64,000 nt of DNA. It comes from Amycolatopsis sp. 2-15. Its GTDB lineage: Bacteria; Actinomycetota; Actinomycetes; Mycobacteriales; Pseudonocardiaceae. The notes beneath the pieces are model-generated. The model was not told the DNA's origin. It ran no database searches and saw only the letters and a program-made list of their open reading frames with translations. Below are positions 1 through 64,000 of the stretch, piece by piece; position 1 is the first letter of the stretch; each line of letters opens with the position of its first letter. The stretch covers positions 7,844,001 to 7,908,000 of the forward strand of contig NZ_CP127294.1 of the NCBI RefSeq assembly GCF_030285625.1, written 5' to 3'. The position numbers and the translations under genes were made by a program.

Positions 1-695
1 TGGTCGCGGGCCGCGGGCGCCGTGGCGGCCCACAGCGCGGCGTTCGCGACGAGGCGGACGTCGACGGCTTCCGTCACGTACGGCGCGCCGCCCGGGAAGC
101 CGAAGGGCAGCCCTTCGGCCCGGCAGATGGCCGCGTAGGCGCCGATCACCGGCGGCAGGTTCATCGCGACGCCGTGGGTCGGGCCGACCACCAGCTGCGG
201 GCGCAGGATCGTCCAGCCGAAGCCGCGCTCGCCGGCCAGCGCGCGGAGGTGGTCCTCCTGCAGCCAGTAGAAGTTCTCGTGCTCGTCGCGCGGGTGCCGT
301 TCACGGGCCGGGATCCGGATGGAGTGGCGGTGCACGCCGTACGCTTTGGTGCCCTGCAGCAGGGTCACGTGCTGCAGGGGCGCGGCGGCCAGTGCGCCGG
401 TGAGTGCCTGCAGCATGCGCTCGTTGGTCCGCATCTGGTCCGGGTCGCGCCACCCGCGGACCAGGCCGGGCTTTTCGAAGACGGCGGTGTAGACGAGGTG
501 AGTCACGTCCGCGAACCGCCCGGCCACGCCGGCCACGGCGGCCGCGTCCGTGAGGTCGAGGGGCACGTGCTCGAAGGGCTCGTCGGTCTCCGGCGCGCGG
601 CGCGACACAGCCAGGACATCCCACCCGGCCTGGGCGAACGCCGTGACGCACGCCGCGCCGACCAGCCCGCTCGCTCCGGCGACGAGCACGGTCAT
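1..695 (-). CDS. PRISE-like NAD(P)-dependent short-chain reductase (3' end beyond window)
   Basis: The N-terminal 231 residues of an extended SDR are visible; the C-terminus lies off the left edge. The start MTVLVAGASGLVGAA carries the Rossmann glycine motif. LLQGTKAYGVH and NFYWLQEDHL resemble the progesterone 5-beta-reductase/iridoid synthase (PRISE) group, which reduces enones. The ATG overlaps the TGA of the thioesterase gene (ATGA), so this is the last visible gene of the long catabolic operon. An enone reductase fits ring catabolism of a terpenoid or steroid-like acid. The substrate is inference; the family is moderately sure. A generic NAD-dependent epimerase is the alternative. Confidence 0.8.
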   Translation of the reverse strand, partial: MTVLVAGASGLVGAACVTAFAQAGWDVLAVSRRAPETDEPFEHVPLDLTDAAAVAGVAGRFADVTHLVYTAVFEKPGLVRGWRDPDQMRTNERMLQALTGALAAAPLQHVTLLQGTKAYGVHRHSIRIPARERHPRDEHENFYWLQEDHLRALAGERGFGWTILRPQLVVGPTHGVAMNLPPVIGAYAAICRAEGLPFGFPGGAPYVTEAVDVRLVANAALWAATAPAARD

Positions 696-1612
696 CGCCG
701 GGGCTCCGGCATCGTGCGGTCCGCGGCCGTGCCGGCGAGCCAGCTGCCGGTGCCCCCGGTGGGACGGAGTAGCCCTTCCTGCATCACGGTCACCACGAGT
801 TCTCCGTTCTCGTCGTACATCCGGCCCGAGGCCAGGCCGCGCGCGCCGGCCATGACTTCGGCGCCCTGCTCGTAGCGCAGCCAGCGATCGGCGCGCGGCG
901 GACGGTGGAACCACATCGTGTGGTCGAGACTCACGCAGTCGAACTCGCCGTCGGCGTAGACCACGCCGAGCGGCAGGAGCGCGGTTTCGAGCAGCGTCAT
1001 GTCGGAGGCGTAGACCACGGCGGCCGCGTGCAGCAGCAGATCGTCCGGCAGCGGACCGTCAGCGCGGACGAGGGTGGTCTGCGCGCGGCGCGGCCGGTCG
1101 CGCAAGGTCGGATCCAGCGGTGGTGGCGGGTCCACGTAGCGCAGGTCGATCGGACGAGACCGAGTCCACAGTGGACTGAGCCGGTCGCGCCGGTCACCGA
1201 AGCGCTCTTCCCAGCGGGGCAGGGTTTCCGGGTCGATCGCCGCGGGGGTCGGGCCGGGATGGCGGGGGCCGGGCTCGGGGACCTGGAACGACGCGGTCGC
1301 GGTGAGGACGAGGGCGCCGTCCTGCCGCAGCTCGACGCCGCGGAGGTCGAAGCTGCGGCCCTCCTTGACCGTGGTCACGTGCAGTTCGATCGGGACTCCG
1401 CTCCGGCCGGGCCGGATGAAGCGCGTATGGAGGCTGTGCACCGGGCGGTCCGGTGTGACGGTCCGGCCCATGGCGACGAGTGCCTGCGCGGCGACTTCAC
1501 CGCCGAAGAGCCGGTGCAACGGGTCGGCCCCGCCAGGGTCGCGGAACACGCCCGGTGCCACGGGTTCCAGGTCGAGCCGCTGCAGGAGGTACTGCAGCGC
1601 CGGGCTCCTCAT
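692..1612 (-). CDS. tesB: Acyl-CoA thioesterase II (TesB-type double hot-dog)
   Basis: 306 residues, the usual TesB length. The N-terminal hot-dog contains LFGGEVAAQALVAM and HSLHTRFIRPG, and the C-terminal hot-dog contains SLDHTMWFHRP and YASDMTLLETALL, all typical of TesB. It hydrolyses medium or long acyl-CoA to free acid and CoA in the cytosol. The start at 1612 gives a 4-bp overlap with the preceding MaoC gene, and the stop overlaps the next gene by 4 bp. In this operon it may release dead-end CoA esters or regenerate CoA. Confidence 0.9.
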   Translation of the reverse strand: MRSPALQYLLQRLDLEPVAPGVFRDPGGADPLHRLFGGEVAAQALVAMGRTVTPDRPVHSLHTRFIRPGRSGVPIELHVTTVKEGRSFDLRGVELRQDGALVLTATASFQVPEPGPRHPGPTPAAIDPETLPRWEERFGDRRDRLSPLWTRSRPIDLRYVDPPPPLDPTLRDRPRRAQTTLVRADGPLPDDLLLHAAAVVYASDMTLLETALLPLGVVYADGEFDCVSLDHTMWFHRPPRADRWLRYEQGAEVMAGARGLASGRMYDENGELVVTVMQEGLLRPTGGTGSWLAGTAADRTMPEPRR

Positions 1613-2442
1613 ACCGGCCCCGTCGCGAGGAGGGTGGCTGTAGCCGAGACGACGGGCTCGCCGCCGGAGCCGGTGATCAGCTGGGTGACGTCGGTGAAGC
1701 GCAGCTCCCCCGCGCGGCCCGTTTTGGTGGTGCGGCCGGTGATCCAGTGCCGGGAACGCACGGTTTCGCCGGCGACGAGCGGGCGGTGGTAGGCGAACGT
1801 CTGTCCACCGTGGACGACGGGTCCGCTGCTGCGGGCCCAGCGCGCCGAATCGGCCACGGGGTCCGGGCGTGCGGAGCCCGGGCCGGATTGCCCGTCGGGG
1901 TACCAGCCGAGGGCGGGCAGTGCGAAGGCGAGCGTCGGGATGCCCGGGACATCGGCGAAACCCGCTTCGGCGGCGGCACGCGCGTCGTACCAGATCGGCG
2001 ACTTCGCGTCGACCGCGTGGGCGAGCCTGGTGAGCGCGCCGCGTTCGACGCACAGGCAGTGGTCTGCAACGGGCTCTTCGCCGGGCAGGGCCGGCAACGG
2101 TGGCCGGGAGCCGAGGTCCGCTTCGACGGTCAGGGCGACCGTGTCGCCGCAGGTGACGATGAGGTCGGCACCGCCGGCGCGGTCCTTCGCCGTGACGGTG
2201 ATGGGCGTGTCGAGGTAGACCGGGGCGCGGAAGCGGGCCCGGCAGGCGGTGAGGCCGGCCGGCCCGGCGTCGTCGGCGAGGTGCGCGAGGACGCACCCGA
2301 GTGTCAGCATGCCGTGGGCCACGATGCCGGCGAATCCGGCGTCGCGGGCCGCGGGCGCGTCGTGGTGGATGGTGTTGAAGTCCTGGGCCGCGCCGGAGTA
2401 GCGGACGAGGTCGGTGAGGCTGTAGCCCCACGATGCGGTCAC
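1609..2442 (-). CDS. Two-domain MaoC/hot-dog dehydratase with the hydratase half first
   Basis: 277 residues. Residues about 5-70 hold a MaoC hydratase signature: YSGAAQDFNTIHHD followed by GFAGIVAHGMLTLG, with the Asp and His expected for water addition to enoyl-CoA. Residues about 145-270 form a second hot-dog resembling the N-terminal dehydratase domain of MaoC-like proteins (PIWYDARAAAEAGF). This is the reverse of the common order, in which the non-catalytic half comes first. It overlaps both neighbours by 4 bp. The likely role is an enoyl-CoA hydratase step, perhaps with the two small hot-dog proteins encoded just upstream. Confidence 0.8.
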   Translation of the reverse strand: MTASWGYSLTDLVRYSGAAQDFNTIHHDAPAARDAGFAGIVAHGMLTLGCVLAHLADDAGPAGLTACRARFRAPVYLDTPITVTAKDRAGGADLIVTCGDTVALTVEADLGSRPPLPALPGEEPVADHCLCVERGALTRLAHAVDAKSPIWYDARAAAEAGFADVPGIPTLAFALPALGWYPDGQSGPGSARPDPVADSARWARSSGPVVHGGQTFAYHRPLVAGETVRSRHWITGRTTKTGRAGELRFTDVTQLITGSGGEPVVSATATLLATGPV

Positions 2443-2759
2443 GACGTGGCCTCCGGTTCGACGTGCGCCTCGACCGGTTCCGCGTCGCCGCAGCGCAGCC
2501 GCAGGTCCGGGCCGTCGACGGTGAGGGAGACCGTGGAGCCGACCGGCACCGGTGCCCGGAAGCGCAGGGTCACCGCGCCCGGGCTGCCGCCGGCCTGCAG
2601 GGCGTCACAGGCCAGGGCGAACAGCAGGGAGCCGTGCACGATCGGGACGCCGAAGCGGGTCGTCGCGGCGTAGGCGGGATCGAGGTGCAGCGGGTTGTGG
2701 TCGTCGACGACGTCGGCCCACGCGGAGATCAGCGCGGGGCCGAGCGGGAGCTCGCTCAT
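2439..2759 (-). CDS. Small MaoC-like hydratase subunit
   Basis: 106 residues, a single hot-dog. VVDDHNPLHLDPAYA and FGVPIVHGSLLFAL reproduce the MaoC catalytic Asp/His segment. Single-domain MaoC proteins of this size often work as hetero-oligomers with a partner hot-dog, as in the paired hydratases of actinobacterial steroid catabolism. The gene immediately upstream encodes a plausible partner. It overlaps its neighbours by 4 bp on both sides. Confidence 0.82.
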   Translation of the reverse strand: MSELPLGPALISAWADVVDDHNPLHLDPAYAATTRFGVPIVHGSLLFALACDALQAGGSPGAVTLRFRAPVPVGSTVSLTVDGPDLRLRCGDAEPVEAHVEPEATS

Positions 2760-3142
2760 GCGGCACCCGCCGGCCAGTCCACCAGGAACCGCACTGAGGC
2801 CACCGGTGCGCCGAGCGCGGAACGCAGGTCGGTTACGATCGCCAGCCGGCGGCGGCCGGAGCGTTCACCGAGCACAGTGGACGAGATACGCGCCTGCCAG
2901 CGGCCGTCGGCCGGCACCGGGCCCCGGGTCGTCTGCGAGATCTCCCGCAGCACGCCGCCCGGTGGCATCTCCCGGCCGCGGGTGTACGCGAGCCGTCCCA
3001 CCACGGACGCGAGTCCGGCCGGGGGTTCGGCGCCGGACCACCCGGTGACCGCGCAGTAGGCCGGCAGCAGCTCGGCGCCGACGTCGAGCGGGAGCCATTC
3101 GCCACCGGTGTCGAGGTCGGCGACGCTCAGCAGCGCGCTCAT
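2756..3142 (-). CDS. Small hot-dog-like protein, probable partner of MaoC subunit
   Basis: 128 residues from ATG at 3142, which overlaps the TGA of the enoyl-CoA hydratase gene. No catalytic MaoC motif is seen. The size, the position directly before a single-domain MaoC gene and segments such as LPAYCAVTGWSG and VGRLAYTRGREMPPGG suggest the non-catalytic N-terminal dehydratase-type hot-dog. This assignment rests mainly on context. I cannot exclude an unrelated conserved hypothetical protein. Confidence 0.65.
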   Translation of the reverse strand: MSALLSVADLDTGGEWLPLDVGAELLPAYCAVTGWSGAEPPAGLASVVGRLAYTRGREMPPGGVLREISQTTRGPVPADGRWQARISSTVLGERSGRRRLAIVTDLRSALGAPVASVRFLVDWPAGAA

Positions 3143-3885
3143 CGGAACTTCGCGACGGCCGCCTGCACCGCCGGCCCCGTCGCCGAGGAAGCCTGCGCCC
3201 ACGACTCGAACTCCAGCGTGGCCTCGAAACCACCCGTGCGCGCGAGTCCGACGGCCTTCTTGATGTCGCGCACCAACACGGGATCCGCGGCCGCCCACCG
3301 GTCCGCGTAGGCGATCGCCACGGCCACCGGATCGTCCGCCAGCTCCAACGCGAGCCCGGCCCGCACGGCCGCCTCGCCACTGAGCGCTCCCCCGTCGAGC
3401 AGCACCGCCAACGCCCGCTGGGACCCGAGCACGTCGACCAGGAACCACGTGCAGCCGCCACCCGGGTGCAGGCCGATCCGCGAGAACGTCGCGGCGAACG
3501 ACGCACGGGGCCCGGCGATCCGGACGTCGCATGCCAGCGCGAGGTTCAGCCCGGCGCCGACGGCCGCACCCTGCACCGCGGCGACCGTCGGGATCGCCAG
3601 CCCGCGCAGCCGCAGGAAGCTGTTGTAGATCGTGTGCAGATCACGCCGGATCTGCGCCACCTCGCGGCCCGTCTCACCGAACACTGCCGGCAGGTCGGCT
3701 CCGGCGCAGAACGCCTTGCCCGCACCGGTGACGACCAGCGCCCGGGCGTCCGCGTCGGCCGCCACCGTGGCGAGCGCGTCCGCGAGGTCCTGGCACATCC
3801 GCGCGTCGAGGCAGTTGCGCCGATCGGGGGCGGCCAGCGTCAGCGACCACCGGCCGTCCTTGTTCTCCAGTTCGACCTTGCTCAT
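3139..3885 (-). CDS. Enoyl-CoA hydratase/isomerase family protein
   Basis: 248 residues from ATG 3885 (ATGA overlap with the acyl-CoA dehydrogenase stop). The crotonase fold is clear: GKAFCAGADLPAV (oxyanion-hole and CoA-binding loop), VAAVQGAAVGAGLNLALACD and FSRIGLHPGGG. The first catalytic Glu of classical enoyl-CoA hydratase is replaced (GAGLNLAL), so isomerase or another crotonase chemistry is possible. It sits between an acyl-CoA dehydrogenase and hot-dog hydratases in the same transcript, consistent with a beta-oxidation-like role. Confidence 0.85.
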   Translation of the reverse strand: MSKVELENKDGRWSLTLAAPDRRNCLDARMCQDLADALATVAADADARALVVTGAGKAFCAGADLPAVFGETGREVAQIRRDLHTIYNSFLRLRGLAIPTVAAVQGAAVGAGLNLALACDVRIAGPRASFAATFSRIGLHPGGGCTWFLVDVLGSQRALAVLLDGGALSGEAAVRAGLALELADDPVAVAIAYADRWAAADPVLVRDIKKAVGLARTGGFEATLEFESWAQASSATGPAVQAAVAKFR

Positions 3886-6038
3886 CGTCCGTCCTCCGCT
3901 CCGGAGAGGTCTTCGGTGACCCAGTCCCACACCGCGTCTGGGCCAAGCCGGGCGAACCGTTCGCCCAGCGCGCGTGCCCAGTACCGCTCGCCGCCGAACT
4001 CGTCGCGCCACGACCAGAGCCGGCGGGTGGCGAGGTGCAGCGGATGTTCGCGCGTCACGCCCATGGCTCCGTGCAGCTGGTGTGCGCCGCGGGCGACCTC
4101 GGTGGCCGCGGCCGCCGTGATCACCACCGCCGCCGCCACGCGGTCGAGTGCCACCTCGCCACGACTCGCCGCGACAGCCGAAGCGACCGCCGTGCGCGCC
4201 AGCGTCAGCTGCGACTCCATCCGCGCGAGCGTCGCGCCGACGGCCTGGAACTTGATGAGCGGACGGCCGAACTGTTCACGCACCGTCACGTGCGCCACGG
4301 TGTGCGCGACCGCCGTTTCGAGCGCGCCCACCATCGCCGCGGCTTGCAGGAGCGCACCGATCGCGGCGAGAAACTCCGGAACCGCGCCGACCTGCGAGGC
4401 CGGCACGTTCCCGAACCGTACGAGATCACGCGGTTCACCCGCGAGGTTCGCCCCCGGCTCGATTTCGAGGCCCGGCGCGTCCGCCTCGACGACGACCAGA
4501 ACCTGCGCCCCGTCCGGCGTCCGCGCCGGCACGACGAACCGCTCGACGACGCCGGCCCACCGCACTCGGCTCGCCGCGCCCGAGAGGACCCCGTCGGCCA
4601 CGACCAGGTCGTCCCCGGCGCGAGAGAGCACCACGGTCGCCGGGCCCGGCGGCAGCGCCCCGGCCACGAGCCGCGCCCACGCCGTTTCCAGCAGCGGCAG
4701 CGAAACCGTGTGCCGCCCGCATGCCTCGACGAGTTCGGCCAGCTCGGCCAGCCCTCCCCCGGAACCGCCGAGGCCCTCCGGAGTGCCGACTCCGGGCCAG
4801 CCCAGCTCGGACACTGTCGTCCACACCGGAGGCAGGGTGGCGCCGGGATCTCCGCCGTGACCGCTCAGCACGTCGTCGGCGACGGCGCGCAGCCCCGACT
4901 CGTCAGCCGGGCGGCCCGCGGCAGCGGCCGAGCGGGCGATGATCGTGCGCAGCACTTCCGTCGTGCCGCCGCGGATCGTGAACCCGGGCGCGGCCAGCAC
5001 GCCCTGGGCAAGCAGGCCCGCTTCGCCCTCGGCGAAGGGATCGGGTTCGAGGTCGAGGACCGCGCGGGCCAGTTCGTTGACGTCGCCTTCGAAGATGGTG
5101 CCGAGATCCTTCAACACCGCCGCCTGTTGCACCGGCGCCGCGCCGCCGTCGATCGCCACCGCGACGCGCCACGCGAGCTGCCGCAGGGTCGCGAGCCGGG
5201 CGAGCGCCTCGCCGATGCGGACCGCGGCGTCCGGCGTGGGCGCCGTGCTGTGGGCGACGACGGCCGCGAGCAGCGGGTAGGTGCTCAGCACGCGTTCCAT
5301 GCCGCCGCGCTCGAACGCGAGCTGCTCGGTGACCTGCTGCCACCCGTTGCCGGGCACGCCGAGCACGTGGTCGGCGGGCACGAACACGTCGTCGAACACG
5401 ACCTCGTTGAAGTGGTGGTCGCCGCGCAGGTCGAAGATCGGCCGGATGTCCACGCCCGCGGACGTGAGGTCGACGATGAACTCGGTGAGCCCTTCGTGCT
5501 TCGAACCACTCGCGTCGGTGCGCGCGAGCACGTACGCGTGGGTCGCGCGGTGGGCGTGGCTGGTCCAGATCTTGCGCCCGCGCACCCGCCAGCCGCCGAG
5601 CACCGGCCCGGCCACGGTGTGCACGGACGCGAGGTCCGAGCCGGACTCGGTCTCGCTCATGCCCAGGCAGAACGACACGTCGCCGCGGATGATCAGCGGC
5701 AGGTAGGTCTTCTGCAGCTCGGGTGAGCCGTAGCGGAGGATGGCCGGGCCGATCTGCCGGTCACCCATCCAGTGCGCGGCGACCGGCGCGCCGGCGCGCA
5801 GCAGCTCTTCGGTCACCACCAGCCGCGCGAGGTTCGACCGGGCGCCACCGCCGAACTCGGCCGGCCACGTCATGCCGACCCAACCGCGCGCGGCCAGCTC
5901 CCGGCTGAACTCCGGGTCGTGCCCGCGCAGCCAGGCATCGCACTTCGGCGTGAACCGGCCCTGTTCCTCCCGTTCCCGGGCAAACGCCCGGACCTGCGCC
6001 CGCAGTGTCGTCAAATCCGTCGTCAGATCCTCGGTCAA
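3882..6038 (-). CDS. Tandem (double) acyl-CoA dehydrogenase fusion protein
   Basis: 718 residues, about twice the normal length. Residues about 5-375 form one acyl-CoA dehydrogenase: GWVGMTWPAEFGG, FCLGMSETESGSDLASV (flavin/substrate loop), RKIWTSHA, GGTTEVLRTIIARS. Residues about 380-700 form a second, more diverged copy ending VTVREQFGRPLIKFQAV and QLHGAMGVTREHPLHL. Actinobacterial steroid catabolism uses alpha2beta2 dehydrogenases made from two different FadE subunits; here both halves are on one chain. The probable reaction is flavin-dependent alpha,beta-desaturation of a bulky acyl-CoA. The start overlaps the CoA-transferase stop by 4 bp. Confidence 0.88.
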   Translation of the reverse strand: MTEDLTTDLTTLRAQVRAFAREREEQGRFTPKCDAWLRGHDPEFSRELAARGWVGMTWPAEFGGGARSNLARLVVTEELLRAGAPVAAHWMGDRQIGPAILRYGSPELQKTYLPLIIRGDVSFCLGMSETESGSDLASVHTVAGPVLGGWRVRGRKIWTSHAHRATHAYVLARTDASGSKHEGLTEFIVDLTSAGVDIRPIFDLRGDHHFNEVVFDDVFVPADHVLGVPGNGWQQVTEQLAFERGGMERVLSTYPLLAAVVAHSTAPTPDAAVRIGEALARLATLRQLAWRVAVAIDGGAAPVQQAAVLKDLGTIFEGDVNELARAVLDLEPDPFAEGEAGLLAQGVLAAPGFTIRGGTTEVLRTIIARSAAAAGRPADESGLRAVADDVLSGHGGDPGATLPPVWTTVSELGWPGVGTPEGLGGSGGGLAELAELVEACGRHTVSLPLLETAWARLVAGALPPGPATVVLSRAGDDLVVADGVLSGAASRVRWAGVVERFVVPARTPDGAQVLVVVEADAPGLEIEPGANLAGEPRDLVRFGNVPASQVGAVPEFLAAIGALLQAAAMVGALETAVAHTVAHVTVREQFGRPLIKFQAVGATLARMESQLTLARTAVASAVAASRGEVALDRVAAAVVITAAAATEVARGAHQLHGAMGVTREHPLHLATRRLWSWRDEFGGERYWARALGERFARLGPDAVWDWVTEDLSGAEDGR

Positions 6039-6793
6039 CGCAGCACCTCCAGTTCGGCGTGGGCCCGGCGAGCCACCGCGTACCCACGTCCAGCAGCTTC
6101 GGCCAGAACCTGTGCTGCCGCACGGCGGTCCTCCGATGAGACTTCCGTGCGCGACTCCGGTGAGGAGACATCGACGCCCAGTCCGCGCAGGTGGGCGACG
6201 AAGTCGTCGGTGCCGGGCGCGGCCTCAGCCAGCTCCTCGAGCCTCGGCTGCGCACCGAGCCGGACGCTGCCCCAGCGCGTGTGCATCCGGACGAGCGAGT
6301 GCGATCCGGGCGCGGCGGTCACGTGCTCGACGCGGTCCTGGATCCGGCGCAGGTCGCTGCCACCGTGCAGCCACACGAGCTCCCGGGCCGCCGCGGCGAC
6401 GTCCGGCGCCCCGCCTCCGCCCGGCAGCCGCACGGACGGCTTCTCCCGAGGGCCGAGGAACGAGGAGTTGACGCGGCCGAGGACGTCGATGTTGCTCGCG
6501 TCCAGCACGACCCGGTCGAACCGGCGGGCCATCCCCAGCAGCACGTCCGACGTCGTGGCCCGCCAGCCCAGCGCGTTGGCGTAGGCCGGGTAGTCGGTGG
6601 TGCTCGTCGGTACCGCTGTCCCGGCCTCCCAGCACCCGGCGCCGGCTTCGAAGACCTGGACGAAGGGCTCGCCGGCGAGCGCGTGAGCGAGCTGACCGGC
6701 CAGCACCGGCCAGTGGAAGCCGGTGAACACCCAGCCGCCGCGGCGGAACTCGCGGGCGGCGCGGACGAGGAAGTCCACGGTGGGCGTGTTCAC
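6035..6793 (-). CDS. CoA-transferase/ring-hydrolase subunit B (IpdB/GctB-like)
   Basis: 252 residues starting at GTG 6793, which overlaps the TGA of the alpha subunit (GTGA). The sequence follows the glutaconate-CoA-transferase beta fold, with VQVFEAGAGCWEAG near residue 45 and VVLDASNIDVLGRVNSSFLG in the middle. In cholesterol degradation the homologous IpdAB pair hydrolytically opens a ring beta-keto-CoA rather than transferring CoA. In this ring-catabolism-like operon that activity is an attractive inference, but CoA transfer cannot be excluded. Confidence 0.8.
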   Translation of the reverse strand: MNTPTVDFLVRAAREFRRGGWVFTGFHWPVLAGQLAHALAGEPFVQVFEAGAGCWEAGTAVPTSTTDYPAYANALGWRATTSDVLLGMARRFDRVVLDASNIDVLGRVNSSFLGPREKPSVRLPGGGGAPDVAAAARELVWLHGGSDLRRIQDRVEHVTAAPGSHSLVRMHTRWGSVRLGAQPRLEELAEAAPGTDDFVAHLRGLGVDVSSPESRTEVSSEDRRAAAQVLAEAAGRGYAVARRAHAELEVLR

Positions 6794-7611
6794 GAAACCA
6801 CCTCCGCGACGGCGAAGACCTCGTCCGCCAGCCACTCCTGGAACCCCGCCGGAGTCCGCGACCGCTCGGCGTAACGCTCGTAGGCGTCGACGTCGCGCTC
6901 GTAGCGGCCGACGGTGCCGTCGGGCGCGACCGCGCCTGGCACTCGCGCGAACCCGTCCACGAGCAACCCCGGGATGGTCACGCCCAACGCGCGCACTTCG
7001 TCGGCAGGGACGACTTCCTCGGCAACGAGCACCACGCGCTGCGCCGCCTGCGCGGCCAGCAGCACCTCGCCCAGCGGCCCGCGGATGTGGCCGTTGCCCT
7101 CGGCATCGACCACGTCCACGTGGATGAACGCGACGTCCGGCCGCTCGGCGCGCACCACGGTGGCGCTCCCGAACGGACTGTCCACAGTGGCCAGCTGTCC
7201 GCCGGTCCAGTCCTCGTCGGTGTACCCGGTGCCGGGCAGTCCCGTGACGGGCAGGAACGGCACCCCGTGCGCGCCGGCGGTCAGCGCGCTGCTGAAGAGG
7301 CCGAGGCTCAGCTCGTGCAGTTCGACCGTGCCGGCGCCCGATTCGGCCAGCCGGCGGAAGTTCCAGGCCGGCGCCGGACCGACGGGGCTCCAGCAGTGCC
7401 CGAACGTCGCCGAGCGCAGCACACCCGCGCCGAGGAGCTGGTCGAGCAGCAAGCCACCCGAGGCGATCACCGCGTCGAAATCGCGCAGCCCTTGGCGGAT
7501 CAGCTCGTGGCCGACGCTGAACAGCTGCGCGCCGAAATTGCCGAGATACACGCGCGTGCCCGGACGCACGTGGGTCCGGACGGCGTCAGCCAGTGAGAAC
7601 GGCCGCGTCAC
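6790..7611 (-). CDS. CoA-transferase/ring-hydrolase subunit A (IpdA/GctA-like)
   Basis: 273 residues from GTG 7611, overlapping the preceding SDR stop. Class I CoA-transferase alpha features include YLGNFGAQLFSVGHELIRQG near the N-terminus and DVAFIHVDVVDAEGNGHI in the second half. It must pair with the beta subunit encoded next in the transcript. Paired subunits of this type include glutaconate CoA-transferase and the steroid ring-cleaving IpdAB hydrolase. The ring-cleavage reading is inference from the gene company. Confidence 0.8.
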   Translation of the reverse strand: MTRPFSLADAVRTHVRPGTRVYLGNFGAQLFSVGHELIRQGLRDFDAVIASGGLLLDQLLGAGVLRSATFGHCWSPVGPAPAWNFRRLAESGAGTVELHELSLGLFSSALTAGAHGVPFLPVTGLPGTGYTDEDWTGGQLATVDSPFGSATVVRAERPDVAFIHVDVVDAEGNGHIRGPLGEVLLAAQAAQRVVLVAEEVVPADEVRALGVTIPGLLVDGFARVPGAVAPDGTVGRYERDVDAYERYAERSRTPAGFQEWLADEVFAVAEVVS

Positions 7612-8420
7612 CGGTAGGCCTCCGGCAGCATGTGCAGGCCGGCGCCGAGGTGCGCGCCGCCGTCGATCTGCAGCAGCTGGCCGGTCATCAACGCACCGGC
7701 CGGGCTCGCGAGGAACGCGACGAGCTCGGCGACGTCGGCCGTCGGCGTCGGGCGCTGCATGGGCGTGGCCTTGTGCACGAGGTTGCCGAGCACGTGGTCG
7801 CTCGCCTCGTCGTTCAGCGCGTGGGTCAAGACCGTGCCGGGGCCCACGCAGTTGATGCGGATGCCGTCGGTGGCCCATTCGAGCGCCAGCGTGCGGGTCA
7901 GGCCGAGCACGCCGGCGCGGGCGGCGATCGAGTGCGCCATGCCCATCCCGCCCCGCTCCACCCCGGACAGCGAGAGGTTGACGACGCTACCGTGCGTGCG
8001 CGCCAGGTACGGATGCGCGGCCTTGGTGAGATGGAAGATGCTCGTGAGGTTGAGGTCCAGCACGGAGTTCCACCCGTTGACCGAGATGTCCAGCGCCTTG
8101 GCGAAAAACTGGCCACCGGCGTTGTTCACCAGCAGGCCGAGCCCGCGGCTTTCGCCGACCTCGACGAGCGCGGCCGCGGCGGCTTCGGTGTCGCGGACAT
8201 CGCACACGCGGTGGTCGTAGCCGCCCGGCCCGTCGAGCAGGTCGCCGGTCTCCTTGAGTGAGTCTTCATGCCGCCCGAGCCCGGTGACGTGGGCGCCGAG
8301 CTGCACGAGCCGCTGCGTGACGGCCCGGCCGATTCCGCTGCCGGCTCCGGTGACCAGCGCGGACAGGCCGTCGAGCGTGCCGCTCGCCAGGACCCGGGGT
8401 TCGGTGGTGGCTGCTGTCAT
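7608..8420 (-). CDS. SDR oxidoreductase resembling 2,4-dienoyl-CoA reductase
   Basis: 270 residues. ALVTGAGSGIGRAV binds NAD(P) and LLVNNAGGQF is the structural motif. The usual Tyr-x3-Lys is absent; the aligned segment is HSIAARAG, giving Ser-x3-Arg. Peroxisomal and mitochondrial 2,4-dienoyl-CoA reductases also lack the canonical Tyr here and have Ser-x3-Lys. The C-terminal LTRTLALEWATDGIRINCV fits that group. The probable role is reduction of a conjugated dienoyl-CoA. It overlaps both neighbours by 4 bp. Confidence 0.83.
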   Translation of the reverse strand: MTAATTEPRVLASGTLDGLSALVTGAGSGIGRAVTQRLVQLGAHVTGLGRHEDSLKETGDLLDGPGGYDHRVCDVRDTEAAAAALVEVGESRGLGLLVNNAGGQFFAKALDISVNGWNSVLDLNLTSIFHLTKAAHPYLARTHGSVVNLSLSGVERGGMGMAHSIAARAGVLGLTRTLALEWATDGIRINCVGPGTVLTHALNDEASDHVLGNLVHKATPMQRPTPTADVAELVAFLASPAGALMTGQLLQIDGGAHLGAGLHMLPEAYR

Positions 8421-9517
8421 CGCGCTGTCTCCTTGGGATTCACGGTGGTGTGCTCGGGGCGCACGGGGGCGGGGCGGCGGCGCGGCCGGTGTCCGGAGAA
8501 CGAAACGGGGTACTGCGGCACGGCCTCACCGCCGGCTTCCCGGGCGACGACCGCGCCCGGCCGTTCGGCCGTGGTCGCGGTCAGTGCCACGACGGGGTCG
8601 CGCACGGGCCCGGCCGGGATGCCGAACTCCTGCATCCGCTCGCAGACCTCGGCCACGGTGTGGCGGCGGGTCCAGACCTCGACGGCCGCGTCGAAGCGGG
8701 CGCGTTCGGCGATCCGCTGCGGCGCGGGCGCGTCCGGACCATCGACGAGCGGCCGCAGCAAGGCCCAGTGTTTGTCCAGCCCGGCGTAGACGTAGCAGAA
8801 GCCGTCGCGGCATTCGTACACATTGGACGGTGCGGTGGCGGCGTCGCGGTTGCCCTGGCCCACGGTGAAAGCGGCGTCGTCGGCGGCGGTGAGCGACGCC
8901 GGACCGGTGAGGGAAGCCATCGCGACCTCGATCATGGGCACGTCGATCTCCAGCCGCGGCGCACGCTGCGGGTCGAGCAGGGCCATCGCGGTCGCCGTGG
9001 CGGCGTGCAGGCCGCTGAACACGTCGGTCGGGTAGCCGGCCGCGATGCTCGGGCGGCCCTCTTCGTCGGCGTTCAGCACGGCGAACCCGCTCACCGCCTG
9101 GGCGATCGAGTCGAAGCACGTCCGCGAGTCATCGGCGCCGTACGCGCTGACTACGGTGACCACGAGCCCGGGATGTCCGGCGTGCAGCGAGGCCGCGTCC
9201 AGCCGCAACCGTTCCCGGGTGCGGCGGCCGAAGTTCAGCACCACGGCGTCGGCACCGGCGAGCAGCTCGTCGAGGCGCAGCCGGTCCGCAGGGTCGCGCA
9301 GGTCGAGCGCGACCGACGACTTTCCCGTGTTGTAGGCGCGGAAGTAGCTGCTGCCGAAGCGGCTGCCCGCCAGCGCCCGCGACGGATCGCCGCCCGGTGG
9401 CTCGACCTTCACGACCTCGGCGCCATAGTCCGCGAGCACCTGCCCGCACACCGCGCCGGCGATGTACTGGCTCAGGTCGATCACCCGCCGGCCGCGCAAC
9501 GGCTGCGGAGTACTCAC
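8417..9517 (-). CDS. CaiB/BaiF (class III) CoA-transferase
   Basis: 366 residues. The N-terminus RVIDLSQYIAGAVCGQVLAD and the AEVVKVEPPGGD segment are the CoA-binding signatures of family III CoA-transferases. FDSIAQAVSG supplies the candidate catalytic Asp (about residue 136). Such enzymes move CoA between carboxylates and could activate the pathway substrate alongside the PaaK-like ligase. The C-terminal 20 residues are Arg/Pro-rich and not part of the fold. 4-bp overlaps on both sides. Confidence 0.88.
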   Translation of the reverse strand: MSTPQPLRGRRVIDLSQYIAGAVCGQVLADYGAEVVKVEPPGGDPSRALAGSRFGSSYFRAYNTGKSSVALDLRDPADRLRLDELLAGADAVVLNFGRRTRERLRLDAASLHAGHPGLVVTVVSAYGADDSRTCFDSIAQAVSGFAVLNADEEGRPSIAAGYPTDVFSGLHAATATAMALLDPQRAPRLEIDVPMIEVAMASLTGPASLTAADDAAFTVGQGNRDAATAPSNVYECRDGFCYVYAGLDKHWALLRPLVDGPDAPAPQRIAERARFDAAVEVWTRRHTVAEVCERMQEFGIPAGPVRDPVVALTATTAERPGAVVAREAGGEAVPQYPVSFSGHRPRRRPAPVRPEHTTVNPKETAR

Positions 9518-11007
9518 GGCCGCGCTCCCGCCGCCTGCCGCCGCAGCAGTTGCGCCGGCCGGTAGCGCGGATCCCCCGTGAGGTCGGCCATCGACCGCAG
9601 CGCCTCGTACACCGCGGGCGCGCCGGCGAGCTGCAGTGTCTCGAACGGGCCGCGCGGGTGGTTCATCCCGAGGGTCAAGGCCACGTCGACGTCACCGGCC
9701 GACGCGGTGCCTTCCTCGACCAGCCCGGCCGCCTCGTTGACCATGCAGTACGCGAGCCGGTCGACCACGAGCCCGGGCAGGGCCGGGACCTCGACCGAGG
9801 TCGCACCGACGGCGTCCACCACCGCGGTGGCCGCGGGTGTCGGCGCCACCTTCGCGACGTCGTCGCGCACGATCTCGGCGAACAGGTCACCGGCGGGCGC
9901 GCGGTGCAGGCGCAGCCAGCCGACGCCGGCGGGCAGCACGTCGAGCCAGCGCCCGTCGGAGCTGTCCACCACGACCTCGCCGGATCCCGCGAGTTTCCGC
10001 ACCGCAGCGACGTCGCCTTCGCCTGGGCCGCCGTGGCAGCGGTACAGCGTGATCGTGCGGCCGCCAGTCGTGGCGGGCAGGTCGAACGCCCGGGCGTCCG
10101 GACCCGCGGCGATCACCCGCACATCCGCGCCCTCGGAACCCGGCTCGCGCCGCAGGCGGGCGATCGCGGCCCGCGGTTTTTCCGTGCCGTAGTCGTAGAA
10201 CCCGCGGCCGGCGGCCCGGCCGGTGAAGCCGCTGCGCACCAGCGAGCGGGCCAGCGGGATCGGCCGGTAGCGGGGGTCGCCGAACTCACGTAGCGCCGTC
10301 TCGGACGAGCCGAGGTGCGTGTGCAGACCGGTGAAGTCCAGCAGCGTCAACGGTCCCATCGGGTGCCCGAGGCCACCGGACGCGGCGGCGTCCACCACAC
10401 CTGCCGGCACGCCCTGCGTCACCAGCAGCTGCGCTTCGTAGTACAACGGCCGGCACACGCGGTTGACGACAAAGTTCGGCGAGTCCCGGCACACCACGGC
10501 GGTCTTGCCGAGCGCTTCGGCCAGCTCGCGAGCGCGCTCGGCCACCGCCTCGCTCGTCCCGCCCCCGACGATCACCTCGACGAGCCGCATCTTGGTGGCG
10601 GGGTTGAAGAAGTGCATGCCGACGACCCGGCCCGGGTCTCCGAACGCCTTGCCCATCTCCCCCACGGACAGCGAGGACGTGTTCGACGCGACCAGCAGTT
10701 CGTCGCGCCCGAGTGCGGCCACTTCGGCGAGCAACACCCGCTTCACGTCCATGTCCTCCACCACCGCCTCGAGGAACACGTCCGCGTCCGGCACCGCCTC
10801 GGCGAGCGTGGCGGCCGAGATCGACGACACGGCCTCGCCGGCGGACTCGGCTTCGGCCCGGATCTTCCCCAGCCCGGCCTCGGTCACCTCCGGCGAGACG
10901 TCGACCACACGCACGTCCGCCCCGGCCCGGTCGAAGACGCGGCTGATGTCGCGGCCCATCGGCCCGAGGCCCGCCACGACGACCTTCAGCCCGGCGAGAT
11001 CGCTCAC
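9514..11007 (-). CDS. 3-hydroxyacyl-CoA dehydrogenase
   Basis: 497 residues from GTG 11007 (GTGA overlap with the thiolase stop). The N-terminal Rossmann motif VVVAGLGPMGRDIS, the segment LLVASNTSSLSV and the catalytic-loop GMHFFNPATKMRLVEV are classical. Two C-terminal 3HCDH helical domains follow (GHPMGPLTLLDFTGL and LTLGMNHPRGPFETL). It oxidises 3-hydroxyacyl-CoA to 3-ketoacyl-CoA with NAD+. The length fits PaaH/PaaC-like proteins with two C-terminal domains. Thiolase is encoded immediately upstream. Confidence 0.9.
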   Translation of the reverse strand: MSDLAGLKVVVAGLGPMGRDISRVFDRAGADVRVVDVSPEVTEAGLGKIRAEAESAGEAVSSISAATLAEAVPDADVFLEAVVEDMDVKRVLLAEVAALGRDELLVASNTSSLSVGEMGKAFGDPGRVVGMHFFNPATKMRLVEVIVGGGTSEAVAERARELAEALGKTAVVCRDSPNFVVNRVCRPLYYEAQLLVTQGVPAGVVDAAASGGLGHPMGPLTLLDFTGLHTHLGSSETALREFGDPRYRPIPLARSLVRSGFTGRAAGRGFYDYGTEKPRAAIARLRREPGSEGADVRVIAAGPDARAFDLPATTGGRTITLYRCHGGPGEGDVAAVRKLAGSGEVVVDSSDGRWLDVLPAGVGWLRLHRAPAGDLFAEIVRDDVAKVAPTPAATAVVDAVGATSVEVPALPGLVVDRLAYCMVNEAAGLVEEGTASAGDVDVALTLGMNHPRGPFETLQLAGAPAVYEALRSMADLTGDPRYRPAQLLRRQAAGARP

Positions 11008-12182
11008 GCCGCCACCGCCTCGATCACCGCGGCGACGCCCATCCCACCGCCGACGCACAGGCTCGCCACGCCGAGCCGCGCGCCCCGGCGCTCCAGTTCG
11101 GACAGCAGCGTCACCACGAGCCGCAGCCCGCTCTGCCCGGTCGGGTGGCCCAGCGCGATGCCGCCACCGTTGACGTTCACGCGCTCCTCGTCGAGCTTGA
11201 GCTCACGGACGTTCTGCACGATCTGCGCGGCGAAGGCCTCGTTGATCTCGAACAGGTCGATGTCGCCAGTGGACAGTCCGGCCGAGGCGAGCGCCGCCGG
11301 GATCGCCGCCGTGGGGCCGATGCCCATCATGCTCGGGTCGACCCCGACGGCGGCGAAGGACAGGATCCGGGCCCGGGGCTTCAGGCCGTGGCGCTCCACG
11401 GCCTCGCCACTGGCCACGACGATGCCCGCGGCACCGTCGGCCATCTGGCTGGAGTTGCCGGCGGTCACCGTGCCGTCCTGTTCGAACGAAGCGCGCAGCT
11501 TCGCGAGCCGTTCGAGACTGGTGTCGCGGCGGTAGGTCTCGTCCGTGGCGAGCGACCCGTGCTCGCTCTCGACCGCCACGACCTGACCTTCGAACCTGCC
11601 CTCGTCCCACGCGCGCATCACGCGTTCGTGGCTGCGGGCCGACCATTCGTCCTGCGCGGCGCGCGAGATCCCGAACTCGCGCGACACCTTTTCCGCCGTC
11701 TGCCCCATGTTCATGCCGCAGATCGGGTCGGTGCCGCCGTCGCGCCAGCCGTCGGCGAGCGTGATGTCGCCGCGGCGCGTGCCTTCCCAGCGCAGCGTGT
11801 ACGGCGCGATGAACGGCATCGTGCTCATGCTCTCGACCGCGATCGCGAGCGCCACGTCGGCGCTGCCGCCAAGCACCGACTGGTGGGCCAGCTGCACCGT
11901 CTTCAGGCCCGAAGCGCACGCCATGTTGATGGTCTGGGCCGGTACCCGCTGCGCCACCCCCGCGCGCAGCGCGACCTGGCGGCCCGGGTTCGGTCCGTTG
12001 CCCGCCTGCCGGCAGTTGCTCACCACGGCCTCGTCGACGGCGTCGGCCGGCACCCCGGCCCGCTCCAGCGCCGCCGCGCCCGCGATGCCGCCGAGCTCGA
12101 CCGTGCGCACGTCGCGCAACGCGCCGCCGTAGCGCCCGTTCGGCGTGCGGACGCCGCCCACCAGAAACACTTCCCTGCTCAT
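11004..12182 (-). CDS. Acetyl-CoA acetyltransferase (thiolase)
   Basis: 392 residues, normal thiolase length. Cys89 in INMACASGLK is the acyl-accepting nucleophile. NEAFAAQ, GGGIALGHPTGQSG and the C-terminal CVGGGMG complete the thiolase active-site set. It carries out CoA-dependent cleavage of a 3-ketoacyl-CoA. It begins 52 bp after the CoA-ligase stop, the largest gap in the run, and is otherwise joined to the rest by overlaps. Confidence 0.93.
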   Translation of the reverse strand: MSREVFLVGGVRTPNGRYGGALRDVRTVELGGIAGAAALERAGVPADAVDEAVVSNCRQAGNGPNPGRQVALRAGVAQRVPAQTINMACASGLKTVQLAHQSVLGGSADVALAIAVESMSTMPFIAPYTLRWEGTRRGDITLADGWRDGGTDPICGMNMGQTAEKVSREFGISRAAQDEWSARSHERVMRAWDEGRFEGQVVAVESEHGSLATDETYRRDTSLERLAKLRASFEQDGTVTAGNSSQMADGAAGIVVASGEAVERHGLKPRARILSFAAVGVDPSMMGIGPTAAIPAALASAGLSTGDIDLFEINEAFAAQIVQNVRELKLDEERVNVNGGGIALGHPTGQSGLRLVVTLLSELERRGARLGVASLCVGGGMGVAAVIEAVAA

Positions 12183-12234
12183 CTTCTGCCTCTCGTTCCT
12201 CGCGTGCGTGCGGAAAGGTGGTCCCCGGGATGGG

Positions 12235-13575
12235 TCAGCCGGCGCGCACCACCCGCTTGGTCTTGTGCGTGCTGCGCGGCAAGGTGCCTTCGGGCACCGG
12301 CTCGGCGACGCAGCGCACGGTCAGCTCCGCTCGAACCGCCGCGGCGAGCCGGGAGCCGAAGTCCTCCGGCACGCCCTGCTCGACCTCGACCCGCAGCTTG
12401 ATGCCGGTCAGGTAACCGGTGGCGGGGTCGGTGACGTCCTCGTCGAGCACGATCAGGTACTCCCCCGTGGTGCCCGCGGTCCGCCGCACCACCTGCTCGA
12501 CGGCACTCGGGAAGAGGTTCACGCCCCGTACCACGAGCATGTCGTCGGCTCGGCCGACCACTCCGCCGGCGAGCCGCCCGTGGGTGCGGCCGCAGCCGCA
12601 GCGCGTGCTGTCGCGCACCACGATGTCGCCGGTCCACCACCGCACCAGCGGGGTGGCCTGCTTGTCGAGGTGCGTCAGCACGAGAGCACCGGGGGTGCCG
12701 TCCGGCACCGGCTCGTGCGTCTCCGGGTCGACGATCTCCGCGTACGCGAAGTCCTCGACGAGGTGCCCGCCCGCCTGCTCCTCGCACTCCCACGCGATCG
12801 GCTGGAACTCGAGGCTGCCGTAGCCGTCGAAGCACTTCGCGCCCCACCGGCGTTCGATGTGCGCGCGGGTCGCGGGCACGCAGGCGCCGGGCTCGCCGCC
12901 GACCTGGATGCGGCTCACGGCCGAGCACGCCAGCGGCGTGCCCTTGGCCTCCGCGGCCTCCGCCAGGTGCAGGATGAACGACGGTGTGCCGCTGATGGCC
13001 GTGGTGCCGTAGCGGAACATCGTCTCGATCTGCCGCTCGGTCTCGCTCGACCCACCGGGCAGCACCGTCGCCCCGAGCCGCTCGTAGCCGGCCGTCGCGC
13101 CCAGGCCGCCGACGAACCACGCGTACCCGAACAGGCACTGGTACACATCGTGGTCGCGCACGCCCTGCGCGTACCCGGTGCGGGCATAGAGGTCGGCCCA
13201 CCGCGTGAGATCCGCCGCGGACCAGCACACCGGCGTCGGCCTGCCGGTGGTGCCGGAGGAGAAGTGCACCCGGCGCACGTCGCGGCGATCGGCCGTCACG
13301 TTGGTGCCCCACGGCGCCGCCGAGTCGAGGTCGGCGACGTAGTCCGCCTTCGTGACCACCGGCAGTCGCCGCAGGTCCTCGAGGGTGCGCACGTCGCCCG
13401 GTTCGAACCCGAGCTCGCGCCACTTCGCGCGGTAGAAGGCGCTGTGCGCCCCCACGTACTCGAGCTGCTTGCGCAACGCGGCCAGCTGCAGTTCGCGGAG
13501 CTGCTCCAGGGGCGAGATCTCGACCTCGCTCCAGTAGCGGTCGGAGTACGGGCGGACGGTGGTCGGAGAGGTCAT
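12235..13575 (-). CDS. PaaK-like carboxylate-CoA ligase (AMP-forming)
   Basis: 446 residues, close to phenylacetate-CoA ligase. The phosphate-binding motif is FSSGTTGRPTPV, followed by the adenylate-binding GYGSLEFQPIAW and the hinge region VVGRADDMLVVRGVN. A C-terminal KTKRVV may supply the catalytic Lys. It should activate an aryl or cyclic acid taken up by the importer encoded upstream in the same operon. The true substrate is unknown. The start at 13575 overlaps the TetR stop by 4 bp. Confidence 0.88.
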   Translation of the reverse strand: MTSPTTVRPYSDRYWSEVEISPLEQLRELQLAALRKQLEYVGAHSAFYRAKWRELGFEPGDVRTLEDLRRLPVVTKADYVADLDSAAPWGTNVTADRRDVRRVHFSSGTTGRPTPVCWSAADLTRWADLYARTGYAQGVRDHDVYQCLFGYAWFVGGLGATAGYERLGATVLPGGSSETERQIETMFRYGTTAISGTPSFILHLAEAAEAKGTPLACSAVSRIQVGGEPGACVPATRAHIERRWGAKCFDGYGSLEFQPIAWECEEQAGGHLVEDFAYAEIVDPETHEPVPDGTPGALVLTHLDKQATPLVRWWTGDIVVRDSTRCGCGRTHGRLAGGVVGRADDMLVVRGVNLFPSAVEQVVRRTAGTTGEYLIVLDEDVTDPATGYLTGIKLRVEVEQGVPEDFGSRLAAAVRAELTVRCVAEPVPEGTLPRSTHKTKRVVRAG

Positions 13576-14204
13576 GTTCTGCTCCTGCGCAGGCCGTTGA
13601 CGATGAAGTCGGCGTACTCGTTGGCCACCCGCTGCACGGTCGCGTAGTCCCCGCGCTCGGGGTCGTACCAGAGGCTGATCCAGTTGAGGGCACCCAGCGC
13701 CGGCTTCGTGGCCAGCCGGGGGTCGACGTCGCGGAACAGGCCTTCGCGCTTGCCCTCGTCGATCACGTCGGCGAACATCTGCTCGTACTCGTCCCGGAGG
13801 GCGATCACCTTCTGGTACGCCTCGCGGTGCGCCTGGTTCTCCTGCAGGCGGTGCATCTCCACCGCCTGCACCGCGACCCGCTGGAACGAGTTGCGGGTCA
13901 TCATCAGCCCGGCGTGGTGGTGCACCATGCGCCACAGCCGGTCGGCGCTCGAGATGTCCGCGGTCGCCGCGATGGGCGCCACCCCGGCGATCATCTCCTC
14001 CATGCCGGTCTGGACCACGTCGAGGAAGATGTCCGCTTTGGTGCGGTAGTAGTGGTAGACGCGACCCTTGGTCGCGCCGAGCAGCTCGGCGATGCCGTCG
14101 ATCGTGGTCGCCTCATACCCGGTCCGGGTGAAGGCGATCGCCGCGGCCTCGAGGATCTCCCGGGGCCCCGGCCCGGTCCCGGAGCGGGACGTCCTGCCGG
14201 TCAT
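13572..14204 (-). CDS. TetR-family transcriptional regulator (probable repressor of this operon)
   Basis: 210 residues. The N-terminal HTH covers about residues 18-60 (AFTRTGYEATTIDGIAELLG then KGRVYHYYRTKADIF). The all-helical C-terminal domain resembles KstR2/FadR-type TetR proteins that sense acyl-CoA thioesters. It is embedded in the catabolic operon, overlapping its neighbours by 4 bp. The three ACATACG-N4-CGTATGT-like palindromes at the divergent promoters (20878-21045) are the likely targets (inference). Confidence 0.88.
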   Translation of the reverse strand: MTGRTSRSGTGPGPREILEAAAIAFTRTGYEATTIDGIAELLGATKGRVYHYYRTKADIFLDVVQTGMEEMIAGVAPIAATADISSADRLWRMVHHHAGLMMTRNSFQRVAVQAVEMHRLQENQAHREAYQKVIALRDEYEQMFADVIDEGKREGLFRDVDPRLATKPALGALNWISLWYDPERGDYATVQRVANEYADFIVNGLRRSRT

Positions 14205-15022
14205 GCGGCGCCCCCGGCGGGCACGAAGGCCAGCGGGCGGATCGGTGATCCGGTGCCACCGCGGATGGACAAGGGCGAGGCGGTGAAGAAGAAGTCCCAG
14301 ACCTCGTCTTCGGCGATTGTCGAAAGGTTCATGGCCTCCATGATCGGCACCCCTTGTTCGAGGAGCAGATGGCAGTGCACCTGAAGCGTCGGATTCGGCA
14401 TCCGCTCGTAGGCCACGGTGTCGCAACCACTGGCCACGACGCCGTGGTCGGTGAGCCATCGCGCGCCCGAAAGCACCACACCCGGCGCCCCGGTGTTGGT
14501 GCCGAGGAAGGCGGCGTTGTCCTCCCAGAGCCCGTCCCAGCCGGTGCGCACGAGCACGATCGAGCCTGGCTCAGGCACCGGCTTGTCGGCGAACCACCGC
14601 TCGAACAGGTCCGCGTCCACGCCGTCCTCGGGCGTGAGCGGCCGCCCGAGCGCACGGGTGGCGTCGACCAGGTGGCCGCGGCCGGCCATCGGGGCGAGCT
14701 CGTGCACGGAGACTTCGAGCATGCCCTCGGGGTAGGTCTGGTTCGAGACGATGTCGACCCCGCCGTAGACCTTGCCGAGCTTCGAGACGTGCGCCAGCCC
14801 GTCGACGTGCGTGCCGACGTGCCCGCCGGTGGTGATCATCTCGGCCGCCGCGGAGACGTCGTCCGGGTACATCACCTCGCCGTGGCGCTTGGTCAGCGAG
14901 AAGCTGTACGGCGGGTGGTTCGGGTGGTGCGGCACGCCGGTGTAGAGCTGCTGCGCCAGGTCGTAGACCTTGAACCGGCCCGCCGGCGGGAAGTCGACCC
15001 GCTGTTCCCAGGAAGCGCTCAC
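14201..15022 (-). CDS. Cyclase-family metal-dependent hydrolase
   Basis: 273 residues. HVGTHVDGLAH near residue 68 is the metal-binding HxGTHxDxxxH motif of the kynurenine formamidase/isatin hydrolase/cyclase family. A second cluster, PGSIVLVRTGWDGLW, is also typical. Family members hydrolyse amides, lactams or lactones with Mn or Zn. In this operon it could open a ring lactone or another cyclic intermediate, but the substrate is not evident. Overlaps both neighbours by 4 bp. Confidence 0.85.
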   Translation of the reverse strand: MSASWEQRVDFPPAGRFKVYDLAQQLYTGVPHHPNHPPYSFSLTKRHGEVMYPDDVSAAAEMITTGGHVGTHVDGLAHVSKLGKVYGGVDIVSNQTYPEGMLEVSVHELAPMAGRGHLVDATRALGRPLTPEDGVDADLFERWFADKPVPEPGSIVLVRTGWDGLWEDNAAFLGTNTGAPGVVLSGARWLTDHGVVASGCDTVAYERMPNPTLQVHCHLLLEQGVPIMEAMNLSTIAEDEVWDFFFTASPLSIRGGTGSPIRPLAFVPAGGAA

Positions 15023-16197
15023 TTCGCGGCCCCGATTGCCCCGGCCTTGATCGCCTCCGCCTTGATGGCACGGCCGAGCACCAGCCGCTGGATCTCCGAG
15101 GTGCCTTCGTAGATCTCGAGGATCCGCTGGTCACGGTAGAGCCGCTCGGCCGGGCAGGGCTTGCAGTAGCCGGCGCCGCCGAAGACCTGCACGGCGGTGT
15201 CGACCGCACGGTGGGCAGCTTCGCTGGCGTCGAGCTTGGCCATCGCGCCCAGGATCGAGACGTCGCCGCCCTCCTGGTAGGTGCAGGCGGCGCGGTGGGT
15301 GATCATCCGGGCCGCGGTGAGGCGGGTGGCCACGTCGGCGAGCGGGAACGAGATGCCCTGGTTGTCGATGATCGGCGTGCCGAACGTCTGCCGCCGGGCC
15401 GCTTCTCGCGACCCGACGTCGTAGCCGGCGAGGCCGACACCGATCGACTGCGCCGCAACGGTGATGCGGCCGGCGTTGAGCGTGAGCATCGCGAGCTTCA
15501 TGCCCTTGTTGAGCTCGCCGAGCATCGCGTCGTCGCCGACGACGGTGTCGAGCTTGAGGTTGCTCGTCTGCGTGCCGCGGATGCCCATCTTGTCCTCGAA
15601 GTGGTCGATGACCACCCCGTCGGAGTCCTTGTCCACCATGAACGCCGTCATGCCGCGAGTTCCGGCTTCGGGATCGGTCAGCGCGAACACGACGTAATGC
15701 TGCGAGGCGCCGCCGTTGCCGATGAAGATCTTCTCGCCGCGCAGGCGCCAGCCGTCCCCCTCGCGGACGGCCGTCGTCTTGATGCGCGCGGCGTCGCTGC
15801 CCGCGCCCTCCTCGGTGAGCGCGAAGCTGACCGCCTGGCCTCTCGCGAGGCCGCCCAGGTAGCGATCGCGCTGCTCGTCGGTGCCCGCCAGCACCACCGG
15901 GGTGCCACCGAGCGCGTAGGCCGTCAGGATGGCGCCCGTCGACGCGCAGGCTCGCGACACCTCTTCGATCACGGCGCACACCACGTCGAAGCTCGCGCCC
16001 TGGCCGCCGTACTCGGTGCCGATGAACAGGCCGGCAAGGCCGGACTCGACCAGGACCTGCACGCTCTCCCACGGATAACGCTGCTCGCGGTCGAGCTCCT
16101 CGGCCAGCGGCGCGAAGTGCTCCGCGGACAGCTTGCGGGCGAGCTCCCGCCACTGCTGACCTTCCGGGCTCAGCGGCGGCTCCCAGATCACGGACAC
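15019..16197 (-). CDS. Acyl-CoA dehydrogenase
   Basis: 392 residues from GTG 16197; a second GTG at 16191 is an alternative. Signatures: AVSFALTEEGAGSDAARI, KIFIGNGGASQHY, QTFGTPIIDNQGISF, QVFGGAGYCKPCPAERLYRD and YEGTSEIQRLVLGRAI, giving full-length short-chain-type ACAD architecture. It catalyses flavin-dependent desaturation of an acyl-CoA. It is separated from the permease gene by only 13 bp, so it is co-transcribed with the importer. Near-normal conserved residues suggest an active enzyme. Confidence 0.92.
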   Translation of the reverse strand: MSVIWEPPLSPEGQQWRELARKLSAEHFAPLAEELDREQRYPWESVQVLVESGLAGLFIGTEYGGQGASFDVVCAVIEEVSRACASTGAILTAYALGGTPVVLAGTDEQRDRYLGGLARGQAVSFALTEEGAGSDAARIKTTAVREGDGWRLRGEKIFIGNGGASQHYVVFALTDPEAGTRGMTAFMVDKDSDGVVIDHFEDKMGIRGTQTSNLKLDTVVGDDAMLGELNKGMKLAMLTLNAGRITVAAQSIGVGLAGYDVGSREAARRQTFGTPIIDNQGISFPLADVATRLTAARMITHRAACTYQEGGDVSILGAMAKLDASEAAHRAVDTAVQVFGGAGYCKPCPAERLYRDQRILEIYEGTSEIQRLVLGRAIKAEAIKAGAIGAAK

Positions 16198-16210
16198 GGT
16201 CGGGCTCCCA

Positions 16211-17284
16211 TCATTCGTCGGCGGCAGCGGTGGCTGCCGGAGAGGCTTCGGCCGCCGGGTGGCGGCGGCGCACCAGCAGGCGCCCCAGCCCCGCGAAACC
16301 GTTGGGCGACACCAACAGCACGAGGGCGAGGACGCCGCCGAGGACGATCTTGTCGACATCACCGCCGAACGAGGCGAGCTGCTGCTGCGCGGTGATCAGC
16401 GCGGCCCCGATGAGCGGGCCGAGCAGCTGGCGGCGACCCGGCAGGATCACGGCGGTGAGCATGAACAGCAGGAACGACGCCGACAGCAGGTCGGGGCTGA
16501 CGTAGCTGCGCTGGAACGCGTACAGCCAGCCGGCGAGCGCGCTGATCGGTGCCGACACGACGAACACCAGCACCCGCGTGCGGCGCACGTCGACACCCAT
16601 CGTGGTCGCCAGGCCCGGGTTCATCTGGGTCATGAGCGCGTTGGCCCCGAGCCGGGACCGGCGGAACCGCGCGATGAAGAAGATCACGACCACGAGCAGG
16701 ACATAGGCGATCGGCCAGATGTCCACGTCGGTCCGGGCGACGTAGCTGCCGCCGATCGCCGGCAGCGTCAGCAACGGGACGCCGACGATGCCGTCGGACC
16801 CGCCGAGACCGCCCACATTGGACACCACGGTGAGCCCGATGATCGCGGTCGCGTACGTCACTAGCGAGAACACGAACTCCCGCGTGCGCAACGTCGCCAG
16901 GCCCACGAGCAGCGCCAGCAGAGCCGCTATCGCCAGGGACACCAGCAGCGATGGCAGCGGCCCCCAGCCGGATTTCACCGTGAAGTACGCCGTGGCGTAG
17001 GCGCCGGCCGCCCAGAAGAGCGTGTGCCCGAGGCTCACCTCGCCGAGATAGGACAGCACGACGTCGGCGCCATAGGACATCATCGCGAAGATCGCCACGA
17101 GCACACACGTCGTGTAGATACGGGTGGAGCCGCCGAGCAGGGTGGGCAGCAGGAACCCCGCCACGGCCAGCACCAGCCAGCCGGTGACCCGGGTTCCCGG
17201 TCCCGGCCGCCGCGAGCGTCCCGCGGCGCCGTCGGAGGTCGTGGTCCCCGCCGGGGCTCGCCCGGCGCGCACTGCGTTCGTCAT
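16211..17284 (-). CDS. livM: Branched-chain-type ABC transporter permease LivM
   Basis: 357 residues, about ten hydrophobic segments after a 30-residue polar Arg-rich N-terminus. LSYLGEVSLGHTLFWAAGAY and the GGSDGIVGVPLL loop are LivM-like. It forms the inner-membrane channel with LivH. In actinomycetes, Liv-type systems linked to CoA-ligase genes often import aromatic or alicyclic acids rather than amino acids (inference here). ATG 17284 overlaps the livH stop. Confidence 0.9.
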   Translation of the reverse strand: MTNAVRAGRAPAGTTTSDGAAGRSRRPGPGTRVTGWLVLAVAGFLLPTLLGGSTRIYTTCVLVAIFAMMSYGADVVLSYLGEVSLGHTLFWAAGAYATAYFTVKSGWGPLPSLLVSLAIAALLALLVGLATLRTREFVFSLVTYATAIIGLTVVSNVGGLGGSDGIVGVPLLTLPAIGGSYVARTDVDIWPIAYVLLVVVIFFIARFRRSRLGANALMTQMNPGLATTMGVDVRRTRVLVFVVSAPISALAGWLYAFQRSYVSPDLLSASFLLFMLTAVILPGRRQLLGPLIGAALITAQQQLASFGGDVDKIVLGGVLALVLLVSPNGFAGLGRLLVRRRHPAAEASPAATAAADE

Positions 17285-18132
17285 CGGGCGGTCAACCCCT
17301 GAGGTCGGACGATCAGGACCACGAGCAGCACGGCGAAAGCCGCGGCCGTGGAGTAGGCCGGCGAGACGTAGGCGCCGAAGAAGGCGGTGAACACGCCGAG
17401 CCCCAGGCCCACGAACAGGCCACCGGTCAGGTAGCCGATGCCGGCGAGCACCACCACGAGGAACGTGATCACCAGCTGGTCGAACCCGATCGAGGTGAGG
17501 ATAGGGCTGCGCGGTGCCACCACCGCGCCGGCGAGCGCGGCGCACGCGGCGGAGAACACGAACACGCCCAGGTACACCTTGGCCGCGTCGATGCCGTACA
17601 GCTGCGCCAGCTTCGGATCTTCCGCGACACCCCGTACGAGGCGCCCGATGTTGGTACGCCCGAGCACGAACCACGTGACGCCGTAGAGCGCGAAGGCGAG
17701 GATCACGATGAGCAGATCCTGCCCGGTGAAGCGCGCCGAGCCGATCGACATCCCCGCGTTCTGGAACGGGCTGTCGATGACCTGCGGGTTGCCGCCGAAC
17801 AGCAGCGAACCGCCGCCTTCGAGCAGGTAGCCGAACGCGAGCGTCACCAGCATCAGGCTGACGATGTTCTGGTCGAGCGTGAGCCGCCGCATCAGCAGCT
17901 GCATGATCCCGCCGAGCACCGCGACCGCGACCACGGCGACCGGGATCGCCGCCAGGTAGGGCAGCCCTGCCTTCGTGATCACCAGGAAGGTGAGGAACGC
18001 GCCGATCATGTACAGCTGGCCGTGGGCGAAGTTCACCAGGCGAGCGGCGCCGAGCAGCACGGTCCAGCCGACCGCGAGCAGGGCGTAGCCGGCGCCGAGC
18101 GCGAGTCCGTTGACGAGTTGCGCGAGGATCAC
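17281..18132 (-). CDS. livH: Branched-chain-type ABC transporter permease LivH
   Basis: 283 residues beginning at GTG 18132, overlapping the ATPase stop (GTGA). LVNGLALGAGYALLAVGWT and ARLVNFAHGQLYMIGAF are hallmark LivH sequences. Eight or so membrane segments are predicted by eye. It pairs with LivM to import the pathway substrate. Confidence 0.92.
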   Translation of the reverse strand: MILAQLVNGLALGAGYALLAVGWTVLLGAARLVNFAHGQLYMIGAFLTFLVITKAGLPYLAAIPVAVVAVAVLGGIMQLLMRRLTLDQNIVSLMLVTLAFGYLLEGGGSLLFGGNPQVIDSPFQNAGMSIGSARFTGQDLLIVILAFALYGVTWFVLGRTNIGRLVRGVAEDPKLAQLYGIDAAKVYLGVFVFSAACAALAGAVVAPRSPILTSIGFDQLVITFLVVVLAGIGYLTGGLFVGLGLGVFTAFFGAYVSPAYSTAAAFAVLLVVLIVRPQGLTAR

Positions 18133-19649
18133 GACCGGCCCAGCCTTCCCAGGTAGGCGGAGACGATCCGGTCGTCGTCCCGCATCTCGGTGCACGGGCC
18201 CGCACCGACGACCTGCCCCTGCTCCAGCAGATACAGCCGGTCCGCGACCTCGAGCGTCGCGCGCACGTTCTGTTCGACCAGCAGCACCGACAGCCCACTG
18301 GTGACGAGCTCCCGGATGTGTTCGAGCACCTCGACGACGAGCCGCGGCGCGAGCCCGACGGACGGCTCGTCGAGGATCAGCAGCCGCGGCGCCGCGCGCA
18401 GCGCCCGCCCGATGGCCACCATCTGCCGCTCGCCGCCGCTCAGCGTCGAGCACCGTGCGTGGGCCCGGGCGGGCAGTTGCGGGAACACGTCGTAGACGTC
18501 CGAGACCTCGTAACGCCGGCCGGAGGCTTCGCGCGGCGGCCGGACCATGCGGAGGTTCTCCTCCACCGTCATGCGCTCGAACACGCTCTTGCCCTCGGGC
18601 ACGAGCACCACGCCGAGCTTCGTGCGCTTGTGCGCCGGCAAGGTGGCGATGTCGTGGCCGCCGAGGCGGATCGCGCCCGTGGCGCTCACCTTGCCCCGGG
18701 ACCACCCGGCGACGGCGTTGACCAGGGTGCTCTTGCCCGCGCCGTTGGCACCGGCCACGGCGACGAGCTCGCCGTCGGAGACGGTCAGGTCCACTCCGGA
18801 CAGCGCGGTGCTGCGCCCGTAGCGCACGCGCAGGTCGTCGACTTCCAGCAGCGCCGTCATGCCGCCCTGCCCAGGTACGCCTCGAGTTACCGCGGGGTCC
18901 CGCTGCACTTGTTCCGGCTCGCCGTAGGCGATCGGCTCACCGCGATCGATCACCAGGAGCCGGTTGACGATCTCCATCACCAGGTCCATGTGGTGCTCGA
19001 TGAGCACTACGGCGAGGCCGCGGTCACGCAGCTGCAGCAACAGTTCCGCGAGGTTGTGCATGTCCTCGCCGCCGACGCCGGCGGCCGGTTCGTCGACGAG
19101 CAGCACCTTCGCGCCGGCGCCGTAGGCGAACACGATCGACAGGCACCGCTGCAGCCCGTACGGGATGTTGTCGGGGTACATCCCGTGGTAGCGGGCCGGG
19201 ATCCCGAAGTCCGTGAGCAGGTCCGCGGCCGCGGCGCGGGTGCGGGACCGCTGCTTGGCTTCGCGCCACGGCGTGAACACGCTGCCGGCGAGCGGCACCC
19301 CGTTCTCCACCGCGAACGTGGCGGCCGCGTTGTCCAGCACAGACAGTCCACTGTAGAAGGAGTTCTGCTGGAAGGTGCGGCGCAGGCCGCGCCGGGAGAG
19401 CCGGTGCGTGGGCACGGAATCGACGTTCGAGCCGTACAGCTCGACGGTGCCGGTGCGGCGCACGGTGTTGGTCACCGCCGCGAAGCTCGAGCTCTTGCCC
19501 GCGCCGTTGGGCCCGATGATGCCGAGGATCTCACCGTCGGACACCGTCCAGGACACGTCGTTCAGCGCCTGCAAGCTGCCGTAGCGCACGCAGAGGTCCG
19601 CCACCCGCAGTGCGGGGACTTCCGAGTCCGATGAGGACATCGGCCTCAC
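18129..19649 (-). CDS. livG: LivG and LivF ABC ATPases, joined in one frame by an apparent 1-bp insertion
   Basis: As read, 506 residues with two complete ABC ATPase modules. The first (LivG-like) has IIGPNGAGKSS and VDEPAAGV; the second (LivF-like) has VAGANGAGKST, LSGGERQM and LDEPSVGLAP. Near the join, dropping one T of the pair at 18887-18888 lets LivG end naturally as AV-LEAYLGRAA with a TGA at 18857-18859. That TGA would overlap the LivF ATG at 18860 as ATGA, matching the other junctions in the operon. So the ancestral genes are livG 18857-19649 and livF 18129-18860. The fusion is either a real mutation or a sequencing error. The first start could also be ATG 19640. Confidence 0.87.
   Translation of the reverse strand: MRPMSSSDSEVPALRVADLCVRYGSLQALNDVSWTVSDGEILGIIGPNGAGKSSSFAAVTNTVRRTGTVELYGSNVDSVPTHRLSRRGLRRTFQQNSFYSGLSVLDNAAATFAVENGVPLAGSVFTPWREAKQRSRTRAAAADLLTDFGIPARYHGMYPDNIPYGLQRCLSIVFAYGAGAKVLLVDEPAAGVGGEDMHNLAELLLQLRDRGLAVVLIEHHMDLVMEIVNRLLVIDRGEPIAYGEPEQVQRDPAVTRGVPGQGGMTALLEVDDLRVRYGRSTALSGVDLTVSDGELVAVAGANGAGKSTLVNAVAGWSRGKVSATGAIRLGGHDIATLPAHKRTKLGVVLVPEGKSVFERMTVEENLRMVRPPREASGRRYEVSDVYDVFPQLPARAHARCSTLSGGERQMVAIGRALRAAPRLLILDEPSVGLAPRLVVEVLEHIRELVTSGLSVLLVEQNVRATLEVADRLYLLEQGQVVGAGPCTEMRDDDRIVSAYLGRLGRS
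18887..18888 (-). other. Inferred frameshift site joining livG and livF
   Basis: A TT pair (AA on the coding strand) where a single T would restore a typical LivG C-terminus and a 4-bp ATGA overlap with livF. The restored ending matches the family pattern, whereas the in-frame reading (TRGVPGQGG) does not. Confidence 0.7.
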
Positions 19650-20848
19650 TGCTCCCAGATGGCGTCGGGGATCGGGATCTCGTCGAGCACGGCCACCTTG
19701 CCGCCCTTGACGGTGAAGGCGTACACCTTCGTCTTGAGCTGGCCCTTGGCGGTGAAAGAGACGTCGCCGAGGACGGTGCCGGTGAAGCTCTGGCCGTGGA
19801 TCGCGGCCGCGACCTTTTCGCGGTCGGTGCCGCCGGCCTTATCGACCGCTTTCGCCCACACGTCCACGCTTTCGGCCCCGAGCGCGGCGTACTTGTCGGG
19901 CAGCTGCCCGGTCTTCGCGGAGAAGGCCTTCACGAACTCGGTGTTGACCTGGTTGGCGTTGAAGGGCGCCACATCGGGGAAGTACAGGTCCGCCGACAGC
20001 AGCCCGTCGACCTTCGCGCCACCGGCCAGGCCGACGACCTTCGGCGAAACCGTGCCCAGCGCGGCGAAGTGGGGCGCCGGCATGCCGGATTCCGCGTACT
20101 GGTCCGCGAGCGCCGGCATGCCGGAGGACTCGGCGGCGTTGGCGGAGAAGACCACGTCGGGGTTGGCGCCGGCCAGCTGCGACAGCGGCACGCGGAAATC
20201 GGTCCCGGCGTAGTCGAACTTCTGCTGGCTGACCACCTGGATACCTTCGGCCTGCAGCTGCTTGCCGAGGAACGAGCCGGCGTCGTTGCCGTAGGCGTCA
20301 TTCTCCAGCAGCATCGCCACGCGCTTGGCCTTGAGGTCCTTCGCGAGGTACTGGGCCGCGGCGTAGGCGCCGGCCGCGTTGCCCGCGTTCATCCGCACCG
20401 CGTCGGGATCCGCGTGGCCGATGATCGACGCGTTCTGCGGAATCGAGGTGACGTTGAGGACGCCTCCGCGCACCAGTACCGGCTGGATGGCGAGCGTGAC
20501 CGGGCTGTTCCAGCCGCCCATCACGACCGCGACCCCGTCGTTGACCATCGAGGTGGCGGCGCTGACCCCGGTCGCCGGGTCGCTCTTGTCGTCCTTCGAA
20601 ACGATCTGCAGCTGCCTGCCGCTCACGCCCCCGGCCTTGTTGATCAGGTCGGCCTTGGTGGTGATCGCGTCGAGCACGTCCTTGCCGTTGGGGCCGGCGG
20701 GGCCGCTCAGCGGCACGATCACACCGATCTTGATCGGACCGGACCCGCTGTCGCCCGCGCTGGGTGAGGACGAGCTCGCGCCCGTGTTCGCACAGCCGGC
20801 CAGCAGGACCGCCAGGCCCAGCACGGGGAACAACCTTGTCCGTTTCAC
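19646..20848 (-). CDS. LivK-type periplasmic substrate-binding lipoprotein
   Basis: 400 residues from GTG 20848, chosen because GGAGG lies 5 bases before it and the product begins with a basic signal peptide (VKRTRLFPVLGLAVLLAGC) whose LAGC is a lipobox. An in-frame ATG at 20881 has no ribosome site and lies inside an operator. The mature protein has the type I fold: IKIGVIVPLSGPAGPNGKDV, VVMGGWNSPVTLAIQPV and KRVAMLLENDAYGND. It captures the substrate for the Liv importer. It is the first gene of the minus-strand catabolic operon. Confidence 0.9.
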   Translation of the reverse strand: MKRTRLFPVLGLAVLLAGCANTGASSSSPSAGDSGSGPIKIGVIVPLSGPAGPNGKDVLDAITTKADLINKAGGVSGRQLQIVSKDDKSDPATGVSAATSMVNDGVAVVMGGWNSPVTLAIQPVLVRGGVLNVTSIPQNASIIGHADPDAVRMNAGNAAGAYAAAQYLAKDLKAKRVAMLLENDAYGNDAGSFLGKQLQAEGIQVVSQQKFDYAGTDFRVPLSQLAGANPDVVFSANAAESSGMPALADQYAESGMPAPHFAALGTVSPKVVGLAGGAKVDGLLSADLYFPDVAPFNANQVNTEFVKAFSAKTGQLPDKYAALGAESVDVWAKAVDKAGGTDREKVAAAIHGQSFTGTVLGDVSFTAKGQLKTKVYAFTVKGGKVAVLDEIPIPDAIWEQ

Positions 20849-20877
20849 GCCAGCCTCCAGCTTCGACCTCGTTGTCG

Positions 20878-20895
20878 CCATACTTCAGCGTATGT
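20878..20895 (-). promoter_or_regulatory. Operator 1: imperfect ACATACG-N4-CGTATGT palindrome
   Basis: The plus strand reads CCATACTTCAGCGTATGT, matching the consensus with two mismatches in one arm. It lies just downstream of the predicted -10 of the minus-strand promoter, around the transcription start and before the GTG of the binding-protein gene. A repressor bound here would block the importer/catabolic operon. Confidence 0.7.
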
Positions 20896-20902
20896 AGAGC
20901 AG

Positions 20903-20931
20903 AAGGTATGCGGCGGATAATCTGGCGTCAA
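20903..20931 (-). promoter_or_regulatory. Predicted promoter of the minus-strand catabolic operon
   Basis: On the minus strand, TTGACG (20926-20931) is followed after 17 bases by TACCTT (20903-20908). These fit actinobacterial sigma-70-like -35 and TAnnnT -10 elements. The start would fall near 20896, giving a leader of about 48 nt before GTG 20848. Confidence 0.6.
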
Positions 20932-20959
20932 GAGCCATTTAGTCGGCGGTTATGGCTCT
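20931..20959. repeat. 8-bp inverted repeat AGAGCCAT / ATGGCTCT in the divergent intergenic region
   Basis: Perfect arms at 20931-20938 and 20952-20959 with a 13-bp spacer, between the two divergent promoters. It differs from the ACATACG operator and could bind a second regulator or an activator. No candidate protein can be assigned. Confidence 0.5.
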
Positions 20960-20988
20960 ACATAAGGAAAAATGATCATCTTTGGCGG

Positions 20989-21018
20989 TTGACCGACCTA
21001 CATACGCACGCGTATGTT
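20989..21018 (+). promoter_or_regulatory. Predicted promoter of the plus-strand enoyl-CoA hydratase operon
   Basis: TTGACC (20989-20994), 18-bp spacer, TATGTT (21013-21018). The spacer and -10 are covered by operator 2, the classic geometry for repression. Confidence 0.6.
21000..21017. promoter_or_regulatory. Operator 2: perfect 7-bp-arm palindrome
   Basis: ACATACGCACGCGTATGT, arms ACATACG and CGTATGT around CACG. It lies between the -35 and -10 of the plus-strand promoter. It is the best copy of the shared motif and the likely high-affinity site of the TetR regulator encoded at 13572-14204. Confidence 0.75.
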
Positions 21019-21027
21019 TTGCCTCGG

Positions 21028-21045
21028 ACATACGCCGGGGTACGT
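21028..21045. promoter_or_regulatory. Operator 3: degenerate copy of the same palindrome
   Basis: ACATACGCCGGGGTACGT keeps the left arm exactly and five of seven right-arm positions. It begins 28 bp after operator 2, just past the predicted start of the plus-strand transcript. Confidence 0.5.
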
Positions 21046-21093
21046 CTCTCGGCACTCCTGTTCCCGACTGCGTTCCCCAGTGAGGAGACCCAG

Positions 21094-21873
21094 GTGGCCG
21101 ACGACGACCAGGCGGTGCGCTACGACGTGGGCGACCACGTCGCGATGATCACGATCGACCGCCCGTCCGCGCGCAACGCACTGAGCACCGACGTCCTGCG
21201 CGGACTGTGCGCCGGGCTCGACCGCGCGGAGGCGGACGACGAGATCCGCGCCGTCGTCCTCACCGGCGGAGAGAAGATCTTCGCCTCCGGCGCCGACATC
21301 CGGGAGCTGCGCACCACCTCACCCGCCGGCTACCTGCAGTCCGAACGCCTCGCCGCGTGGGCGCGGTTCGGGCGCTTCCCCAAGCCTTCGATCGCGGCCG
21401 TCGCCGGATACGCGCTCGGCGGCGGCTGCGAACTGGCGATGTCGTGCGATTTCATCGTCGCGGCCGACTCGGCGACGTTCGGGCAGCCGGAGATCCGGCT
21501 CGGCATCCTGCCCGGCGCGGGCGGCACCCAACGCTGGGCCCGCGTGGCCGGCCGCTTTCGCGCGGCGGAGCTCGTGCTGGCCGCACGCACGGTCGATGCC
21601 TGGACTGCTCGCGAATACGGGCTGGTGGCCCGGGTCGTGCCCGCGGAGCGGGTCGTCGCGGCCGGTGTCGCGCTGGCCGGCGAGGTCGCGGCGTTCGGCC
21701 CGGTCGCGACGCGCCTGTCCAAGGCGGCCGTGCGCGCGTCGGAGGAGCTGCCGCTGGCCGGCGGCCTGGAACACGAGCGGGCGCTGCTCGGCACGCTTCT
21801 GTCCACAGAGGACCATTTCGAGGGAATCGACGCCTTTCTGGAGAAGCGCTCGGCGCGCTTCACCGGACGATGA
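21094..21873 (+). CDS. Enoyl-CoA hydratase (crotonase) with both catalytic glutamates
   Basis: 259 residues from GTG 21094, preceded by GAGGAG at good spacing. KIFASGADIREL is the oxyanion-hole loop. GGGCELAMSCD and FGQPEIRLGILPG carry the two catalytic Glu residues of true enoyl-CoA hydratases, unlike the crotonase at 3139-3885. It heads a three-gene plus-strand operon divergent from the importer operon and sharing its operators, so it probably hydrates an intermediate of the same pathway. Confidence 0.92.
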   Translation: MADDDQAVRYDVGDHVAMITIDRPSARNALSTDVLRGLCAGLDRAEADDEIRAVVLTGGEKIFASGADIRELRTTSPAGYLQSERLAAWARFGRFPKPSIAAVAGYALGGGCELAMSCDFIVAADSATFGQPEIRLGILPGAGGTQRWARVAGRFRAAELVLAARTVDAWTAREYGLVARVVPAERVVAAGVALAGEVAAFGPVATRLSKAAVRASEELPLAGGLEHERALLGTLLSTEDHFEGIDAFLEKRSARFTGR

Positions 21874-21887
21874 GGAGGCCGGCACCG

Positions 21888-22544
21888 ATGAGCGAGTTCG
21901 CGACCCTGGAGTTCGAAGACCCCGGTGCCGGTGGGCGACTGGGCGACGAAGTCCGCGCCGCGCTGGCCCGCGAGGTCCGGGGCTGGCGCCGCGCGACGCC
22001 GGGCGCGGTCCTGCTGCGGGTGTACGGCGACGCGTGGCACCACGCCCCGGACGTGGCGTCGGCCCGGCTCGACCGCGACCGGGTCGATGCCGGGTACCAG
22101 TCGCTCGTCAAGGATCTGTTCGGCCTGGCGTACCCGGTCGTCGTCGCGCTCGACGGGCAGGTGAGCGGGTTCGGGCTGGCGCTCGCGCTCGCCGCCGACG
22201 TCCGGCTCGCCACCGCCCGCACGACGCTGTCGGTGGGCGACCTCAAGGCCGCCGCGCTGCTGGGTGGCACCGGCTGGCTGGTCGGCCGGACCTGCGGCAC
22301 CGGGACGTTCGCCCAGCTGGCTTGGACCGGCGAGACGCTGTCGGCCGACGAGGCGGCCCGCCGCGGCCTCCTCGGACCCGGCGACGCCGAGGCGGCGCGC
22401 GCGCTGGCACAGCGGCTCGCGGCCGACCCGGCCGGCTCGTCGGCGCTCAAGCGCGCGCTCAGCACGCGCCAGCGAAGTGAGCTCGAAACGGTGCTGGACT
22501 ACGAGGCCTGGCTGGCCGACGTCGCCGCGGGCGGCGCCGGATGA
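21888..22544 (+). CDS. Degenerate crotonase-family protein
   Basis: 218 residues from ATG 21888 (GGAGG nine bases upstream); an in-frame ATG at 21870 overlapping the previous stop is possible. The fold is recognisable in YPVVVALDGQVSGFGLALALAAD and GGTGWLVG. The position of the first catalytic Glu is Ala and the second is Asp (VGDLKAAALLGG). Crotonases without both Glu usually do not hydrate enoyl-CoA; the protein may be an isomerase, a ring-cleaving hydrolase or a subunit. The next gene overlaps it by 4 bp. Confidence 0.78.
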   Translation: MSEFATLEFEDPGAGGRLGDEVRAALAREVRGWRRATPGAVLLRVYGDAWHHAPDVASARLDRDRVDAGYQSLVKDLFGLAYPVVVALDGQVSGFGLALALAADVRLATARTTLSVGDLKAAALLGGTGWLVGRTCGTGTFAQLAWTGETLSADEAARRGLLGPGDAEAARALAQRLAADPAGSSALKRALSTRQRSELETVLDYEAWLADVAAGGAG

Positions 22545-23035
22545 GCGAGGGAGAACTCTTTCCCGAACCCGGCTGGGCCGGTGCGTCGGGCCACGTCGCA
22601 CTGCCTGAGGCGGCCCCCGGCTCGGTCGCCGACCGGCTGCTCGTCGCGGAGACCATCGCGCGCTACGGCTGGGCCTACGACGAGCGAGACCGCGCGGCGC
22701 TGGCCGCCTGTTTCACCCCCGACGGCGTGTGGCAGGGCATCATCATGGGCCGCGACCACGTCGAGCCGATCCACGGAGCCGACGCCATCGCCGCCTGGCT
22801 CGCCGGCTTCTGGCCGGCCCAGATCGACCAGCGGCGCCACGTCTTCAGCAACATCGTGGTCGGCGAACCCGACGGCGGCGAAGTGCTCGCCTATGCCTAC
22901 CTCGTCCTGCTGAGCAGCCACGACCGCACGACCACCCCGGTGTCCGCCGGTCCGTATCGCTTCACGCTGCGCCGGACCGACCGCGGCCTGTGGCGCATCG
23001 CGCGGCTGGCAGCCGGGTTCGACGCGCCGTTCTGA
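22541..23035 (+). CDS. NTF2-like/SnoaL-fold protein
   Basis: 164 residues; ATG 22541 overlaps the preceding TGA. VAETIARYGWAYDERDRAALAACFTPDGVW is the characteristic start of the SnoaL/ketosteroid-isomerase-like fold, followed by RHVFSNIVV and the beta strands ending GLWRIARLAAGF. Such proteins act as isomerases, dehydratases or small-substrate hydrolases. Co-transcription with crotonases in a putative ring-degradation regulon suggests an isomerase or dehydratase. The reaction is unknown. Confidence 0.82.
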   Translation: MSEGELFPEPGWAGASGHVALPEAAPGSVADRLLVAETIARYGWAYDERDRAALAACFTPDGVWQGIIMGRDHVEPIHGADAIAAWLAGFWPAQIDQRRHVFSNIVVGEPDGGEVLAYAYLVLLSSHDRTTTPVSAGPYRFTLRRTDRGLWRIARLAAGFDAPF

Positions 23036-23038
23036 CCG

Positions 23039-23485
23039 TCAGCGTGCTGCCGGGCGGATGACCTCCAGCGCCTGCGATGCCGGGACCAGCACCGGGTTCG
23101 TGTGCTCGCGCGGCCACAGCAGGTGGAGCTCGACGGACGGGTCGGGGCGGCCGCCGAGCTCGGCCCAGGCCACACCGTCGATGGTCATGCGAGTGGCGGA
23201 CGCGGGGACGAAGGCGATGGCCTGGCGAGCGGCGACCAGCCAGACCATGGTCTGGATCTGTCACCGGGCGGCCGAGGGTGGCCAGCCGATGCCGAGCGGG
23301 CACGCAGAGCACCAGTGGTTCACGGTGGACGAGCCGCGAGGCGAAGGCGTCGGTGTCGAAGGCCGGGCGGGCCAGACCGAGGTCGATCTCGTCGCGGGCG
23401 AGGGCGTCTAGCCAGTCGTTGGTGACCATTTCGGACAGTTCGACGTGCCCTTCGGGCAGCGTTTCGTCCAGCGCCGCGAGCACCT
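23039..23485 (-). pseudogene. LysR-family regulator remnant (C-terminal effector domain only, frameshifted)
   Basis: The minus strand encodes part of a LysR effector domain: [35 protein letters not shown] and FASRLVHREPLVLCVPARHR in one frame. After a shift near 23255 comes WPREHTNPVLVPASQALEVI, with the stop at 23039. The HTH and first half are missing. The upstream break falls near 23485, exactly where a glucarate-dehydratase remnant begins on the other strand. Confidence 0.7.
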
Positions 23486-23854
23486 GGTCGCCCAGCTCTG
23501 CCACGAGTGGGGCCTCACGTGGGGCTCGCACTCGAACAACCACTTCGACGTCTCCCTCACGATGTTCACCCACGTCGCCGCGGCGGCCCCGGGCACCATG
23601 ACGGCCATCGACACCCACTGGATCTGGCAAGACGGCCGGCGCCTGACCACCGCCCGTTCCCCATCGAAGGCGGGGAGATCGCGATGCCGACACGGCCGGG
23701 GTTGGGCGTGGAGCTGGATCCGGAGCAGGTGGAGCTCGCGCACGAGCAGTATCTGGCACACGGGCTGGGCCGGCGCGACGACGCGGTGGCGATGCGGTAC
23801 CTGCGGTCGGGATGGACGTTCGATCCGAAGAAACCGTGCCTCGTGGCGCGGTGA
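23486..23854 (+). pseudogene. Glucarate dehydratase remnant (C-terminal ~120 residues, frameshifted)
   Basis: The plus strand reads [20 protein letters not shown] and [17 protein letters not shown]. After a 1-base loss near 23655 it continues in another frame as [20 protein letters not shown] and [20 protein letters not shown]. This is the highly conserved tail of GudD in the enolase superfamily. The first about 300 residues are gone. It abuts the LysR remnant head to head, suggesting that the middle of a divergent regulator-gudD pair was deleted. Confidence 0.8.
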
Positions 23855-23914
23855 GATGCGTCGAGACGGTGGCCGCGGCTTCCGGCACCGACCGTGGCCG
23901 GCTCTTCCGGCGGC

Positions 23915-24712
23915 CTACGGAAGGCGGCCCGAAGCCGAGATCATCGGAGAGGTAGCCAGATCGAGGCCGCCGGACGTGACGTTGGCCAGGTGCCGGTCGA
24001 TCTCGGCGTCCGTCGCCAGGCCGGCGGCGACGAGGTCGCCGCGGATCTGGCGGACGGTCGCGGCTTCCAGGGCGGTGCAGGCGGGCGAGGTGATCGGGAA
24101 GTACGCGTCGGAGGTGACGTCGGTGAGTCCGGCTTCGCGCAGGACGCGCGGGAGGGTGCGGCCGTAGGCGAGGTCGGCGCCGCGCGAGGCGAGGAGCTCG
24201 CGGAAGGCGCGGCGCAGGCGGTTGGCCAGCGCCTCGTCCGGGCCGCGTTCGTCGAGGCAGATCAGGGGTTGCAGCGCCGGGTCGGCGTCTTCCAGCAGGA
24301 GGCGGCCGCCGGGGCGCAGGGCGGCGACCAGGGTGCGCAGGGCGCGTTCGCGGTCGGGCACGTGGACCAGGACCAGGCGGGCGTGGACGAGGTCGAAGCC
24401 GCCGGGCGGGGGTGCGTCGAGGCCGACGTCGTGGCGACTGATTTCGACGACGTCGCTCGCGGCGGTGGTGGCCCAGGACGTGTCGAGGTCGGTGGCGAGC
24501 ACGTGGCCGCTCGGGCCGACGCGGTCGGCGAGCCAGGTCACCACCGAGGGGCCGCCGGCGCCGACTTCCCAGCACCGCCAGCCCGGGGCGAGGCCCAGGT
24601 CGTCGAGGTGCCGGAACGTCGACGCGTCGAACAGCGCGCTGAGCGCGTCGAAGCGCGAGCCCGCTTCCGGTTGGGCGTTGTCGAGGAGGTAACCCTCGTC
24701 CGGGGAGGTCAT
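23915..24712 (-). CDS. SAM-dependent methyltransferase (class I)
   Basis: 265 residues from ATG 24712, which overlaps the amidohydrolase stop. Motif I is [19 protein letters not shown], then LATDLDTSW and the post-motif [20 protein letters not shown] with [13 protein letters not shown], all of class I. The target is unknown. It is the last gene of the decayed carbohydrate operon by position. Its frame looks intact. Confidence 0.85.
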
Positions 24713-26574
24713 GGCGGTGATTGTGCACCGTGCGACAGACCGCAGACGCGCTCGGCGGTACCCCCGAAAATCGCCGAGCGTTCGGCCGCGGTCAGGTGCG
24801 CGGTGAGGGCGTCGGCGACCGAATAGACCTCGCCGTAGGTGCCGGCGAGCAGGCACACCGGCCAGTCCGAGCCGTACATCAGCCGCGCCGGGCCGAACGA
24901 CGACAGCGCGACGTCGGCGTACGGGCGCAGGTCCGCGACTGTCCACTGTGGCCACGAGGCTTCCGTGACCAGGCCGGAAAGCTTGGCCACGACATTCGGC
25001 TCACGGGCCAGCGAACGCAGCCGGGAAGCCCACGGCTCCGTCTCCCCCGACGCGATCGGCGGCTTGCCCAGGTGGTCGAGCACGAACGTCAGCTCGGGTA
25101 CCGCCCGCACGGCCTCGAGCGCCGCGTCGAACTGGTCCGGGCGGATCAGCAGGTCGAACGTCAAACCCGCGGCGGCGACCACGCGCAGGCCGGCGCGGAC
25201 GTCCGGCCGGCACAGCCACCGCGAGTCCGGTTCGGACTGCACGCCGTGGCGGAGGCCGACCAGCCGCGTGCCGCGCAAGCGCGCCAGGTCGAGCTCCGGC
25301 GTCGTCAGGTCGGCCCACCCGACGACGCCGGCCACCAGCGGATCCGACAGCGCGAGCAGCTGCTCCGTCTCCGCCGCCGACCCGACGGCCTGCACGAGCA
25401 CGGTGCACGTGACCCGGGTGCCGAGCGTCGCCAGGCGCAGGTCGCGCACGGTGAACGGGCGGCGGATCGGCGCCGGCGCCGGCTGGTCGAGCCACGGCTG
25501 CGGGTGCGCCGCCGGGTGCCGCAGGTGGTGGTGGGCGTCGACGTGGTTCAGAGCTCCTCCACGCGGAACGCCGTGCGGTAGGTGCGCGACTCCCCCCGGT
25601 TCCAGCCACGTCATGCTGCCGTCCGCCCGCGCGGCCGCCTCGCCGCCGACGTGGTGCGTCGACGGCTCCAGCCCCACCGCGTAGTTGCCTGCCCGCAGGT
25701 TGAGCCACTCGAAGAAGCACGGGAACTCGTCCTGAGACCAGTGCACGCTCACCGCGAGACCCAGCCGCTCGTTGACGATCGCCGCGGTGCCGCTGGTCAG
25801 CTCGTGTTCGTAAACCTGCTCCACGAACCCCGGGATCGGCGGCGGGAACACCAGGGGGTCCACCCCCTGCGAAGCCACGCTGTCCGACTGCCACACCGTG
25901 CGCTCGACCGGCGCGACGAACCGCGCGCCCTCGTCGAGCAGGGGCCAGCCGAGGTTGATGTGGTAGAGGAACATGTGCGGCATCGGCTCGAACGCCGGGT
26001 TGTGCACGGTGTCCACGAGCCGGATCTCATTGCCGCCCAGATCGGCCTCGATCCGCCGGGTGAGCGTGAGGTTCTCGCCGAACACCGCCGCCTGCCGCAC
26101 GGCGCCCTCGGCCCACAGCACGCACCGGTCGCCCTCCCACGTCGAGCCGTAGCCGTGCAGCGAGGCCGGGATGTTGGCGACGCGCCCGTGCAACCCGTGC
26201 CGCACGGTCTCACGCGGTGGGTAGCGGTAGCCCGCGGACTCGACCGAGCCGCCGAACAGCGTGTGGTCGAGGCCGCCGGTCACCAGCAACCCGGTGAACG
26301 ACCGCAGCCACGACAAGCCGTCCTCGTCGGCGTGCTCGTGCAGGCCGGGGTGCCGCACGCCGGTGCGCGAGTGCCAGCCGAACGCGCGCCCCGCGTGCTC
26401 GGCCGCGCCGAGGTCCATCGCCCGGTCGACGAGCACCTCGAACGCCAGCCCGCTGCCGGTGCGGAACTCCAGGGCGCGCACGCCGCGCTCGGCGCCGTCC
26501 GCGAGCGTCACCAGCCGCACGCCGCCCGCACCACCGCGGGGCCGCCAGCGCGCGCCGGTCGTGCGTCTGTCCAT
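24709..26574 (-). CDS. DUF4432 aldose-epimerase-like protein joined to a lactonase-type amidohydrolase by frameshift
   Basis: As read, 621 residues from ATG 26574. Residues 20-340 are a DUF4432/aldose 1-epimerase-like beta-sandwich (RGVRALEFRTGSGLAFEVLV, HMFLYHINLGWPLLDEG). From about residue 343 a COG3618-type amidohydrolase follows (HVDAHHHLRHPA, LMYGSDWPV), the group of L-fuconolactonase-like enzymes. Removing one base from the C6 run at 25592-25597 lets the epimerase end as SRTYRTAFRVEEL with a stop at 25548-25550. The lactonase would then start at CTG 25551 in a CTGA overlap. A second shift at 26538-26541 hides the natural N-terminus MTDLYGQTHDRRALA from ATG 26587. Ancestral genes: 25548-26587 and 24709-25551. 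Confidence 0.75.
   Translation of the reverse strand: MDRRTTGARWRPRGGAGGVRLVTLADGAERGVRALEFRTGSGLAFEVLVDRAMDLGAAEHAGRAFGWHSRTGVRHPGLHEHADEDGLSWLRSFTGLLVTGGLDHTLFGGSVESAGYRYPPRETVRHGLHGRVANIPASLHGYGSTWEGDRCVLWAEGAVRQAAVFGENLTLTRRIEADLGGNEIRLVDTVHNPAFEPMPHMFLYHINLGWPLLDEGARFVAPVERTVWQSDSVASQGVDPLVFPPPIPGFVEQVYEHELTSGTAAIVNERLGLAVSVHWSQDEFPCFFEWLNLRAGNYAVGLEPSTHHVGGEAAARADGSMTWLEPGGVAHLPHGVPRGGALNHVDAHHHLRHPAAHPQPWLDQPAPAPIRRPFTVRDLRLATLGTRVTCTVLVQAVGSAAETEQLLALSDPLVAGVVGWADLTTPELDLARLRGTRLVGLRHGVQSEPDSRWLCRPDVRAGLRVVAAAGLTFDLLIRPDQFDAALEAVRAVPELTFVLDHLGKPPIASGETEPWASRLRSLAREPNVVAKLSGLVTEASWPQWTVADLRPYADVALSSFGPARLMYGSDWPVCLLAGTYGEVYSVADALTAHLTAAERSAIFGGTAERVCGLSHGAQSPP
25592..25597 (-). other. 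Inferred frameshift in a C6 run between epimerase-like and amidohydrolase genes
   Basis: G6 on the coding strand. One G fewer restores a conventional DUF4432 C-terminus and a separate downstream gene. Confidence 0.65.
26538..26541 (-). other. Inferred frameshift in a G4 run at the epimerase N-terminus
   Basis: C4 on the coding strand. One base fewer joins MTDLYGQTHDRRALA (ATG 26587, overlapping the restored SDR stop as ATGA) to GVRLVTLADGAERGVRALEF. Confidence 0.6.
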
Positions 26575-26583
26575 AAAGGTCGG

Positions 26584-27311
26584 TCATGTCATCACCCAGC
26601 CACCGTTGACTTCGATCGTCTGCCCGGTCACGAACGACGCGTCCGGGCCGGTCAGGAGCGCCACCACCGCGGCCAGCTCTCGGGCCGGCCCCGCCGCTTG
26701 AGCGCTTGCCGCTCCAGCACGAACGCCCGGTACGCCTCCGGGTCGTCGTGGATCTCCTCCGCCGCCGTGGGAAACGCTCCCGGCGACACACAGTTCACGC
26801 GGATCTCGTGCGGGCCCAGCTCCCGCGCGAGCGCCTTCGTCAACGCGGCCGCGGCGCCCTTCGTCGCCACGTACGCGGCGAGGTCGGACCAGCCGCCGTG
26901 CATCGTGATCGACGCGATGTTCACGATCGCGCCGCCGCCCGCGGCCACCATGCCGGGCGCCACCGCCTGCGCGGCGACCCAGTACGCCCGCTGGTTCACG
27001 GCGTGGACCTCGTCGTACTCGGCGAGCTCCACCTCCACGAACGGCCGGCTCGGGTACACGGCCGCGTTGTTGACCAGTACCCCGACGGGTCCGAGCTCGA
27101 CGGCCGTCCGCTCGATCGCGGCCCGCAAGGCGTCGGCATCCCGCAGGTCGACGACGAGCGGCAGCACCTTCGACCCGGCCAGGCGCGCGGTCTCGGCGAG
27201 TGCGTCGGCGTCCCGGTCGAGCGCGGCGACAGCGTTGCCCCGCGAAGCCAGCCGCAGCACGGTCGCGCGGCCGAGCGCACCGCCGGCGCCGGTGACGAGT
27301 GCGGTGGTCAT
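26584..27311 (-). pseudogene. SDR oxidoreductase with 3' frameshift
   Basis: From ATG 27311: TALVTGAGGALGRATVLRLA, VLVNNAAVYPS, SITMHGGW with YVATKGAAA (intact Tyr-x3-Lys) and GPHEIRVNCVSPGAF. The frame then breaks near 26680 (RRGRPE-SWPRWWRS, stop 26652). Adding one G at the GAGAGC site continues as EELAAVVALLTGPDASFVTG to VNGGWVMT with TGA at 26584-26586. All active-site residues precede the break, but the C-terminal strand that shapes the substrate pocket is lost. It probably oxidised a sugar or sugar acid in the decayed cluster. The start overlaps the upstream remnant's stop. Confidence 0.78.
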
Positions 27312-27730
27312 GCGTCCCTCCATTCGCGGTAGCGGACCACGAGCCGGTCGTGGACCCGGGGGGCGTGCGCGGCGAGCCCGTCGCGCAGCAGGCGGGAACC
27401 CTCGGCCTGGAACCGGATGTAGCCCGGCTTCCGGGGCCGCACCCACGCCCGTTCGAGCGTCGCGGCGGTGTCGGCGTGGAACCCGGGCGAAGTCCACGCG
27501 CGAAGGTCGGCCGGCTGCCCGCCGAACGCCGGGAACACCTCCGTCTGGACGTCGGCCGCGATCAGCCGCCGCGCGACCGCTCGTGCCTCGTCCGCGGGCG
27601 CCTTGCGCGACACGGCGAGACCGGTGCCGCCGAGCACGCTGCCGATCCCGGCCGGGCCGGCCGGTGCGTCCTGAAAGGACAGCAGCGGATAACCGGTGTA
27701 GCCGTACACCAGCGGGCAGTACCGCACCGG
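27308..27730 (-). pseudogene. Extracellular sugar-binding protein remnant (C-terminal 140 residues)
   Basis: Reads PVRYCPLVYGYTGYPLLSFQ, GIGSVLGGTGLAVS, VFPAFGGQPADLRAWT and RAWVRPRKPGYIRFQAEGSR, the typical C-terminal half of a family 1 extracellular solute-binding protein. About two thirds of the gene, including the signal peptide, is missing. The break is at about 27730, immediately next to a hydrolase fragment on the opposite strand. Its stop still overlaps the SDR start by 4 bp, so it was once the upstream gene of that operon. Confidence 0.75.
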
Positions 27731-28018
27731 GTGCAGACCATGCGCCTGCTCGCGCAGGTCGCCGTCGGCGGTTCGGACCTGTTCGAATGCGCCCGCACCG
27801 CGGCTCGCATCGACCGCACGAGCACTGACGGCGAGGTCTGGCAGCGCGAGTGGAGCCGCACCGCCGAGGAGACCACCGCCGCCGGCGAAGCCGCCCTGGA
27901 GCGGGGTGACCTCACCACCGCGCGCCGCGTCCTGCAGCGCTCGTGCAGCTGCTGGCGTCACTCGGAGTTCTTCCGTGACAAGATTGTCGACGAGATTGTG
28001 ACCGTCGTGCACACCTGA
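27731..28018 (+). pseudogene. Alpha/beta-hydrolase N-terminal fragment
   Basis: Plus-strand VQTMRLLAQVAVGGSDLFEC and EVWQREWSRTAEETTAAGEA then SCWRHSEFFRD match the helical N-terminal region of FrsA/pseudooxynicotine-hydrolase-like alpha/beta hydrolases. The start codon and the catalytic domain are absent; homology stops near 27979 and the frame closes at 28018. It abuts the sugar-binding-protein remnant at 27730. Confidence 0.6.
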
Positions 28019-28111
28019 TTCCCAGACCACCCGGCCCGCCGCCCGGACGGATGCGCGATCGCGCCCGCGCTGCCAAAGTGGATCATGACCGGACGAGAGG
28101 GGCTGAACGGC

Positions 28112-28279
28112 ATGAGCGACCACCGACGCGCGGTGAACCGGTGGTGGCGCACCAAACCGGGCGCCTTGCCGGCGCAGCGAACCCCGCGGCCGGCACCGTT
28201 CGTAGTGGGTCTGCGCCGCACGTCCCCGGCGTGGTCGACGCGTCTCGACGAGGTGCTCGAGTTCAACGCGAGCCGCTGA
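28112..28279 (+). CDS. Small hypothetical protein
   Basis: 55 residues from ATG 28112 with a GAGAGGGG stretch about ten bases upstream; an in-frame ATG at 28085 lacks a ribosome site. Codon third positions are strongly GC-rich, as in real genes here, and a strong hairpin follows the stop. The product is basic (MSDHRRAVNRWWRTKPG...) without a recognised domain. It could be chance. Confidence 0.35.
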   Translation: MSDHRRAVNRWWRTKPGALPAQRTPRPAPFVVGLRRTSPAWSTRLDEVLEFNASR

Positions 28280-28286
28280 AATGACT

Positions 28287-28322
28287 CCCGCGCGCCCGGC
28301 CGGGGAGGGGCGGGCGCGCGGG
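28287..28322. terminator. Intrinsic-type hairpin between convergent genes
   Basis: Arms CCCGCGCGCCC (28287-28297) and GGGCGCGCGGG (28312-28322), 14-nt loop, no U-tract. It is placed between the small plus-strand frame and the PASTA gene, so it can act in both directions. Confidence 0.65.
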
Positions 28323-28341
28323 TCCCAGGCAGGTGCCGGGT

Positions 28342-28707
28342 TCAGCACTTGTCGGCGTAGAGGGTGATCACCGTGCCGGCAGGGACGGCCGTACCAGGCT
28401 TGGGGTCCTGTCCCGTCTGGCACCAGTTGCGGTCGAGGATCATGGCGCGGTGCTGCCCGGACGAGTCCACTTCCCGCAGGTTGTAGAGACCGGCGGCCTG
28501 CATCTTGTCCTGGGCGTCCTGGTGGTTCATGCCGGACACGTCGGGGACGGTGATCTCGGCCGGCGTCGTGGTCTCGGGAGGTTTTGTTTCGGACGTCGCC
28601 GGAGCACTCGCGGTTTCGGCGGTCGTGGCCGGCGTGCCGCTGGTGCCAGGCTGGGCGCCGCAGGCCGTGGCGAGCAGAACGAGGGCGGCTTTCCCGAGCT
28701 GGTTCAC
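28342..28707 (-). CDS. PASTA-domain lipoprotein
   Basis: 121 residues from GTG 28707, with GAGGAAGG upstream. The signal peptide MNQLGKAALVLLATAC ends in a plausible lipobox Cys. A Thr/Pro/Ala-rich linker follows, then one PASTA domain (ITVPDVSGMNHQDAQDKMQA through KPGTAVPAGTVITLYADKC). PASTA domains bind peptidoglycan or beta-lactams in cell-wall kinases and penicillin-binding proteins; stand-alone secreted forms are common in actinomycetes. Two Cys residues in the domain may form a disulfide. Confidence 0.85.
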   Translation of the reverse strand: MNQLGKAALVLLATACGAQPGTSGTPATTAETASAPATSETKPPETTTPAEITVPDVSGMNHQDAQDKMQAAGLYNLREVDSSGQHRAMILDRNWCQTGQDPKPGTAVPAGTVITLYADKC

Positions 28708-28748
28708 GATCCGTGGCCTTCCTCGTGGGTGCGCCTGCTGACCCAGCG

Positions 28749-29687
28749 TCACACATCCGCTCCCGGCCCACCGGCCGAAACCGGCGGATTCCTCCGCAGC
28801 GCGTCCAGCACGACCTGCACCGCCGCGCGCTGGGGCGAGCCGCGGCGCACGGCGGCGGTGATCGTGCGCGTCACCGGTGACGCGAGCTCGCGCGTCGTCA
28901 CGCGGTAGCGGGGGTCGACGGCCAGGCCGGGCAGCAGGGTGATCGACAAGCCGGCCTCGACGTGTTGCAGGGCGAGCATGTAGTTGCTGAAGCGGCACAC
29001 CGCGCGCGGCTCGAAACCCGACTGCCGGCACAGCCGCAGGGCCAGGTTGGCCATGTACGACTGCGGCAGGTCCAGCGACCACGGCTCGTCCGCGAAGGCC
29101 GCCAGGTCGACGGCGCCGCGGCGGGTCGCGGGGTGGTCGGGCGGCATGACCAGCAAGATCGGGTCGGTCGCGAGCGGCACGAGGTCCACGTCGGGGTCGA
29201 GCGGCTGCTCGACGAAGTCCGTGGTCGTGATGATGAGGTCCGCGTCGCCGACGCGCAGGGCGGGCATGCTCTCGTGCGGTTCCAGCTGCAGCACCTCGAC
29301 CTGCAGGTCCGGGTGGGCCGCGGCCAGCCGAGTCACGGCGGGCACCGAGAGCGTGTGGACGGCGCTCTGGAACGCGCCCAGCCGCACCAGGCCGGCGGGT
29401 TCGTCGCCGAGGCCGCGCAGCTCCGACTCGACCGTGTCCATGTGGTCGAGGATCGCGCGAGCCCGGCGCGCGAGGATCAGCCCGGCCGGGGTCAGGCGGA
29501 CATGGCGGCCGGTGCGTTCCAGCAGCTTGGTGCGCGTTTCGGTCTCCAGCACGGCGAGCTGCTGCGACACGCTCGACGCGCTCAGGTTCGACGCGCTCGC
29601 CACCGCGCGGATGGTGCCCAGGGTGTCGAGCCGGCTCAGCAGGCGCAGGCGCCAAGGGTTCAGCACTGCTTTATTGTGCACGGGCAT
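28749..29687 (-). CDS. LysR-family regulator, probable DgdR-type partner of the decarboxylase gene
   Basis: 312 residues from ATG 29687; GTG 29666 (VLNPWRLRLL) is a good alternative. The winged HTH covers residues about 12-65 (LDTLGTIRAVASASNLSASS) and the effector-binding domain fills the rest. It is divergent, with a 76-bp gap, from a dialkylglycine-decarboxylase gene, the same arrangement as dgdR-dgdA described in Burkholderia. Control of that gene is therefore likely. An ACGTCC-N13-GGACGT inverted repeat at 29709-29733 in the gap is a candidate binding site. Confidence 0.87.
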   Translation of the reverse strand: MPVHNKAVLNPWRLRLLSRLDTLGTIRAVASASNLSASSVSQQLAVLETETRTKLLERTGRHVRLTPAGLILARRARAILDHMDTVESELRGLGDEPAGLVRLGAFQSAVHTLSVPAVTRLAAAHPDLQVEVLQLEPHESMPALRVGDADLIITTTDFVEQPLDPDVDLVPLATDPILLVMPPDHPATRRGAVDLAAFADEPWSLDLPQSYMANLALRLCRQSGFEPRAVCRFSNYMLALQHVEAGLSITLLPGLAVDPRYRVTTRELASPVTRTITAAVRRGSPQRAAVQVVLDALRRNPPVSAGGPGADV

Positions 29688-29724
29688 TGTACGGTTCAGC
29701 CGAACAGAACGTCCGGAATTGTGA

Positions 29725-31092
<1,368 letters not shown>

Positions 31093-31095
31093 ACT

Positions 31096-31130
31096 GGTGT
31101 GAGTGCCGGTGCGCCGCCGGCACTCACACC
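31096..31130. terminator. Strong bidirectional hairpin terminator
   Basis: 14-bp perfect stem: GGTGTGAGTGCCGG at 31096-31109 and its complement at 31117-31130, with a 7-nt loop. It separates the convergent decarboxylase and ferritin-like genes. Confidence 0.85.
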
Positions 31131-31138
31131 CCTGCGCC

Positions 31139-32191
31139 TTACGACCGCTGCTCCGGCGGCACGTACTCGAAGGTCGGCCCCGCCGTCGTTTTCCCGTCGC
31201 CGGTGGGCATCTTCATGAGCGCCTGGGCCTGCGCCTTCAGCTGCAACATCACGCCGACGGTCGCGCCCAGCCCGCCCGGGTCGCCGGTGAAGGCCTCCTC
31301 CAGCAGGTACAGCAGCAGGCAGTAGGTGTTGTTGAACTCCACCTGCGCCCGGCGGATCGGGCTGTCCTCCGGGTAGTCGGCCGTGCTCGGGTTGCGGTGC
31401 ATGGGCAGCACGCCGTCGAAGTCGACCTTGATCTCCTCGCCCGTCGGGCCGCTCTGCGGGGTGTCGCCCTCGGCGTAGCGGCGGCCGTTCTTGAGCTCCT
31501 GGAAGCGGTAGAAGTGGGCGACCTCGTCGCGGTCGGGGTGGAAGACGTCGCGATCGCCGTCCCACACCTCGGTGCGCGCGGCGCCCTCGCCCTGCTCCAC
31601 GATCTCCGCGAGCGCGGCCAGCGCGGAATCCAGGTCGTGCACCGGAATCACGCTGCCGCCGCCGCTGCGGAGGTGCAGCTCGCCGATCTGGCGCGTCGGG
31701 TCGCCGGAGAACACAGCCTCCTGCCCCAGCTCTTCGCACAGCTTCTTCAGCCCGGCCCGCACGGCGGCGTAGAACTGCCCGATCGTCACGTACCTGTCGG
31801 CCTGCGGCGGCGCGTCGGCCGACTCGGGCTGCTCGATCCGCAGGAACAGCTCCAGCGCCTCCGCGCCGAACGGCACGAGGTGAACCTGCAACGACGCGTC
31901 CCCGTGGGGCAGCGGGTGCGGGTACGCGGGCAGCAGCTCCGGTGTGTCGAGTTTCGGCTCACCGCCCACGGCGTTGAGCAGGTTCGCCGCGAGCGCCAGG
32001 TGCAGCATCTCCTCGGCCAGCACGCTGCCGACGACCTGCGCCGCCTCGGCGTTGCGGCCTGGGCCGAGCGAATACAGCGCGCACAGGTACGGCGGGATCG
32101 TCGCGTGCTCGAGCTCGATCGCCCACTGCAGGTGGCGGCGGAGCTCGGCCACGCTGTCGATGGCGGTGACGGGGGCGGCACTGGTGTCCAT
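31139..32191 (-). CDS. VioB-type ferritin-like protein (iminophenyl-pyruvate dimer synthase family)
   Basis: 350 residues from ATG 32191 with GAGAGG upstream. AIELEHATIPPYLCALYS and VLAEEMLHLALAANLLNAVG carry the Glu/ExxH ligands of a ferritin-like di-iron bundle. The later part (VAHFYRFQELKNGRRY, VEFNNTYCLLLYLLEEAF) matches the VioB/RebD-associated ferritin-like domain. In violacein and rebeccamycin pathways such domains belong to chromopyrrolic-acid-type dimerases, but no tryptophan oxidase or other pathway gene is nearby. The function here is unknown. Confidence 0.8.
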   Translation of the reverse strand: MDTSAAPVTAIDSVAELRRHLQWAIELEHATIPPYLCALYSLGPGRNAEAAQVVGSVLAEEMLHLALAANLLNAVGGEPKLDTPELLPAYPHPLPHGDASLQVHLVPFGAEALELFLRIEQPESADAPPQADRYVTIGQFYAAVRAGLKKLCEELGQEAVFSGDPTRQIGELHLRSGGGSVIPVHDLDSALAALAEIVEQGEGAARTEVWDGDRDVFHPDRDEVAHFYRFQELKNGRRYAEGDTPQSGPTGEEIKVDFDGVLPMHRNPSTADYPEDSPIRRAQVEFNNTYCLLLYLLEEAFTGDPGGLGATVGVMLQLKAQAQALMKMPTGDGKTTAGPTFEYVPPEQRS

Positions 32192-32308
32192 CTTGGCCTC
32201 TCGTCTCGGCGGATCGCGAGTGCGGTTCGCGAGGCAGGACAAGACGGCCGGCGGATCTGTGACAGCTACGGTGTCGAGAGTGTTTCGCGAAGTGTTCGCG
32301 GCGAAGGT

Positions 32309-32640
32309 TCAGAGCAGTTGCCAGTCGGTCCAGACTCCGTCGTGCCACCGCCAGCGGTGACACAGACCGTCGTGGGACTGCTCGAGGTGGCCCGCGCCCA
32401 CGCTGCCGCACGTCACGTCGGAGACGGGGCCGGGGAACTCACCGGGTGCCAGGATTCCCGGCGGGATCCGGGGCGGTAGCGGCAGCCCACCAGGGAGCCG
32501 TCGTCCCGCGCGACGAGGAGGTCCTGACCGCCCCCGCTGGGCAGGGCCGGCGGTCACGGTCACCACGCGGCCGGGCACGTCCATCCGCGTCCACTCCGAC
32601 CACTGTCCAGGGGCTTGGCTGAACGAGGACCGAATCGTCG
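32309..32640 (-). pseudogene. PLL-type beta-propeller/lectin remnant with frameshifts
   Basis: Pieces in different minus frames resemble one blade-and-a-half of a PLL-like propeller: QWSEWTRMDVPGRVVTVTAG, then DLLVARDDGSLVGCRYRPGS, then HDGLCHRWRWHDGVWTDWQ with the stop at 32309. At least two frame changes are needed and there is no start or signal peptide. It is interpreted as a decayed 3' end of a secreted lectin. Only the repeat pattern supports this. Confidence 0.45.
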
Positions 32641-32684
32641 GCGAGTTCCTGGCACGACACCGGAAACCGTAGCGCTCGGCGACT

Positions 32685-33173
32685 TCATTCGAGGCCCGCG
32701 CGGTCCGGTGTGAACGCCACGCCGTGCACCCGCTCCACCGCCTGCGTCCAAAGTGGATCGCCGGGGTCCGCCGGGAACCCGAGCCTCGGCCCGATCTTCG
32801 CCCACGCGCGGGGGTGCAGACCGCGGTACTCCCGCAGTATCCCGTCGAGCTCGCGGGTTTCGAGGAGCCTCCGCGCGGGCTCCCGCCACCGGTAGCCTCC
32901 GCACCGCACCTCGATCGGCTTCGCCACCTCGAGGTTCCGGTACCACTGCGGCACCCCACCCCATGCCGCGACGACCGTCAGCTCCGGCAACTCGCGCCGG
33001 TGCCGCACGACCTCGACCACGACCTCGCGGCGGTCACCGGACACGCGGCCCCGGTGCGCGAGGTAGAGCAGCCGGTACCCGAAGATCCGCCCGAACCCCC
33101 AGCGGTACAAGGGGATCGGCGCTCGCAGCAGCCGCCGCAGCAGCCCCGTCGGCGGACGGTCGGTCACGGGCAT
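32685..33173 (-). CDS. Deazaflavin (F420)-dependent nitroreductase family protein
   Basis: 162 residues. LYLAHRGRVSGDRREVVVEV, TVVAAWGGVPQWYRNLEVAK and VRCGGYRWREPARRL follow the DDN/DUF385 split-barrel family of actinobacteria, which use cofactor F420 for quinone or nitro reduction. The N-terminal APIPLYRWGFGRIFGYRL segment is a typical amphipathic helix. The substrate is unknown. It is transcribed alone. Confidence 0.88.
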   Translation of the reverse strand: MPVTDRPPTGLLRRLLRAPIPLYRWGFGRIFGYRLLYLAHRGRVSGDRREVVVEVVRHRRELPELTVVAAWGGVPQWYRNLEVAKPIEVRCGGYRWREPARRLLETRELDGILREYRGLHPRAWAKIGPRLGFPADPGDPLWTQAVERVHGVAFTPDRAGLE

Positions 33174-33347
33174 GGGGCCCTCCCCGGTATTTGTTTCCCC
33201 AGCGGAGCCTACTGTTCTCGCCGGAGTGGCACCGGGTGAATCCGCCGCCCCACGGAGAAACGTGGCGAGCGCTACCGCGCCGTGATGCGTCGACGGGATT
33301 CCGGTACGACCGCGGGATCAGCCACCGTGGTGAACCGTTCGCGTTCT

Positions 33348-34103
33348 CTAGGTGCCCGAAAGGCCCCGGCTACCGCTCGACAAGCTCGCCGCCGCGGCGG
33401 CGACGGCCGCGATCACGTGCGTCAGACCGTCCGGCGTCAGGCGGAAGGACGGAAGCGAGACGTTCACCGCGGCGATGGGGGCGCCCTGGAAGCCGAGGAC
33501 CGGGGCGGCGACGGCGGTAAGGCCGACCTCGTACTCCTCGGCGGACACGACGTAGCCGGCTCGATGTTCCTGACGCAGCCGCTTCAGGACGGCGCCCACG
33601 GTGCGCGGCGCTTTGCCGATGCCCGGCAGCGGGCCCGAAAGGATCTCCGCGACCTCATCGGCGTCCAGGCCCAGCAGGAGAGCGCGGCCGCTCGACGTGC
33701 AGTTCAGCGGGCTGGTTCGCCCGACCCACTCGCGGGCCTGGATGCCACGCCCGGACACCTCGCTGAGCACCGTCAGGGCCGAAGCACCCTCGCGCACTGT
33801 GAGATACGCCGCTTCGCCCAGGTCGCGAGTGAGGCCGCGCAGCACCTTCGCGGCGTTGTGCCGCAGGCGGTTGTCGGTGCCGGCGGCGGCGAGGGCGAAG
33901 ACGCGCCAGCCCAGGGCGTATTCGAGGGTCCGCGGGTCGCGCTCGACGAAACCCTCCTCCGACAGCGCCTTCAACGTGCGGGAGACCTGCGTCTTCTCCG
34001 TACCGATCTCGTCGGCGACGGCTTGCACGCCGAGAGGCCTCGAGCCCAGCGCGGTGAGCACTTTCAGGGCCCGGTGGACGCTGGTGAGACTGTCGTTGGC
34101 CAT
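33348..34103 (-). CDS. IclR-family transcriptional regulator
   Basis: 251 residues from ATG 34103. The winged HTH is at residues about 5-65 (LKVLTALGSRPLGVQAVADE, KTQVSRTLKAL). The effector domain includes GRTSPLNCTSSGRALLLGL and EEYEVGLTAVAAPVLGF. It is divergent from the asparagine synthetase gene with a 78-bp gap containing a GCAAC-N4-GTTGC palindrome, so it probably controls that gene and itself. Confidence 0.9.
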   Translation of the reverse strand: MANDSLTSVHRALKVLTALGSRPLGVQAVADEIGTEKTQVSRTLKALSEEGFVERDPRTLEYALGWRVFALAAAGTDNRLRHNAAKVLRGLTRDLGEAAYLTVREGASALTVLSEVSGRGIQAREWVGRTSPLNCTSSGRALLLGLDADEVAEILSGPLPGIGKAPRTVGAVLKRLRQEHRAGYVVSAEEYEVGLTAVAAPVLGFQGAPIAAVNVSLPSFRLTPDGLTHVIAAVAAAAASLSSGSRGLSGT

Positions 34104-34134
34104 CCCACCATGGTCAGGCCGGCGTGCGCGGAGC

Positions 34135-34148
34135 GCAACTCTCGTTGC
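34135..34148. promoter_or_regulatory. Candidate IclR operator
   Basis: GCAACTCTCGTTGC, 5-bp arms around TCTC, midway between the divergent IclR and asparagine synthetase starts. Confidence 0.5.
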
Positions 34149-34181
34149 TGAATACCCACGGTCGTGCCTAGCGTGGTGACC

Positions 34182-35678
34182 ATGTGCGGAATCGTCGCGT
34201 GGTTTTCCTCCTCCCCCGGCCCGGAACTCCCCGAAACAGGGCGGGAAATGCTGAACCGGATCGTCCACCGTGGACCGGACGAAAGCGGCCAGGCACCGGT
34301 CGGCGACAAGACCTGGTTGGGGCACAACCGGTTGTCGATCGTCGGCCTGGCGGACGGGGCCCAGCCGCTGGCCGGGCCGCGCGGCTGGGCGATGGTGTGC
34401 AACGGCGAGATCTACAACGACGCCCAGCTACGGAAAAGCCTGCGCCAGTACCGGTTCGGCACGGGGTCGGACAACGAATCGGCACTCGCCCTCCTCGCGG
34501 AGCACGGCCCCCAGGCGCTCGACCGGTTGCAGGGCATGTGGGCGCTGTGCGCCGCGACACCCGACGGCCGGTTCGTCGCCGCCCGCGATCGGCTCGGCAT
34601 CAAACCGCTGTACTGGGCCGAAACGGACGGCACCGTGCTGTTCGCCTCGGAGATGCGCGCCTTCCCGATCGAGGTCCAGCCCCTTGTGGCGGCGTTCCCC
34701 CCGGGCTGCTGGTGGACGCCGGAAGACGGCCTGGTCCGGTTCGCCGAAGCCGTGACCCCGGCCGAGGTGGACGCGCGGGACACGGAACGGCGGACCCGCG
34801 AAGTCCTCGTCGACTCCGTCCTGCGCCACCTCATGGCCGACGTCGAGGTCGGGGTCTTCCTCTCCGGCGGTCTCGACTCGAGCGTCGTCGCCGCCGTCGC
34901 CGCGCAGGAGTACGCGCGCCGCGGCGCGCGGCTGAAGACGTTCTCGGTCGGCACCGAGGACTCCCCCGACCTCGCGGCCGCGCGCGAGGTCGCGCGGTTC
35001 CTCGGCACCGACCACCACGAGGCCGTCTTCGACACGGCCCAGGCCATCGACGTGGTGGACGACGTGGTCGCCTCCGTCGAATCGTTCGACGCGGGGCTGA
35101 TCCGCAGCGCCGTGCCGAACTGGTTCCTCGCCGAGCTGGCGTCGCGCCACGTGAAAGCGGTGCTGACCGGCGAAGGCGCCGACGAGCTCTTCGCCGGCTA
35201 CGGCTATTACCACGAGCAGCACCCCGCGCCGGGCGCGTTGCGGCGGGAGCTGGTGCGTACCGTGGGCCTGCTGCACGGCCTCAACCTGCAGCGGTGCGAT
35301 CGCGTGACGATGGCCCACGGCCTCGAGGCCCGCGTGCCGTTCCTCGACACCGCCGTGGTCACCCACGCGATGTCACTCCCGGACGAGGTGAAGGTGCTCG
35401 GCCCGGACGGCGTCGAGAAGAGCCACCTGCGCCGCGCTTTCACCGGCTGGCTGCCCGGCTCGATCCTGTGGCGCCGGAAGCTGGAGTTCGGCAGCGGCAG
35501 CGGCGCCGAGGACTTGCTGACTCCGTACTGGGAACGCCGCGTGAGCGACGCCGACCTCTCCGCGAACCGCGACGCGCAGGTGCGGTCCAAAGAGGAACTC
35601 TCGTACTACCGCGCGTTCCGGCGTGCGCTGCCGCGGATCCGGCCGCGTTCCGTCCTCACGCGCTTCGCCGTGGCCTAG
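34182..35678 (+). CDS. asnB: Asparagine synthase (glutamine-hydrolysing)
   Basis: 498 residues from ATG 34182, whose MCGIVAWFS exposes Cys2 as the glutaminase nucleophile. The class II amidotransferase domain includes HRGPDESG and NGEIYN. The synthetase domain has the PPi loop FLSGGLDSS and LTGEGADELFAGYGYY. It makes asparagine, or amidates another carboxylate, from glutamine and ATP. At about 500 residues it is shorter than housekeeping AsnB of about 610. It is the only gene under the divergent IclR promoter. Confidence 0.92.
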   Translation: MCGIVAWFSSSPGPELPETGREMLNRIVHRGPDESGQAPVGDKTWLGHNRLSIVGLADGAQPLAGPRGWAMVCNGEIYNDAQLRKSLRQYRFGTGSDNESALALLAEHGPQALDRLQGMWALCAATPDGRFVAARDRLGIKPLYWAETDGTVLFASEMRAFPIEVQPLVAAFPPGCWWTPEDGLVRFAEAVTPAEVDARDTERRTREVLVDSVLRHLMADVEVGVFLSGGLDSSVVAAVAAQEYARRGARLKTFSVGTEDSPDLAAAREVARFLGTDHHEAVFDTAQAIDVVDDVVASVESFDAGLIRSAVPNWFLAELASRHVKAVLTGEGADELFAGYGYYHEQHPAPGALRRELVRTVGLLHGLNLQRCDRVTMAHGLEARVPFLDTAVVTHAMSLPDEVKVLGPDGVEKSHLRRAFTGWLPGSILWRRKLEFGSGSGAEDLLTPYWERRVSDADLSANRDAQVRSKEELSYYRAFRRALPRIRPRSVLTRFAVA

Positions 35679-35935
35679 GCCGCGCGCGGTTCGATCCGCG
35701 TCCCGCGCGGGACCGTGACCGACAGGAGGTCACTGGGGGCGTCGAGCTCGAGGCGGTGCCACCGTCCACACGGGACGATCGCCGCGGTTCCCGGGGTGAG
35801 TGTGGCCGGGGTGTCGTCGTCGCGGAGGTACAGGCGGAAGCCGCCGGTGAGGCAGCAGACGAGCTCGTCGGCGGCGGCGTGGATTTCCCAGTGGTCGGAG
35901 TGGACGTCGGCGTCGGTGGCGGCGTGGAAGGTCAT
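35675..35935 (-). CDS. Small cupin-domain protein
   Basis: 86 residues from ATG 35935. DVHSDHWEIHAAADELVCCL holds the first cupin metal motif and GRWHRLELDAPSDLLSVTVP the second. Its stop shares a CTAG with the convergent asparagine synthetase stop. The frame is open upstream, so a longer N-terminus with a non-ATG start is possible. Confidence 0.75.
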   Translation of the reverse strand: MTFHAATDADVHSDHWEIHAAADELVCCLTGGFRLYLRDDDTPATLTPGTAAIVPCGRWHRLELDAPSDLLSVTVPRGTRIEPRAA

Positions 35936-35960
35936 CAGGTGCCAGTCGTCGGGCTCGCTG

Positions 35961-36851
35961 TCAGTCGGCGAGGCCGCGACGGAGGGCGGCGGCGAGTTCG
36001 GCGATCTGGCGCTGCGACACCTCGGCGGACAGGATCGCCTGCGAGCCGTGGAAGGTGCCGGGCCACTGGTGCAGCTCGGCGGACACGCCCGATTGCAGCA
36101 GGCGCAGCGCGTACGTGATGCCCTCGTCGCGAAGCGGGTCGAACTCGGCGGTGGCGACGTAGGCGGGCGGCAGGCCCGAGAGGTCGGCCGCCCGCGCGGG
36201 GGCGGCGTAGGGCGTGCCGGGAGTGTCGCCGAGGTAGTGGCGCCAGGTCGCGGCGAGTTTGTCGCGTGTCATCCACGGCGTGTCGGTGAAGGTGCGCGCC
36301 GACCAGGTGTCCTGGCGGTCGTCGAGCTCGGGCTGGTTGAGCAGCTGGAAGCGGATCGTCGGCCCGTGCTCGTCGCGGGCCCGCAGCGCGAGGGCGGCGG
36401 CGATCCCGGCGCCCGCGCTGTGTCCGCCGACGGCGATGCGGGCCGGGTCGAGGCCGAGCTCCGTCGCGTTCTTCGCGGCCCAGGTCAGCGCCGCGTACGC
36501 GTCGTCCACGGCGGCCGGGAAGGGGTGTTCCGGAGCCCGCCGGTAGCCGACGGAGATCACCACGGCGCCGGCGCCGTCGGCGACGCGCGCGGCCCACGGG
36601 TGCTCCGTGTCGAGGTCGCCCATGACGAAGCCGCCGCCGTGCAGCCAGATGACCGCGCCGTGGGCCTGCCGCGGCCGGTACACGCGCACGGGGACGCCGC
36701 CGTCGACGGTGTGGTCCTCGATCGTGAGGCCCGAGGTGTCGGGCGGCGGCGCGGAGGCGGACAGGCCGGCGAGCTTCTCGCGGGCGGTGACCGGATCGTC
36801 CAGGTCGGCGGGCGGGAACAGCGGGAGGAAGGCTTCGAGTTCCGGGTTCAT
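35961..36851 (-). CDS. Alpha/beta hydrolase of the hormone-sensitive-lipase family
   Basis: 296 residues. HGGGFVMGDL is the oxyanion HGGG motif, GGHSAGAGIAAAL holds the nucleophile Ser, and AEFDPLRDEG and GTFHGS supply Asp and His. This is a complete HSL-type esterase for small acyl esters. No signal peptide, so cytosolic. Confidence 0.9.
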   Translation of the reverse strand: MNPELEAFLPLFPPADLDDPVTAREKLAGLSASAPPPDTSGLTIEDHTVDGGVPVRVYRPRQAHGAVIWLHGGGFVMGDLDTEHPWAARVADGAGAVVISVGYRRAPEHPFPAAVDDAYAALTWAAKNATELGLDPARIAVGGHSAGAGIAAALALRARDEHGPTIRFQLLNQPELDDRQDTWSARTFTDTPWMTRDKLAATWRHYLGDTPGTPYAAPARAADLSGLPPAYVATAEFDPLRDEGITYALRLLQSGVSAELHQWPGTFHGSQAILSAEVSQRQIAELAAALRRGLAD

Positions 36852-36947
36852 GCCGACGATCCTGCCGCTGCCCGAGCACCGCGTCGCCCGCCGGCCGTCG
36901 CGTGAAATCGCCTGAGGACGCGACGCTCGCCGCGTACGCTGCCGGGT

Positions 36948-37895
36948 ATGGAGGCGTTGGTCGTCCGGCTGTCGCAGCTGGATTCGGAGGCCGAGGGCGC
37001 GATCCGCGTCGTGATGTTCTACGACACGCTGATCCGCCGGCGCGTCGACCTGGCCGCGCTGGCCCGGGCGTCGGCGGGCCTGGCCGAGTGCGTGGCCGGC
37101 ATCCGGCTCGACGGCACCGGGCAGACGTTCCGCGTCGCCCCGGACGGCCCCGCGCCCTCCGCCGGCCGCGCGTCGACCACGGTCGCGATCACCCTGGACG
37201 ACGAGCAGATCGGCGCGGTCTGGCTGGAACGCCCGTCGCCGCTCCCCCTCGACCGGCTGCTGCTGGACCGCCTGGCCATCGCCGCGGCCGCCGTCGTCGA
37301 ACGCTACGGCCCCGCCCGCACCACCATGGCCGACCCGGCCCTCGTCGAGCTCGCCATCAGCCCCGGCACCGACGACGCCGCCCGCGCGCGGGCCCTGCGC
37401 CTGCTCGGCTTCGCGACGGAGGCCCCGGTGCGCGTCGTCGCCGTGCGCTCGCCGCTGCCGCTCGACCAGCTCGGCGCGCTGGTGTGCCCCGCGCGCCCGG
37501 TGAAGGCGGCTCCGCTGGGCGAGGTGGGCGTCCTGCTGCTCACCGCCGTCGACGCTTCGCGCTTCCCGCCGGACGTGCGGGCGGGGATCGGGTCTCCGGG
37601 GCCGTTGCCGCGCTCGTGGCTGTCCGCGCGGACAGCGCTGCGCTTCACGACCTCACGCCAGCCCGTCGTGGACTACCGCTCGCTGGGCGCGCTGGCCCTG
37701 CTCGCGCACGTGCCCGGCGATGCCGCCCGCGACAACACCGACGTGGCCGCCCTGGCCGGCTTGGGCGCCGACGACCACCGAGTTCGCGCGTTCTTCCAGC
37801 GTTCACGCCGCGATCATCCGAGGGAGGGCGCGCGTTCGGACCGGGTCGGAACTGTCGGGTGGCCCTGTTCCCCGACCCCAGGACGGATTCCGTGA
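36948..37895 (+). pseudogene. PucR/CdaR-like regulator lacking its C-terminal HTH
   Basis: The first about 272 residues look normal (MEALVVRLSQLDSEAEGAIR, VMFYDTLIRRRVDLAALARA, TSRQPVVDYRSLGALALLAH). After DVAALAGLGADD the sequence changes to a low-complexity Arg-rich tail (RVRAFFQRSRRDHPREGARS), where this family normally has its DNA-binding HTH. The tail DNA resembles the promoter region of the following secreted-protein gene. A deletion near 37775 is inferred. The remaining sensor part may be made but cannot bind DNA as expected. Confidence 0.65.
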
Positions 37896-39316
37896 CCGAT
37901 TCACGCGTTCGCCGGTGGCACCGCAGCCTCCGTCGTCCCCTCGTCGCCGTCGCCGGACCCGTGCTGGTCCTCGGTGCGCTCACCGCGCCCGCGGCCAGTG
38001 CGGCACCCGCCGACGACGTCCGGATCAACGAGGTGGTGACGACCGGCGACGTCAACGACTCGATCGAGCTCTACAACAAGGGCACCGCGACCGCCGACCT
38101 CTCGGGGTGGATCCTCAAGGACGACGACAACGGCTCGAATTTCAAGATCCCGTCCGGCACCACACTGGCGCCGGGCGCGTTCCGCGCGTTCGACGTGCAC
38201 GACGAGTTCGGCCTCGGCTCCGAGGACGAGGCGCGCCTGTACCTCGCCAACGGCAGCACCCTCGTCGACAGCTTCAGCTGGGACGACCACTCCGACCCGT
38301 CGTGGTCGCGCTGCCCCGACGGCACGGGCTCGTTCCGCCAGGCGTCCGCGCTGACGCTGGGCGGGCCCAACGCGTGTGGCGGCTCGGGCCAGGGCACGTC
38401 GCCGGTCGCGTGGCCGGGCAGCGGTTCGGTGTCGACGGCCGACGCGTCGAACGTCTTCGGCGAGGACCTTTCCAGCCTGTACCAAGAGGGCGGCGAGCTG
38501 TGGGCGGCCCAGAACTCCGGGAAGCTGTGGCGCCTGGTGTCCAACGGTTCCGGCGGGTGGAAGCCGGACACCGCGTCCGGCTGGTCCTCGGGCAAGAAGC
38601 TGCACTTCCCCAACGGCTCGGGCACGCCCGACGACGAGGGCGTCACGGTCACCGGCTCCGGCTCCTCGGCCGGCGTCTTCGTGGCCACCGAGCGCGACGA
38701 CGACAAGTCCGGCACCAGCCGGCTTTCCGTGCTGCGCTACGACGTCAGCGGCTCGGCGACCACGCTGAACGCGGCCAAGGAGTGGAACCTGACGTCGGAC
38801 CTGCCGTCCGTCGACTCCAACTCGGGCTTCGAGGGCGTCACCTGGGTGCCGGACGCGTCGCTGACCGCGGCGGGCTTCAAGGACTCCGCCACGGGCGCGG
38901 CCTACTCCCCCAGCCGCTACGGCTCGCACACCGGCGGCGTGTTCTTCGTCGGCGTCGAGGGCACGGGCATGATCTACGGCTACGTGCTGCAGGACTCCGG
39001 CACGTTCACCCGCGTCGCCTCCTTCAGCAGCGGCATGGACGGCGTGATGGAGCTCCAGTGGGAACCACAGGCCTCCCGCCTGTGGGCCGTCTGCGACGAC
39101 ACGTGCGACGGGCAGCACCGCACCTTCCAGGTGTCGTCGGGCTCCTTCACGACGGCCGCGGTGTACAACCGCCCGAGCGGGATGTCGAACTACAACAACG
39201 AGGGCTTCTCCGTCGGCCCCGCGAGCGAATGCTCGGGCGGCTCGAAGCCGGTCTACTGGTCCGACGACAGCAACGACGGCGGGCACGCGTTGAGGAAGGG
39301 CAGCATCAGCTGCTGA
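37892..39316 (+). CDS. Secreted lamin-tail-domain protein
   Basis: 474 residues from GTG 37892. A basic start and a long hydrophobic signal peptide ending at PAASAAPADD are followed by a lamin-tail domain (VRINEVVTTGDVNDSIELYN, TADLSGWILKDDDNGSNFKI, SFSWDDHSD). After a Gly/Ser linker comes a propeller-like esterase/phytase-type region (ELWAAQNSGKLWRLVSNGSG, DDEGVTVTGSGSSAG, GMDGVMELQWEPQASRLWAV). Secreted; function unknown. A strong hairpin follows. Confidence 0.88.
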   Translation: MTDSRVRRWHRSLRRPLVAVAGPVLVLGALTAPAASAAPADDVRINEVVTTGDVNDSIELYNKGTATADLSGWILKDDDNGSNFKIPSGTTLAPGAFRAFDVHDEFGLGSEDEARLYLANGSTLVDSFSWDDHSDPSWSRCPDGTGSFRQASALTLGGPNACGGSGQGTSPVAWPGSGSVSTADASNVFGEDLSSLYQEGGELWAAQNSGKLWRLVSNGSGGWKPDTASGWSSGKKLHFPNGSGTPDDEGVTVTGSGSSAGVFVATERDDDKSGTSRLSVLRYDVSGSATTLNAAKEWNLTSDLPSVDSNSGFEGVTWVPDASLTAAGFKDSATGAAYSPSRYGSHTGGVFFVGVEGTGMIYGYVLQDSGTFTRVASFSSGMDGVMELQWEPQASRLWAVCDDTCDGQHRTFQVSSGSFTTAAVYNRPSGMSNYNNEGFSVGPASECSGGSKPVYWSDDSNDGGHALRKGSISC

Positions 39317-39325
39317 CGTCTTACT

Positions 39326-39361
39326 GACTGTGGTCCCGGCCGCTTGGCCGGGACCACAGTC
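39326..39361. terminator. Strong bidirectional hairpin terminator
   Basis: 16-bp perfect stem GACTGTGGTCCCGGCC (39326-39341) with a GCTT tetraloop and its complement at 39346-39361, between convergent genes. Confidence 0.9.
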
Positions 39362-39365
39362 GTCT

Positions 39366-39983
39366 TCAGGCCGGCTTCCGGGCCGCGAGCCGTTCCACGG
39401 TCCCGAATTTGAGCCGCTCCGCCCGCGTGATTTCGAAACCCGCCGCGATGACGAGCGGCAGGGGCCTGCGGGTCTGGTGGTCGCCGATCTGACGGAGGGT
39501 GACGCGCTCCAGGAGGCGCTGGGCACAGCGCAGCGAGCGGTGGTGGCTGCCGATGTGGTCGAGCAGCAACAGCGCGCCACCCGGACGCAGGACCCTGTGC
39601 ATCTCGGCGAGGGCGGCGCGGTCGTCGGGAAAGCCGCACAGGCCGAGCGTGCAGACGACGGTATCGAAGCTCGCGTCGGGGAACGGGAGGGCTTCGGCGT
39701 CTCCCTCGCGCAGCGTCACGGGCCGGCCGAGGCCGTCGGCGCGGCGCTTCGCCACCTCCAGCATGGCGGGGCTGAGGTCGAGGCCGGTCACGCGGGCACC
39801 GGGCGGGTAGCGGCCGAGGTTGAGCCCGGTGCCGATGGCCACTTCCAGCACGTCTCCGCCCGCCTGCGCGCAGACCCATTCACGGCCGCCGGCGAACTGG
39901 ACGCGTTCGAGGAAGCCGATGCTGCGGTCGTAGTGCGGGGCGTATTTGTCCCATTGAGCGCGGAGCCAGGCGGAGTCGGTCAT
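39366..39983 (-). CDS. Class I SAM-dependent methyltransferase
   Basis: 205 residues. DVLEVAIGTGLNLGRYPPGA is motif I, then TGLDLSPAMLEVAKRRAD and LPFPDASFDTVVCTLGLCGF. It resembles UbiE/phospholipid-type small-molecule methyltransferases. The substrate is unknown. Confidence 0.88.
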   Translation of the reverse strand: MTDSAWLRAQWDKYAPHYDRSIGFLERVQFAGGREWVCAQAGGDVLEVAIGTGLNLGRYPPGARVTGLDLSPAMLEVAKRRADGLGRPVTLREGDAEALPFPDASFDTVVCTLGLCGFPDDRAALAEMHRVLRPGGALLLLDHIGSHHRSLRCAQRLLERVTLRQIGDHQTRRPLPLVIAAGFEITRAERLKFGTVERLAARKPA

Positions 39984-40005
39984 CCGGCGCGCTCCTCTCG
40001 GGCAG

Positions 40006-40227
40006 TCAGTAGCGCCGGCAAACGTCTTCGGAGGGGTTGAGACACCAGCCGTCGGTGGTCGCCGTGCACGGACTCTGCCCCAGGCACCAGCCGTCGGTCG
40101 TTCGGGTGCACGGGGCCGGGCCGAGGCACCAGCCGGGCGGGGCGTCAGCGGAGGCGGTGGCAGGCACGACGACGGTCACCAGGGCGAACGAGCCGGCCAG
40201 CAACCCGGCGGTCAGAAATCTACGCAT
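40006..40227 (-). CDS. Small secreted peptide with three Cys-rich tandem repeats
   Basis: 73 residues from ATG 40227. A clean signal peptide (MRRFLTAGLLAGSFALVTVV to ATASA) precedes three 14-residue units: GWCLGPAPCTRTTD, GWCLGQSPCTATTD and the degenerate GWCLNPSEDVCRRY. Each unit has two Cys five to seven residues apart, giving six Cys in a mature chain of about 45 residues. The first two units are also near-identical in DNA. It resembles no family I know and looks like an exported disulfide-rich peptide. Confidence 0.7.
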   Translation of the reverse strand: MRRFLTAGLLAGSFALVTVVVPATASADAPPGWCLGPAPCTRTTDGWCLGQSPCTATTDGWCLNPSEDVCRRY

Positions 40228-40277
40228 ACCGCCGACTCTGCCCGATCCGGGCAGCCCACACCAGCAGCGACCGTGCT

Positions 40278-40709
40278 TCACCGTGCCGTCAGGACGATCA
40301 CAACCCGGTCGACCCATTTGCTGTCATTGACGAACACCTTCAGGTCCTGCGCGCGGGAAAACACGCCGACGCGCAGCTCGGCGTGATCGTCCAGGTCCTG
40401 CACCACCACTCTGGCCGAGGGCGTCTCGAGAACGCCCTCGAGCTTCAGCACCAGCCCGTCGGTGAACTCCGCCGGAGGTCCGCAATGAAAGACGTCGACG
40501 CGAACGGGACCGTCAACCGAGGCGAGGACCGCGACGTAGAGGGAGTCGACATCCAGGTGGAACGGCTCGGTGTCGGAATCCCAGTCTTCGTGGCGGCCCG
40601 GCGTCTCGACGTCCTCGACGACGAGGATGCCGTGGTCGAAGAACGCCGTCAGCGCGCCGCCGTAGTCCGAATCGGCAAGCCCGGCACCCGGAAACGCCGC
40701 AGATCCCAT
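40278..40709 (-). CDS. Hypothetical protein, beta-rich
   Basis: 143 residues from ATG 40709, chosen for the GGGGAG five bases upstream; an in-frame ATG at 40745 lacks a ribosome site. The sequence is acidic with alternating hydrophobics (VDSLYVAVLASVDGPVRVDV, LVLKLEGVLETPSARVVVQD), suggesting a beta-sandwich. No family is recognised. It stands alone between the Cys-repeat peptide gene and a divergent regulator. Confidence 0.65.
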   Translation of the reverse strand: MGSAAFPGAGLADSDYGGALTAFFDHGILVVEDVETPGRHEDWDSDTEPFHLDVDSLYVAVLASVDGPVRVDVFHCGPPAEFTDGLVLKLEGVLETPSARVVVQDLDDHAELRVGVFSRAQDLKVFVNDSKWVDRVVIVLTAR

Positions 40710-40828
40710 CGCACTCCCCCATACGTCCGATTCGTCCTGAAGCATCCTACCCAGCGACGACGAACGACAGCGCCGAACTGCCCCGCGTTTGGGATACTCC
40801 CCCTCTGCCCCACGAAGGGAGACGGCTG

Positions 40829-42481
40829 GTGGTGACGCGGGAGCACGACGTCACGGCGCGGCGGTGGCTGCAGCCGGAAGCCGGGGCCGGAACGGGCAGT
40901 GACCAGGCGTTCTTCCGGAGACGGCGGGACCTGGTCACCGTGGCCGAGCGGGCCGTGCGCGCGTTGGGGGGGCAGGTGGTGCAGTACCTCGACGTCGCGG
41001 ACAACGTGGTGCGCCGGGTGACCGTGGACGTCACCGACGGCGGTGAGCGGCTGGCGCGGCTGGACGTGGTCGACAGTGCCGCGCCGTTCGGGTTGACTGT
41101 GCGCGAGCTGCAGGTGGCCACGGGCGTCGCGGGTGGGCTGGGCAACCAGGACATCGCCGACGCGCTGCAGTGCTCACGGCGGACCGTGGCGACGCATCTC
41201 GAGCACATCTTCACCAAGACCGGCACGAACTCGCGCGTCACCGTGGCGACGCTGCTGGCCGAGCACGACGCCTACGCGGCACCCCTGCCCGACGGCGAAC
41301 TGGTGCTGCCGGCGACGCTGTTGTCCCTCCTGCACAAGAAACCCCGAGCGAATCCACGCACCACCAAACCCCGCCCGGCGCTCATCGGCGCGGTCTACGC
41401 GGCAGCGGCCGGACCGGAGGTCGTGGCGATGCGCCGCGGCGACAAACTGGCCGTCACCGAGCTCAACGCGCGGGGCGGCGTCGCGGGGCGGCAGGTGGAG
41501 CACCTCGTGCTCGGGGCGACGCCGGAAGGCCTGCTCGACGCCGTCGAGGAGCTGACGGCGCGCGGCGTGGACGCCGTCGTGTTCGGCAACTTCCCGTTGG
41601 GCTACGCGCGCAAAGCCATCGCGACGGCCGCCGCGGCCGGGGCGCCCGTGCTGCACAGCATGACCGGGCCCGCGTTGTCCGACGACGTGCACGCCGACCC
41701 GCGCGGCCTCGGCGCCGTGTTCCAGGTCTGTTCCACCGAATCCGCTTACGTGCCAGGGCTTCTGCGCACGCTCCCCCACCTCGACCACGGGCGCCGCCGC
41801 CGGCTGGCCGTGCTGCCGCGCGAGAGCACGTTCGACGCGTCGATCCCGGAGCAGGTCGAGCGGCACGCCGCCGCGGCGGGCTGGGAGCTGGTGCTCGCCG
41901 AGCCGGTGCCCGACCACACCCGCGACTTCACCAGCGTCGTGCGACAGCTGGAGCGGGCGAAAGCCGACGCCGTCTCGTTGTCGAGCTTCCCGGAGCCGAC
42001 GCTGCGCGCGTTCCTCACCGCCGCCGAACCGCTGCGCGACCGCACGCTCGTGCACGTCGCCTGGTCGCCGGCCTCCCCCGGTTTCACGGGCCGGTTCCGC
42101 TCGCTGTCCGACGGGCTGCTGTGGTCGACGGTGATCGGCAACGTCGACAGCCCCGCCTGCCACGCGTTCGAACAGCGCTACCGCGCGGCCTACGGCGGCG
42201 AACCCGGCCTGGGCGCCGCGGCGGTGCACTTCGACATGGTCAACGTGCTCGCCCAGGTGTGGAGCCAGGTCAGCCGGCCGTGGGACTTCGCCGCGGTGCG
42301 GCGGCAGCTGCGGTCGGTCGCGTCGTTCGGCGTCACCGGCGCGCACCAGTTCCTCGGCCGCGGCCAGCGCGGCCTCAGCTACCCCGACGACACCGGCGAC
42401 CCGACCCGCGGCCACCCCCACCTCGTCTACCGCATCGAAGGCGGCACCCACCGCCGCCTGGCCCCGGCGCTGCTCAGCTGA
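40829..42481 (+). CDS. LuxR-type HTH fused to a periplasmic-binding-protein-like sensor
   Basis: 550 residues from GTG 40829 (AAGGGAG upstream); GTG 40832 is also possible. Residues about 85-150 are a GerE/LuxR HTH (LTVRELQVATGVAGGLGNQD, SRRTVATHLEHIFTKTGTNS). From about 180 to 540 it continues as a type I solute-binding fold (IGAVYAAAAGPEVVAMRRGD, LAVTELNARGGVAGRQVEHL, YVPGLLRTLPHL, AAVHFDMVNVL) like the Liv/AmiC group. There is no signal peptide, so it should sense a small molecule in the cytosol and regulate directly. It is convergent with the SDR of the C45/CE4 module by 8 bp. Confidence 0.82.
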   Translation: MVTREHDVTARRWLQPEAGAGTGSDQAFFRRRRDLVTVAERAVRALGGQVVQYLDVADNVVRRVTVDVTDGGERLARLDVVDSAAPFGLTVRELQVATGVAGGLGNQDIADALQCSRRTVATHLEHIFTKTGTNSRVTVATLLAEHDAYAAPLPDGELVLPATLLSLLHKKPRANPRTTKPRPALIGAVYAAAAGPEVVAMRRGDKLAVTELNARGGVAGRQVEHLVLGATPEGLLDAVEELTARGVDAVVFGNFPLGYARKAIATAAAAGAPVLHSMTGPALSDDVHADPRGLGAVFQVCSTESAYVPGLLRTLPHLDHGRRRRLAVLPRESTFDASIPEQVERHAAAAGWELVLAEPVPDHTRDFTSVVRQLERAKADAVSLSSFPEPTLRAFLTAAEPLRDRTLVHVAWSPASPGFTGRFRSLSDGLLWSTVIGNVDSPACHAFEQRYRAAYGGEPGLGAAAVHFDMVNVLAQVWSQVSRPWDFAAVRRQLRSVASFGVTGAHQFLGRGQRGLSYPDDTGDPTRGHPHLVYRIEGGTHRRLAPALLS

Positions 42482-43175
42482 GCCACGACGGCGCGGTGAC
42501 CGACCCGATGCCGTCCCCGCCGTCCACGGGCACCGAGCGCCCGTTGACCCACGACGCGTCCTCACTCAGCAGCCATGCGACCGCGGCGGCGATCTCGTCG
42601 GGACGGCCCAGCCGCCCGCTCACGCTCGCCGCCTCGACACCCTCGACGTACGAGCGCGGCACGGGATTCACCTGCGAGCCGACGTCGACGAACCCCGGCG
42701 CGACGGCGTTGCAGCGGATGCCGTCGCGCCCGTGTTCCAGCGCGAACGCCCGCACCAACGCGTCCAAGGCGGCCTTCGACGCGGCGTACACGGCGGTGCC
42801 CGGCCGCGCCCGCGTCGCCGCGCCGCTGCTGACGAACACCATCGCCCCGGGCCGGCCCGCGGCCACGCACTCCCGCACGAACTGCGCGCCCGCCGCGAAC
42901 GCCGAGCGCGCGTTCACTGTCAGGACCCGGTCGAACAGGTCCTCGTCGCCGTTCGACACCGGCGCCGCCGGATAGAGCCCCGCCGCGTGCACGAGCGCGT
43001 CGAACCCACCGTGCTCACTCTGCAACCGGGCCACCGCCGAAGCCACCTGGGGCCGCGCCAGATCCAGCTCGGGCAGGTCCGCGCCGACGACCGTCCACCC
43101 GTCCGAGGTCAGCCGCGAGCCGATGGCCCGGCCGAGCCCACCGCGGGAACCCAGCAGCAGCGCCGATTTCGCCAC
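42474..43175 (-). CDS. SDR oxidoreductase
   Basis: 233 residues. ALLLGSRGGLGRAIGSRLTS (glycine motif), LVHAAGLYPAAP, the catalytic Ser in FVSSGAATRARPGTAVYAASKAA cut by the YxxxK motif (YAASK), and the C-terminal LLSEDASWVNGRSVPVDGG. A complete classical SDR of unknown substrate. It lies 3 bp from the CE4-like hydrolase stop in the same transcript and partners that module. Confidence 0.88.
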   Translation of the reverse strand: MAKSALLLGSRGGLGRAIGSRLTSDGWTVVGADLPELDLARPQVASAVARLQSEHGGFDALVHAAGLYPAAPVSNGDEDLFDRVLTVNARSAFAAGAQFVRECVAAGRPGAMVFVSSGAATRARPGTAVYAASKAALDALVRAFALEHGRDGIRCNAVAPGFVDVGSQVNPVPRSYVEGVEAASVSGRLGRPDEIAAAVAWLLSEDASWVNGRSVPVDGGDGIGSVTAPSWLS

Positions 43176-43178
43176 CGG

Positions 43179-44012
43179 TCACCGTCCTTCGAGGACCGGC
43201 CGGAACCGCCTGGCGACGTCCACGCAACGCTCGAACGCCACACCCAGCGCCCGGCAGCCGACGACGAACCGCTCCAGCGCTGCCATCCGCGCACCGCGCC
43301 CGACGACCTGCGGGTGCAGCGTCACGGTGACCACGCCGTCGGGCACGGTCTCGGTCATGTAGCGTACGTCTCGCAGGAACCGCTCGAACATCGCGTCCGC
43401 GTCCTGCAGCCCCGGCATTACGCCCTGTGGCAGGCGCAGGTACTCCAGGTGCGGGTAGTCGTCGAGCGTCCACGACACCGGGAGCTCGACGATCGAGGAA
43501 GCGGCCCCGAACCGATAGGCACGGTCGGGATCGTTGAAGTCCCCCGAACGCGCGAAGTACGGCTCGAAATCCGTGCCCATCAACGAAGAGTCGTACTCCA
43601 CGCCGAGCTCGCCGAGGATCTCGATCGTGTTGTCGGTGAAGTCCCAGCTCGGTGTCCGGTGCCCGGCGGGCGGCGCGCCGGTGAGCTCCTCGATCAACGC
43701 CGCCGAGCGCCGGTTCACGGCCAGCTCGGCGTCACGATCCAAAGTGGACACAGGTTCGTGCGCGTAGCCGTGCAGCGCGATCTCGTGCCCCGCCGCGGCA
43801 ACGGCCGAGCACTGCGCCGGATACGTCTCCAAAGTATGTCCGGGAATGAAAAACGTCGACGGTACCGAGTGGCGCCCCAGCAGGTCCAGGATGCGGCCGA
43901 TCGCGTACGCGCCGAACTCCCCGCGCGACACCGGCCCGGGCGTCACCTGACCGCGCGCGATCCACAGGGAGATGGCGTCGAAGTCGAACGTCAAGCAGAC
44001 AGTGGGGCTCAT
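43179..44012 (-). CDS. CE4 polysaccharide-deacetylase-like hydrolase (PuuE/HpPgdA type)
   Basis: 277 residues. CLTFDFDAISLWIARGQ holds the metal/base Asp residues, FFIPGHTLETYP and EIALHGYAHEP carry the metal His pair, and GHRTPSWDFTDNTIEIL the substrate loop. This subgroup (HpPgdA/PuuE-like) often acts on small cyclic amides, such as allantoin or cyclic imides, rather than polysaccharide; the known cyclic imide hydrolase of Pseudomonas putida belongs to this superfamily. No signal peptide, so cytosolic, which supports a small substrate. ATG 44012 overlaps the C45 hydrolase stop. Confidence 0.83.
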   Translation of the reverse strand: MSPTVCLTFDFDAISLWIARGQVTPGPVSRGEFGAYAIGRILDLLGRHSVPSTFFIPGHTLETYPAQCSAVAAAGHEIALHGYAHEPVSTLDRDAELAVNRRSAALIEELTGAPPAGHRTPSWDFTDNTIEILGELGVEYDSSLMGTDFEPYFARSGDFNDPDRAYRFGAASSIVELPVSWTLDDYPHLEYLRLPQGVMPGLQDADAMFERFLRDVRYMTETVPDGVVTVTLHPQVVGRGARMAALERFVVGCRALGVAFERCVDVARRFRPVLEGR

Positions 44013-45169
44013 GCGACGGCGGCCTCCTCGGGCTCGAACTCGGTGCGGACGGCCACGTCGGCGCGGTTGCCGTCGAAGAGCCGGTCGAGGTCCCAGCGGG
44101 TGTAGGCGTGCCGGCTCGGCGGGCCGGGCGCGATCCAGAGCACGCGCTCGGTCAGGTCCATGACCAGCGAGTACACCGTGCAGAACTTCTCGGACGCAGG
44201 CACGTCCGGGTCAGGGTGGCGGCAGATGCCGTCCGGGAACGACCACTCGTCGCGCAGCGTCGCCACGACGTCGGCCACCCGCACGCGCCGCTCGTCCAGC
44301 GCGGGCTCCAGCAGGTGCCGGGCCCGGGCCGGCCGCAGCTGCGTCAACGCGCTCGTGGCCGCTTTCTTGTCCTGCAGCGGAAGGTTCGCCTGGAAGTGGT
44401 TGGAGTGCGTGATCAGCCCCTGCTCCGGCAGCAGCGTGCCGAAGACACCGGGCGCGAGCTCGAAGTCGACGGACTCGCCGCCCGCGTCGGCGAGCAGCAC
44501 GTTGCCCGAGGAGATGCGCTCGACGGGCAGCAACCGCTTGTGCGCCACGGACATCGTCGGCGACTGCAGCACGCCGCGCAGCAGGTAGTGGTACGGCACG
44601 CCGCGCCCGCCGTGGTCGAGGTCGGAGATCAGCAGGTTCGCGCACACGCCCAGGCCCGCCGAGTTGAGGCCGCTCTTGGCGAACATGCCCGCCTCGGTCA
44701 GCGACAGCACGGAGAACCCGGACTCGTCGCGCGTGGCCAGCAGGAACGTGACCTCGGCCTGCTCCGGGTGCCAGTCCCAGTTCTGCGCGAGCAGCGTGTG
44801 ACCGTCGGCGGTGTAGCGCGGCAGCACGGACACCGACGTGCAGCCTTCGTCGCGGTATCCGGTGCCGTAGAGCATTTCGGTGCGGGCGTTGAGGGCGGCC
44901 AGGCGGTGCGCCGGGTGGCCGGAGCCTTCGGCCATGCCGTGGAGCATCGCCGCGATCTCGGGGACGTAGGACTCGGCGACGTCGAGGTAGATCCGGCCCC
45001 AGCGGTCGATGTCGGCCTCCGACAGGCCGGCGTCGTCGTGGAAGCGGCCGACGTAGGTGGCGAGGCTGCGTTCGATGAGCTCGGCGGTCTGCGCACCGAG
45101 CTGCTCGCCCATCTGCCGGTAGCTGCCCTGCACGACGATCATTCGCGGAGTGGTCATGGCGGTGCTCAT
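44009..45169 (-). CDS. C45-family autoproteolytic acyltransferase/hydrolase
   Basis: 386 residues from ATG 45169 (overlaps the MFS stop as ATGA). NARTEMLYGTGYRDEGCTSV contains Cys110, the expected N-terminal nucleophile after self-cleavage in the penicillin-acyltransferase (AAT, C45) family; LLAQNWDWHPEQ and THSNHF follow as in that fold. It hydrolyses or transfers acyl groups on amides. Paired with a CE4-like hydrolase and an importer, it probably splits an amide bond in the imported compound. Confidence 0.85.
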   Translation of the reverse strand: MSTAMTTPRMIVVQGSYRQMGEQLGAQTAELIERSLATYVGRFHDDAGLSEADIDRWGRIYLDVAESYVPEIAAMLHGMAEGSGHPAHRLAALNARTEMLYGTGYRDEGCTSVSVLPRYTADGHTLLAQNWDWHPEQAEVTFLLATRDESGFSVLSLTEAGMFAKSGLNSAGLGVCANLLISDLDHGGRGVPYHYLLRGVLQSPTMSVAHKRLLPVERISSGNVLLADAGGESVDFELAPGVFGTLLPEQGLITHSNHFQANLPLQDKKAATSALTQLRPARARHLLEPALDERRVRVADVVATLRDEWSFPDGICRHPDPDVPASEKFCTVYSLVMDLTERVLWIAPGPPSRHAYTRWDLDRLFDGNRADVAVRTEFEPEEAAVA

Positions 45170-46467
45170 TTCAGCTCGGTCCGGTAGGTCTCGGGCATCC
45201 GGCAGACGGCCACGAAGGTGATGATCGCCGCGGCGGTCGGGAGTGCGGCCACCACGAGCGCGTTGCCGGTGGCGTCGATCAGCGCGGTGGCGATGAAGCC
45301 GGCGGTGCCGCCGAAGGCCATGACGGAGAAGTTGTAACCGATGCCCAGCGCCGAGTAGCGGACGTTGGTGGGGAACAGCTCGGCCAGCGCCGCCGGCCCG
45401 GGTCCGGAGAACGCGGCGAGGACGAGCGCGATGAGGATCTGGCCGAGGTAGGCGCCGGCCGTGCTGCCGGTCTGGAACAGCCACATCACCGGGAACGTCA
45501 GCACGATGAAGCCACCGGACCCGATGAGCAGCAACGGTTTGCGCCCGATCCGGTCGGACAGCACACCGAAGAGGTAGATGGCGACGGTCAGCACCACGAG
45601 CGCGACGAGGTTCGAGGCCTCGACCGTGCCGGAGTCGAGTTTCACCTGCGTTTTCAGGTGCGTCGGCAGGTAGGTGAGGAAGAAGAAGTACGCGACGGTC
45701 CAGCTCACGGTGAAGAAGAAGCCCAGCGCCATGGCGGATTTCTGCGTGCGCAGGGCCAGCCGCAGCGGGCTCGCGCTCACCTCGCCCGCGGCCTTCTCCG
45801 CACGGTAGAGGGGCGTGTCTTCGAGGCCGAAGCGCAGCACGAGCGCCACGACGGCCGTCAGCGCACCGACCAGGAACGGGACGCGCCACCCGAAGTCCTT
45901 CATGCTCTGCTCGGTCCAGAACAGCGAGTTGAGCGCGACGACCCCGGCGGCCACGAGGAAGCCGGCGGCGGTGCTGACCTGGTTGAGGCTGCCGTAGCGG
46001 CCGCGGGCCTTCGGAGGGGCGTACTCGACGAGCATCGTCGCCGACCCCGCCCACTCGCCCGCGACCGCGAAGCCCTGGAACAGGCGCAGCACCACGAGCA
46101 GGATCGGGGCGGCCAGGCCGATCGTCGCGTAGCCGGGCAGCAGGCCGACCAGCACGGTCGCGGCGCCCATGAGGATCACGCTCAGGATCAGCGCGGGCCG
46201 GCGGCCGACCTTGTCGCCGATGTGACCGAACACCACCGTGCCCACCGGCCGGGCGAGGAAACCGACCGCGAACACGGCGAACGTCGAGAGCAGCGACGAG
46301 AACGAGTCACCGGCGAAGAACTGCGCGGACAGGTAGACGGCCGAGTACGCGTAGACAAGGTTGTCGTACTGCTCCAGGAGATTGCCGATGCTGCTCGAGA
46401 CGACGGCCCTCAGCTGGAGTCTCGGGGTGTCCGCCTCCGTGGCGGCGTGCGCGGGGTGCGCGGTCAT
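45166..46467 (-). CDS. MFS transporter, metabolite:H+ symporter (MHS) type
   Basis: 433 residues from ATG 46467 with GAGGAGG upstream. Twelve hydrophobic segments; GNLLEQYDNLVYAYSAVYLS and the cytoplasmic loop FGHIGDKVGRRPAL with LFQGFAVAGEWAGSATML are MHS-family signatures (ShiA, ProP and related carboxylate symporters). It likely imports the substrate for the C45/CE4/SDR module encoded downstream. Confidence 0.9.
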   Translation of the reverse strand: MTAHPAHAATEADTPRLQLRAVVSSSIGNLLEQYDNLVYAYSAVYLSAQFFAGDSFSSLLSTFAVFAVGFLARPVGTVVFGHIGDKVGRRPALILSVILMGAATVLVGLLPGYATIGLAAPILLVVLRLFQGFAVAGEWAGSATMLVEYAPPKARGRYGSLNQVSTAAGFLVAAGVVALNSLFWTEQSMKDFGWRVPFLVGALTAVVALVLRFGLEDTPLYRAEKAAGEVSASPLRLALRTQKSAMALGFFFTVSWTVAYFFFLTYLPTHLKTQVKLDSGTVEASNLVALVVLTVAIYLFGVLSDRIGRKPLLLIGSGGFIVLTFPVMWLFQTGSTAGAYLGQILIALVLAAFSGPGPAALAELFPTNVRYSALGIGYNFSVMAFGGTAGFIATALIDATGNALVVAALPTAAAIITFVAVCRMPETYRTELK

Positions 46468-46486
46468 GGTTCCTCCTCGGGAAGGG

Positions 46487-47206
46487 TCAGGACGCCGCCA
46501 GGTACCCGCCGTCGACGGGCACCAGCGCGCCCGTGACGAACGAGGACTCCGGGCCGGCGAGGAAGGCGAGCACGTCGGCGAGCTCGCCGAGTTCACCCGC
46601 GCGCGCCATCGGGGCACCGTCGACGCGGGCGCGCAACGCCTCGGGCGGCAGGTGTTCCAGTAGCGCCGTGCGGAACACCCCGGGCAGCACCGCGTTCACG
46701 CGGATCCCCCGCGGCGCGAGCTCCACGGCGGCGACCTTGGTCAGCTGGTGCACCGCGGCCTTGCTCATCTGGTAGGCCACGGACGACGGCACGGTCCCCT
46801 CGCCCCCGGGGGGCGTGGTGACGCCGTAGATGGAGCCCACGTTCACGACCGCGCCCCGGGTAGCGGCGAGGTCGTCGGCGAAGGTCTTGATGCCGCGCCA
46901 CGGGCCGAACGCGTTCACGGCCAGCACGCGGGCGAAGTCGTCGTCGGAGGTGGACAGCAGGTCGTCGCGCGCGCTGACGCCCGCGTTGTTCACCAGCAGC
47001 CCGACGCTCCCGAAGTGCTCGTGCACGTGGTCGCGCAGCCGCTCCCACGACGCCGGGTCGGTCACGTCGAGATGCACCCGGTCCTTGTCGGCGCCGTCGA
47101 ACCGCAGGTCGGCGCGGACGACGGTCGCCCCCGCACGGGCCAAGCGGTCCGCGAAGCCGGCCCCGAGCCCTCCGGCCGCGCCGGTCACCACCGCCAGCGT
47201 GTCCAC
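46487..47206 (-). CDS. SDR oxidoreductase
   Basis: 239 residues from GTG 47206 with GGAGGAG upstream. AVVTGAAGGLGAGFADRLAR, LLVNNAGVSARDDLL, the active-site Tyr and Lys in SVAYQMSKAAVHQ, and VTGALVPVDGGYLAAS. First gene of the MFS/C45/CE4 operon. It lies downstream of a 22-bp perfect palindrome at 47266-47287. Confidence 0.88.
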   Translation of the reverse strand: MDTLAVVTGAAGGLGAGFADRLARAGATVVRADLRFDGADKDRVHLDVTDPASWERLRDHVHEHFGSVGLLVNNAGVSARDDLLSTSDDDFARVLAVNAFGPWRGIKTFADDLAATRGAVVNVGSIYGVTTPPGGEGTVPSSVAYQMSKAAVHQLTKVAAVELAPRGIRVNAVLPGVFRTALLEHLPPEALRARVDGAPMARAGELGELADVLAFLAGPESSFVTGALVPVDGGYLAAS

Positions 47207-47265
47207 TCGTGTCTCCTCCCGATCGACGACGGTGCCGGGGAAGGTAGGCGGGCGGGCCCGGCCCG

Positions 47266-47287
47266 GCATCGGTCGTTCGACCGATGC
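47266..47287. promoter_or_regulatory. Perfect 10-bp-arm palindrome between divergent genes (candidate operator)
   Basis: Arms GCATCGGTCG and CGACCGATGC with a TT spacer, about 60 bp from each of the divergent starts (SDR GTG 47206, membrane protein ATG 47345). The two-base spacer is too small for a good RNA hairpin, which favours a protein site. Confidence 0.65.
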
Positions 47288-47344
47288 GCGTCGCCACGGG
47301 GGTTGACTCGGCTGCGAAGATCGCAGCGACCACTGGGGGTCGGG

Positions 47345-47965
47345 ATGTGGGATCTGCTGCACGCGTGGCGCGAATGGTTCGCCGGCCACGACACGGCGCA
47401 GCTGCGCGTGTTCGGCCTCGCCGTGTTGTGGTGGGGCCGGATCGGGAAGACGCTGGAGTTCCTCGGCGGGTTGACGGTCGTCATCGACCTGCTGGGGCGC
47501 AAGCGGATGGAGACCTTCCACGCTTCGTTGCGCCACCGGCGCCGGAGGCTGGCGCGGTGGGTGCCCTACTGGGTGTGGGCTGTTCTGCGCCGCCCGGTCC
47601 CGGCCGGCGCGGCCCCGGTCGCGGCCCGCCCGGAAGCGCACGAGAAGGGGCTGCGGGTGGCGTGGTTCACCGGCACCGCCGTACTGGCGTTCTTTCTCTT
47701 CGCCGAAACTCACTACGCGTACGCACCGCCGAACGACCCCATGCCCTTGCCGATCGAGCTGATGCTCATCGTCATCCTCTCCCCACTCGTCGGGGGCGTT
47801 GTGCTGGGCGGCGGCGGGTACGTGCTGGGGTTGCTGCTGGTCGAGGCGTTCGTGGTGACCACGCTCGGGCAGCTCAGGACCCGCGAAGGTCTCGAGTCGC
47901 GACTGAAATGGATCGGCCTGGCCATCTTTGTCTTCGGGTTCTCGATGGACCTGCTCTCGTCGTAG
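47345..47965 (+). CDS. Hypothetical integral membrane protein
   Basis: 206 residues from ATG 47345 (GGGGG upstream). Hydrophobic segments at roughly residues 20-45, 100-120, 135-165 and 185-205, with a basic cytosolic loop (HASLRHRRRRLARWV). No family recognised. It is divergent from the SDR-led operon. Confidence 0.75.
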   Translation: MWDLLHAWREWFAGHDTAQLRVFGLAVLWWGRIGKTLEFLGGLTVVIDLLGRKRMETFHASLRHRRRRLARWVPYWVWAVLRRPVPAGAAPVAARPEAHEKGLRVAWFTGTAVLAFFLFAETHYAYAPPNDPMPLPIELMLIVILSPLVGGVVLGGGGYVLGLLLVEAFVVTTLGQLRTREGLESRLKWIGLAIFVFGFSMDLLSS

Positions 47966-47975
47966 GGTCGGGCGC

Positions 47976-48758
47976 ATGGCGATGCTGCAGTTCGACGACG
48001 AAGGCGCGAAGCGCACCGACCGGCTGTACGCGAGCCCGGACGTCGTGGCGCAGCGAAACGTGGTGCTGGCGCTGCTGGCGCCGCGGCCGGGCGAGCGGGT
48101 GCTGGACGTCGGGTCGGGGCCGGGGTACCTGCTGGAGTCGATCGCGCGGGCGGTGGGCCCTTCGGGCGCGGCGCACGGGCTCGACCCGAGCGCCGCGATG
48201 AACGCGCTGGCCGCCGCGCGCACCGGAGAGCTGCCGTGGGTGCACCTGGACGAGGGCGACGCGACCGCGCTGCCCTACCCGGACGACACGTTCGACGCGG
48301 CCGTGTCCACGCAGGTCTACGAGTACGTGCCCGATGTGCCGGCCGCCCTGGCGGAGCTGCGCCGCGTGCTCAAGCCCGGCGGGCGGGCGCTGATCCTCGA
48401 CACCGACGCCGACTCGCTCGTGTGGCACACCTCCGACCTCGAACGGCACCGCCGGGTCCTCGACGCGTGGGACGAGCACCTCGCGCACCCGCGCCTGCCG
48501 CGCGAGCTGTCCGCGCTGCTGAAGCGCGCGGGCTTCAGCGTGACCGGGCACCACGTGCACCCGATCCTGAACCCCGAGCTGACACCGGATTCCTTCAGCG
48601 CGACCCAGATGCACATCGTCGCCGAGTTCGTCGCCGGCCGCCGCGGGGTCACGACGGCCGAGGCCGAAGCGTGGCTCGCCGACCTGCGGGAGCGGGCCGA
48701 CCGCAATGCGTACTTCTACAGCCTCAACCGGTACCTGTTCACCGCGGTCGCCCCGTGA
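47976..48758 (+). CDS. SAM-dependent methyltransferase
   Basis: 260 residues from ATG 47976. RVLDVGSGPGYLLESIARAV (motif I), HGLDPSAAMNALA, LPYPDDTFDAAVSTQVYEYV and LRRVLKPGGRALILDTDADS. Arsenite- and UbiE-like methyltransferases share this layout, but the Cys set of arsenite enzymes is absent. 10 bp after the membrane-protein stop, so possibly co-transcribed. Confidence 0.88.
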   Translation: MAMLQFDDEGAKRTDRLYASPDVVAQRNVVLALLAPRPGERVLDVGSGPGYLLESIARAVGPSGAAHGLDPSAAMNALAAARTGELPWVHLDEGDATALPYPDDTFDAAVSTQVYEYVPDVPAALAELRRVLKPGGRALILDTDADSLVWHTSDLERHRRVLDAWDEHLAHPRLPRELSALLKRAGFSVTGHHVHPILNPELTPDSFSATQMHIVAEFVAGRRGVTTAEAEAWLADLRERADRNAYFYSLNRYLFTAVAP

Positions 48759-49012
48759 CATCCACCGTCCGCCGCAACGACAGATCGGCCGGGTTCACGG
48801 ACGTCGGGGCTCGCGCCGAGGTAGACCTGCGGCAGGACGGCGCCCGCGCGGGAGCCGGTGTTGGTCACGGTCACGCCGACGTTCAGGCCGCCGCGCGGAT
48901 CCGGCAGCACGGTCGCGTCGCGGTAGGCGAAGGACGGGTAGGTGAGCCCGAAACCGAAGCGGAACAACCGCTTCACGTGGTTCGTGTCGTACCAGCGGTA
49001 ACCCTGTACCAC
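48716..49012 (-). pseudogene. GH3 beta-glucosidase remnant
   Basis: The minus strand encodes about 75 residues of the GH3 C-terminal region: VQGYRWYDTNHVKRLFRFGF, GLTYPSFAYRDATVLPD and GLNVGVTVTNTGSRAGAVLP, i.e. the GYRWYD/PFGFGLSYT signature plus the start of the fibronectin-III-like domain. The catalytic domains are missing. It ends against a DUF1345 remnant on the other strand and overlaps the methyltransferase 3' end. Confidence 0.72.
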
Positions 49013-49022
49013 CAGCGCGCGG

Positions 49023-49234
49023 ACGTGCCGGTTCTGTCGTTCCCCGGCACGGACCGCCCGAACCTGATGGACTTCGCTTACTTCTCGTTCACCGTCGGTT
49101 CCTCTTTCGCGGCGTCCGATGTGAAGGTCCAGGACCGGCAGCTGCACTACACGGTCCTGGTCCACGGCGTCGTGTCGTTCTTCTGCAACACGGCCATCCT
49201 GGGCACGGCGATCGGCGTGTTCACCCAGATCTGA
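49023..49234 (+). pseudogene. DUF1345 membrane-protein remnant (C-terminal segment)
   Basis: Plus-strand VLSFPGTDRPNLMDFAYFSF, TVGSSFAASDVKVQDRQLHY and VHGVVSFFCNTAILGTAIGV match the last two membrane segments of DUF1345 proteins. No start or first half remains. It meets the GH3 remnant head to head at about 49,015. Confidence 0.7.
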
Positions 49235-49243
49235 ACCGGGTGC

Positions 49244-49837
49244 TCACGCGTCGAAGATCGCGGCCAACGTCCACATCAGAGCGATGAGCACGAGCGCCCC
49301 GACGAAGAGAAGCCCGGCGCCCACGTATACCCACGCCACGGTCGTCATCACGCTCAGGTGCAGGACGCCGGCCACGCCCAGTGCCGCGAGCACGGCCGTC
49401 CCCACCGCGGCGAGGACGGCGAGTGCGAGGGGAACCACCGGCACGGGGTCCAGTGACACGACCGAGACCAGCTCCGGCGGAACCCGAGCGGTGCGCTCCA
49501 GCGCGATCATCCCGGCCAGGACCGCCCCGATGACGAGGGCCGCCACGAGCAGGAGGAGGAACTCGCCGGTGCCGGCGGGCGGGCCGCTCGGCGCCTCGGA
49601 GACGATCTCGATCCCACCCCACAGGGCCGCGACCATCCCCGCCACCGCGGCGAAGCCCACGAACAGGCTGCTCGTTTCGAAGCCCCGGGACCCCCACCGG
49701 CAGGCCGCCCGGTAGCAGACCGTGCTCACCACGAACCCGAGCACCATCGCGCCGCTGCCGGCGACCAGCAGCCACCAGTACGCGGTGCCCGGAGCACCCA
49801 CGACCGCCGCCTGCGCCACCGCCGGAATCCGCCCCAT
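49244..49837 (-). CDS. Hypothetical membrane protein
   Basis: 197 residues from ATG 49837. Five hydrophobic stretches (YWWLLVAGSGAMVLGFVVST, FVGFAAVAGMVAALWGGIEI, FLLLLVAALVIGAVLAGMIA and two more near the end). No family recognised. It is monocistronic, between the DUF1345 remnant and the transporter operon. Confidence 0.7.
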   Translation of the reverse strand: MGRIPAVAQAAVVGAPGTAYWWLLVAGSGAMVLGFVVSTVCYRAACRWGSRGFETSSLFVGFAAVAGMVAALWGGIEIVSEAPSGPPAGTGEFLLLLVAALVIGAVLAGMIALERTARVPPELVSVVSLDPVPVVPLALAVLAAVGTAVLAALGVAGVLHLSVMTTVAWVYVGAGLLFVGALVLIALMWTLAAIFDA

Positions 49838-49890
49838 TGTCCCAAATTACGGCCCCGCGCCGGGCGGGACAAGCAGGTTTCGGGCGCGGC

Positions 49891-50958
49891 TCAGCCCGCG
49901 ACCTCCTGCTGCCACCGCGTGATCCAGGCGGAGAGGTTCTTGGAGATCGCTTCGCTGTCGAGCTGGATCAGCGACGAGATCTCCTGCTGGCCGTAGGGCA
50001 CGTAGTTCGCGCTCAGGAACTGCTGCGGCAGCGTCACCTTGCTGTTCGTGGGGCCTTCCGCGATCGCTTGCACGAACTTCCCGTTGACGGCCGAGGAGAT
50101 CTGGAAGTCCAGGTACGCGTGGGCGTCCTTCGCGCGGCTGCTCGCCGCGGGCAGGCACATCGCGGACAGGATCGCGGTGGCGCCTTCCTGGGGCCGGACG
50201 AACGCGACGGGCGCGCCGCTGGATTTCAGGGCGCTCGTGCGGTCGGCGTACCAGACGCCGATGTCGGCCTCGCCGCTCGTGAGCAGCTTGCTCATCTCGT
50301 CGGGAGTGCTGTAGATGGCGGCGAGATTCGGCTTCAGCGACGCGATCGCGGCGAAACCCCGGTCGATCGCGGTCTCGCTGCCGCCGTTGAGCCGGGCGGC
50401 CATGGCCAGGAAGTGGTAGCCGGCGGTGCCGCTGACGTTCGAGATCGCGACCTTGCCGCGGTACTTCGGGTCCCACAGGTCTTTCCACGACTTCGGCGGC
50501 GTCTTCACGCGCTCGGTGTGGTAGACGATGCCGGTCATCGACGCGAGCTCGGCGACCCAGTAGCCGCCGGAGTCCACCGCGAGCGGGTACAGCTCGGACA
50601 GCGACGGCAGCTGCGCGCGGTCGAGCTTCTGCAGCAGCCCGGCGGCTTTCGCCTGGTACAGCGGCGCCAGGTCGAGGTAGGCGAGGTCGAACGCGTTGTT
50701 CGCGGCGCGCATCTTGGTCAGCGCGTCGCTCGAGATCGCGGTGATCAGGTCGACGCCGACGCCGGTCTTGGTGGTGTACGCATCGGCGACGGTGCTCTGC
50801 ACGGCGCTCTGGAACGTGCCGCCGAAGCTGTTGATCTTCAGCCCGCCACCGGACGAGCCGGGTTTGCCCGCCATGTTGGGGCCACAGGCGGTGAGCACGG
50901 CGGCGCCCGCCGCGGCGCCGGTGAGCCGGAGGAAGCCCCGGCGGTCGAGGGTCGGCAT
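49891..50958 (-). CDS. Spermidine/putrescine-type substrate-binding protein (PotD-like)
   Basis: 355 residues. The Tat-type start DRRGFLRLTG precedes a hydrophobic stretch and lipobox LTAC, so it is a Tat-exported lipoprotein. LKINSFGGTFQSAVQSTVAD, YWVAELASMTGIVYHTERVK, WKDLWDPKYRGKVAISNVSG and GEADIGVWYADR follow the type II PotD fold. It serves the permeases and ATPase encoded upstream in the same operon, where it is unusually placed last, after the catabolic genes. Confidence 0.9.
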   Translation of the reverse strand: MPTLDRRGFLRLTGAAAGAAVLTACGPNMAGKPGSSGGGLKINSFGGTFQSAVQSTVADAYTTKTGVGVDLITAISSDALTKMRAANNAFDLAYLDLAPLYQAKAAGLLQKLDRAQLPSLSELYPLAVDSGGYWVAELASMTGIVYHTERVKTPPKSWKDLWDPKYRGKVAISNVSGTAGYHFLAMAARLNGGSETAIDRGFAAIASLKPNLAAIYSTPDEMSKLLTSGEADIGVWYADRTSALKSSGAPVAFVRPQEGATAILSAMCLPAASSRAKDAHAYLDFQISSAVNGKFVQAIAEGPTNSKVTLPQQFLSANYVPYGQQEISSLIQLDSEAISKNLSAWITRWQQEVAG

Positions 50959-50991
50959 GGTGGTCTCCTAGCTGGTCGGCACGGTGGGGAG

Positions 50992-51678
50992 CTAGTGCAG
51001 GGAACGGCCGCCGTCGAGCGCGAGCGTCGCGCCGGTGGCGTAGCGGTTGGTGGCGAGCAGCACCACGGCCTCGGCGATCTCGGCCGCTTCGGCGGTGCGT
51101 TTCACCAGGTACGGTTCGAAGTTCCGCACGGCCGCGCGCGCCTCGCCACCGCGCTGCTCCTGGGTGCGGCGCGCGAGCGGGGTGTCGACGAGGCCCGGGC
51201 ACACGCAGTTCACGCGAATGCCCTGCGGCGCGTGGTCGATCGCCATCGCCCGTGTCAGCCCGACCACCGCGGCTTTCGACGCGACGTAGGCGGGCATCTC
51301 CGGGATCGCGCGCAACGCGGCCGCCGAGGCGACGTTCACGATCGCTCCCCCACCGGTCATCAACGGGATGAACGCGCGCGCCGTGCGCCACACGCCGGTG
51401 ACGTTCACGTCGAAGGCGCGCGTCCAGTCCTCTTCGGACACCGTGAGCACGTCGCCGACGGCGACCACGCCCGCGCAGTTCACCAGCACGTCGCACCGGC
51501 CGTGCTCGGCGGCCACCCGGACGGCCAGCGCGGCGACACTGTCCGAAGAGGACACATCCGTGGGTGGCGAAGCCGCCACATCGGCCACGACGACCGAGAA
51601 GCCGCGCTTCGCCAGCCCTTCCACCACCGCCGCGCCGATGCCGCTCGCGCCGCCCGTGACCACGGCGACCCCGGTCAC
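50992..51678 (-). CDS. SDR oxidoreductase
   Basis: 228 residues. AVVTGGASGIGAAVVEGLAK, VLVNCAGVVAVGDVL, YVASKAAVVGLTRAMA (Tyr-x3-Lys) and GATLALDGGRSLH. A complete classical SDR whose ATG overlaps the CE4-like hydrolase stop by 4 bp. It probably oxidises or reduces an alcohol/ketone in the Pot-linked pathway. Confidence 0.88.
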   Translation of the reverse strand: MTGVAVVTGGASGIGAAVVEGLAKRGFSVVVADVAASPPTDVSSSDSVAALAVRVAAEHGRCDVLVNCAGVVAVGDVLTVSEEDWTRAFDVNVTGVWRTARAFIPLMTGGGAIVNVASAAALRAIPEMPAYVASKAAVVGLTRAMAIDHAPQGIRVNCVCPGLVDTPLARRTQEQRGGEARAAVRNFEPYLVKRTAEAAEIAEAVVLLATNRYATGATLALDGGRSLH

Positions 51679-52493
51679 GGCGCCAGCCCCGCTTCCGCGA
51701 GCAGCGCCGGCCGCACGCGGTCCGCGTAGTCCGCGCAGGACACGAACTCACCCGTGCCGGCGGCCAGGATGTGCTTGATCGTCTCCTCCAGCGCCCACAG
51801 CCGCGACGGGCGTCCGATCACCTGCGGGTGCATGGCCAGCATGAAGTGGGTGCCCTCCTCCTGCGAAATCCCGTCGTACTCGCGCGTCCACGACTCGGCG
51901 ACGGCCGAGGGCGCCGCCATCGTGCGGCCCGGCAACCGGTTGCTGTAGAGGAAGAACGGCGCGTCGTCGAGGACCCACGCGAAGGGCAGCTCGACGATCG
52001 AGGTGGTGCGTCCCTGGTCGGCCAGCAGGTGCGCGGTGTCGGCGTCGAAGAGGTTCGACGAGAACGTCATCCCGAACTGTTCCAGGTACCGCACCGAATC
52101 CGCGGTCAGCTCGCCCGCCGGCGAGCGCCAGCCGCGCGGCTCGCGCCCGGTCGCCTTCACGATCGCGTCCCAGCCCTTGTGGAACTCCTCAAGCTCGGCC
52201 TCGGGTCCCAGCTTGTCCGACCATTCGTGGGTGTAACTGTGGTGCTCGATCACGATCCCGGCTTCGAGGATGGCCTCGATCTGCGCCGGGTACCGTTCGA
52301 CCACGAGGCCCGGCACGAAAAACGTCGCCGCGAGCTCGTACCGCTTGAGCAGCGCCAGGATCCGCGCCAGCCCGACCTTCGGCCCGTAGTGGCCCTGCGA
52401 CAGCCAGACCGGCTTCCGGTCACCGGCCGGGTCGCGTGCGGTCCACAGCAGCTCGGCGTCGAGGTCGAAGGTCAGCAGAACGGGAGTGGGCAT
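51675..52493 (-). CDS. CE4 polysaccharide-deacetylase-like hydrolase (PuuE/HpPgdA type), second copy
   Basis: 272 residues from ATG 52493. LLTFDLDAELLWTARDPAGD, FFVPGLVVERYP, VIEHHSYTHEWSDKLG and GWRSPAGELTADSV mirror the motifs of the enzyme at 43179-44012, and both end in MHPQVIGR-type or LHPQVVGR sequences. Cytosolic, without a signal peptide. It sits next to an amidase; imide or cyclic-amide hydrolysis is my inference. Confidence 0.83.
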   Translation of the reverse strand: MPTPVLLTFDLDAELLWTARDPAGDRKPVWLSQGHYGPKVGLARILALLKRYELAATFFVPGLVVERYPAQIEAILEAGIVIEHHSYTHEWSDKLGPEAELEEFHKGWDAIVKATGREPRGWRSPAGELTADSVRYLEQFGMTFSSNLFDADTAHLLADQGRTTSIVELPFAWVLDDAPFFLYSNRLPGRTMAAPSAVAESWTREYDGISQEEGTHFMLAMHPQVIGRPSRLWALEETIKHILAAGTGEFVSCADYADRVRPALLAEAGLAP

Positions 52494-52504
52494 CGGCGGC
52501 GCTC

Positions 52505-53914
52505 CTAACGCGACGGGGACAGGGCGGGCACGAGCGGCAGGCGGAACACGCGGTCCTGGAACGTCGCGGCGTAGGACATCAGCACGTCCTCCGAGCCGGG
52601 CCGCCCGATCAGCTGCAGCCCGACGGGCATCGACCGGACGGTGCCGCACGGCACCGTCACCGCCGGGAAACCGGTGTAGTTGAGCAGGAACGTGAAGGCC
52701 ACGAACCCGCGTCGCGCGTCTTCCGGCAGTTCGAGATCACCGTCGGGGATCCGGGGCGCGGTGAACGGCACGGTCGGCGTGGCCACCACGTCCACGCCCT
52801 CGAGCAGGCGTTCCAGATGTTCCACGGCCTTCAGCTGGGTCTCGACCGCGGCCGAGTACGCGGCGCCGGTGACGGCCGAGCCGCGCGCGAACTGGTGCCG
52901 GCCGTAGTCGGTCAGCAGCGCGTTGGCCTTCTCGTCGCGGAAGATCTCCTCGCCGCCGGTGGAGAACCGGTCGGCCTGCATCATGTCGTAGAACGCCTCG
53001 CTGAACCGCGGCGAGTCCAGGCTGGGCACCGATTCGTCGAGCCGGCCACCGCCTTCGCGGGCGAACCCGGCGGCGGCTTCGTAAGCCGTGGCCACGACTT
53101 CGCCGTCCGCGCCGGGTACGCCGCTGTCGCCGATCCACCGCACGCGCGGCGTCACCGGAATCCCGGCCGGCTGCCGGATCCCGGTCGGCAGCAGGCCGCG
53201 GCTGAGCCCGTCGCCGGCGTACGGTCCGGCCATCACCTGGTACAGCACATGCGCGTCTCGTGCGTCGAGTGTGATCGGACCACCGGCGGAGAACCGGCGC
53301 GTGCCGATGCGGCCGCCGGTTCGGGGCAGCGCACCACGCGAGGGCAGCAGGCCGACGCAGCCGCACAACGCGGCGGGCACGCGGATCGAGCCGCCGCCGT
53401 CGCTGCCCACCGCGATCGTGGTCAGCCCGGCCGCGATCGACGCCGCCGCGCCCCCGCTCGACCCGCCCGTGGTGCAGGCGGGGTCCCACGGGTTGCGCGT
53501 TTCGGGCTGCAGGTCGTTGACCGTGCGGATGTAGATCGCGAACTCGGGGGTGTTGGTCTTCCCGACGAGGATCCCGCCGGCCCGGCGGATCCGGTGCACC
53601 AGTTCGGCGTCGCGGTCGGGCACGTGGTGGTCGTAGACGCGCGAACCGTAGGTCGTGCGCACGCCGCGGGTGTCGAACACGTCCTTGACGGAGAACGGCA
53701 CGCCCCACAGCGGCCCGGGTTCCTCGCCGGCGGCGCGGCGGCGGTCCAGCTCGCGGACCTGTTCGCGCGCGTGCTCTTCGTCGACGGTGAGGAACGCGTG
53801 CAGCGACGCGTCGGTCTTCCCGATGCCGGCCAGTGTCTCGTCGAGGACCTCACCGGCGGAGAGCACCCCGTCGACGACGGCGTTGCGGAGCTCGAGCGCT
53901 CGTTCGGGAATCAT
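52505..53914 (-). CDS. Amidase-signature-family hydrolase
   Basis: 469 residues from ATG 53914 (ATGA overlap with the SDR stop). The Ser-cisSer-Lys triad is visible: Lys77 in FSVKDVF, Ser152 in TTGGSSGGAAA and Ser176 in SDGGGSIRVP. It hydrolyses a linear amide. Combined with the CE4-like enzyme this suggests ring opening followed by half-amide cleavage. Glutamyl-tRNA amidotransferase function is unlikely, as no GatB or GatC gene is nearby. Confidence 0.9.
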   Translation of the reverse strand: MIPERALELRNAVVDGVLSAGEVLDETLAGIGKTDASLHAFLTVDEEHAREQVRELDRRRAAGEEPGPLWGVPFSVKDVFDTRGVRTTYGSRVYDHHVPDRDAELVHRIRRAGGILVGKTNTPEFAIYIRTVNDLQPETRNPWDPACTTGGSSGGAAASIAAGLTTIAVGSDGGGSIRVPAALCGCVGLLPSRGALPRTGGRIGTRRFSAGGPITLDARDAHVLYQVMAGPYAGDGLSRGLLPTGIRQPAGIPVTPRVRWIGDSGVPGADGEVVATAYEAAAGFAREGGGRLDESVPSLDSPRFSEAFYDMMQADRFSTGGEEIFRDEKANALLTDYGRHQFARGSAVTGAAYSAAVETQLKAVEHLERLLEGVDVVATPTVPFTAPRIPDGDLELPEDARRGFVAFTFLLNYTGFPAVTVPCGTVRSMPVGLQLIGRPGSEDVLMSYAATFQDRVFRLPLVPALSPSR

Positions 53915-54681
53915 GACCATCCTCCCCAGATGGACCAGCCGCCGTCGACGGACAGCGTCTGGCCGGTGATGTAGGACGCGTCGCGCGAGAGCAGGAACCG
54001 CGCGGCGGTGGCGATTTCGCGGGGCTCGCCGAGCCGGCCCAGTGGGGTGCGCTGCAGCACCTGGCCCTCGTCGAGCAGCCCGCGGGTGAAGTTGGTGCGT
54101 ACCAAGGGAGTCAGGATGGTGCCGGGAGCGATCGCGTTCACGCGCACGCCGTCGGGCGCCCACTCGGCGGCCAGCTGTCGGGTCAGGCCTTCGAGCGCGG
54201 CCTTGGTGGCGCCGTAACCCGCGCGGCCGGTCAGCGCCCGGCCGGCGGCGAGGCTCGACATCGTCACCACGGCGCCGCGCGCGGCCACGAGGTGCGGCCG
54301 CGCCGCCCGCAGCAGCCGCGTCGCGCCGAGCAGGTGCGTTTCGAGCAGCGTGGCCCAGTCGTCGTCACCGAGCTCGGCGAACGTTTTGGTGAGCCCGGTC
54401 CCGGCGTTGCTGACCACCCCGTCGAGGCGGCCGAACCGCTCGACGGCGGCGCGTACCAACGCTTGCGCCACCGCGGGTTCCCGCATGTCGCCCGCGACGG
54501 GCGCGGCGGCGGCGCCTTCGCCGCCGACCAGCTCGACCGTCTCGGCCAGCCCCGCGTCGGCTTCGAGGCCGTGGACGACAACGTCCCAGCCGCAGCGCGC
54601 CAGCTCGACCGCGCAGGCCCGGCCGATGCCCGACGACGACCCGGTCACCACCGCCACCGGCCGCGTGCCCTCAGCGCTCAT
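53911..54681 (-). CDS. SDR oxidoreductase
   Basis: 256 residues. AVVTGSSSGIGRACAVELAR, VVSNAGTGLTKTF, the Ser in VVTMSSLAAGR, YGATKAALEG (Tyr-x3-Lys) and ITGQTLSVDGGWSIWGGWS. FabG-like. It overlaps the permease stop by 11 bp and so is translationally coupled to the transporter. Confidence 0.88.
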   Translation of the reverse strand: MSAEGTRPVAVVTGSSSGIGRACAVELARCGWDVVVHGLEADAGLAETVELVGGEGAAAAPVAGDMREPAVAQALVRAAVERFGRLDGVVSNAGTGLTKTFAELGDDDWATLLETHLLGATRLLRAARPHLVAARGAVVTMSSLAAGRALTGRAGYGATKAALEGLTRQLAAEWAPDGVRVNAIAPGTILTPLVRTNFTRGLLDEGQVLQRTPLGRLGEPREIATAARFLLSRDASYITGQTLSVDGGWSIWGGWS

Positions 54682-55471
54682 CCTGGGTGCCCCCTCGCGT
54701 CACGAGCCCGACGAGCAGCGCGGAGACCAGCACGATCACGGTCGAGACCGCGGCGATCGTCGGATTGTTCGAGTACTGGACGTAGGTGAAGATCGTGATC
54801 GGCAGCGTGGTGAACCCGCTGCCGGTGAGGAACAGCGTGACCACCGCTTCGTCGAACGAGATGACGAACGCGAACACCGCGCCGCCGACGATCGCGCCGC
54901 GCAGCGACGGCAGCACGATCCGGCCGAACGTGCGCAGCGCGCCGGCTCCGAGCGAACGCGAAGCCTCCTCCAGCGCCGGATCGAGGCGCCGCAGCCCGGC
55001 CAGCACCGACCGCGTGACGAAGGGCGAGGCGATGATCACGTGCGCCAGCAGGCCGCCGGGAAAGGTCCCGAGCCAGCCCGACAACGACAGCGCGAACAGG
55101 ATGCCGAGCCCCAGCACCACCCCGGGCAGCAGGATCGGCGACAGCAGCACCTGTTCCAGTGCCCCGGTCACGGCGCCGGGGCGGCGCACGATCGCGTAGC
55201 TCGCGAGCACGCCCGCCACGACGCTGAGCACCGTGGTCGTGGCCGCGAGCTCCAGGCTGGTCCACAGCGCCTCGAGGAACTTGGGGTCGTCCGCGGCCGC
55301 CGCGAACCATTTGAGCGTGAAGCCCTGTGGCGGGAAGGTGAGGTACCCGGTCTCGGTGACCGACGAGCCGATCGCGACCGCCAGCGGCGCCAGGGCGAAG
55401 ACCACGATCACGGCGATCACCACGCCGAACAGGATCGTGCCCGCCCGCCGGCGCTCACCCGCGCGTCGCAC
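54671..55471 (-). CDS. PotC-like ABC transporter permease
   Basis: 266 residues from GTG 55471, overlapping the preceding permease gene by 17 bp. Six membrane segments. The EAA-type loop LRRLDPALEEASRSLGAGAL contacts the ATPase. Polyamine-type permease for the importer. Confidence 0.9.
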   Translation of the reverse strand: MRRAGERRRAGTILFGVVIAVIVVFALAPLAVAIGSSVTETGYLTFPPQGFTLKWFAAAADDPKFLEALWTSLELAATTTVLSVVAGVLASYAIVRRPGAVTGALEQVLLSPILLPGVVLGLGILFALSLSGWLGTFPGGLLAHVIIASPFVTRSVLAGLRRLDPALEEASRSLGAGALRTFGRIVLPSLRGAIVGGAVFAFVISFDEAVVTLFLTGSGFTTLPITIFTYVQYSNNPTIAAVSTVIVLVSALLVGLVTRGGTQDER

Positions 55472-56351
55472 GACGCACCGCCCAGGTCTGCAGGGACAGG
55501 ATCACGAAGGTGATCACCAGCAGCACGACACCCAATGCCGAAGCGAGTGGCCAGTCCTGCGCTGTCGTGGCCTGCTGGTAGATCACCGTGACGATCGTGG
55601 ACACCTTGCCGCCGCCCAGCATCTGCGGCGTGATGAGCGCGCTCATGCTCGTCACGAACGTCAGCGCCGACCCGGCGGCCAGGCCATCGAGCGACTGCGG
55701 GAACGTCACGCGCCGGAACACCTGCCCCGGCGGTGAACCCATGGCCGCGGCCGCTTCCTCCGTGCGGCGGTCCAGCGCCGACAACGCGGCGACGAGGCTG
55801 ATGACCATGAACGGGAAGTAGGTGTGCACGAGCCCGACCACGACGCCGGTCGGCGTGTTCAGCAGCTTCACCGACGACAGCCCGACGGCGTCGAGCGCGC
55901 GCTGCAGGAACCCGTCACTGCCGAGCAGCACCTGCCAGCCGAACGTCTTCACGACCACGCTGGTGAGCATCGGGATCGTCACCACGGCCATGAGCGGACC
56001 GCGCAGCCGCCGCGGGCCGCGCGTGATCGCCAGCGCGAGCGGATACCCGATCAGCGCGGAGATCACGGTGGTCGCGAGCGCGAGGCCGAGCGTGCGCAGG
56101 ATCAGGTTGCCGTACAGCGGCGTGGTGAAGATCGTGAGGAACTGCTCGAAGGTGAAACCCCACGTCTGCCCGCCGGCGGCGTCGAAGTGCTCGAACGAGA
56201 ACCGGACCACGAAGTAGAGCGGGACCGCGAACCCGACGGCGAAGATCACCAGCATCGGCAGCAGGAGCAGCAAGACCCGGCGGGACGGGGCTTTCCGGGC
56301 CTTTCCGGTGGCGCGCGGCGGCGTGGCCGGTCGGGTGAGCGTGGCCGTCAT
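55455..56351 (-). CDS. PotB-like ABC transporter permease
   Basis: 298 residues from ATG 56351 (ATGA overlap). A basic N-terminus is followed by six membrane segments, with the EAA loop RRTEEAAAAMGSPPGQVFRR before the last ones. It forms the channel with the PotC-like protein. Confidence 0.9.
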   Translation of the reverse strand: MTATLTRPATPPRATGKARKAPSRRVLLLLLPMLVIFAVGFAVPLYFVVRFSFEHFDAAGGQTWGFTFEQFLTIFTTPLYGNLILRTLGLALATTVISALIGYPLALAITRGPRRLRGPLMAVVTIPMLTSVVVKTFGWQVLLGSDGFLQRALDAVGLSSVKLLNTPTGVVVGLVHTYFPFMVISLVAALSALDRRTEEAAAAMGSPPGQVFRRVTFPQSLDGLAAGSALTFVTSMSALITPQMLGGGKVSTIVTVIYQQATTAQDWPLASALGVVLLVITFVILSLQTWAVRRATRG

Positions 56352-57478
56352 GCGCCGGCTCCGCGTGGAAGGAGCACGGCGTCGCGCGCGTCGACACGCA
56401 GCGAAACCTGTTGTCCCGCCTCGAACCGAGTGCTCGCCGTGCCGGTGACGAGGGCTTGGATCCTGGTTCCGGCGGCGTCGGCCTGCACGACGAGCGAGCT
56501 GCCGTAGAAGAAGCTCTCGGCGATCGTCGCGGCCAGTAGCCCGGGCCCGGCCGGGGCCGGCGGCTCGATCCGCACGTCCTCGGGACGCACGAGCACCACG
56601 ACGTCCGCGCCCGGAGCGGCTTCGTCGCCGGTGACCAGCACGCCCGCGGCCGTGGTGACCTCGGTCAGCTCGCCGGTCGCGGTCACGGTGCCGGACAGCA
56701 GGTTCGCGTCGCCGGCGAAGCCCGCCATGAACGCGTTGACCGGGCGCCGGTAGACCTCGCGCGGGGTGTCGAGCTGCTCGATCCGGCCTTCGCGCAACAC
56801 GGCCATCCGGTCGGCCATGCCGAAGGCCTCCTGCCGGTCGTGCGTGACCATGATCGTCGTGGTCCCGGTGCGCTGCTGCAGCCGCCGGATCTCCTCGCCC
56901 ACCTCGCGGCGCAGGTTGGCGTCGAGGTTCGACAGCGGCTCGTCGAGCAGCAGCAGCTCGGGGTCCATCGCCAGCGCCCGGGCCAGCGAGACGCGTTGCT
57001 GCTGCCCGCCGGACAGGCGCGCCGGGCGTTTGCCGGCGTGCCCGGCCAGCTGCACGAGCTCGACCAGCTCGGCCACGCGGGCCTTGATGGCGGCGCGGCC
57101 TTTCTTCTGCACTTTCAGCGGGTACGCGATGTTGTCCGCGACGGACAGGTGCGGGAAGAGCGCGTAGCTCTGGAAGACCAGGCCGATGTTGCGGCGGTGA
57201 ACCGGCACGCCGGCGAGGTCGCGCCCGTGCAGCAGCAGTTGTCCGGCGGCCGGCTCGGCGAACCCGGCGATGGTGCGGATCATCGTCGTCTTGCCCGACC
57301 CGCTGGGCCCGAGCAACGCGATCAGCTCGCCGCGGCGCACCGACAAGTCGATTTCGTGCAGCACGCGTGTGGCGCCGTAGTCGACCGTGACGCCGCGCAT
57401 GGCCAGCACGACGTCGGCTTCCGTCCGGGCGTCCGCCGCGGCCACGTCCGCGGCCCGGCTCCGAGTGGTGGCGGGCAT
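56348..57478 (-). CDS. PotA-like ABC transporter ATPase
   Basis: 376 residues from ATG 57478 (GGAGG five bases upstream); ATG 57508, also with a GGAAG, is an alternative. Walker A LLGPSGSGKTTM, Q-loop VFQSYALFPHL, signature RLSGGQQQRVSLARAL, Walker B LLLLDEPLSNLD, switch His in MVTHDRQEAFG and a C-terminal TOBE domain. First gene of the Pot/CE4/amidase operon, starting about 40 bp downstream of a FadR-type operator. Confidence 0.93.
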   Translation of the reverse strand: MPATTRSRAADVAAADARTEADVVLAMRGVTVDYGATRVLHEIDLSVRRGELIALLGPSGSGKTTMIRTIAGFAEPAAGQLLLHGRDLAGVPVHRRNIGLVFQSYALFPHLSVADNIAYPLKVQKKGRAAIKARVAELVELVQLAGHAGKRPARLSGGQQQRVSLARALAMDPELLLLDEPLSNLDANLRREVGEEIRRLQQRTGTTTIMVTHDRQEAFGMADRMAVLREGRIEQLDTPREVYRRPVNAFMAGFAGDANLLSGTVTATGELTEVTTAAGVLVTGDEAAPGADVVVLVRPEDVRIEPPAPAGPGLLAATIAESFFYGSSLVVQADAAGTRIQALVTGTASTRFEAGQQVSLRVDARDAVLLPRGAGA

Positions 57479-57516
57479 GCGCACCTCCGCTTCGTTGTGG
57501 AGTGCCATCCGAGCTT

Positions 57517-57545
57517 CCTAGCATCTGGTCAGACCAGATGCTAGG
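57517..57545. promoter_or_regulatory. Perfect 29-bp palindromic operator for the adjacent GntR/FadR regulator
   Basis: 13-bp perfect arms (beginning CCTAGCATCTGGT) around CAG. The core TGGTCAGACCA at 57526-57536 equals the FadR-subfamily consensus TGGTnnnACCA. It lies between the Pot operon and the divergent GntR gene, so it can control both. Confidence 0.85.
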
Positions 57546-57650
57546 TTGATGGGAGCCATCATTCATCGGCGCCCGGGCGGGGTCAAGACGTTCCCTCCGA
57601 CCGGCTCGCCCCCGTCGACCTCACGCGGGTGGGCACGAGAGGATTGCGGA

Positions 57651-58406
57651 ATGTTCACCCCCGTCACCAAGGGCCGGGCCTTCGAATCGGTCGTCGCCCA
57701 GATCGAGGCCGCCATCTACGGGGGCCAGTTCAAGGCCGGCGACTACCTGCCGTCGGAGCGCGCGCTGGTCGAGCAGTTCTCCGTCGGCCGGTCCACCGTG
57801 CGGGAAGCGCTGCGCATCCTGGAGAACATGGGGCTGATCAAGACCAGCCCCGGCAGCCACAAGGGACCCCGCGTCTCGGCGTCGATGACCGAGGGCATCT
57901 CGCGGATGCTCAACGGCGCGGTGAAGGTGGAGCAGATCTCGCTCGTCGACCTCGTGCAGTACCGCATGATGACCGGGTCCACGGCCAACTTCCTCGCCGC
58001 GCACCTGCGCACGCAGGAGCACCTGGACGAGATGGCCGAGGCGATCCGGCTCATGGCCGAGGTCGAGCCCGGCGACACCGAGGCGTTCGCGCGCGCCGAC
58101 GCCCAGTTCCACGCCGCGATCCGCAAGGCGGCGGGCAACGCGCTGATGGACATCATCAACGACGTGATCGAAGAGGCCATAGTGGACCTCGTTCGCGACA
58201 CTGTGGACTCTTCGACGGAGACGGACGAGGTGCGCGCCGAGTTCGTCCGCACGCACCAAGCGGTCTACGACGCGATCGAGCGCGGTGACGCCGAGACCGC
58301 TGCATCGATGTCGCGCCACAGTCTCGCGGCCGTGTACGGGCAGAGCCTGTCGGCCGAGGAACGGCGCCGACTGGAATTGCTCGACGCGTCGGTCCGCTCG
58401 GAGTAG
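57651..58406 (+). CDS. GntR-family regulator, FadR subgroup
   Basis: 251 residues from ATG 57651 (GAGAGGA upstream); an earlier in-frame ATG at 57546 would start at the edge of the operator and is less likely. The winged HTH covers residues about 10-75 (YLPSERALVEQFSVGRSTVR, EALRILENMGLI). The helical FCD effector domain follows, with metal-ligand His in the ADAQFHAAIRKAAGN segment. It probably represses the divergent transporter/amidase operon and itself through the palindrome at 57517. Confidence 0.92.
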   Translation: MFTPVTKGRAFESVVAQIEAAIYGGQFKAGDYLPSERALVEQFSVGRSTVREALRILENMGLIKTSPGSHKGPRVSASMTEGISRMLNGAVKVEQISLVDLVQYRMMTGSTANFLAAHLRTQEHLDEMAEAIRLMAEVEPGDTEAFARADAQFHAAIRKAAGNALMDIINDVIEEAIVDLVRDTVDSSTETDEVRAEFVRTHQAVYDAIERGDAETAASMSRHSLAAVYGQSLSAEERRRLELLDASVRSE

Positions 58407-58462
58407 GTCACCCCCGCCCCGCAGAAGTCCCCGTCAAAGCCTCAGTCGAAGAGGAGACGCGT

Positions 58463-59575
58463 ATGCGCAAGCACCACCTGGCCGTGATCGGCGGCGACGG
58501 CATCGGCCCGGACGTGACCGCCGCCGCTCTCACCGCCGTGCGCGCGGCGGCCGGGAAGTTCGGTTTCGCCGTGGACACCACGGAGTTCGACCTCGGCGCC
58601 GAGCACTTCCTGCGCACCGGTGTGGTCCTCGACGACCCGGCCGTTGAGAAGCTGCGCGAGCACGACGCGATCCTGCTCGGCGCGGTCGGCGACCCGCGCG
58701 TGGCGCCCGGCATCCTGGAACGCGGCCTGATCGTGGCGCTGCGCGTGGCGTTCCGCCAGTCGGTGAACGTCCGGCCGGTCCGGCTCTACCCCGGCGTGGA
58801 AAGCCCGGTGAAGGGCGTGACGCCGGAGAACTGCGACCTCGTGGTGCTGCGCGAGAACACCGAAGGCCTCTACGCCGGCGGCGGTTCGACGACCCATGCC
58901 GGGACGCCGCACGCCGTGGCGCTGCAGAACTCGGTGACCACGGTGGCGGCGACGACGGAGATCGTCGAGTTCGCGTTCCGCCTGGCCCAGCGGCGCCGGC
59001 GGCGCGTGACGTTGTGCCACAAGACGAACATCCTCGTGCACGCCGGGCAGCTGTGGCAGGACGTCGTCGACGAGGTCGCCACGCGCTATTCCGACGTGGA
59101 ACACGACTACGTGCACGCCGACGCGATGTGCCTGCACCTGCCGACGAACCCGGGCCGCTTCGACGTGGTGGTGACCGACAACCTCTTCGGCGACATCATC
59201 AGCGACCTCGGCGCCACCGTCCAAGGTGGACTCGGCGTGGCCGCGAGCGCCAACCACAACCCCACCGGCAGCGCGCCGAGCATGTTCGAGCCGGTGCATG
59301 GCTCCGCACCCGACATCGCCGGCCGCGGCTGGGCGAACCCGGCCGCGGCCGTGCTGTCGGCCGCGCTCTGCCTGGCCACCCTCGGCGAGCGCGACGCGGC
59401 GCTGGCACTGGAGGCCGCCGCCGCGTCCGTGCTCGCCGAGCTCCCCGCGCTGGCGGGCCCGGACATGGGTGCCACGACCGAAGAGCTCGGCCGCCGGATC
59501 GCCGACCGCGTCACGACGGTGGACCCGGTGGCGATCGGCGACCCGGCGCGGTCGTTGATCAGCGCGCTCGCCTGA
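58463..59575 (+). CDS. Isopropylmalate/isocitrate/tartrate dehydrogenase family enzyme
   Basis: 370 residues. HLAVIGGDGIGPDVT, LRENTEGLYAG, LCHKTNILVHAG (catalytic Lys), TDNLFGDIISDLGA (metal Asp) and GSAPDIAGRGWANPAA define the beta-decarboxylating dehydrogenase family. It oxidises a 2-hydroxy diacid with NAD. It lies 56 bp after the GntR gene in the same direction. A diacid released by the CE4/amidase pair could feed it, perhaps tartrate- or malate-like (inference). Confidence 0.9.
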   Translation: MRKHHLAVIGGDGIGPDVTAAALTAVRAAAGKFGFAVDTTEFDLGAEHFLRTGVVLDDPAVEKLREHDAILLGAVGDPRVAPGILERGLIVALRVAFRQSVNVRPVRLYPGVESPVKGVTPENCDLVVLRENTEGLYAGGGSTTHAGTPHAVALQNSVTTVAATTEIVEFAFRLAQRRRRRVTLCHKTNILVHAGQLWQDVVDEVATRYSDVEHDYVHADAMCLHLPTNPGRFDVVVTDNLFGDIISDLGATVQGGLGVAASANHNPTGSAPSMFEPVHGSAPDIAGRGWANPAAAVLSAALCLATLGERDAALALEAAAASVLAELPALAGPDMGATTEELGRRIADRVTTVDPVAIGDPARSLISALA

Positions 59576-59581
59576 GCGAGG

Positions 59582-60340
59582 TCAGTGGCCGGCGAGGATC
59601 TGGTCGATGCGGGCGAGCATCTCGGGGCTGTTGCCGGTGATGTTGCGGAACTCGTCGAGCTCCAGGGCCAGGCCCTCGTCCAGCGAAAGCTCCGCGCTCT
59701 GCACCAGCACGCGCTTCGCGGCGTAGACGGCGTTGGTCGGTAGCTCCACGAGCTTGCGGCACCACTCGACGGCGGCGTCGACGAAGCCCTCGTTCGGCAG
59801 GACCTCGTTGACCCAGCCGACGCGCAGCGCTTCGGCCGCGCCGAACAGGCGGCCACGCAGGAGGACGTCGGCGGCGAGGCCCGGGCCGATCAGGCGCAGC
59901 AGGCGCGGCGTGCCGCCCCCGCCGGTGGTGATGCCGACGTTGACCTCGGGGTTGCCGAGGTGCGAGCGCTCGGAGGCGACGCGCAGCTGGCACGCGATGG
60001 CCAGCTCGTTGCCCGCGCCCCAGGCCTGGCCGTCGATCGCCGCGACCACGGGCTGCGGCAGGTCGCGCACGAGGTCGGTCACGCGCCGCCACGCGGGCGG
60101 GCCGTCCTGGCCCTCGCCGCGGCCGAGGCGGGCGAGGTCTTCGAGGTCGCCGTGGGCGATGAAGTAACCGTCGACGCCGCCGGTGAGCATCACGACCTTC
60201 ACCTCGCCGGAGCGCTCGGCGAGCTCCTCCAGCCGGTCGCCGAGCTCCGCGATCGACGCGAAGTCGAGGTAGTTGCGGGGCGGGCGGGTGTAGGTCAGCA
60301 GGGCAACGCCGTCGCGGTCTTCCACGGTCCAGTTGGGCAT
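59582..60340 (-). CDS. Enoyl-CoA hydratase/isomerase family protein
   Basis: 252 residues. GYFIAHGDLEDLARL (oxyanion loop), VVAAIDGQAWGAGNELAIAC (first Glu present) and LGNPEVNVGITTGGGGTPRL (second Glu present as PEV). Both catalytic acids are kept, so hydratase activity is plausible. It is convergent with the isopropylmalate-dehydrogenase-like gene, with a 6-bp gap. Confidence 0.87.
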   Translation of the reverse strand: MPNWTVEDRDGVALLTYTRPPRNYLDFASIAELGDRLEELAERSGEVKVVMLTGGVDGYFIAHGDLEDLARLGRGEGQDGPPAWRRVTDLVRDLPQPVVAAIDGQAWGAGNELAIACQLRVASERSHLGNPEVNVGITTGGGGTPRLLRLIGPGLAADVLLRGRLFGAAEALRVGWVNEVLPNEGFVDAAVEWCRKLVELPTNAVYAAKRVLVQSAELSLDEGLALELDEFRNITGNSPEMLARIDQILAGH

Positions 60341-60665
60341 GAGCCGATCTTAAGGACGAACACCGGCGGCCCCGGGGCAAACGACCCGAAAGGACCCGGA
60401 AGCTGCCCTCGCGCGCCGCGCGAGCACCGTCCTGAGTGGACTCCCGCGCTCCCGGGGCGACCGGGGCTCCCCCGGCCTCCTTCGGGCTTCCTGCGTCCGC
60501 CCCCGTCAGTCGCCGGCGGCACTCGGAAGGCATTCGAGCCCGTCAGACAAAAACCAACCATCTTCGCAAATTTTCAGGTCACGACTTTCGTAGCTAACCC
60601 GCGCCCGGCGCTCTCTGGTCTGCTCAGGGACGAGATCCTGCAGGTCCGGCGAAGGGAGAGGGCGA
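60341..60665. other. Intergenic region with divergent promoters
   Basis: 325 bp between a minus-strand hydratase and the plus-strand protease. Part of it (about 60550-60600) is less GC-rich than its surroundings and probably carries the protease promoter. Short open frames here lack ribosome sites. No clear palindrome or RNA gene seen. Confidence 0.4.
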
Positions 60666-61457
60666 ATGAGGGCAGACGCGAGGCGCGTGGTGGCCGCGCT
60701 GGCCGGGGTGGTGGCGGCGGGGGTGGTGGCCGCGGCGGGGGCGCCCGCGGCGTCCGCCGGGCAGGAGCCGCTGATCGTGGGCGGGACGCCCACCACGATC
60801 GACGAGTTCCCCGCCACGGTGATCTTCAACGTGGACGGCGCGCAGCACTGCGCGGGCAGCCTGGTGGCCCCGAACAAGGTGCTCACGGCGGCGCACTGCA
60901 CCGACGGCGTGAAACCCGCCCAGATGGAGATCATCGGCGGGCAGACCAACTTCTCCGACACCACGGGCGAGAAGGCGGGTGTCACGGACGTCTGGCAGAA
61001 CCCCGACTTCACCATGGACGGCATGCAGCACGACAACTCCGTGCTGACGCTGGACAAGAACCTCTCCTTCAAGCCCGCCACGCTGGTGCAGTCGGCCGAC
61101 GACCCGGCCTACCAGACGGGCGCCGACGTCACCGTCGTCGGCTGGGGCACCACGTCGGAGAACGGCGACGTCTCGGACGGGCTGCTGAAGGTCACCGTGC
61201 CGGTGGCCGACAACGCCACGTGCGCCGAGGCGTACGAGAAGATCGGGGACAACTTCGACAAGGCGTCGATGTTCTGCGCGGGCGTGCCGGAGGGCGGCAA
61301 GGACTCGTGCCAGGGCGACTCGGGCGGCCCGGCCTACGTGGACGGGAAGCTGGCCGGCATCGTGTCCTGGGGCCAGGGCTGCGCGCGCGAAGGGTTCCCC
61401 GGCGTGTACACCAACGTGGGCAACGACTACCAGGTCATCAGCTCCCACCTCGGCTGA
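60666..61457 (+). CDS. Secreted trypsin-like serine protease
   Basis: 263 residues from ATG 60666 (GGGAGAGG upstream). Signal peptide to about APAASA, a short propeptide, then mature IVGGTPTT. Triad: His in VLTAAHCTDG, Asp in MQHDNSVLTLDK, Ser in SCQGDSGGPAYVDG; the Asp six residues before the Ser predicts trypsin-like cleavage after Arg/Lys. Six Cys can form three disulfides. Monocistronic, followed by a strong terminator. Confidence 0.93.
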   Translation: MRADARRVVAALAGVVAAGVVAAAGAPAASAGQEPLIVGGTPTTIDEFPATVIFNVDGAQHCAGSLVAPNKVLTAAHCTDGVKPAQMEIIGGQTNFSDTTGEKAGVTDVWQNPDFTMDGMQHDNSVLTLDKNLSFKPATLVQSADDPAYQTGADVTVVGWGTTSENGDVSDGLLKVTVPVADNATCAEAYEKIGDNFDKASMFCAGVPEGGKDSCQGDSGGPAYVDGKLAGIVSWGQGCAREGFPGVYTNVGNDYQVISSHLG

Positions 61458-61463
61458 CCACCG

Positions 61464-61500
61464 CCCCGCCGGCGGGCTGCGAACGAGCCCGCCGGCGGGG
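61464..61500 (+). terminator. Strong hairpin terminator
   Basis: 15-bp perfect stem CCCCGCCGGCGGGCT (61464-61478) and its complement at 61486-61500, with a 7-nt loop, 6 bp after the protease stop. Confidence 0.88.
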
Positions 61501-61546
61501 TAGCGTGTCCCACCATCCGGTGCGGCGGCCGGGTGCGGGAGGCGCG

Positions 61547-62452
61547 ATGGAGAGCATGACCGTCCGGCTGGACACCCGCGATGTCGACCTGGCCCGCGCC
61601 CAGGTGGCCGGCTCCGACCGCCCCCACGACCTCACCCCGCGCGGCCCGGCGTTCCACGCCCGCCACGCCGAAGCGTCCGGCGACGAGCTCGGCGTCTTCT
61701 CCCTCTCCTACGGCGGCGATCCCGTGCAGGTCGATCCCGTGCCGTTCGGGGACTTCGTGCTCTTCTCCCGTCCGCTCGCCGGCGAGCTCACCGTCGGCAA
61801 GGACACCCGCGTCGCGACCGGACAGACCGTCGCCCTCGACGCGCGGTCCGCCCACGCCCTGACGTTCGGCCCCGGCTGCCGGCTGCTCACCGTGAAGCTC
61901 CCCGGCAAGCTGCTCGCCCGCGCGGCGGCCGCCTCGGGCCGGACCGCGGACATCCGCACCGGCCTGGCGATCGACCCCGGGCCCTGGGACGCGGTCACCC
62001 GGTTCGTCGTCCGTGAGGTGCTCCCCCACGGCCTGCTGAAAGCGCCGTTCGGCACGTCGGTGGCGCAGCTGGTCGCCGTCGCGGCGCTGGACTCGTTCGG
62101 CGGCCCCGCCCCGACCCGCCGGCAGAGCAACGCCGCCGACGTCGTCGGCCGGGCGTGTGCCTACATCGACGCCCACGCCGGCGCCGCCGTCGGCCTGCTC
62201 GACATCGCCGCCGCAGCCGACGTCGCGCCGCGCACCCTGCAGGACCACTTCCGCGAACAGCTCGGCACGTCCCCGACGGCCCGGCTGCGGCAGGTCCGCC
62301 TCGAACGCGTGCACGCGGAACTCCTGGCCGGCGCCGGAAAATCCGTAGCCGAAGTCGCGACCCGCTGGGGTTTCGGCAACCTCGGGCGCTTCGCGGCCGA
62401 TTACCGCCGGACGTTCGGCACCACCCCGTCCGACGACCTGCACCGGGGCTGA
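61547..62452 (+). CDS. AraC-family transcriptional regulator
   Basis: 301 residues from ATG 61547 with GGGAGG four bases upstream. The N-terminal half is a cupin-like AraC-binding-like domain (FGDFVLFSRPLAGELTVGKD). The C-terminal HTH pair is LLDIAAAADVAPRTLQDHFR and SVAEVATRWGFGNLGRFAAD with YRRTFGTTPSDD. It may control the alpha/beta hydrolase gene that follows 100 bp later. Confidence 0.92.
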   Translation: MESMTVRLDTRDVDLARAQVAGSDRPHDLTPRGPAFHARHAEASGDELGVFSLSYGGDPVQVDPVPFGDFVLFSRPLAGELTVGKDTRVATGQTVALDARSAHALTFGPGCRLLTVKLPGKLLARAAAASGRTADIRTGLAIDPGPWDAVTRFVVREVLPHGLLKAPFGTSVAQLVAVAALDSFGGPAPTRRQSNAADVVGRACAYIDAHAGAAVGLLDIAAAADVAPRTLQDHFREQLGTSPTARLRQVRLERVHAELLAGAGKSVAEVATRWGFGNLGRFAADYRRTFGTTPSDDLHRG

Positions 62453-62552
62453 GCCCGCGCATTGCGGCCAGGCCGCGGATTCCGGACAGGCGCGGCCGGC
62501 GCCCGGGTTAGCTTCCCCGCCACCGCATCACCGCTCGCGAAGGGAAGGCCCC

Positions 62553-63278
62553 ATGGCCACTCTCGTCCTCGTCCACGGTTCCTGGCACGACGGCCCGCTC
62601 TGGGAGCCGGTCGCCAAGCACCTGCGCGACCGCGGCCACGAAGTGCACACCCCGACCGTCGCGGGCCACGGCAACGGTGTGGCCAAGGACGTCGACCACA
62701 ACGACTGCACGCAGTCGATCGTCGACGCCATCACGGCTGCCGACCTGCACGACGTCGTCCTGCTCGGCCACAGCTTCGGCGGCACGGTGATCGCCCGCGT
62801 CGCCGAGGAGATCCCCGAGCGGCTCAAGCGGCTGATCTTCTGGAACGCCTTCGTCCCCGCGCCGGGAAACAGTCTCAACGACGAGCTCCCGCCCCACTAC
62901 CGCGAGATGTTCGCGCAGACCGCCGCCGCCAGCGACGACAACTCGGTCGCGATGCCGTTCCCGCTGTGGCGCGAGGCGTTCATCCAGGACGCCGACGCCG
63001 AGCTCGCGGCGTCGACGCACAAGGAGCTGTCCACCGAGCCGTACCAGCCGTTCCTGGACAAGCTCGACCTCACGCGCTTCTACGCGAGCGAGCTCCCCAA
63101 GAGCTACATCAACGCCACCGAGGACACCGCCCTGCCGCCCGGCGAATGGGGCTGGCACCCGCGGATGTCGGGCCGGCTCGGGCTGTACCGCCTCGTGCAG
63201 CTGCGCGGCAGCCACGAGGTCATGTTCACCGCACCGGACCGGCTCGCCACCGCGATCGAGGAAGCCGCCCGCGACTGA
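62553..63278 (+). CDS. Alpha/beta hydrolase
   Basis: 241 residues. LVLVHGSWHDGPLWEPV is the oxyanion strand, VVLLGHSFGGTVIARVAEE holds the nucleophile Ser, and LRGSHEVMFTAPDRLA the catalytic His. It resembles plant MeSA-esterase/hydroxynitrile-lyase-like cytosolic esterases. The substrate is unknown. Confidence 0.9.
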   Translation: MATLVLVHGSWHDGPLWEPVAKHLRDRGHEVHTPTVAGHGNGVAKDVDHNDCTQSIVDAITAADLHDVVLLGHSFGGTVIARVAEEIPERLKRLIFWNAFVPAPGNSLNDELPPHYREMFAQTAAASDDNSVAMPFPLWREAFIQDADAELAASTHKELSTEPYQPFLDKLDLTRFYASELPKSYINATEDTALPPGEWGWHPRMSGRLGLYRLVQLRGSHEVMFTAPDRLATAIEEAARD

Positions 63279-63282
63279 CGGG

Positions 63283-64000
63283 TCAGGCGCCGTAGGTCGC
63301 CTGCGTCACCGCGAACACGTTGCGGTTGCCCGCGCCTTCCTGAAGTGTCCACAGTAGATCGGCGTTGGTCGTGTCTTCCCAGTACGACAGGCTTTCGCCG
63401 CTGGAGATCCACGTGTGCGTCGCCGGGCCGGTCGCCGGGGTCCAGTAATAGAGCTTCTTTTGGCCCGAGGAGTTGAACCACCAGCGGTTGTTGTGCGAGG
63501 CGACGCCGTTGAGGTTGTACCAGGGCAGCTGCAGGGCCTCGCTCGCCGTGGTCGTGGCGGCGAACGTCGTCGCGCCCGCGGCGAACGGGAACCTGATCGC
63601 GCGCGGGGCGCGGTTCGGGTACGCGGTGCAACCGGACTGGCAGGTGTACTCCGCCATCACGATCGACTTGCTCACGCGGTCGAGCGAGATCGACGACCAC
63701 GCGAGGTTCGTGCCCGACGTGGTCTTCGAGGTGATCGTGCCGACCTGCGGGAGCACGTAGGCGTAGTTGTGGGCGTAGTACACGCTGCCGGTCTGGTGCC
63801 CGATCTGGCCGGCGGTGCCACCGGTGTTGGTCTTGAGGATCTTGCGCAGGTCGAACACGCGCATGCCGTGGCCGGTGTCGGCGACGTAAAGGTAGTCGCC
63901 GTACCAGGACACGCCGCCGGCGTGGATCGGGATGTCCTTGAAGTCCGGTGCCGCCGCCGTACCGGTCGGCTCGACGAGGAGGATCTTGCGGTACTTGTTG
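63283..64000 (-). CDS. Secreted beta-propeller-like protein (5' end beyond window)
   Basis: The C-terminal 238 residues are visible, starting mid-protein (KYRKILLVEPTGTAAAPDFK). HAGGVSWYGDYLYVADTGHG, RVFDLRKILKT, YYAHNYAYVLPQVGTI and WWFNSSGQKKLYYWTP show propeller-blade-like repeats common in actinobacterial exported proteins. The signal peptide would lie outside the window. Function unknown. It is convergent with the hydrolase, with a 4-bp gap. Confidence 0.8.
   Translation of the reverse strand, partial: NKYRKILLVEPTGTAAAPDFKDIPIHAGGVSWYGDYLYVADTGHGMRVFDLRKILKTNTGGTAGQIGHQTGSVYYAHNYAYVLPQVGTITSKTTSGTNLAWSSISLDRVSKSIVMAEYTCQSGCTAYPNRAPRAIRFPFAAGATTFAATTTASEALQLPWYNLNGVASHNNRWWFNSSGQKKLYYWTPATGPATHTWISSGESLSYWEDTTNADLLWTLQEGAGNRNVFAVTQATYGA

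What the first reader, a model, noticed from the sequence alone, without database searches (positions are those of the whole stretch)
1..23035. Undescribed CoA-dependent catabolic regulon for an imported cyclic acid
About 23 kb in two divergent operons combine a Liv-type importer, a CoA ligase, a CaiB CoA transferase, acyl-CoA dehydrogenases (one a tandem fusion), three crotonases, three hot-dog/MaoC proteins, HAD, thiolase, an IpdAB/GctAB-like pair, a cyclase-family hydrolase, a dienoyl-CoA-reductase-like SDR, a PRISE-like enone reductase, an NTF2-fold protein and a TetR. Seventeen or so junctions are 4-bp overlaps. This combination is not a pathway I recognise. The ring-hydrolase-like pair, cyclase, NTF2 protein and enone reductase point to an alicyclic, terpenoid or steroid-fragment carboxylate.
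Basis: partly seen in the sequence, partly recalled or inferred. Interest (0 to 1): 0.85.

Follow-up and report, generated by a model that had tools for sequence, protein, structure and literature searches.

The report
Undescribed regulon for degrading ring acids
A soil actinobacterium carries a self-contained, single-switch set of about 24 genes that probably imports an unknown, likely ring-shaped organic acid and breaks it down as coenzyme-A thioesters; the same core recurs in scattered, distantly related bacteria and fits no pathway we could find.

Summary
In detail: two divergent operons (minus strand from 20824 to 375 bp beyond the window start; plus strand 21094-23035) with 16-17 four-base overlaps and the stated families. 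It is one regulon: three ACATAC-N6-GTATGT palindromes in the divergent promoter are the only sites with at most one mismatch in the 10.05-Mb genome, and the site recurs at the operon start in the six other type-A loci that include it. One inference fails: the GctAB/IpdAB-like pair is not an IpdAB-type ring hydrolase. In 15 of 15 cluster pairs the beta chain keeps the CoA-transferase glutamate and IpdA's catalytic glutamate is absent; six IpdAB-type controls show the reverse. Ring opening is better assigned to the cyclase-family hydrolase. Four sister clusters couple the same core to luciferase-like monooxygenases plus an SMP-30 lactonase instead. paaA and paaK lie elsewhere in the genome; no BadI passes its cut-off. 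Substrate unproven; a cyclic or ring-derived carboxylate is most likely.

The parts
1..695 (-). g00 PRISE/epimerase-like NAD(P) reductase (356 aa; ends at window -375); accessory
   Evidence: PF22917 42 bits over cut-off, PF01370; in 6 of 7 type-A loci that reach this place
692..1612 (-). g01 TesB-type acyl-CoA thioesterase; accessory
   Evidence: PF02551, PF20789; 5 of 7 loci that reach this place
1609..2442 (-). g02 two-domain MaoC-like hydratase; accessory
   Evidence: PF13452, PF01575; 4 of 7 loci
2439..2759 (-). g03 MaoC-like hydratase, possible active partner of g04
   Evidence: PF01575; 6 of 7 loci
2756..3142 (-). g04 hot-dog protein, MaoC/HadA type, possible partner of g03 (pairing is inference)
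3139..3885 (-). g05 PaaG-like crotonase lacking both hydratase glutamates (N114, F134)
   Evidence: PRK05870 model 318 bits, cut-off 285; best PDB match 4fzw_C, 1,2-epoxyphenylacetyl-CoA isomerase; Asn and Phe in 11 of 11 rows
3882..6038 (-). g06 tandem (alpha-beta fused) acyl-CoA dehydrogenase; N half with presumed catalytic Glu243, C half degenerate beta type
   Evidence: N half to Tcur3483, C half to Tcur3481; PimC and IpdE2 models, both under cut-off; Glu in 13 of 13 rows
6035..6793 (-). g07 GctB-like CoA-transferase beta subunit, presumed catalytic Glu49 in E-A-G
   Evidence: AibB and GctB matches; Glu in 15 of 15 cluster pairs
6790..7611 (-). g08 GctA-like CoA-transferase alpha subunit; Leu where IpdA has its catalytic Glu
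   Evidence: PF01144; 1poi_A best; tree
7608..8420 (-). g09 SDR, perhaps dienoyl-CoA-reductase-like, without Tyr-x3-Lys (Ser164, Arg168)
   Evidence: PF13561; PRK07576 and PRK07677 models, below cut-off among 220 SDR models
8417..9484 (-). g10 CaiB-type class III CoA-transferase, Asp154; absent from 2 of 9 type-A loci
   Evidence: PF02515 259 bits
9514..11007 (-). g11 PaaH-like 3-hydroxyacyl-CoA dehydrogenase, HFFNP motif
   Evidence: PF02737, PF00725; TIGR02279 252 bits, under cut-off 669
11004..12182 (-). g12 thiolase with Cys89, His346, Cys376
   Evidence: PF00108, PF02803; TIGR01930 430 bits over cut-off
12235..13575 (-). g13 PaaK-family acyl-CoA ligase, not the genome's PaaK
   Evidence: 4r1l 266 bits; TIGR02155 275 bits, cut-off 646; a ligase over the cut-off is at 9.890 Mb
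13572..14204 (-). g14 TetR regulator, presumed to bind the operator
   Evidence: PF17932, PF00440; 49-99% identical in the 7 other type-A loci that reach it
14201..15022 (-). g15 cyclase-family metal-dependent hydrolase (HVGTHVDGLAH), proposed ring opener
   Evidence: PF04199; H68, T71, H72, D74, H78 invariant in 8 rows; matches 5ibz and isatin hydrolase
15019..16197 (-). g16 acyl-CoA dehydrogenase, Glu364 in YEGT
   Evidence: Glu in 12 of 12 rows
16211..17284 (-). g17 LivM-type permease (start 17284 inferred)
   Evidence: PF02653; start
17281..18132 (-). g18 LivH-type permease
   Evidence: PF02653
18129..19640 (-). g19 LivG-LivF ATPases, one 503-aa frame here, two genes in the 4 other genomes that span it
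   Evidence: PF00005 twice
19646..20824 (-). g20 Liv-type substrate-binding protein
   Evidence: PF13458 221 bits
20878..20895 (.). operator-like palindrome CCATACTTCAGCGTATGT (1 mismatch)
21000..21017 (.). operator-like palindrome ACATACGCACGCGTATGT (perfect)
21028..21045 (.). operator-like palindrome ACATACGCCGGGGTACGT (1 mismatch)
21094..21873 (+). g21 PaaF-like enoyl-CoA hydratase with both catalytic Glu (113, 133)
   Evidence: PRK09674 280 bits, cut-off 371; both Glu in 9 of 9 rows
21888..22544 (+). g22 shortened crotonase without the catalytic glutamates (Ala98; Asp118 at the second place in 3 of 6 rows)
   Evidence: PF00378
22541..23035 (+). g23 NTF2-like SnoaL_4 protein; accessory (4 of 6 loci)
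   Evidence: PF13577

Best explanation
A self-contained TetR-controlled catabolic regulon for an imported cyclic (or ring-derived) carboxylic acid. Proposed order: the Liv importer takes up the acid; the PaaK-like ligase g13 makes the CoA thioester; acyl-CoA dehydrogenase g16, hydratase g21, PaaG-like crotonase g05, the SDR g09 and 3-hydroxyacyl-CoA dehydrogenase g11 adjust the ring to a cyclic 1,3-dicarbonyl; the cyclase-family hydrolase g15 opens it by retro-Claisen hydrolysis, as dihydrophloroglucinol cyclohydrolase does; the resulting dicarboxylate has its CoA placed on the other carboxyl by the GctAB-type transferase g07/g08 (where present, helped by CaiB g10); the fused alpha-beta acyl-CoA dehydrogenase g06 starts a second beta-oxidation round, ending with thiolase g12 in acetyl-CoA and a short dicarboxylyl- or acyl-CoA. 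A ligand, most simply a pathway acyl-CoA, releases the TetR g14 from ACATAC-N6-GTATGT. Shown by sequence: gene content, conservation, active-site residues, operator sites. Inferred: order of steps, ring opening by g15, TetR-operator pairing, substrate.
For: Conserved gene set and order in eight other loci, with unrelated flanks outside the genus. Operator unique to this promoter in the genome and present at the operon start in all seven type-A loci that include it. CoA-transferase glutamate in 15 of 15 pairs, opposite signature in six IpdAB-type controls, as the IpdAB paper describes (Glu54 beta in GCT, Gly57 beta in IpdAB). Expected catalytic residues in g06, g10, g11, g12, g16, g21 and the metal motif in g15. 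Precedent for C-C ring opening by the cyclase family. Sister clusters have, in place of the cyclase, luciferase-like monooxygenases, flavin reductase and SMP-30 lactonase, conserved in 4 of 4, which fits alternative ring-opening front ends for one core.
Against: No substrate, expression or enzyme data. Cyclase-family members also hydrolyse amides (isatin hydrolase and kynurenine formamidase are among its matches), so g15 need not cleave C-C. Type-B clusters carry a second, class-I AMP ligase besides the PaaK-like one, so g13 may act after ring opening, not first. The Liv importer is missing next to the Micromonospora core and CaiB from two loci. The dienoyl-reductase label of g09 is weak. In the Frankiales locus the TetR is only 49% identical and sits elsewhere. 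g14-operator binding is untested.
Confidence: 0.56

Rival explanations
1. Same catabolic regulon, but the acid is not opened at a saturated ring: it is a branched, side-chain or aromatic (arylalkanoic) acid, and the cyclase hydrolyses an amide, lactone or activated ester.
For: Cyclase matches include isatin hydrolase and kynurenine formamidase; the ligase also resembles 2-hydroxyisobutyryl-CoA synthetase (225 bits); homologues of PaaK, PaaF, PaaG, PaaH and a thiolase.
Against: No oxygenase was found in the block; the steroid-type alpha-beta acyl-CoA dehydrogenase and the sister monooxygenase-lactonase clusters favour ring substrates.
Confidence: 0.28
2. Steroid or bile-acid ring-fragment catabolism with g07/g08 as an IpdAB-type hydrolase.
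For: g08 has weak similarity to IpdA (63 bits); second half of g06 matches the IpdE2 model (59 bits, cut-off 450); steroid-type dehydrogenase relatives.
Against: Active-site signature is opposite to IpdAB; g08 lies outside the IpdA clade (100/100); no FadD3-type ligase or IpdC-type protein among the Pfam matches of the block.
Confidence: 0.06
3. A biosynthetic supply cluster (unusual acyl-CoA starter or extender unit for a polyketide).
For: Such enzyme sets occur in supply clusters (recalled).
Against: Importer, hydrolase and thiolase in one operon; no protein over 811 aa was called in the window or the 19 kb upstream, so no large modular synthase nearby; outside the genus the flanks are unrelated.
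Confidence: 0.04
4. Variant of the phenylacetate (paa) or cyclohexanecarboxylate (bad/ali, chcpca) pathways.
For: Similar logic and homologous families.
Against: paaA and paaK over their cut-offs lie at 9.887-9.891 Mb; no BadI over cut-off in the genome; ligase is PaaK-type, AliB model 154 bits against cut-off 575.
Confidence: 0.06

Closest known systems
KstR2/HIP regulon with IpdAB and EchA20 (steroid C/D rings; PMC5380842, passages)
   Same: CoA regulon under one repressor (TetR family, recalled) with a GctAB-family pair, a crotonase, SDRs, a thiolase and acyl-CoA dehydrogenases
   Different: pair here has CoA-transferase residues; ligase PaaK-type; cyclase present; no IpdC- or FadD3-type protein seen in the block
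chcpca cluster of Rhodococcus aetherivorans BCP1 (cyclohexane- and cyclopentanecarboxylate; PMC5906575, passages)
   Same: TetR, ligase, two acyl-CoA dehydrogenases, hydratase, SDR-type dehydrogenase
   Different: BadI, BadH and AliA homologues, and no CoA-transferase, thiolase or cyclase among its eight listed genes
phenylacetate (paa) catabolon
   Same: homologues of PaaK, PaaF, PaaG, PaaH and the thiolase
   Different: no epoxidase or PaaZ found in the block; has acyl-CoA dehydrogenases, cyclase and transferases; the genome has paaA and paaK elsewhere
thn pathway of anaerobic naphthalene degradation, ThnP and ThnO (PMC11659651, abstract and section 4.4)
   Same: a CoA-transferase moves CoA between the two carboxyls of a cyclic dicarboxylate before an acyl-CoA dehydrogenase
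   Different: ThnP belongs to the Cat1 subgroup and lacks the usual glutamate; here a two-chain Gct-type enzyme with it
dihydrophloroglucinol cyclohydrolase pathway (PMC10470551, passages)
   Same: cyclase-family protein as retro-Claisen ring opener
   Different: substrate is a free cyclic diketone and no acyl-CoA dehydrogenases are described in the passages seen; sequence relation to g15 not tested
camphor pathway (CAM plasmid; PMC4097962, PMC6352141, passages)
   Same: type-B sister clusters also have flavin reductase, luciferase-like monooxygenases and a CoA ligase
   Different: resemblance by family only; the window's type A has no monooxygenase

Membership tests
IpdAB (COCHEA-CoA ring hydrolase) | beta subunit lacks the CoA-transferase Glu (Gly in its place) | tested here: not met
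   Glu in 15 of 15 cluster pairs; Gly in 6 of 6 IpdAB-type controls; feature described in PMC5380842
IpdAB (COCHEA-CoA ring hydrolase) | alpha-subunit catalytic Glu (Glu105, number and role recalled; place read from the Glu/Ala difference between 6co6 and 6coj) | tested here: not met
   Leu, Met, Phe or Tyr in 15 of 15; Glu in 6 of 6 controls
IpdAB (COCHEA-CoA ring hydrolase) | groups with IpdA in a tree | tested here: not met
   IpdA reference and six controls one clade 100/100; types A, B, C another 100/99 (the tool warned of long branches, among them one that joins types A-C with P_L011)
Class I CoA-transferase, Gct type | alpha and beta chains of the family, adjacent | tested here: met
   the beta chain has no Pfam hit, only PDB matches
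Class I CoA-transferase, Gct type | catalytic E-x-G glutamate in the beta chain | tested here: met
Class I CoA-transferase, Gct type | CoA-transfer activity | not testable with these tools
   needs purified protein
paa catabolon | ring epoxidase PaaA in the cluster | tested here: not met
   one match in the genome, at 9.887 Mb; none among block genes
paa catabolon | PaaZ in the cluster | tested here: not met
   no aldehyde-dehydrogenase-type protein among the Pfam matches of the block genes; PaaZ itself was not searched genome-wide
paa catabolon | PaaK over the curated cut-off | tested here: not met
   g13 275 bits, cut-off 646
bad/ali or chcpca cyclohexanecarboxylate pathway | BadI ring hydrolase | tested here: not met
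   36 matches in the genome, none over 467.6 bits; g21 98 bits, g05 62 bits. The cut-off was set for BadI; the BCP1 homologue itself was not compared
bad/ali or chcpca cyclohexanecarboxylate pathway | AliA-type ligase and AliB dehydrogenase | tested here: not met
   g13 is PaaK-type; g16 154 bits to TIGR03207, cut-off 575
Cyclase family PF04199 | HxGTHxD...H metal motif (recalled as the family's) | tested here: met
   H68, T71, H72, D74, H78 invariant in 8 of 8 aligned
Dihydrophloroglucinol cyclohydrolase | retro-Claisen cleavage of a cyclic 1,3-diketone | not testable with these tools
   family precedent only
TetR-controlled regulon | shared operator confined to the cluster and conserved with it | tested here: met
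   binding itself untested

The most novel reading that the evidence does not exclude
The block is one version of an unrecognised modular CoA catabolon: a fixed core (PaaK-like ligase, acyl-CoA dehydrogenase, thiolase, 3-hydroxyacyl-CoA dehydrogenase, GctAB transferase, fused alpha-beta acyl-CoA dehydrogenase) that different actinobacteria couple to interchangeable ring-opening front ends: a hydrolytic cyclase (type A, window), luciferase-type (presumably Baeyer-Villiger) monooxygenases plus SMP-30 lactonase and an HMG-CoA-lyase-like enzyme (type B), and P450/Rieske oxygenases plus cyclase (type C, partial core), so that several kinds of cyclic acids drain into one route in which a CoA-transferase swaps the thioester to the other end of a ring-opened dicarboxylate.
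Probability: 0.35. Interest if true: 0.7.

Novelty: new variant of a known kind. Interest (0 to 1): 0.52.

Why it matters
Aerobic breakdown of cyclic acids in actinobacteria is poorly charted, and GctAB/IpdAB-like genes are easily read as steroid-type ring hydrolases. The two-residue test used here (beta-chain Glu, alpha-chain Glu) separates the two chemistries from sequence alone. The unique operator gives a direct handle: the regulon's boundaries are known, so an inducer screen on one promoter can name the substrate.

Tried and rejected
IpdAB-type ring hydrolase: rejected on residues and tree. Steroid HIP regulon, paa, bad/ali/chcpca: rejected as memberships (see tests). Molybdenum-hydroxylase/ALDH/CoxG operon upstream (L008; next to the block in the window's genome, G483 and G479) as part of the regulon: not kept, because it has no operator (one match with 3 mismatches, chance mean 0.93) and was not matched beside the block in the other lineages. 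Camphor CamF1/F2 as GctAB relatives: not shown; the plasmid search for g08 listed 30 of 132 records, best identity 36.7%, none named as a CAM plasmid. A plasmid search with g06 (30 of 298 records listed) led to a two-gene acyl-CoA dehydrogenase module (the Embleya stretch had no annotation) but no characterised pathway. Jasmonate, naphthenic-acid and monoterpene literature searches gave no matching cluster in their listings. The palindrome was read from an alignment of six promoters, so its conservation there is partly circular; the genome-wide count and the Frankiales locus were not part of that alignment. Genome-wide at up to two mismatches there are 17 sites against 24 for the reversed control, so weaker sites mean nothing. 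One type-B stretch (G601) has a one-mismatch site away from the core. Of seven paralogue loci fetched as IpdAB controls one, L072, did not group with IpdA and had neither signature (Phe and Glu); it is not counted among the six controls. g04 fold search: families not listed there are not excluded.
Full report
WHERE IT LIES. The window is bases 7,844,001-7,908,000 of a single-contig genome of 10,050,063 bases.

CONSERVATION. With g08 as bait I found clusters in other genomes. Nine loci including the window carry the arrangement (type A): two same-genus genomes G483 (74-99% identity per gene) and G479, G313 (another family, 46-86%), G599 (same family, another genus, 61-88%), Micromonospora tulbaghiae L029, Streptomyces sp. 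ODS25 L030, a Frankiales MAG L031 and Nonomuraea harbinensis L032. L030-L032 are cut by the fetched stretch or contig, so counts are over the loci that reach each gene: g07, g08, g09, g11 in 9 of 9; g05 and g06 in 8 of 8; g12, g13, g14, g15, g16 in 8 of 8; g21 and g22 in 6 of 6; CaiB g10 in 7 of 9; g00, g03, g04 in 6 of 7; g01 in 5 of 7; g02 in 4 of 7; g23 in 4 of 6. Gene order agrees except that the TetR of L031 (49% identical) lies before the dehydrogenase. The Liv genes are absent beside the Micromonospora core. Flanks are shared within the genus in part (G483, G479) and differ in the other lineages (Pfam of some). The block is rare and patchy: matches in 3 of 80 genomes of the genus (own included), 4 of 394 of the class (own, G313 and two type C), 6 of 220 of the family (own, one type A, four type B), 1 of 296 of a phylum sample (own only). 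In the class, family and phylum samples only part of the first-look candidates were scored, so these are lower bounds. A pattern scan of 84,980 species genomes gave four loci (not exhaustive). The protein search reported 300 relatives of g08 at E below 1e-30 among the 7,997 candidates scored; 120 were listed.

REGULON. Aligning the promoter of six type-A loci showed ACATAC-N6-GTATGT palindromes. The window has three with at most one mismatch, all between 20878 and 21045. In the whole genome these are the only three with at most one mismatch; at up to two mismatches the 17 sites do not exceed the 24 of the control. Sites with at most one mismatch occur in the divergent promoter of 6 of the 6 type-A loci that include it (window, G483, G479, G313, G599, L029) and, in L031, between the TetR and the dehydrogenase gene; L030 and L032 do not reach this place. 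Of six type-B and type-C stretches five have none at two mismatches and one (G601) has a site away from the core. So the controlled unit is this block alone, and the upstream molybdenum-hydroxylase operon is not part of it. That g14 is the repressor is inferred from position and co-conservation.

THE GctAB/IpdAB PAIR. PDB relatives of g08 are glutaconate CoA-transferase alpha, IpdA and AibA; of g07, AibB and GctB. In an alignment with these chains (no IpdB reference was in it), 15 of 15 cluster pairs (nine type A, four B, two C; some nearly identical) have Glu in the E-A-G motif of the beta chain at the GctB glutamate / AibB cysteine column, and Leu, Met, Phe or Tyr where IpdA has its catalytic glutamate. 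Of seven further paralogue pairs fetched as controls, the six that fall into the IpdA clade show Glu in the alpha chain and Gly in the beta chain; the seventh, L072, is of neither kind. Another paralogue set (21 rows, two of them one pair) has His or Asn in the alpha chain and Glu in the beta chain. The difference is the one stated in the IpdAB paper (Glu54 beta in GCT, Gly57 beta in IpdAB; PMC5380842, passages). The tree puts types A, B and C in one clade (100/99) apart from IpdA (100/100), with warnings about long branches. The pair should therefore move CoA between carboxylates.

SISTER CLUSTERS. Type B (G554, G617, G696, G601) shares the ligase, dehydrogenase g16, thiolase, HAD, GctAB and fused dehydrogenase (50-68%) in 4 of 4 and g05 and g21 in 3 of 4 each; no g15 relative was matched in the 40 kb around. 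Its front end is RibBA, flavin reductase, three luciferase-like monooxygenases, an SMP-30/gluconolactonase, a class-I AMP ligase, an HMGL-like enzyme and an aldo/keto reductase (Pfam on G554 only). Eleven of the 13 front-end and linker proteins compared have counterparts of 55-94% identity in the other three genomes (the SDR and the aldo/keto reductase in two of three; in G617 the HMGL gene lies apart). In type A only the SDR matched over 30% identity; in type C only the SDR, AMP ligase and TetR, at 30-33% (filter E 1e-10, 60% coverage). That the luciferase-like enzymes are Baeyer-Villiger monooxygenases is inference. Type C (G070, G092) has GctAB (45-52%) and a cyclase (31-34%); G070 also has P450s, a Rieske oxygenase and a class-I ligase (Pfam on G070 only) and the fused dehydrogenase (45%), which was not matched in G092. 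One core with exchangeable ring-opening front ends is the boldest reading I put forward; it is inference.

MECHANISM. The model in the best explanation rests on the expected residues of the other enzymes, on the invariant metal motif of g15, and on the published retro-Claisen ring opening by a cyclase-family enzyme (PMC10470551, passages). A point against the order proposed: type B has a second ligase, so the PaaK-like ligase could act after ring opening. Precedent for CoA transfer within a cyclic dicarboxylate is ThnP (PMC11659651, abstract and section 4.4), which belongs to another subgroup and lacks the glutamate. The halves of the fused dehydrogenase match the alpha and beta chains Tcur3483 and Tcur3481 (called steroid enzymes from recall); on Rhodococcus, Pseudonocardia and Sulfitobacter plasmids related dehydrogenases are neighbouring genes next to a gene annotated as CoA transferase.

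KNOWN OR NOT. The genome keeps paaA and paaK at 9.887-9.891 Mb and has no BadI over cut-off. The chcpca cluster (PMC5906575, passages) is the nearest described actinobacterial system I found and differs in ligase type and in lacking transferases, thiolase and cyclase. Ten searches of the open-licence library showed no description of this block in the listings, which were capped (for instance 15 of 423); most subscription papers are not in that library.

VERDICT.

Noticed in passing
window 18129-19640: LivG and LivF form one continuous 503-aa frame here but are two overlapping genes in G483, G479, G313 and G599; window and G483 differ by one base in length over this stretch. A true fusion or an assembly error.
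   Followed up: partly
L008:9815-18385 (window -9185 to -615): Molybdenum hydroxylase (three subunits), aldehyde dehydrogenase, CoxG and IclR lie just upstream in the window's genome, G483 and G479 (a UbiD-type decarboxylase further out in two of them), with an extra Liv importer inserted in G483; not under the block's operator.
   Followed up: partly
window 24709-26520: g27 fuses a DUF4432 domain to an Amidohydro_2 domain (603 aa); its relative in G483 was called as two genes at the edge of the fetched stretch.
   Followed up: no
L063:13519-17165, L065:11944-16256, L066:11947-16088: Plasmid-borne module of two adjacent acyl-CoA dehydrogenases next to a gene annotated CoA transferase, with an enoyl-CoA hydratase in two of the three (TRAP transporter beside it in Sulfitobacter), related to the halves of g06; function unknown to me.
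   Followed up: partly
L055:1775-13578: Type-B front end: RibBA beside flavin reductase and luciferase-like monooxygenases with SMP-30 lactonase, conserved in four genomes; looks like its own undescribed oxygenase pathway.
   Followed up: partly
G000:C1:9634175-9634954 and other genomes of the genus (for example L012-L018): A second GctAB pair (beta motif YESGC), frequent in the genus, forms its own clade apart from the window's pair and from IpdAB.
   Followed up: no
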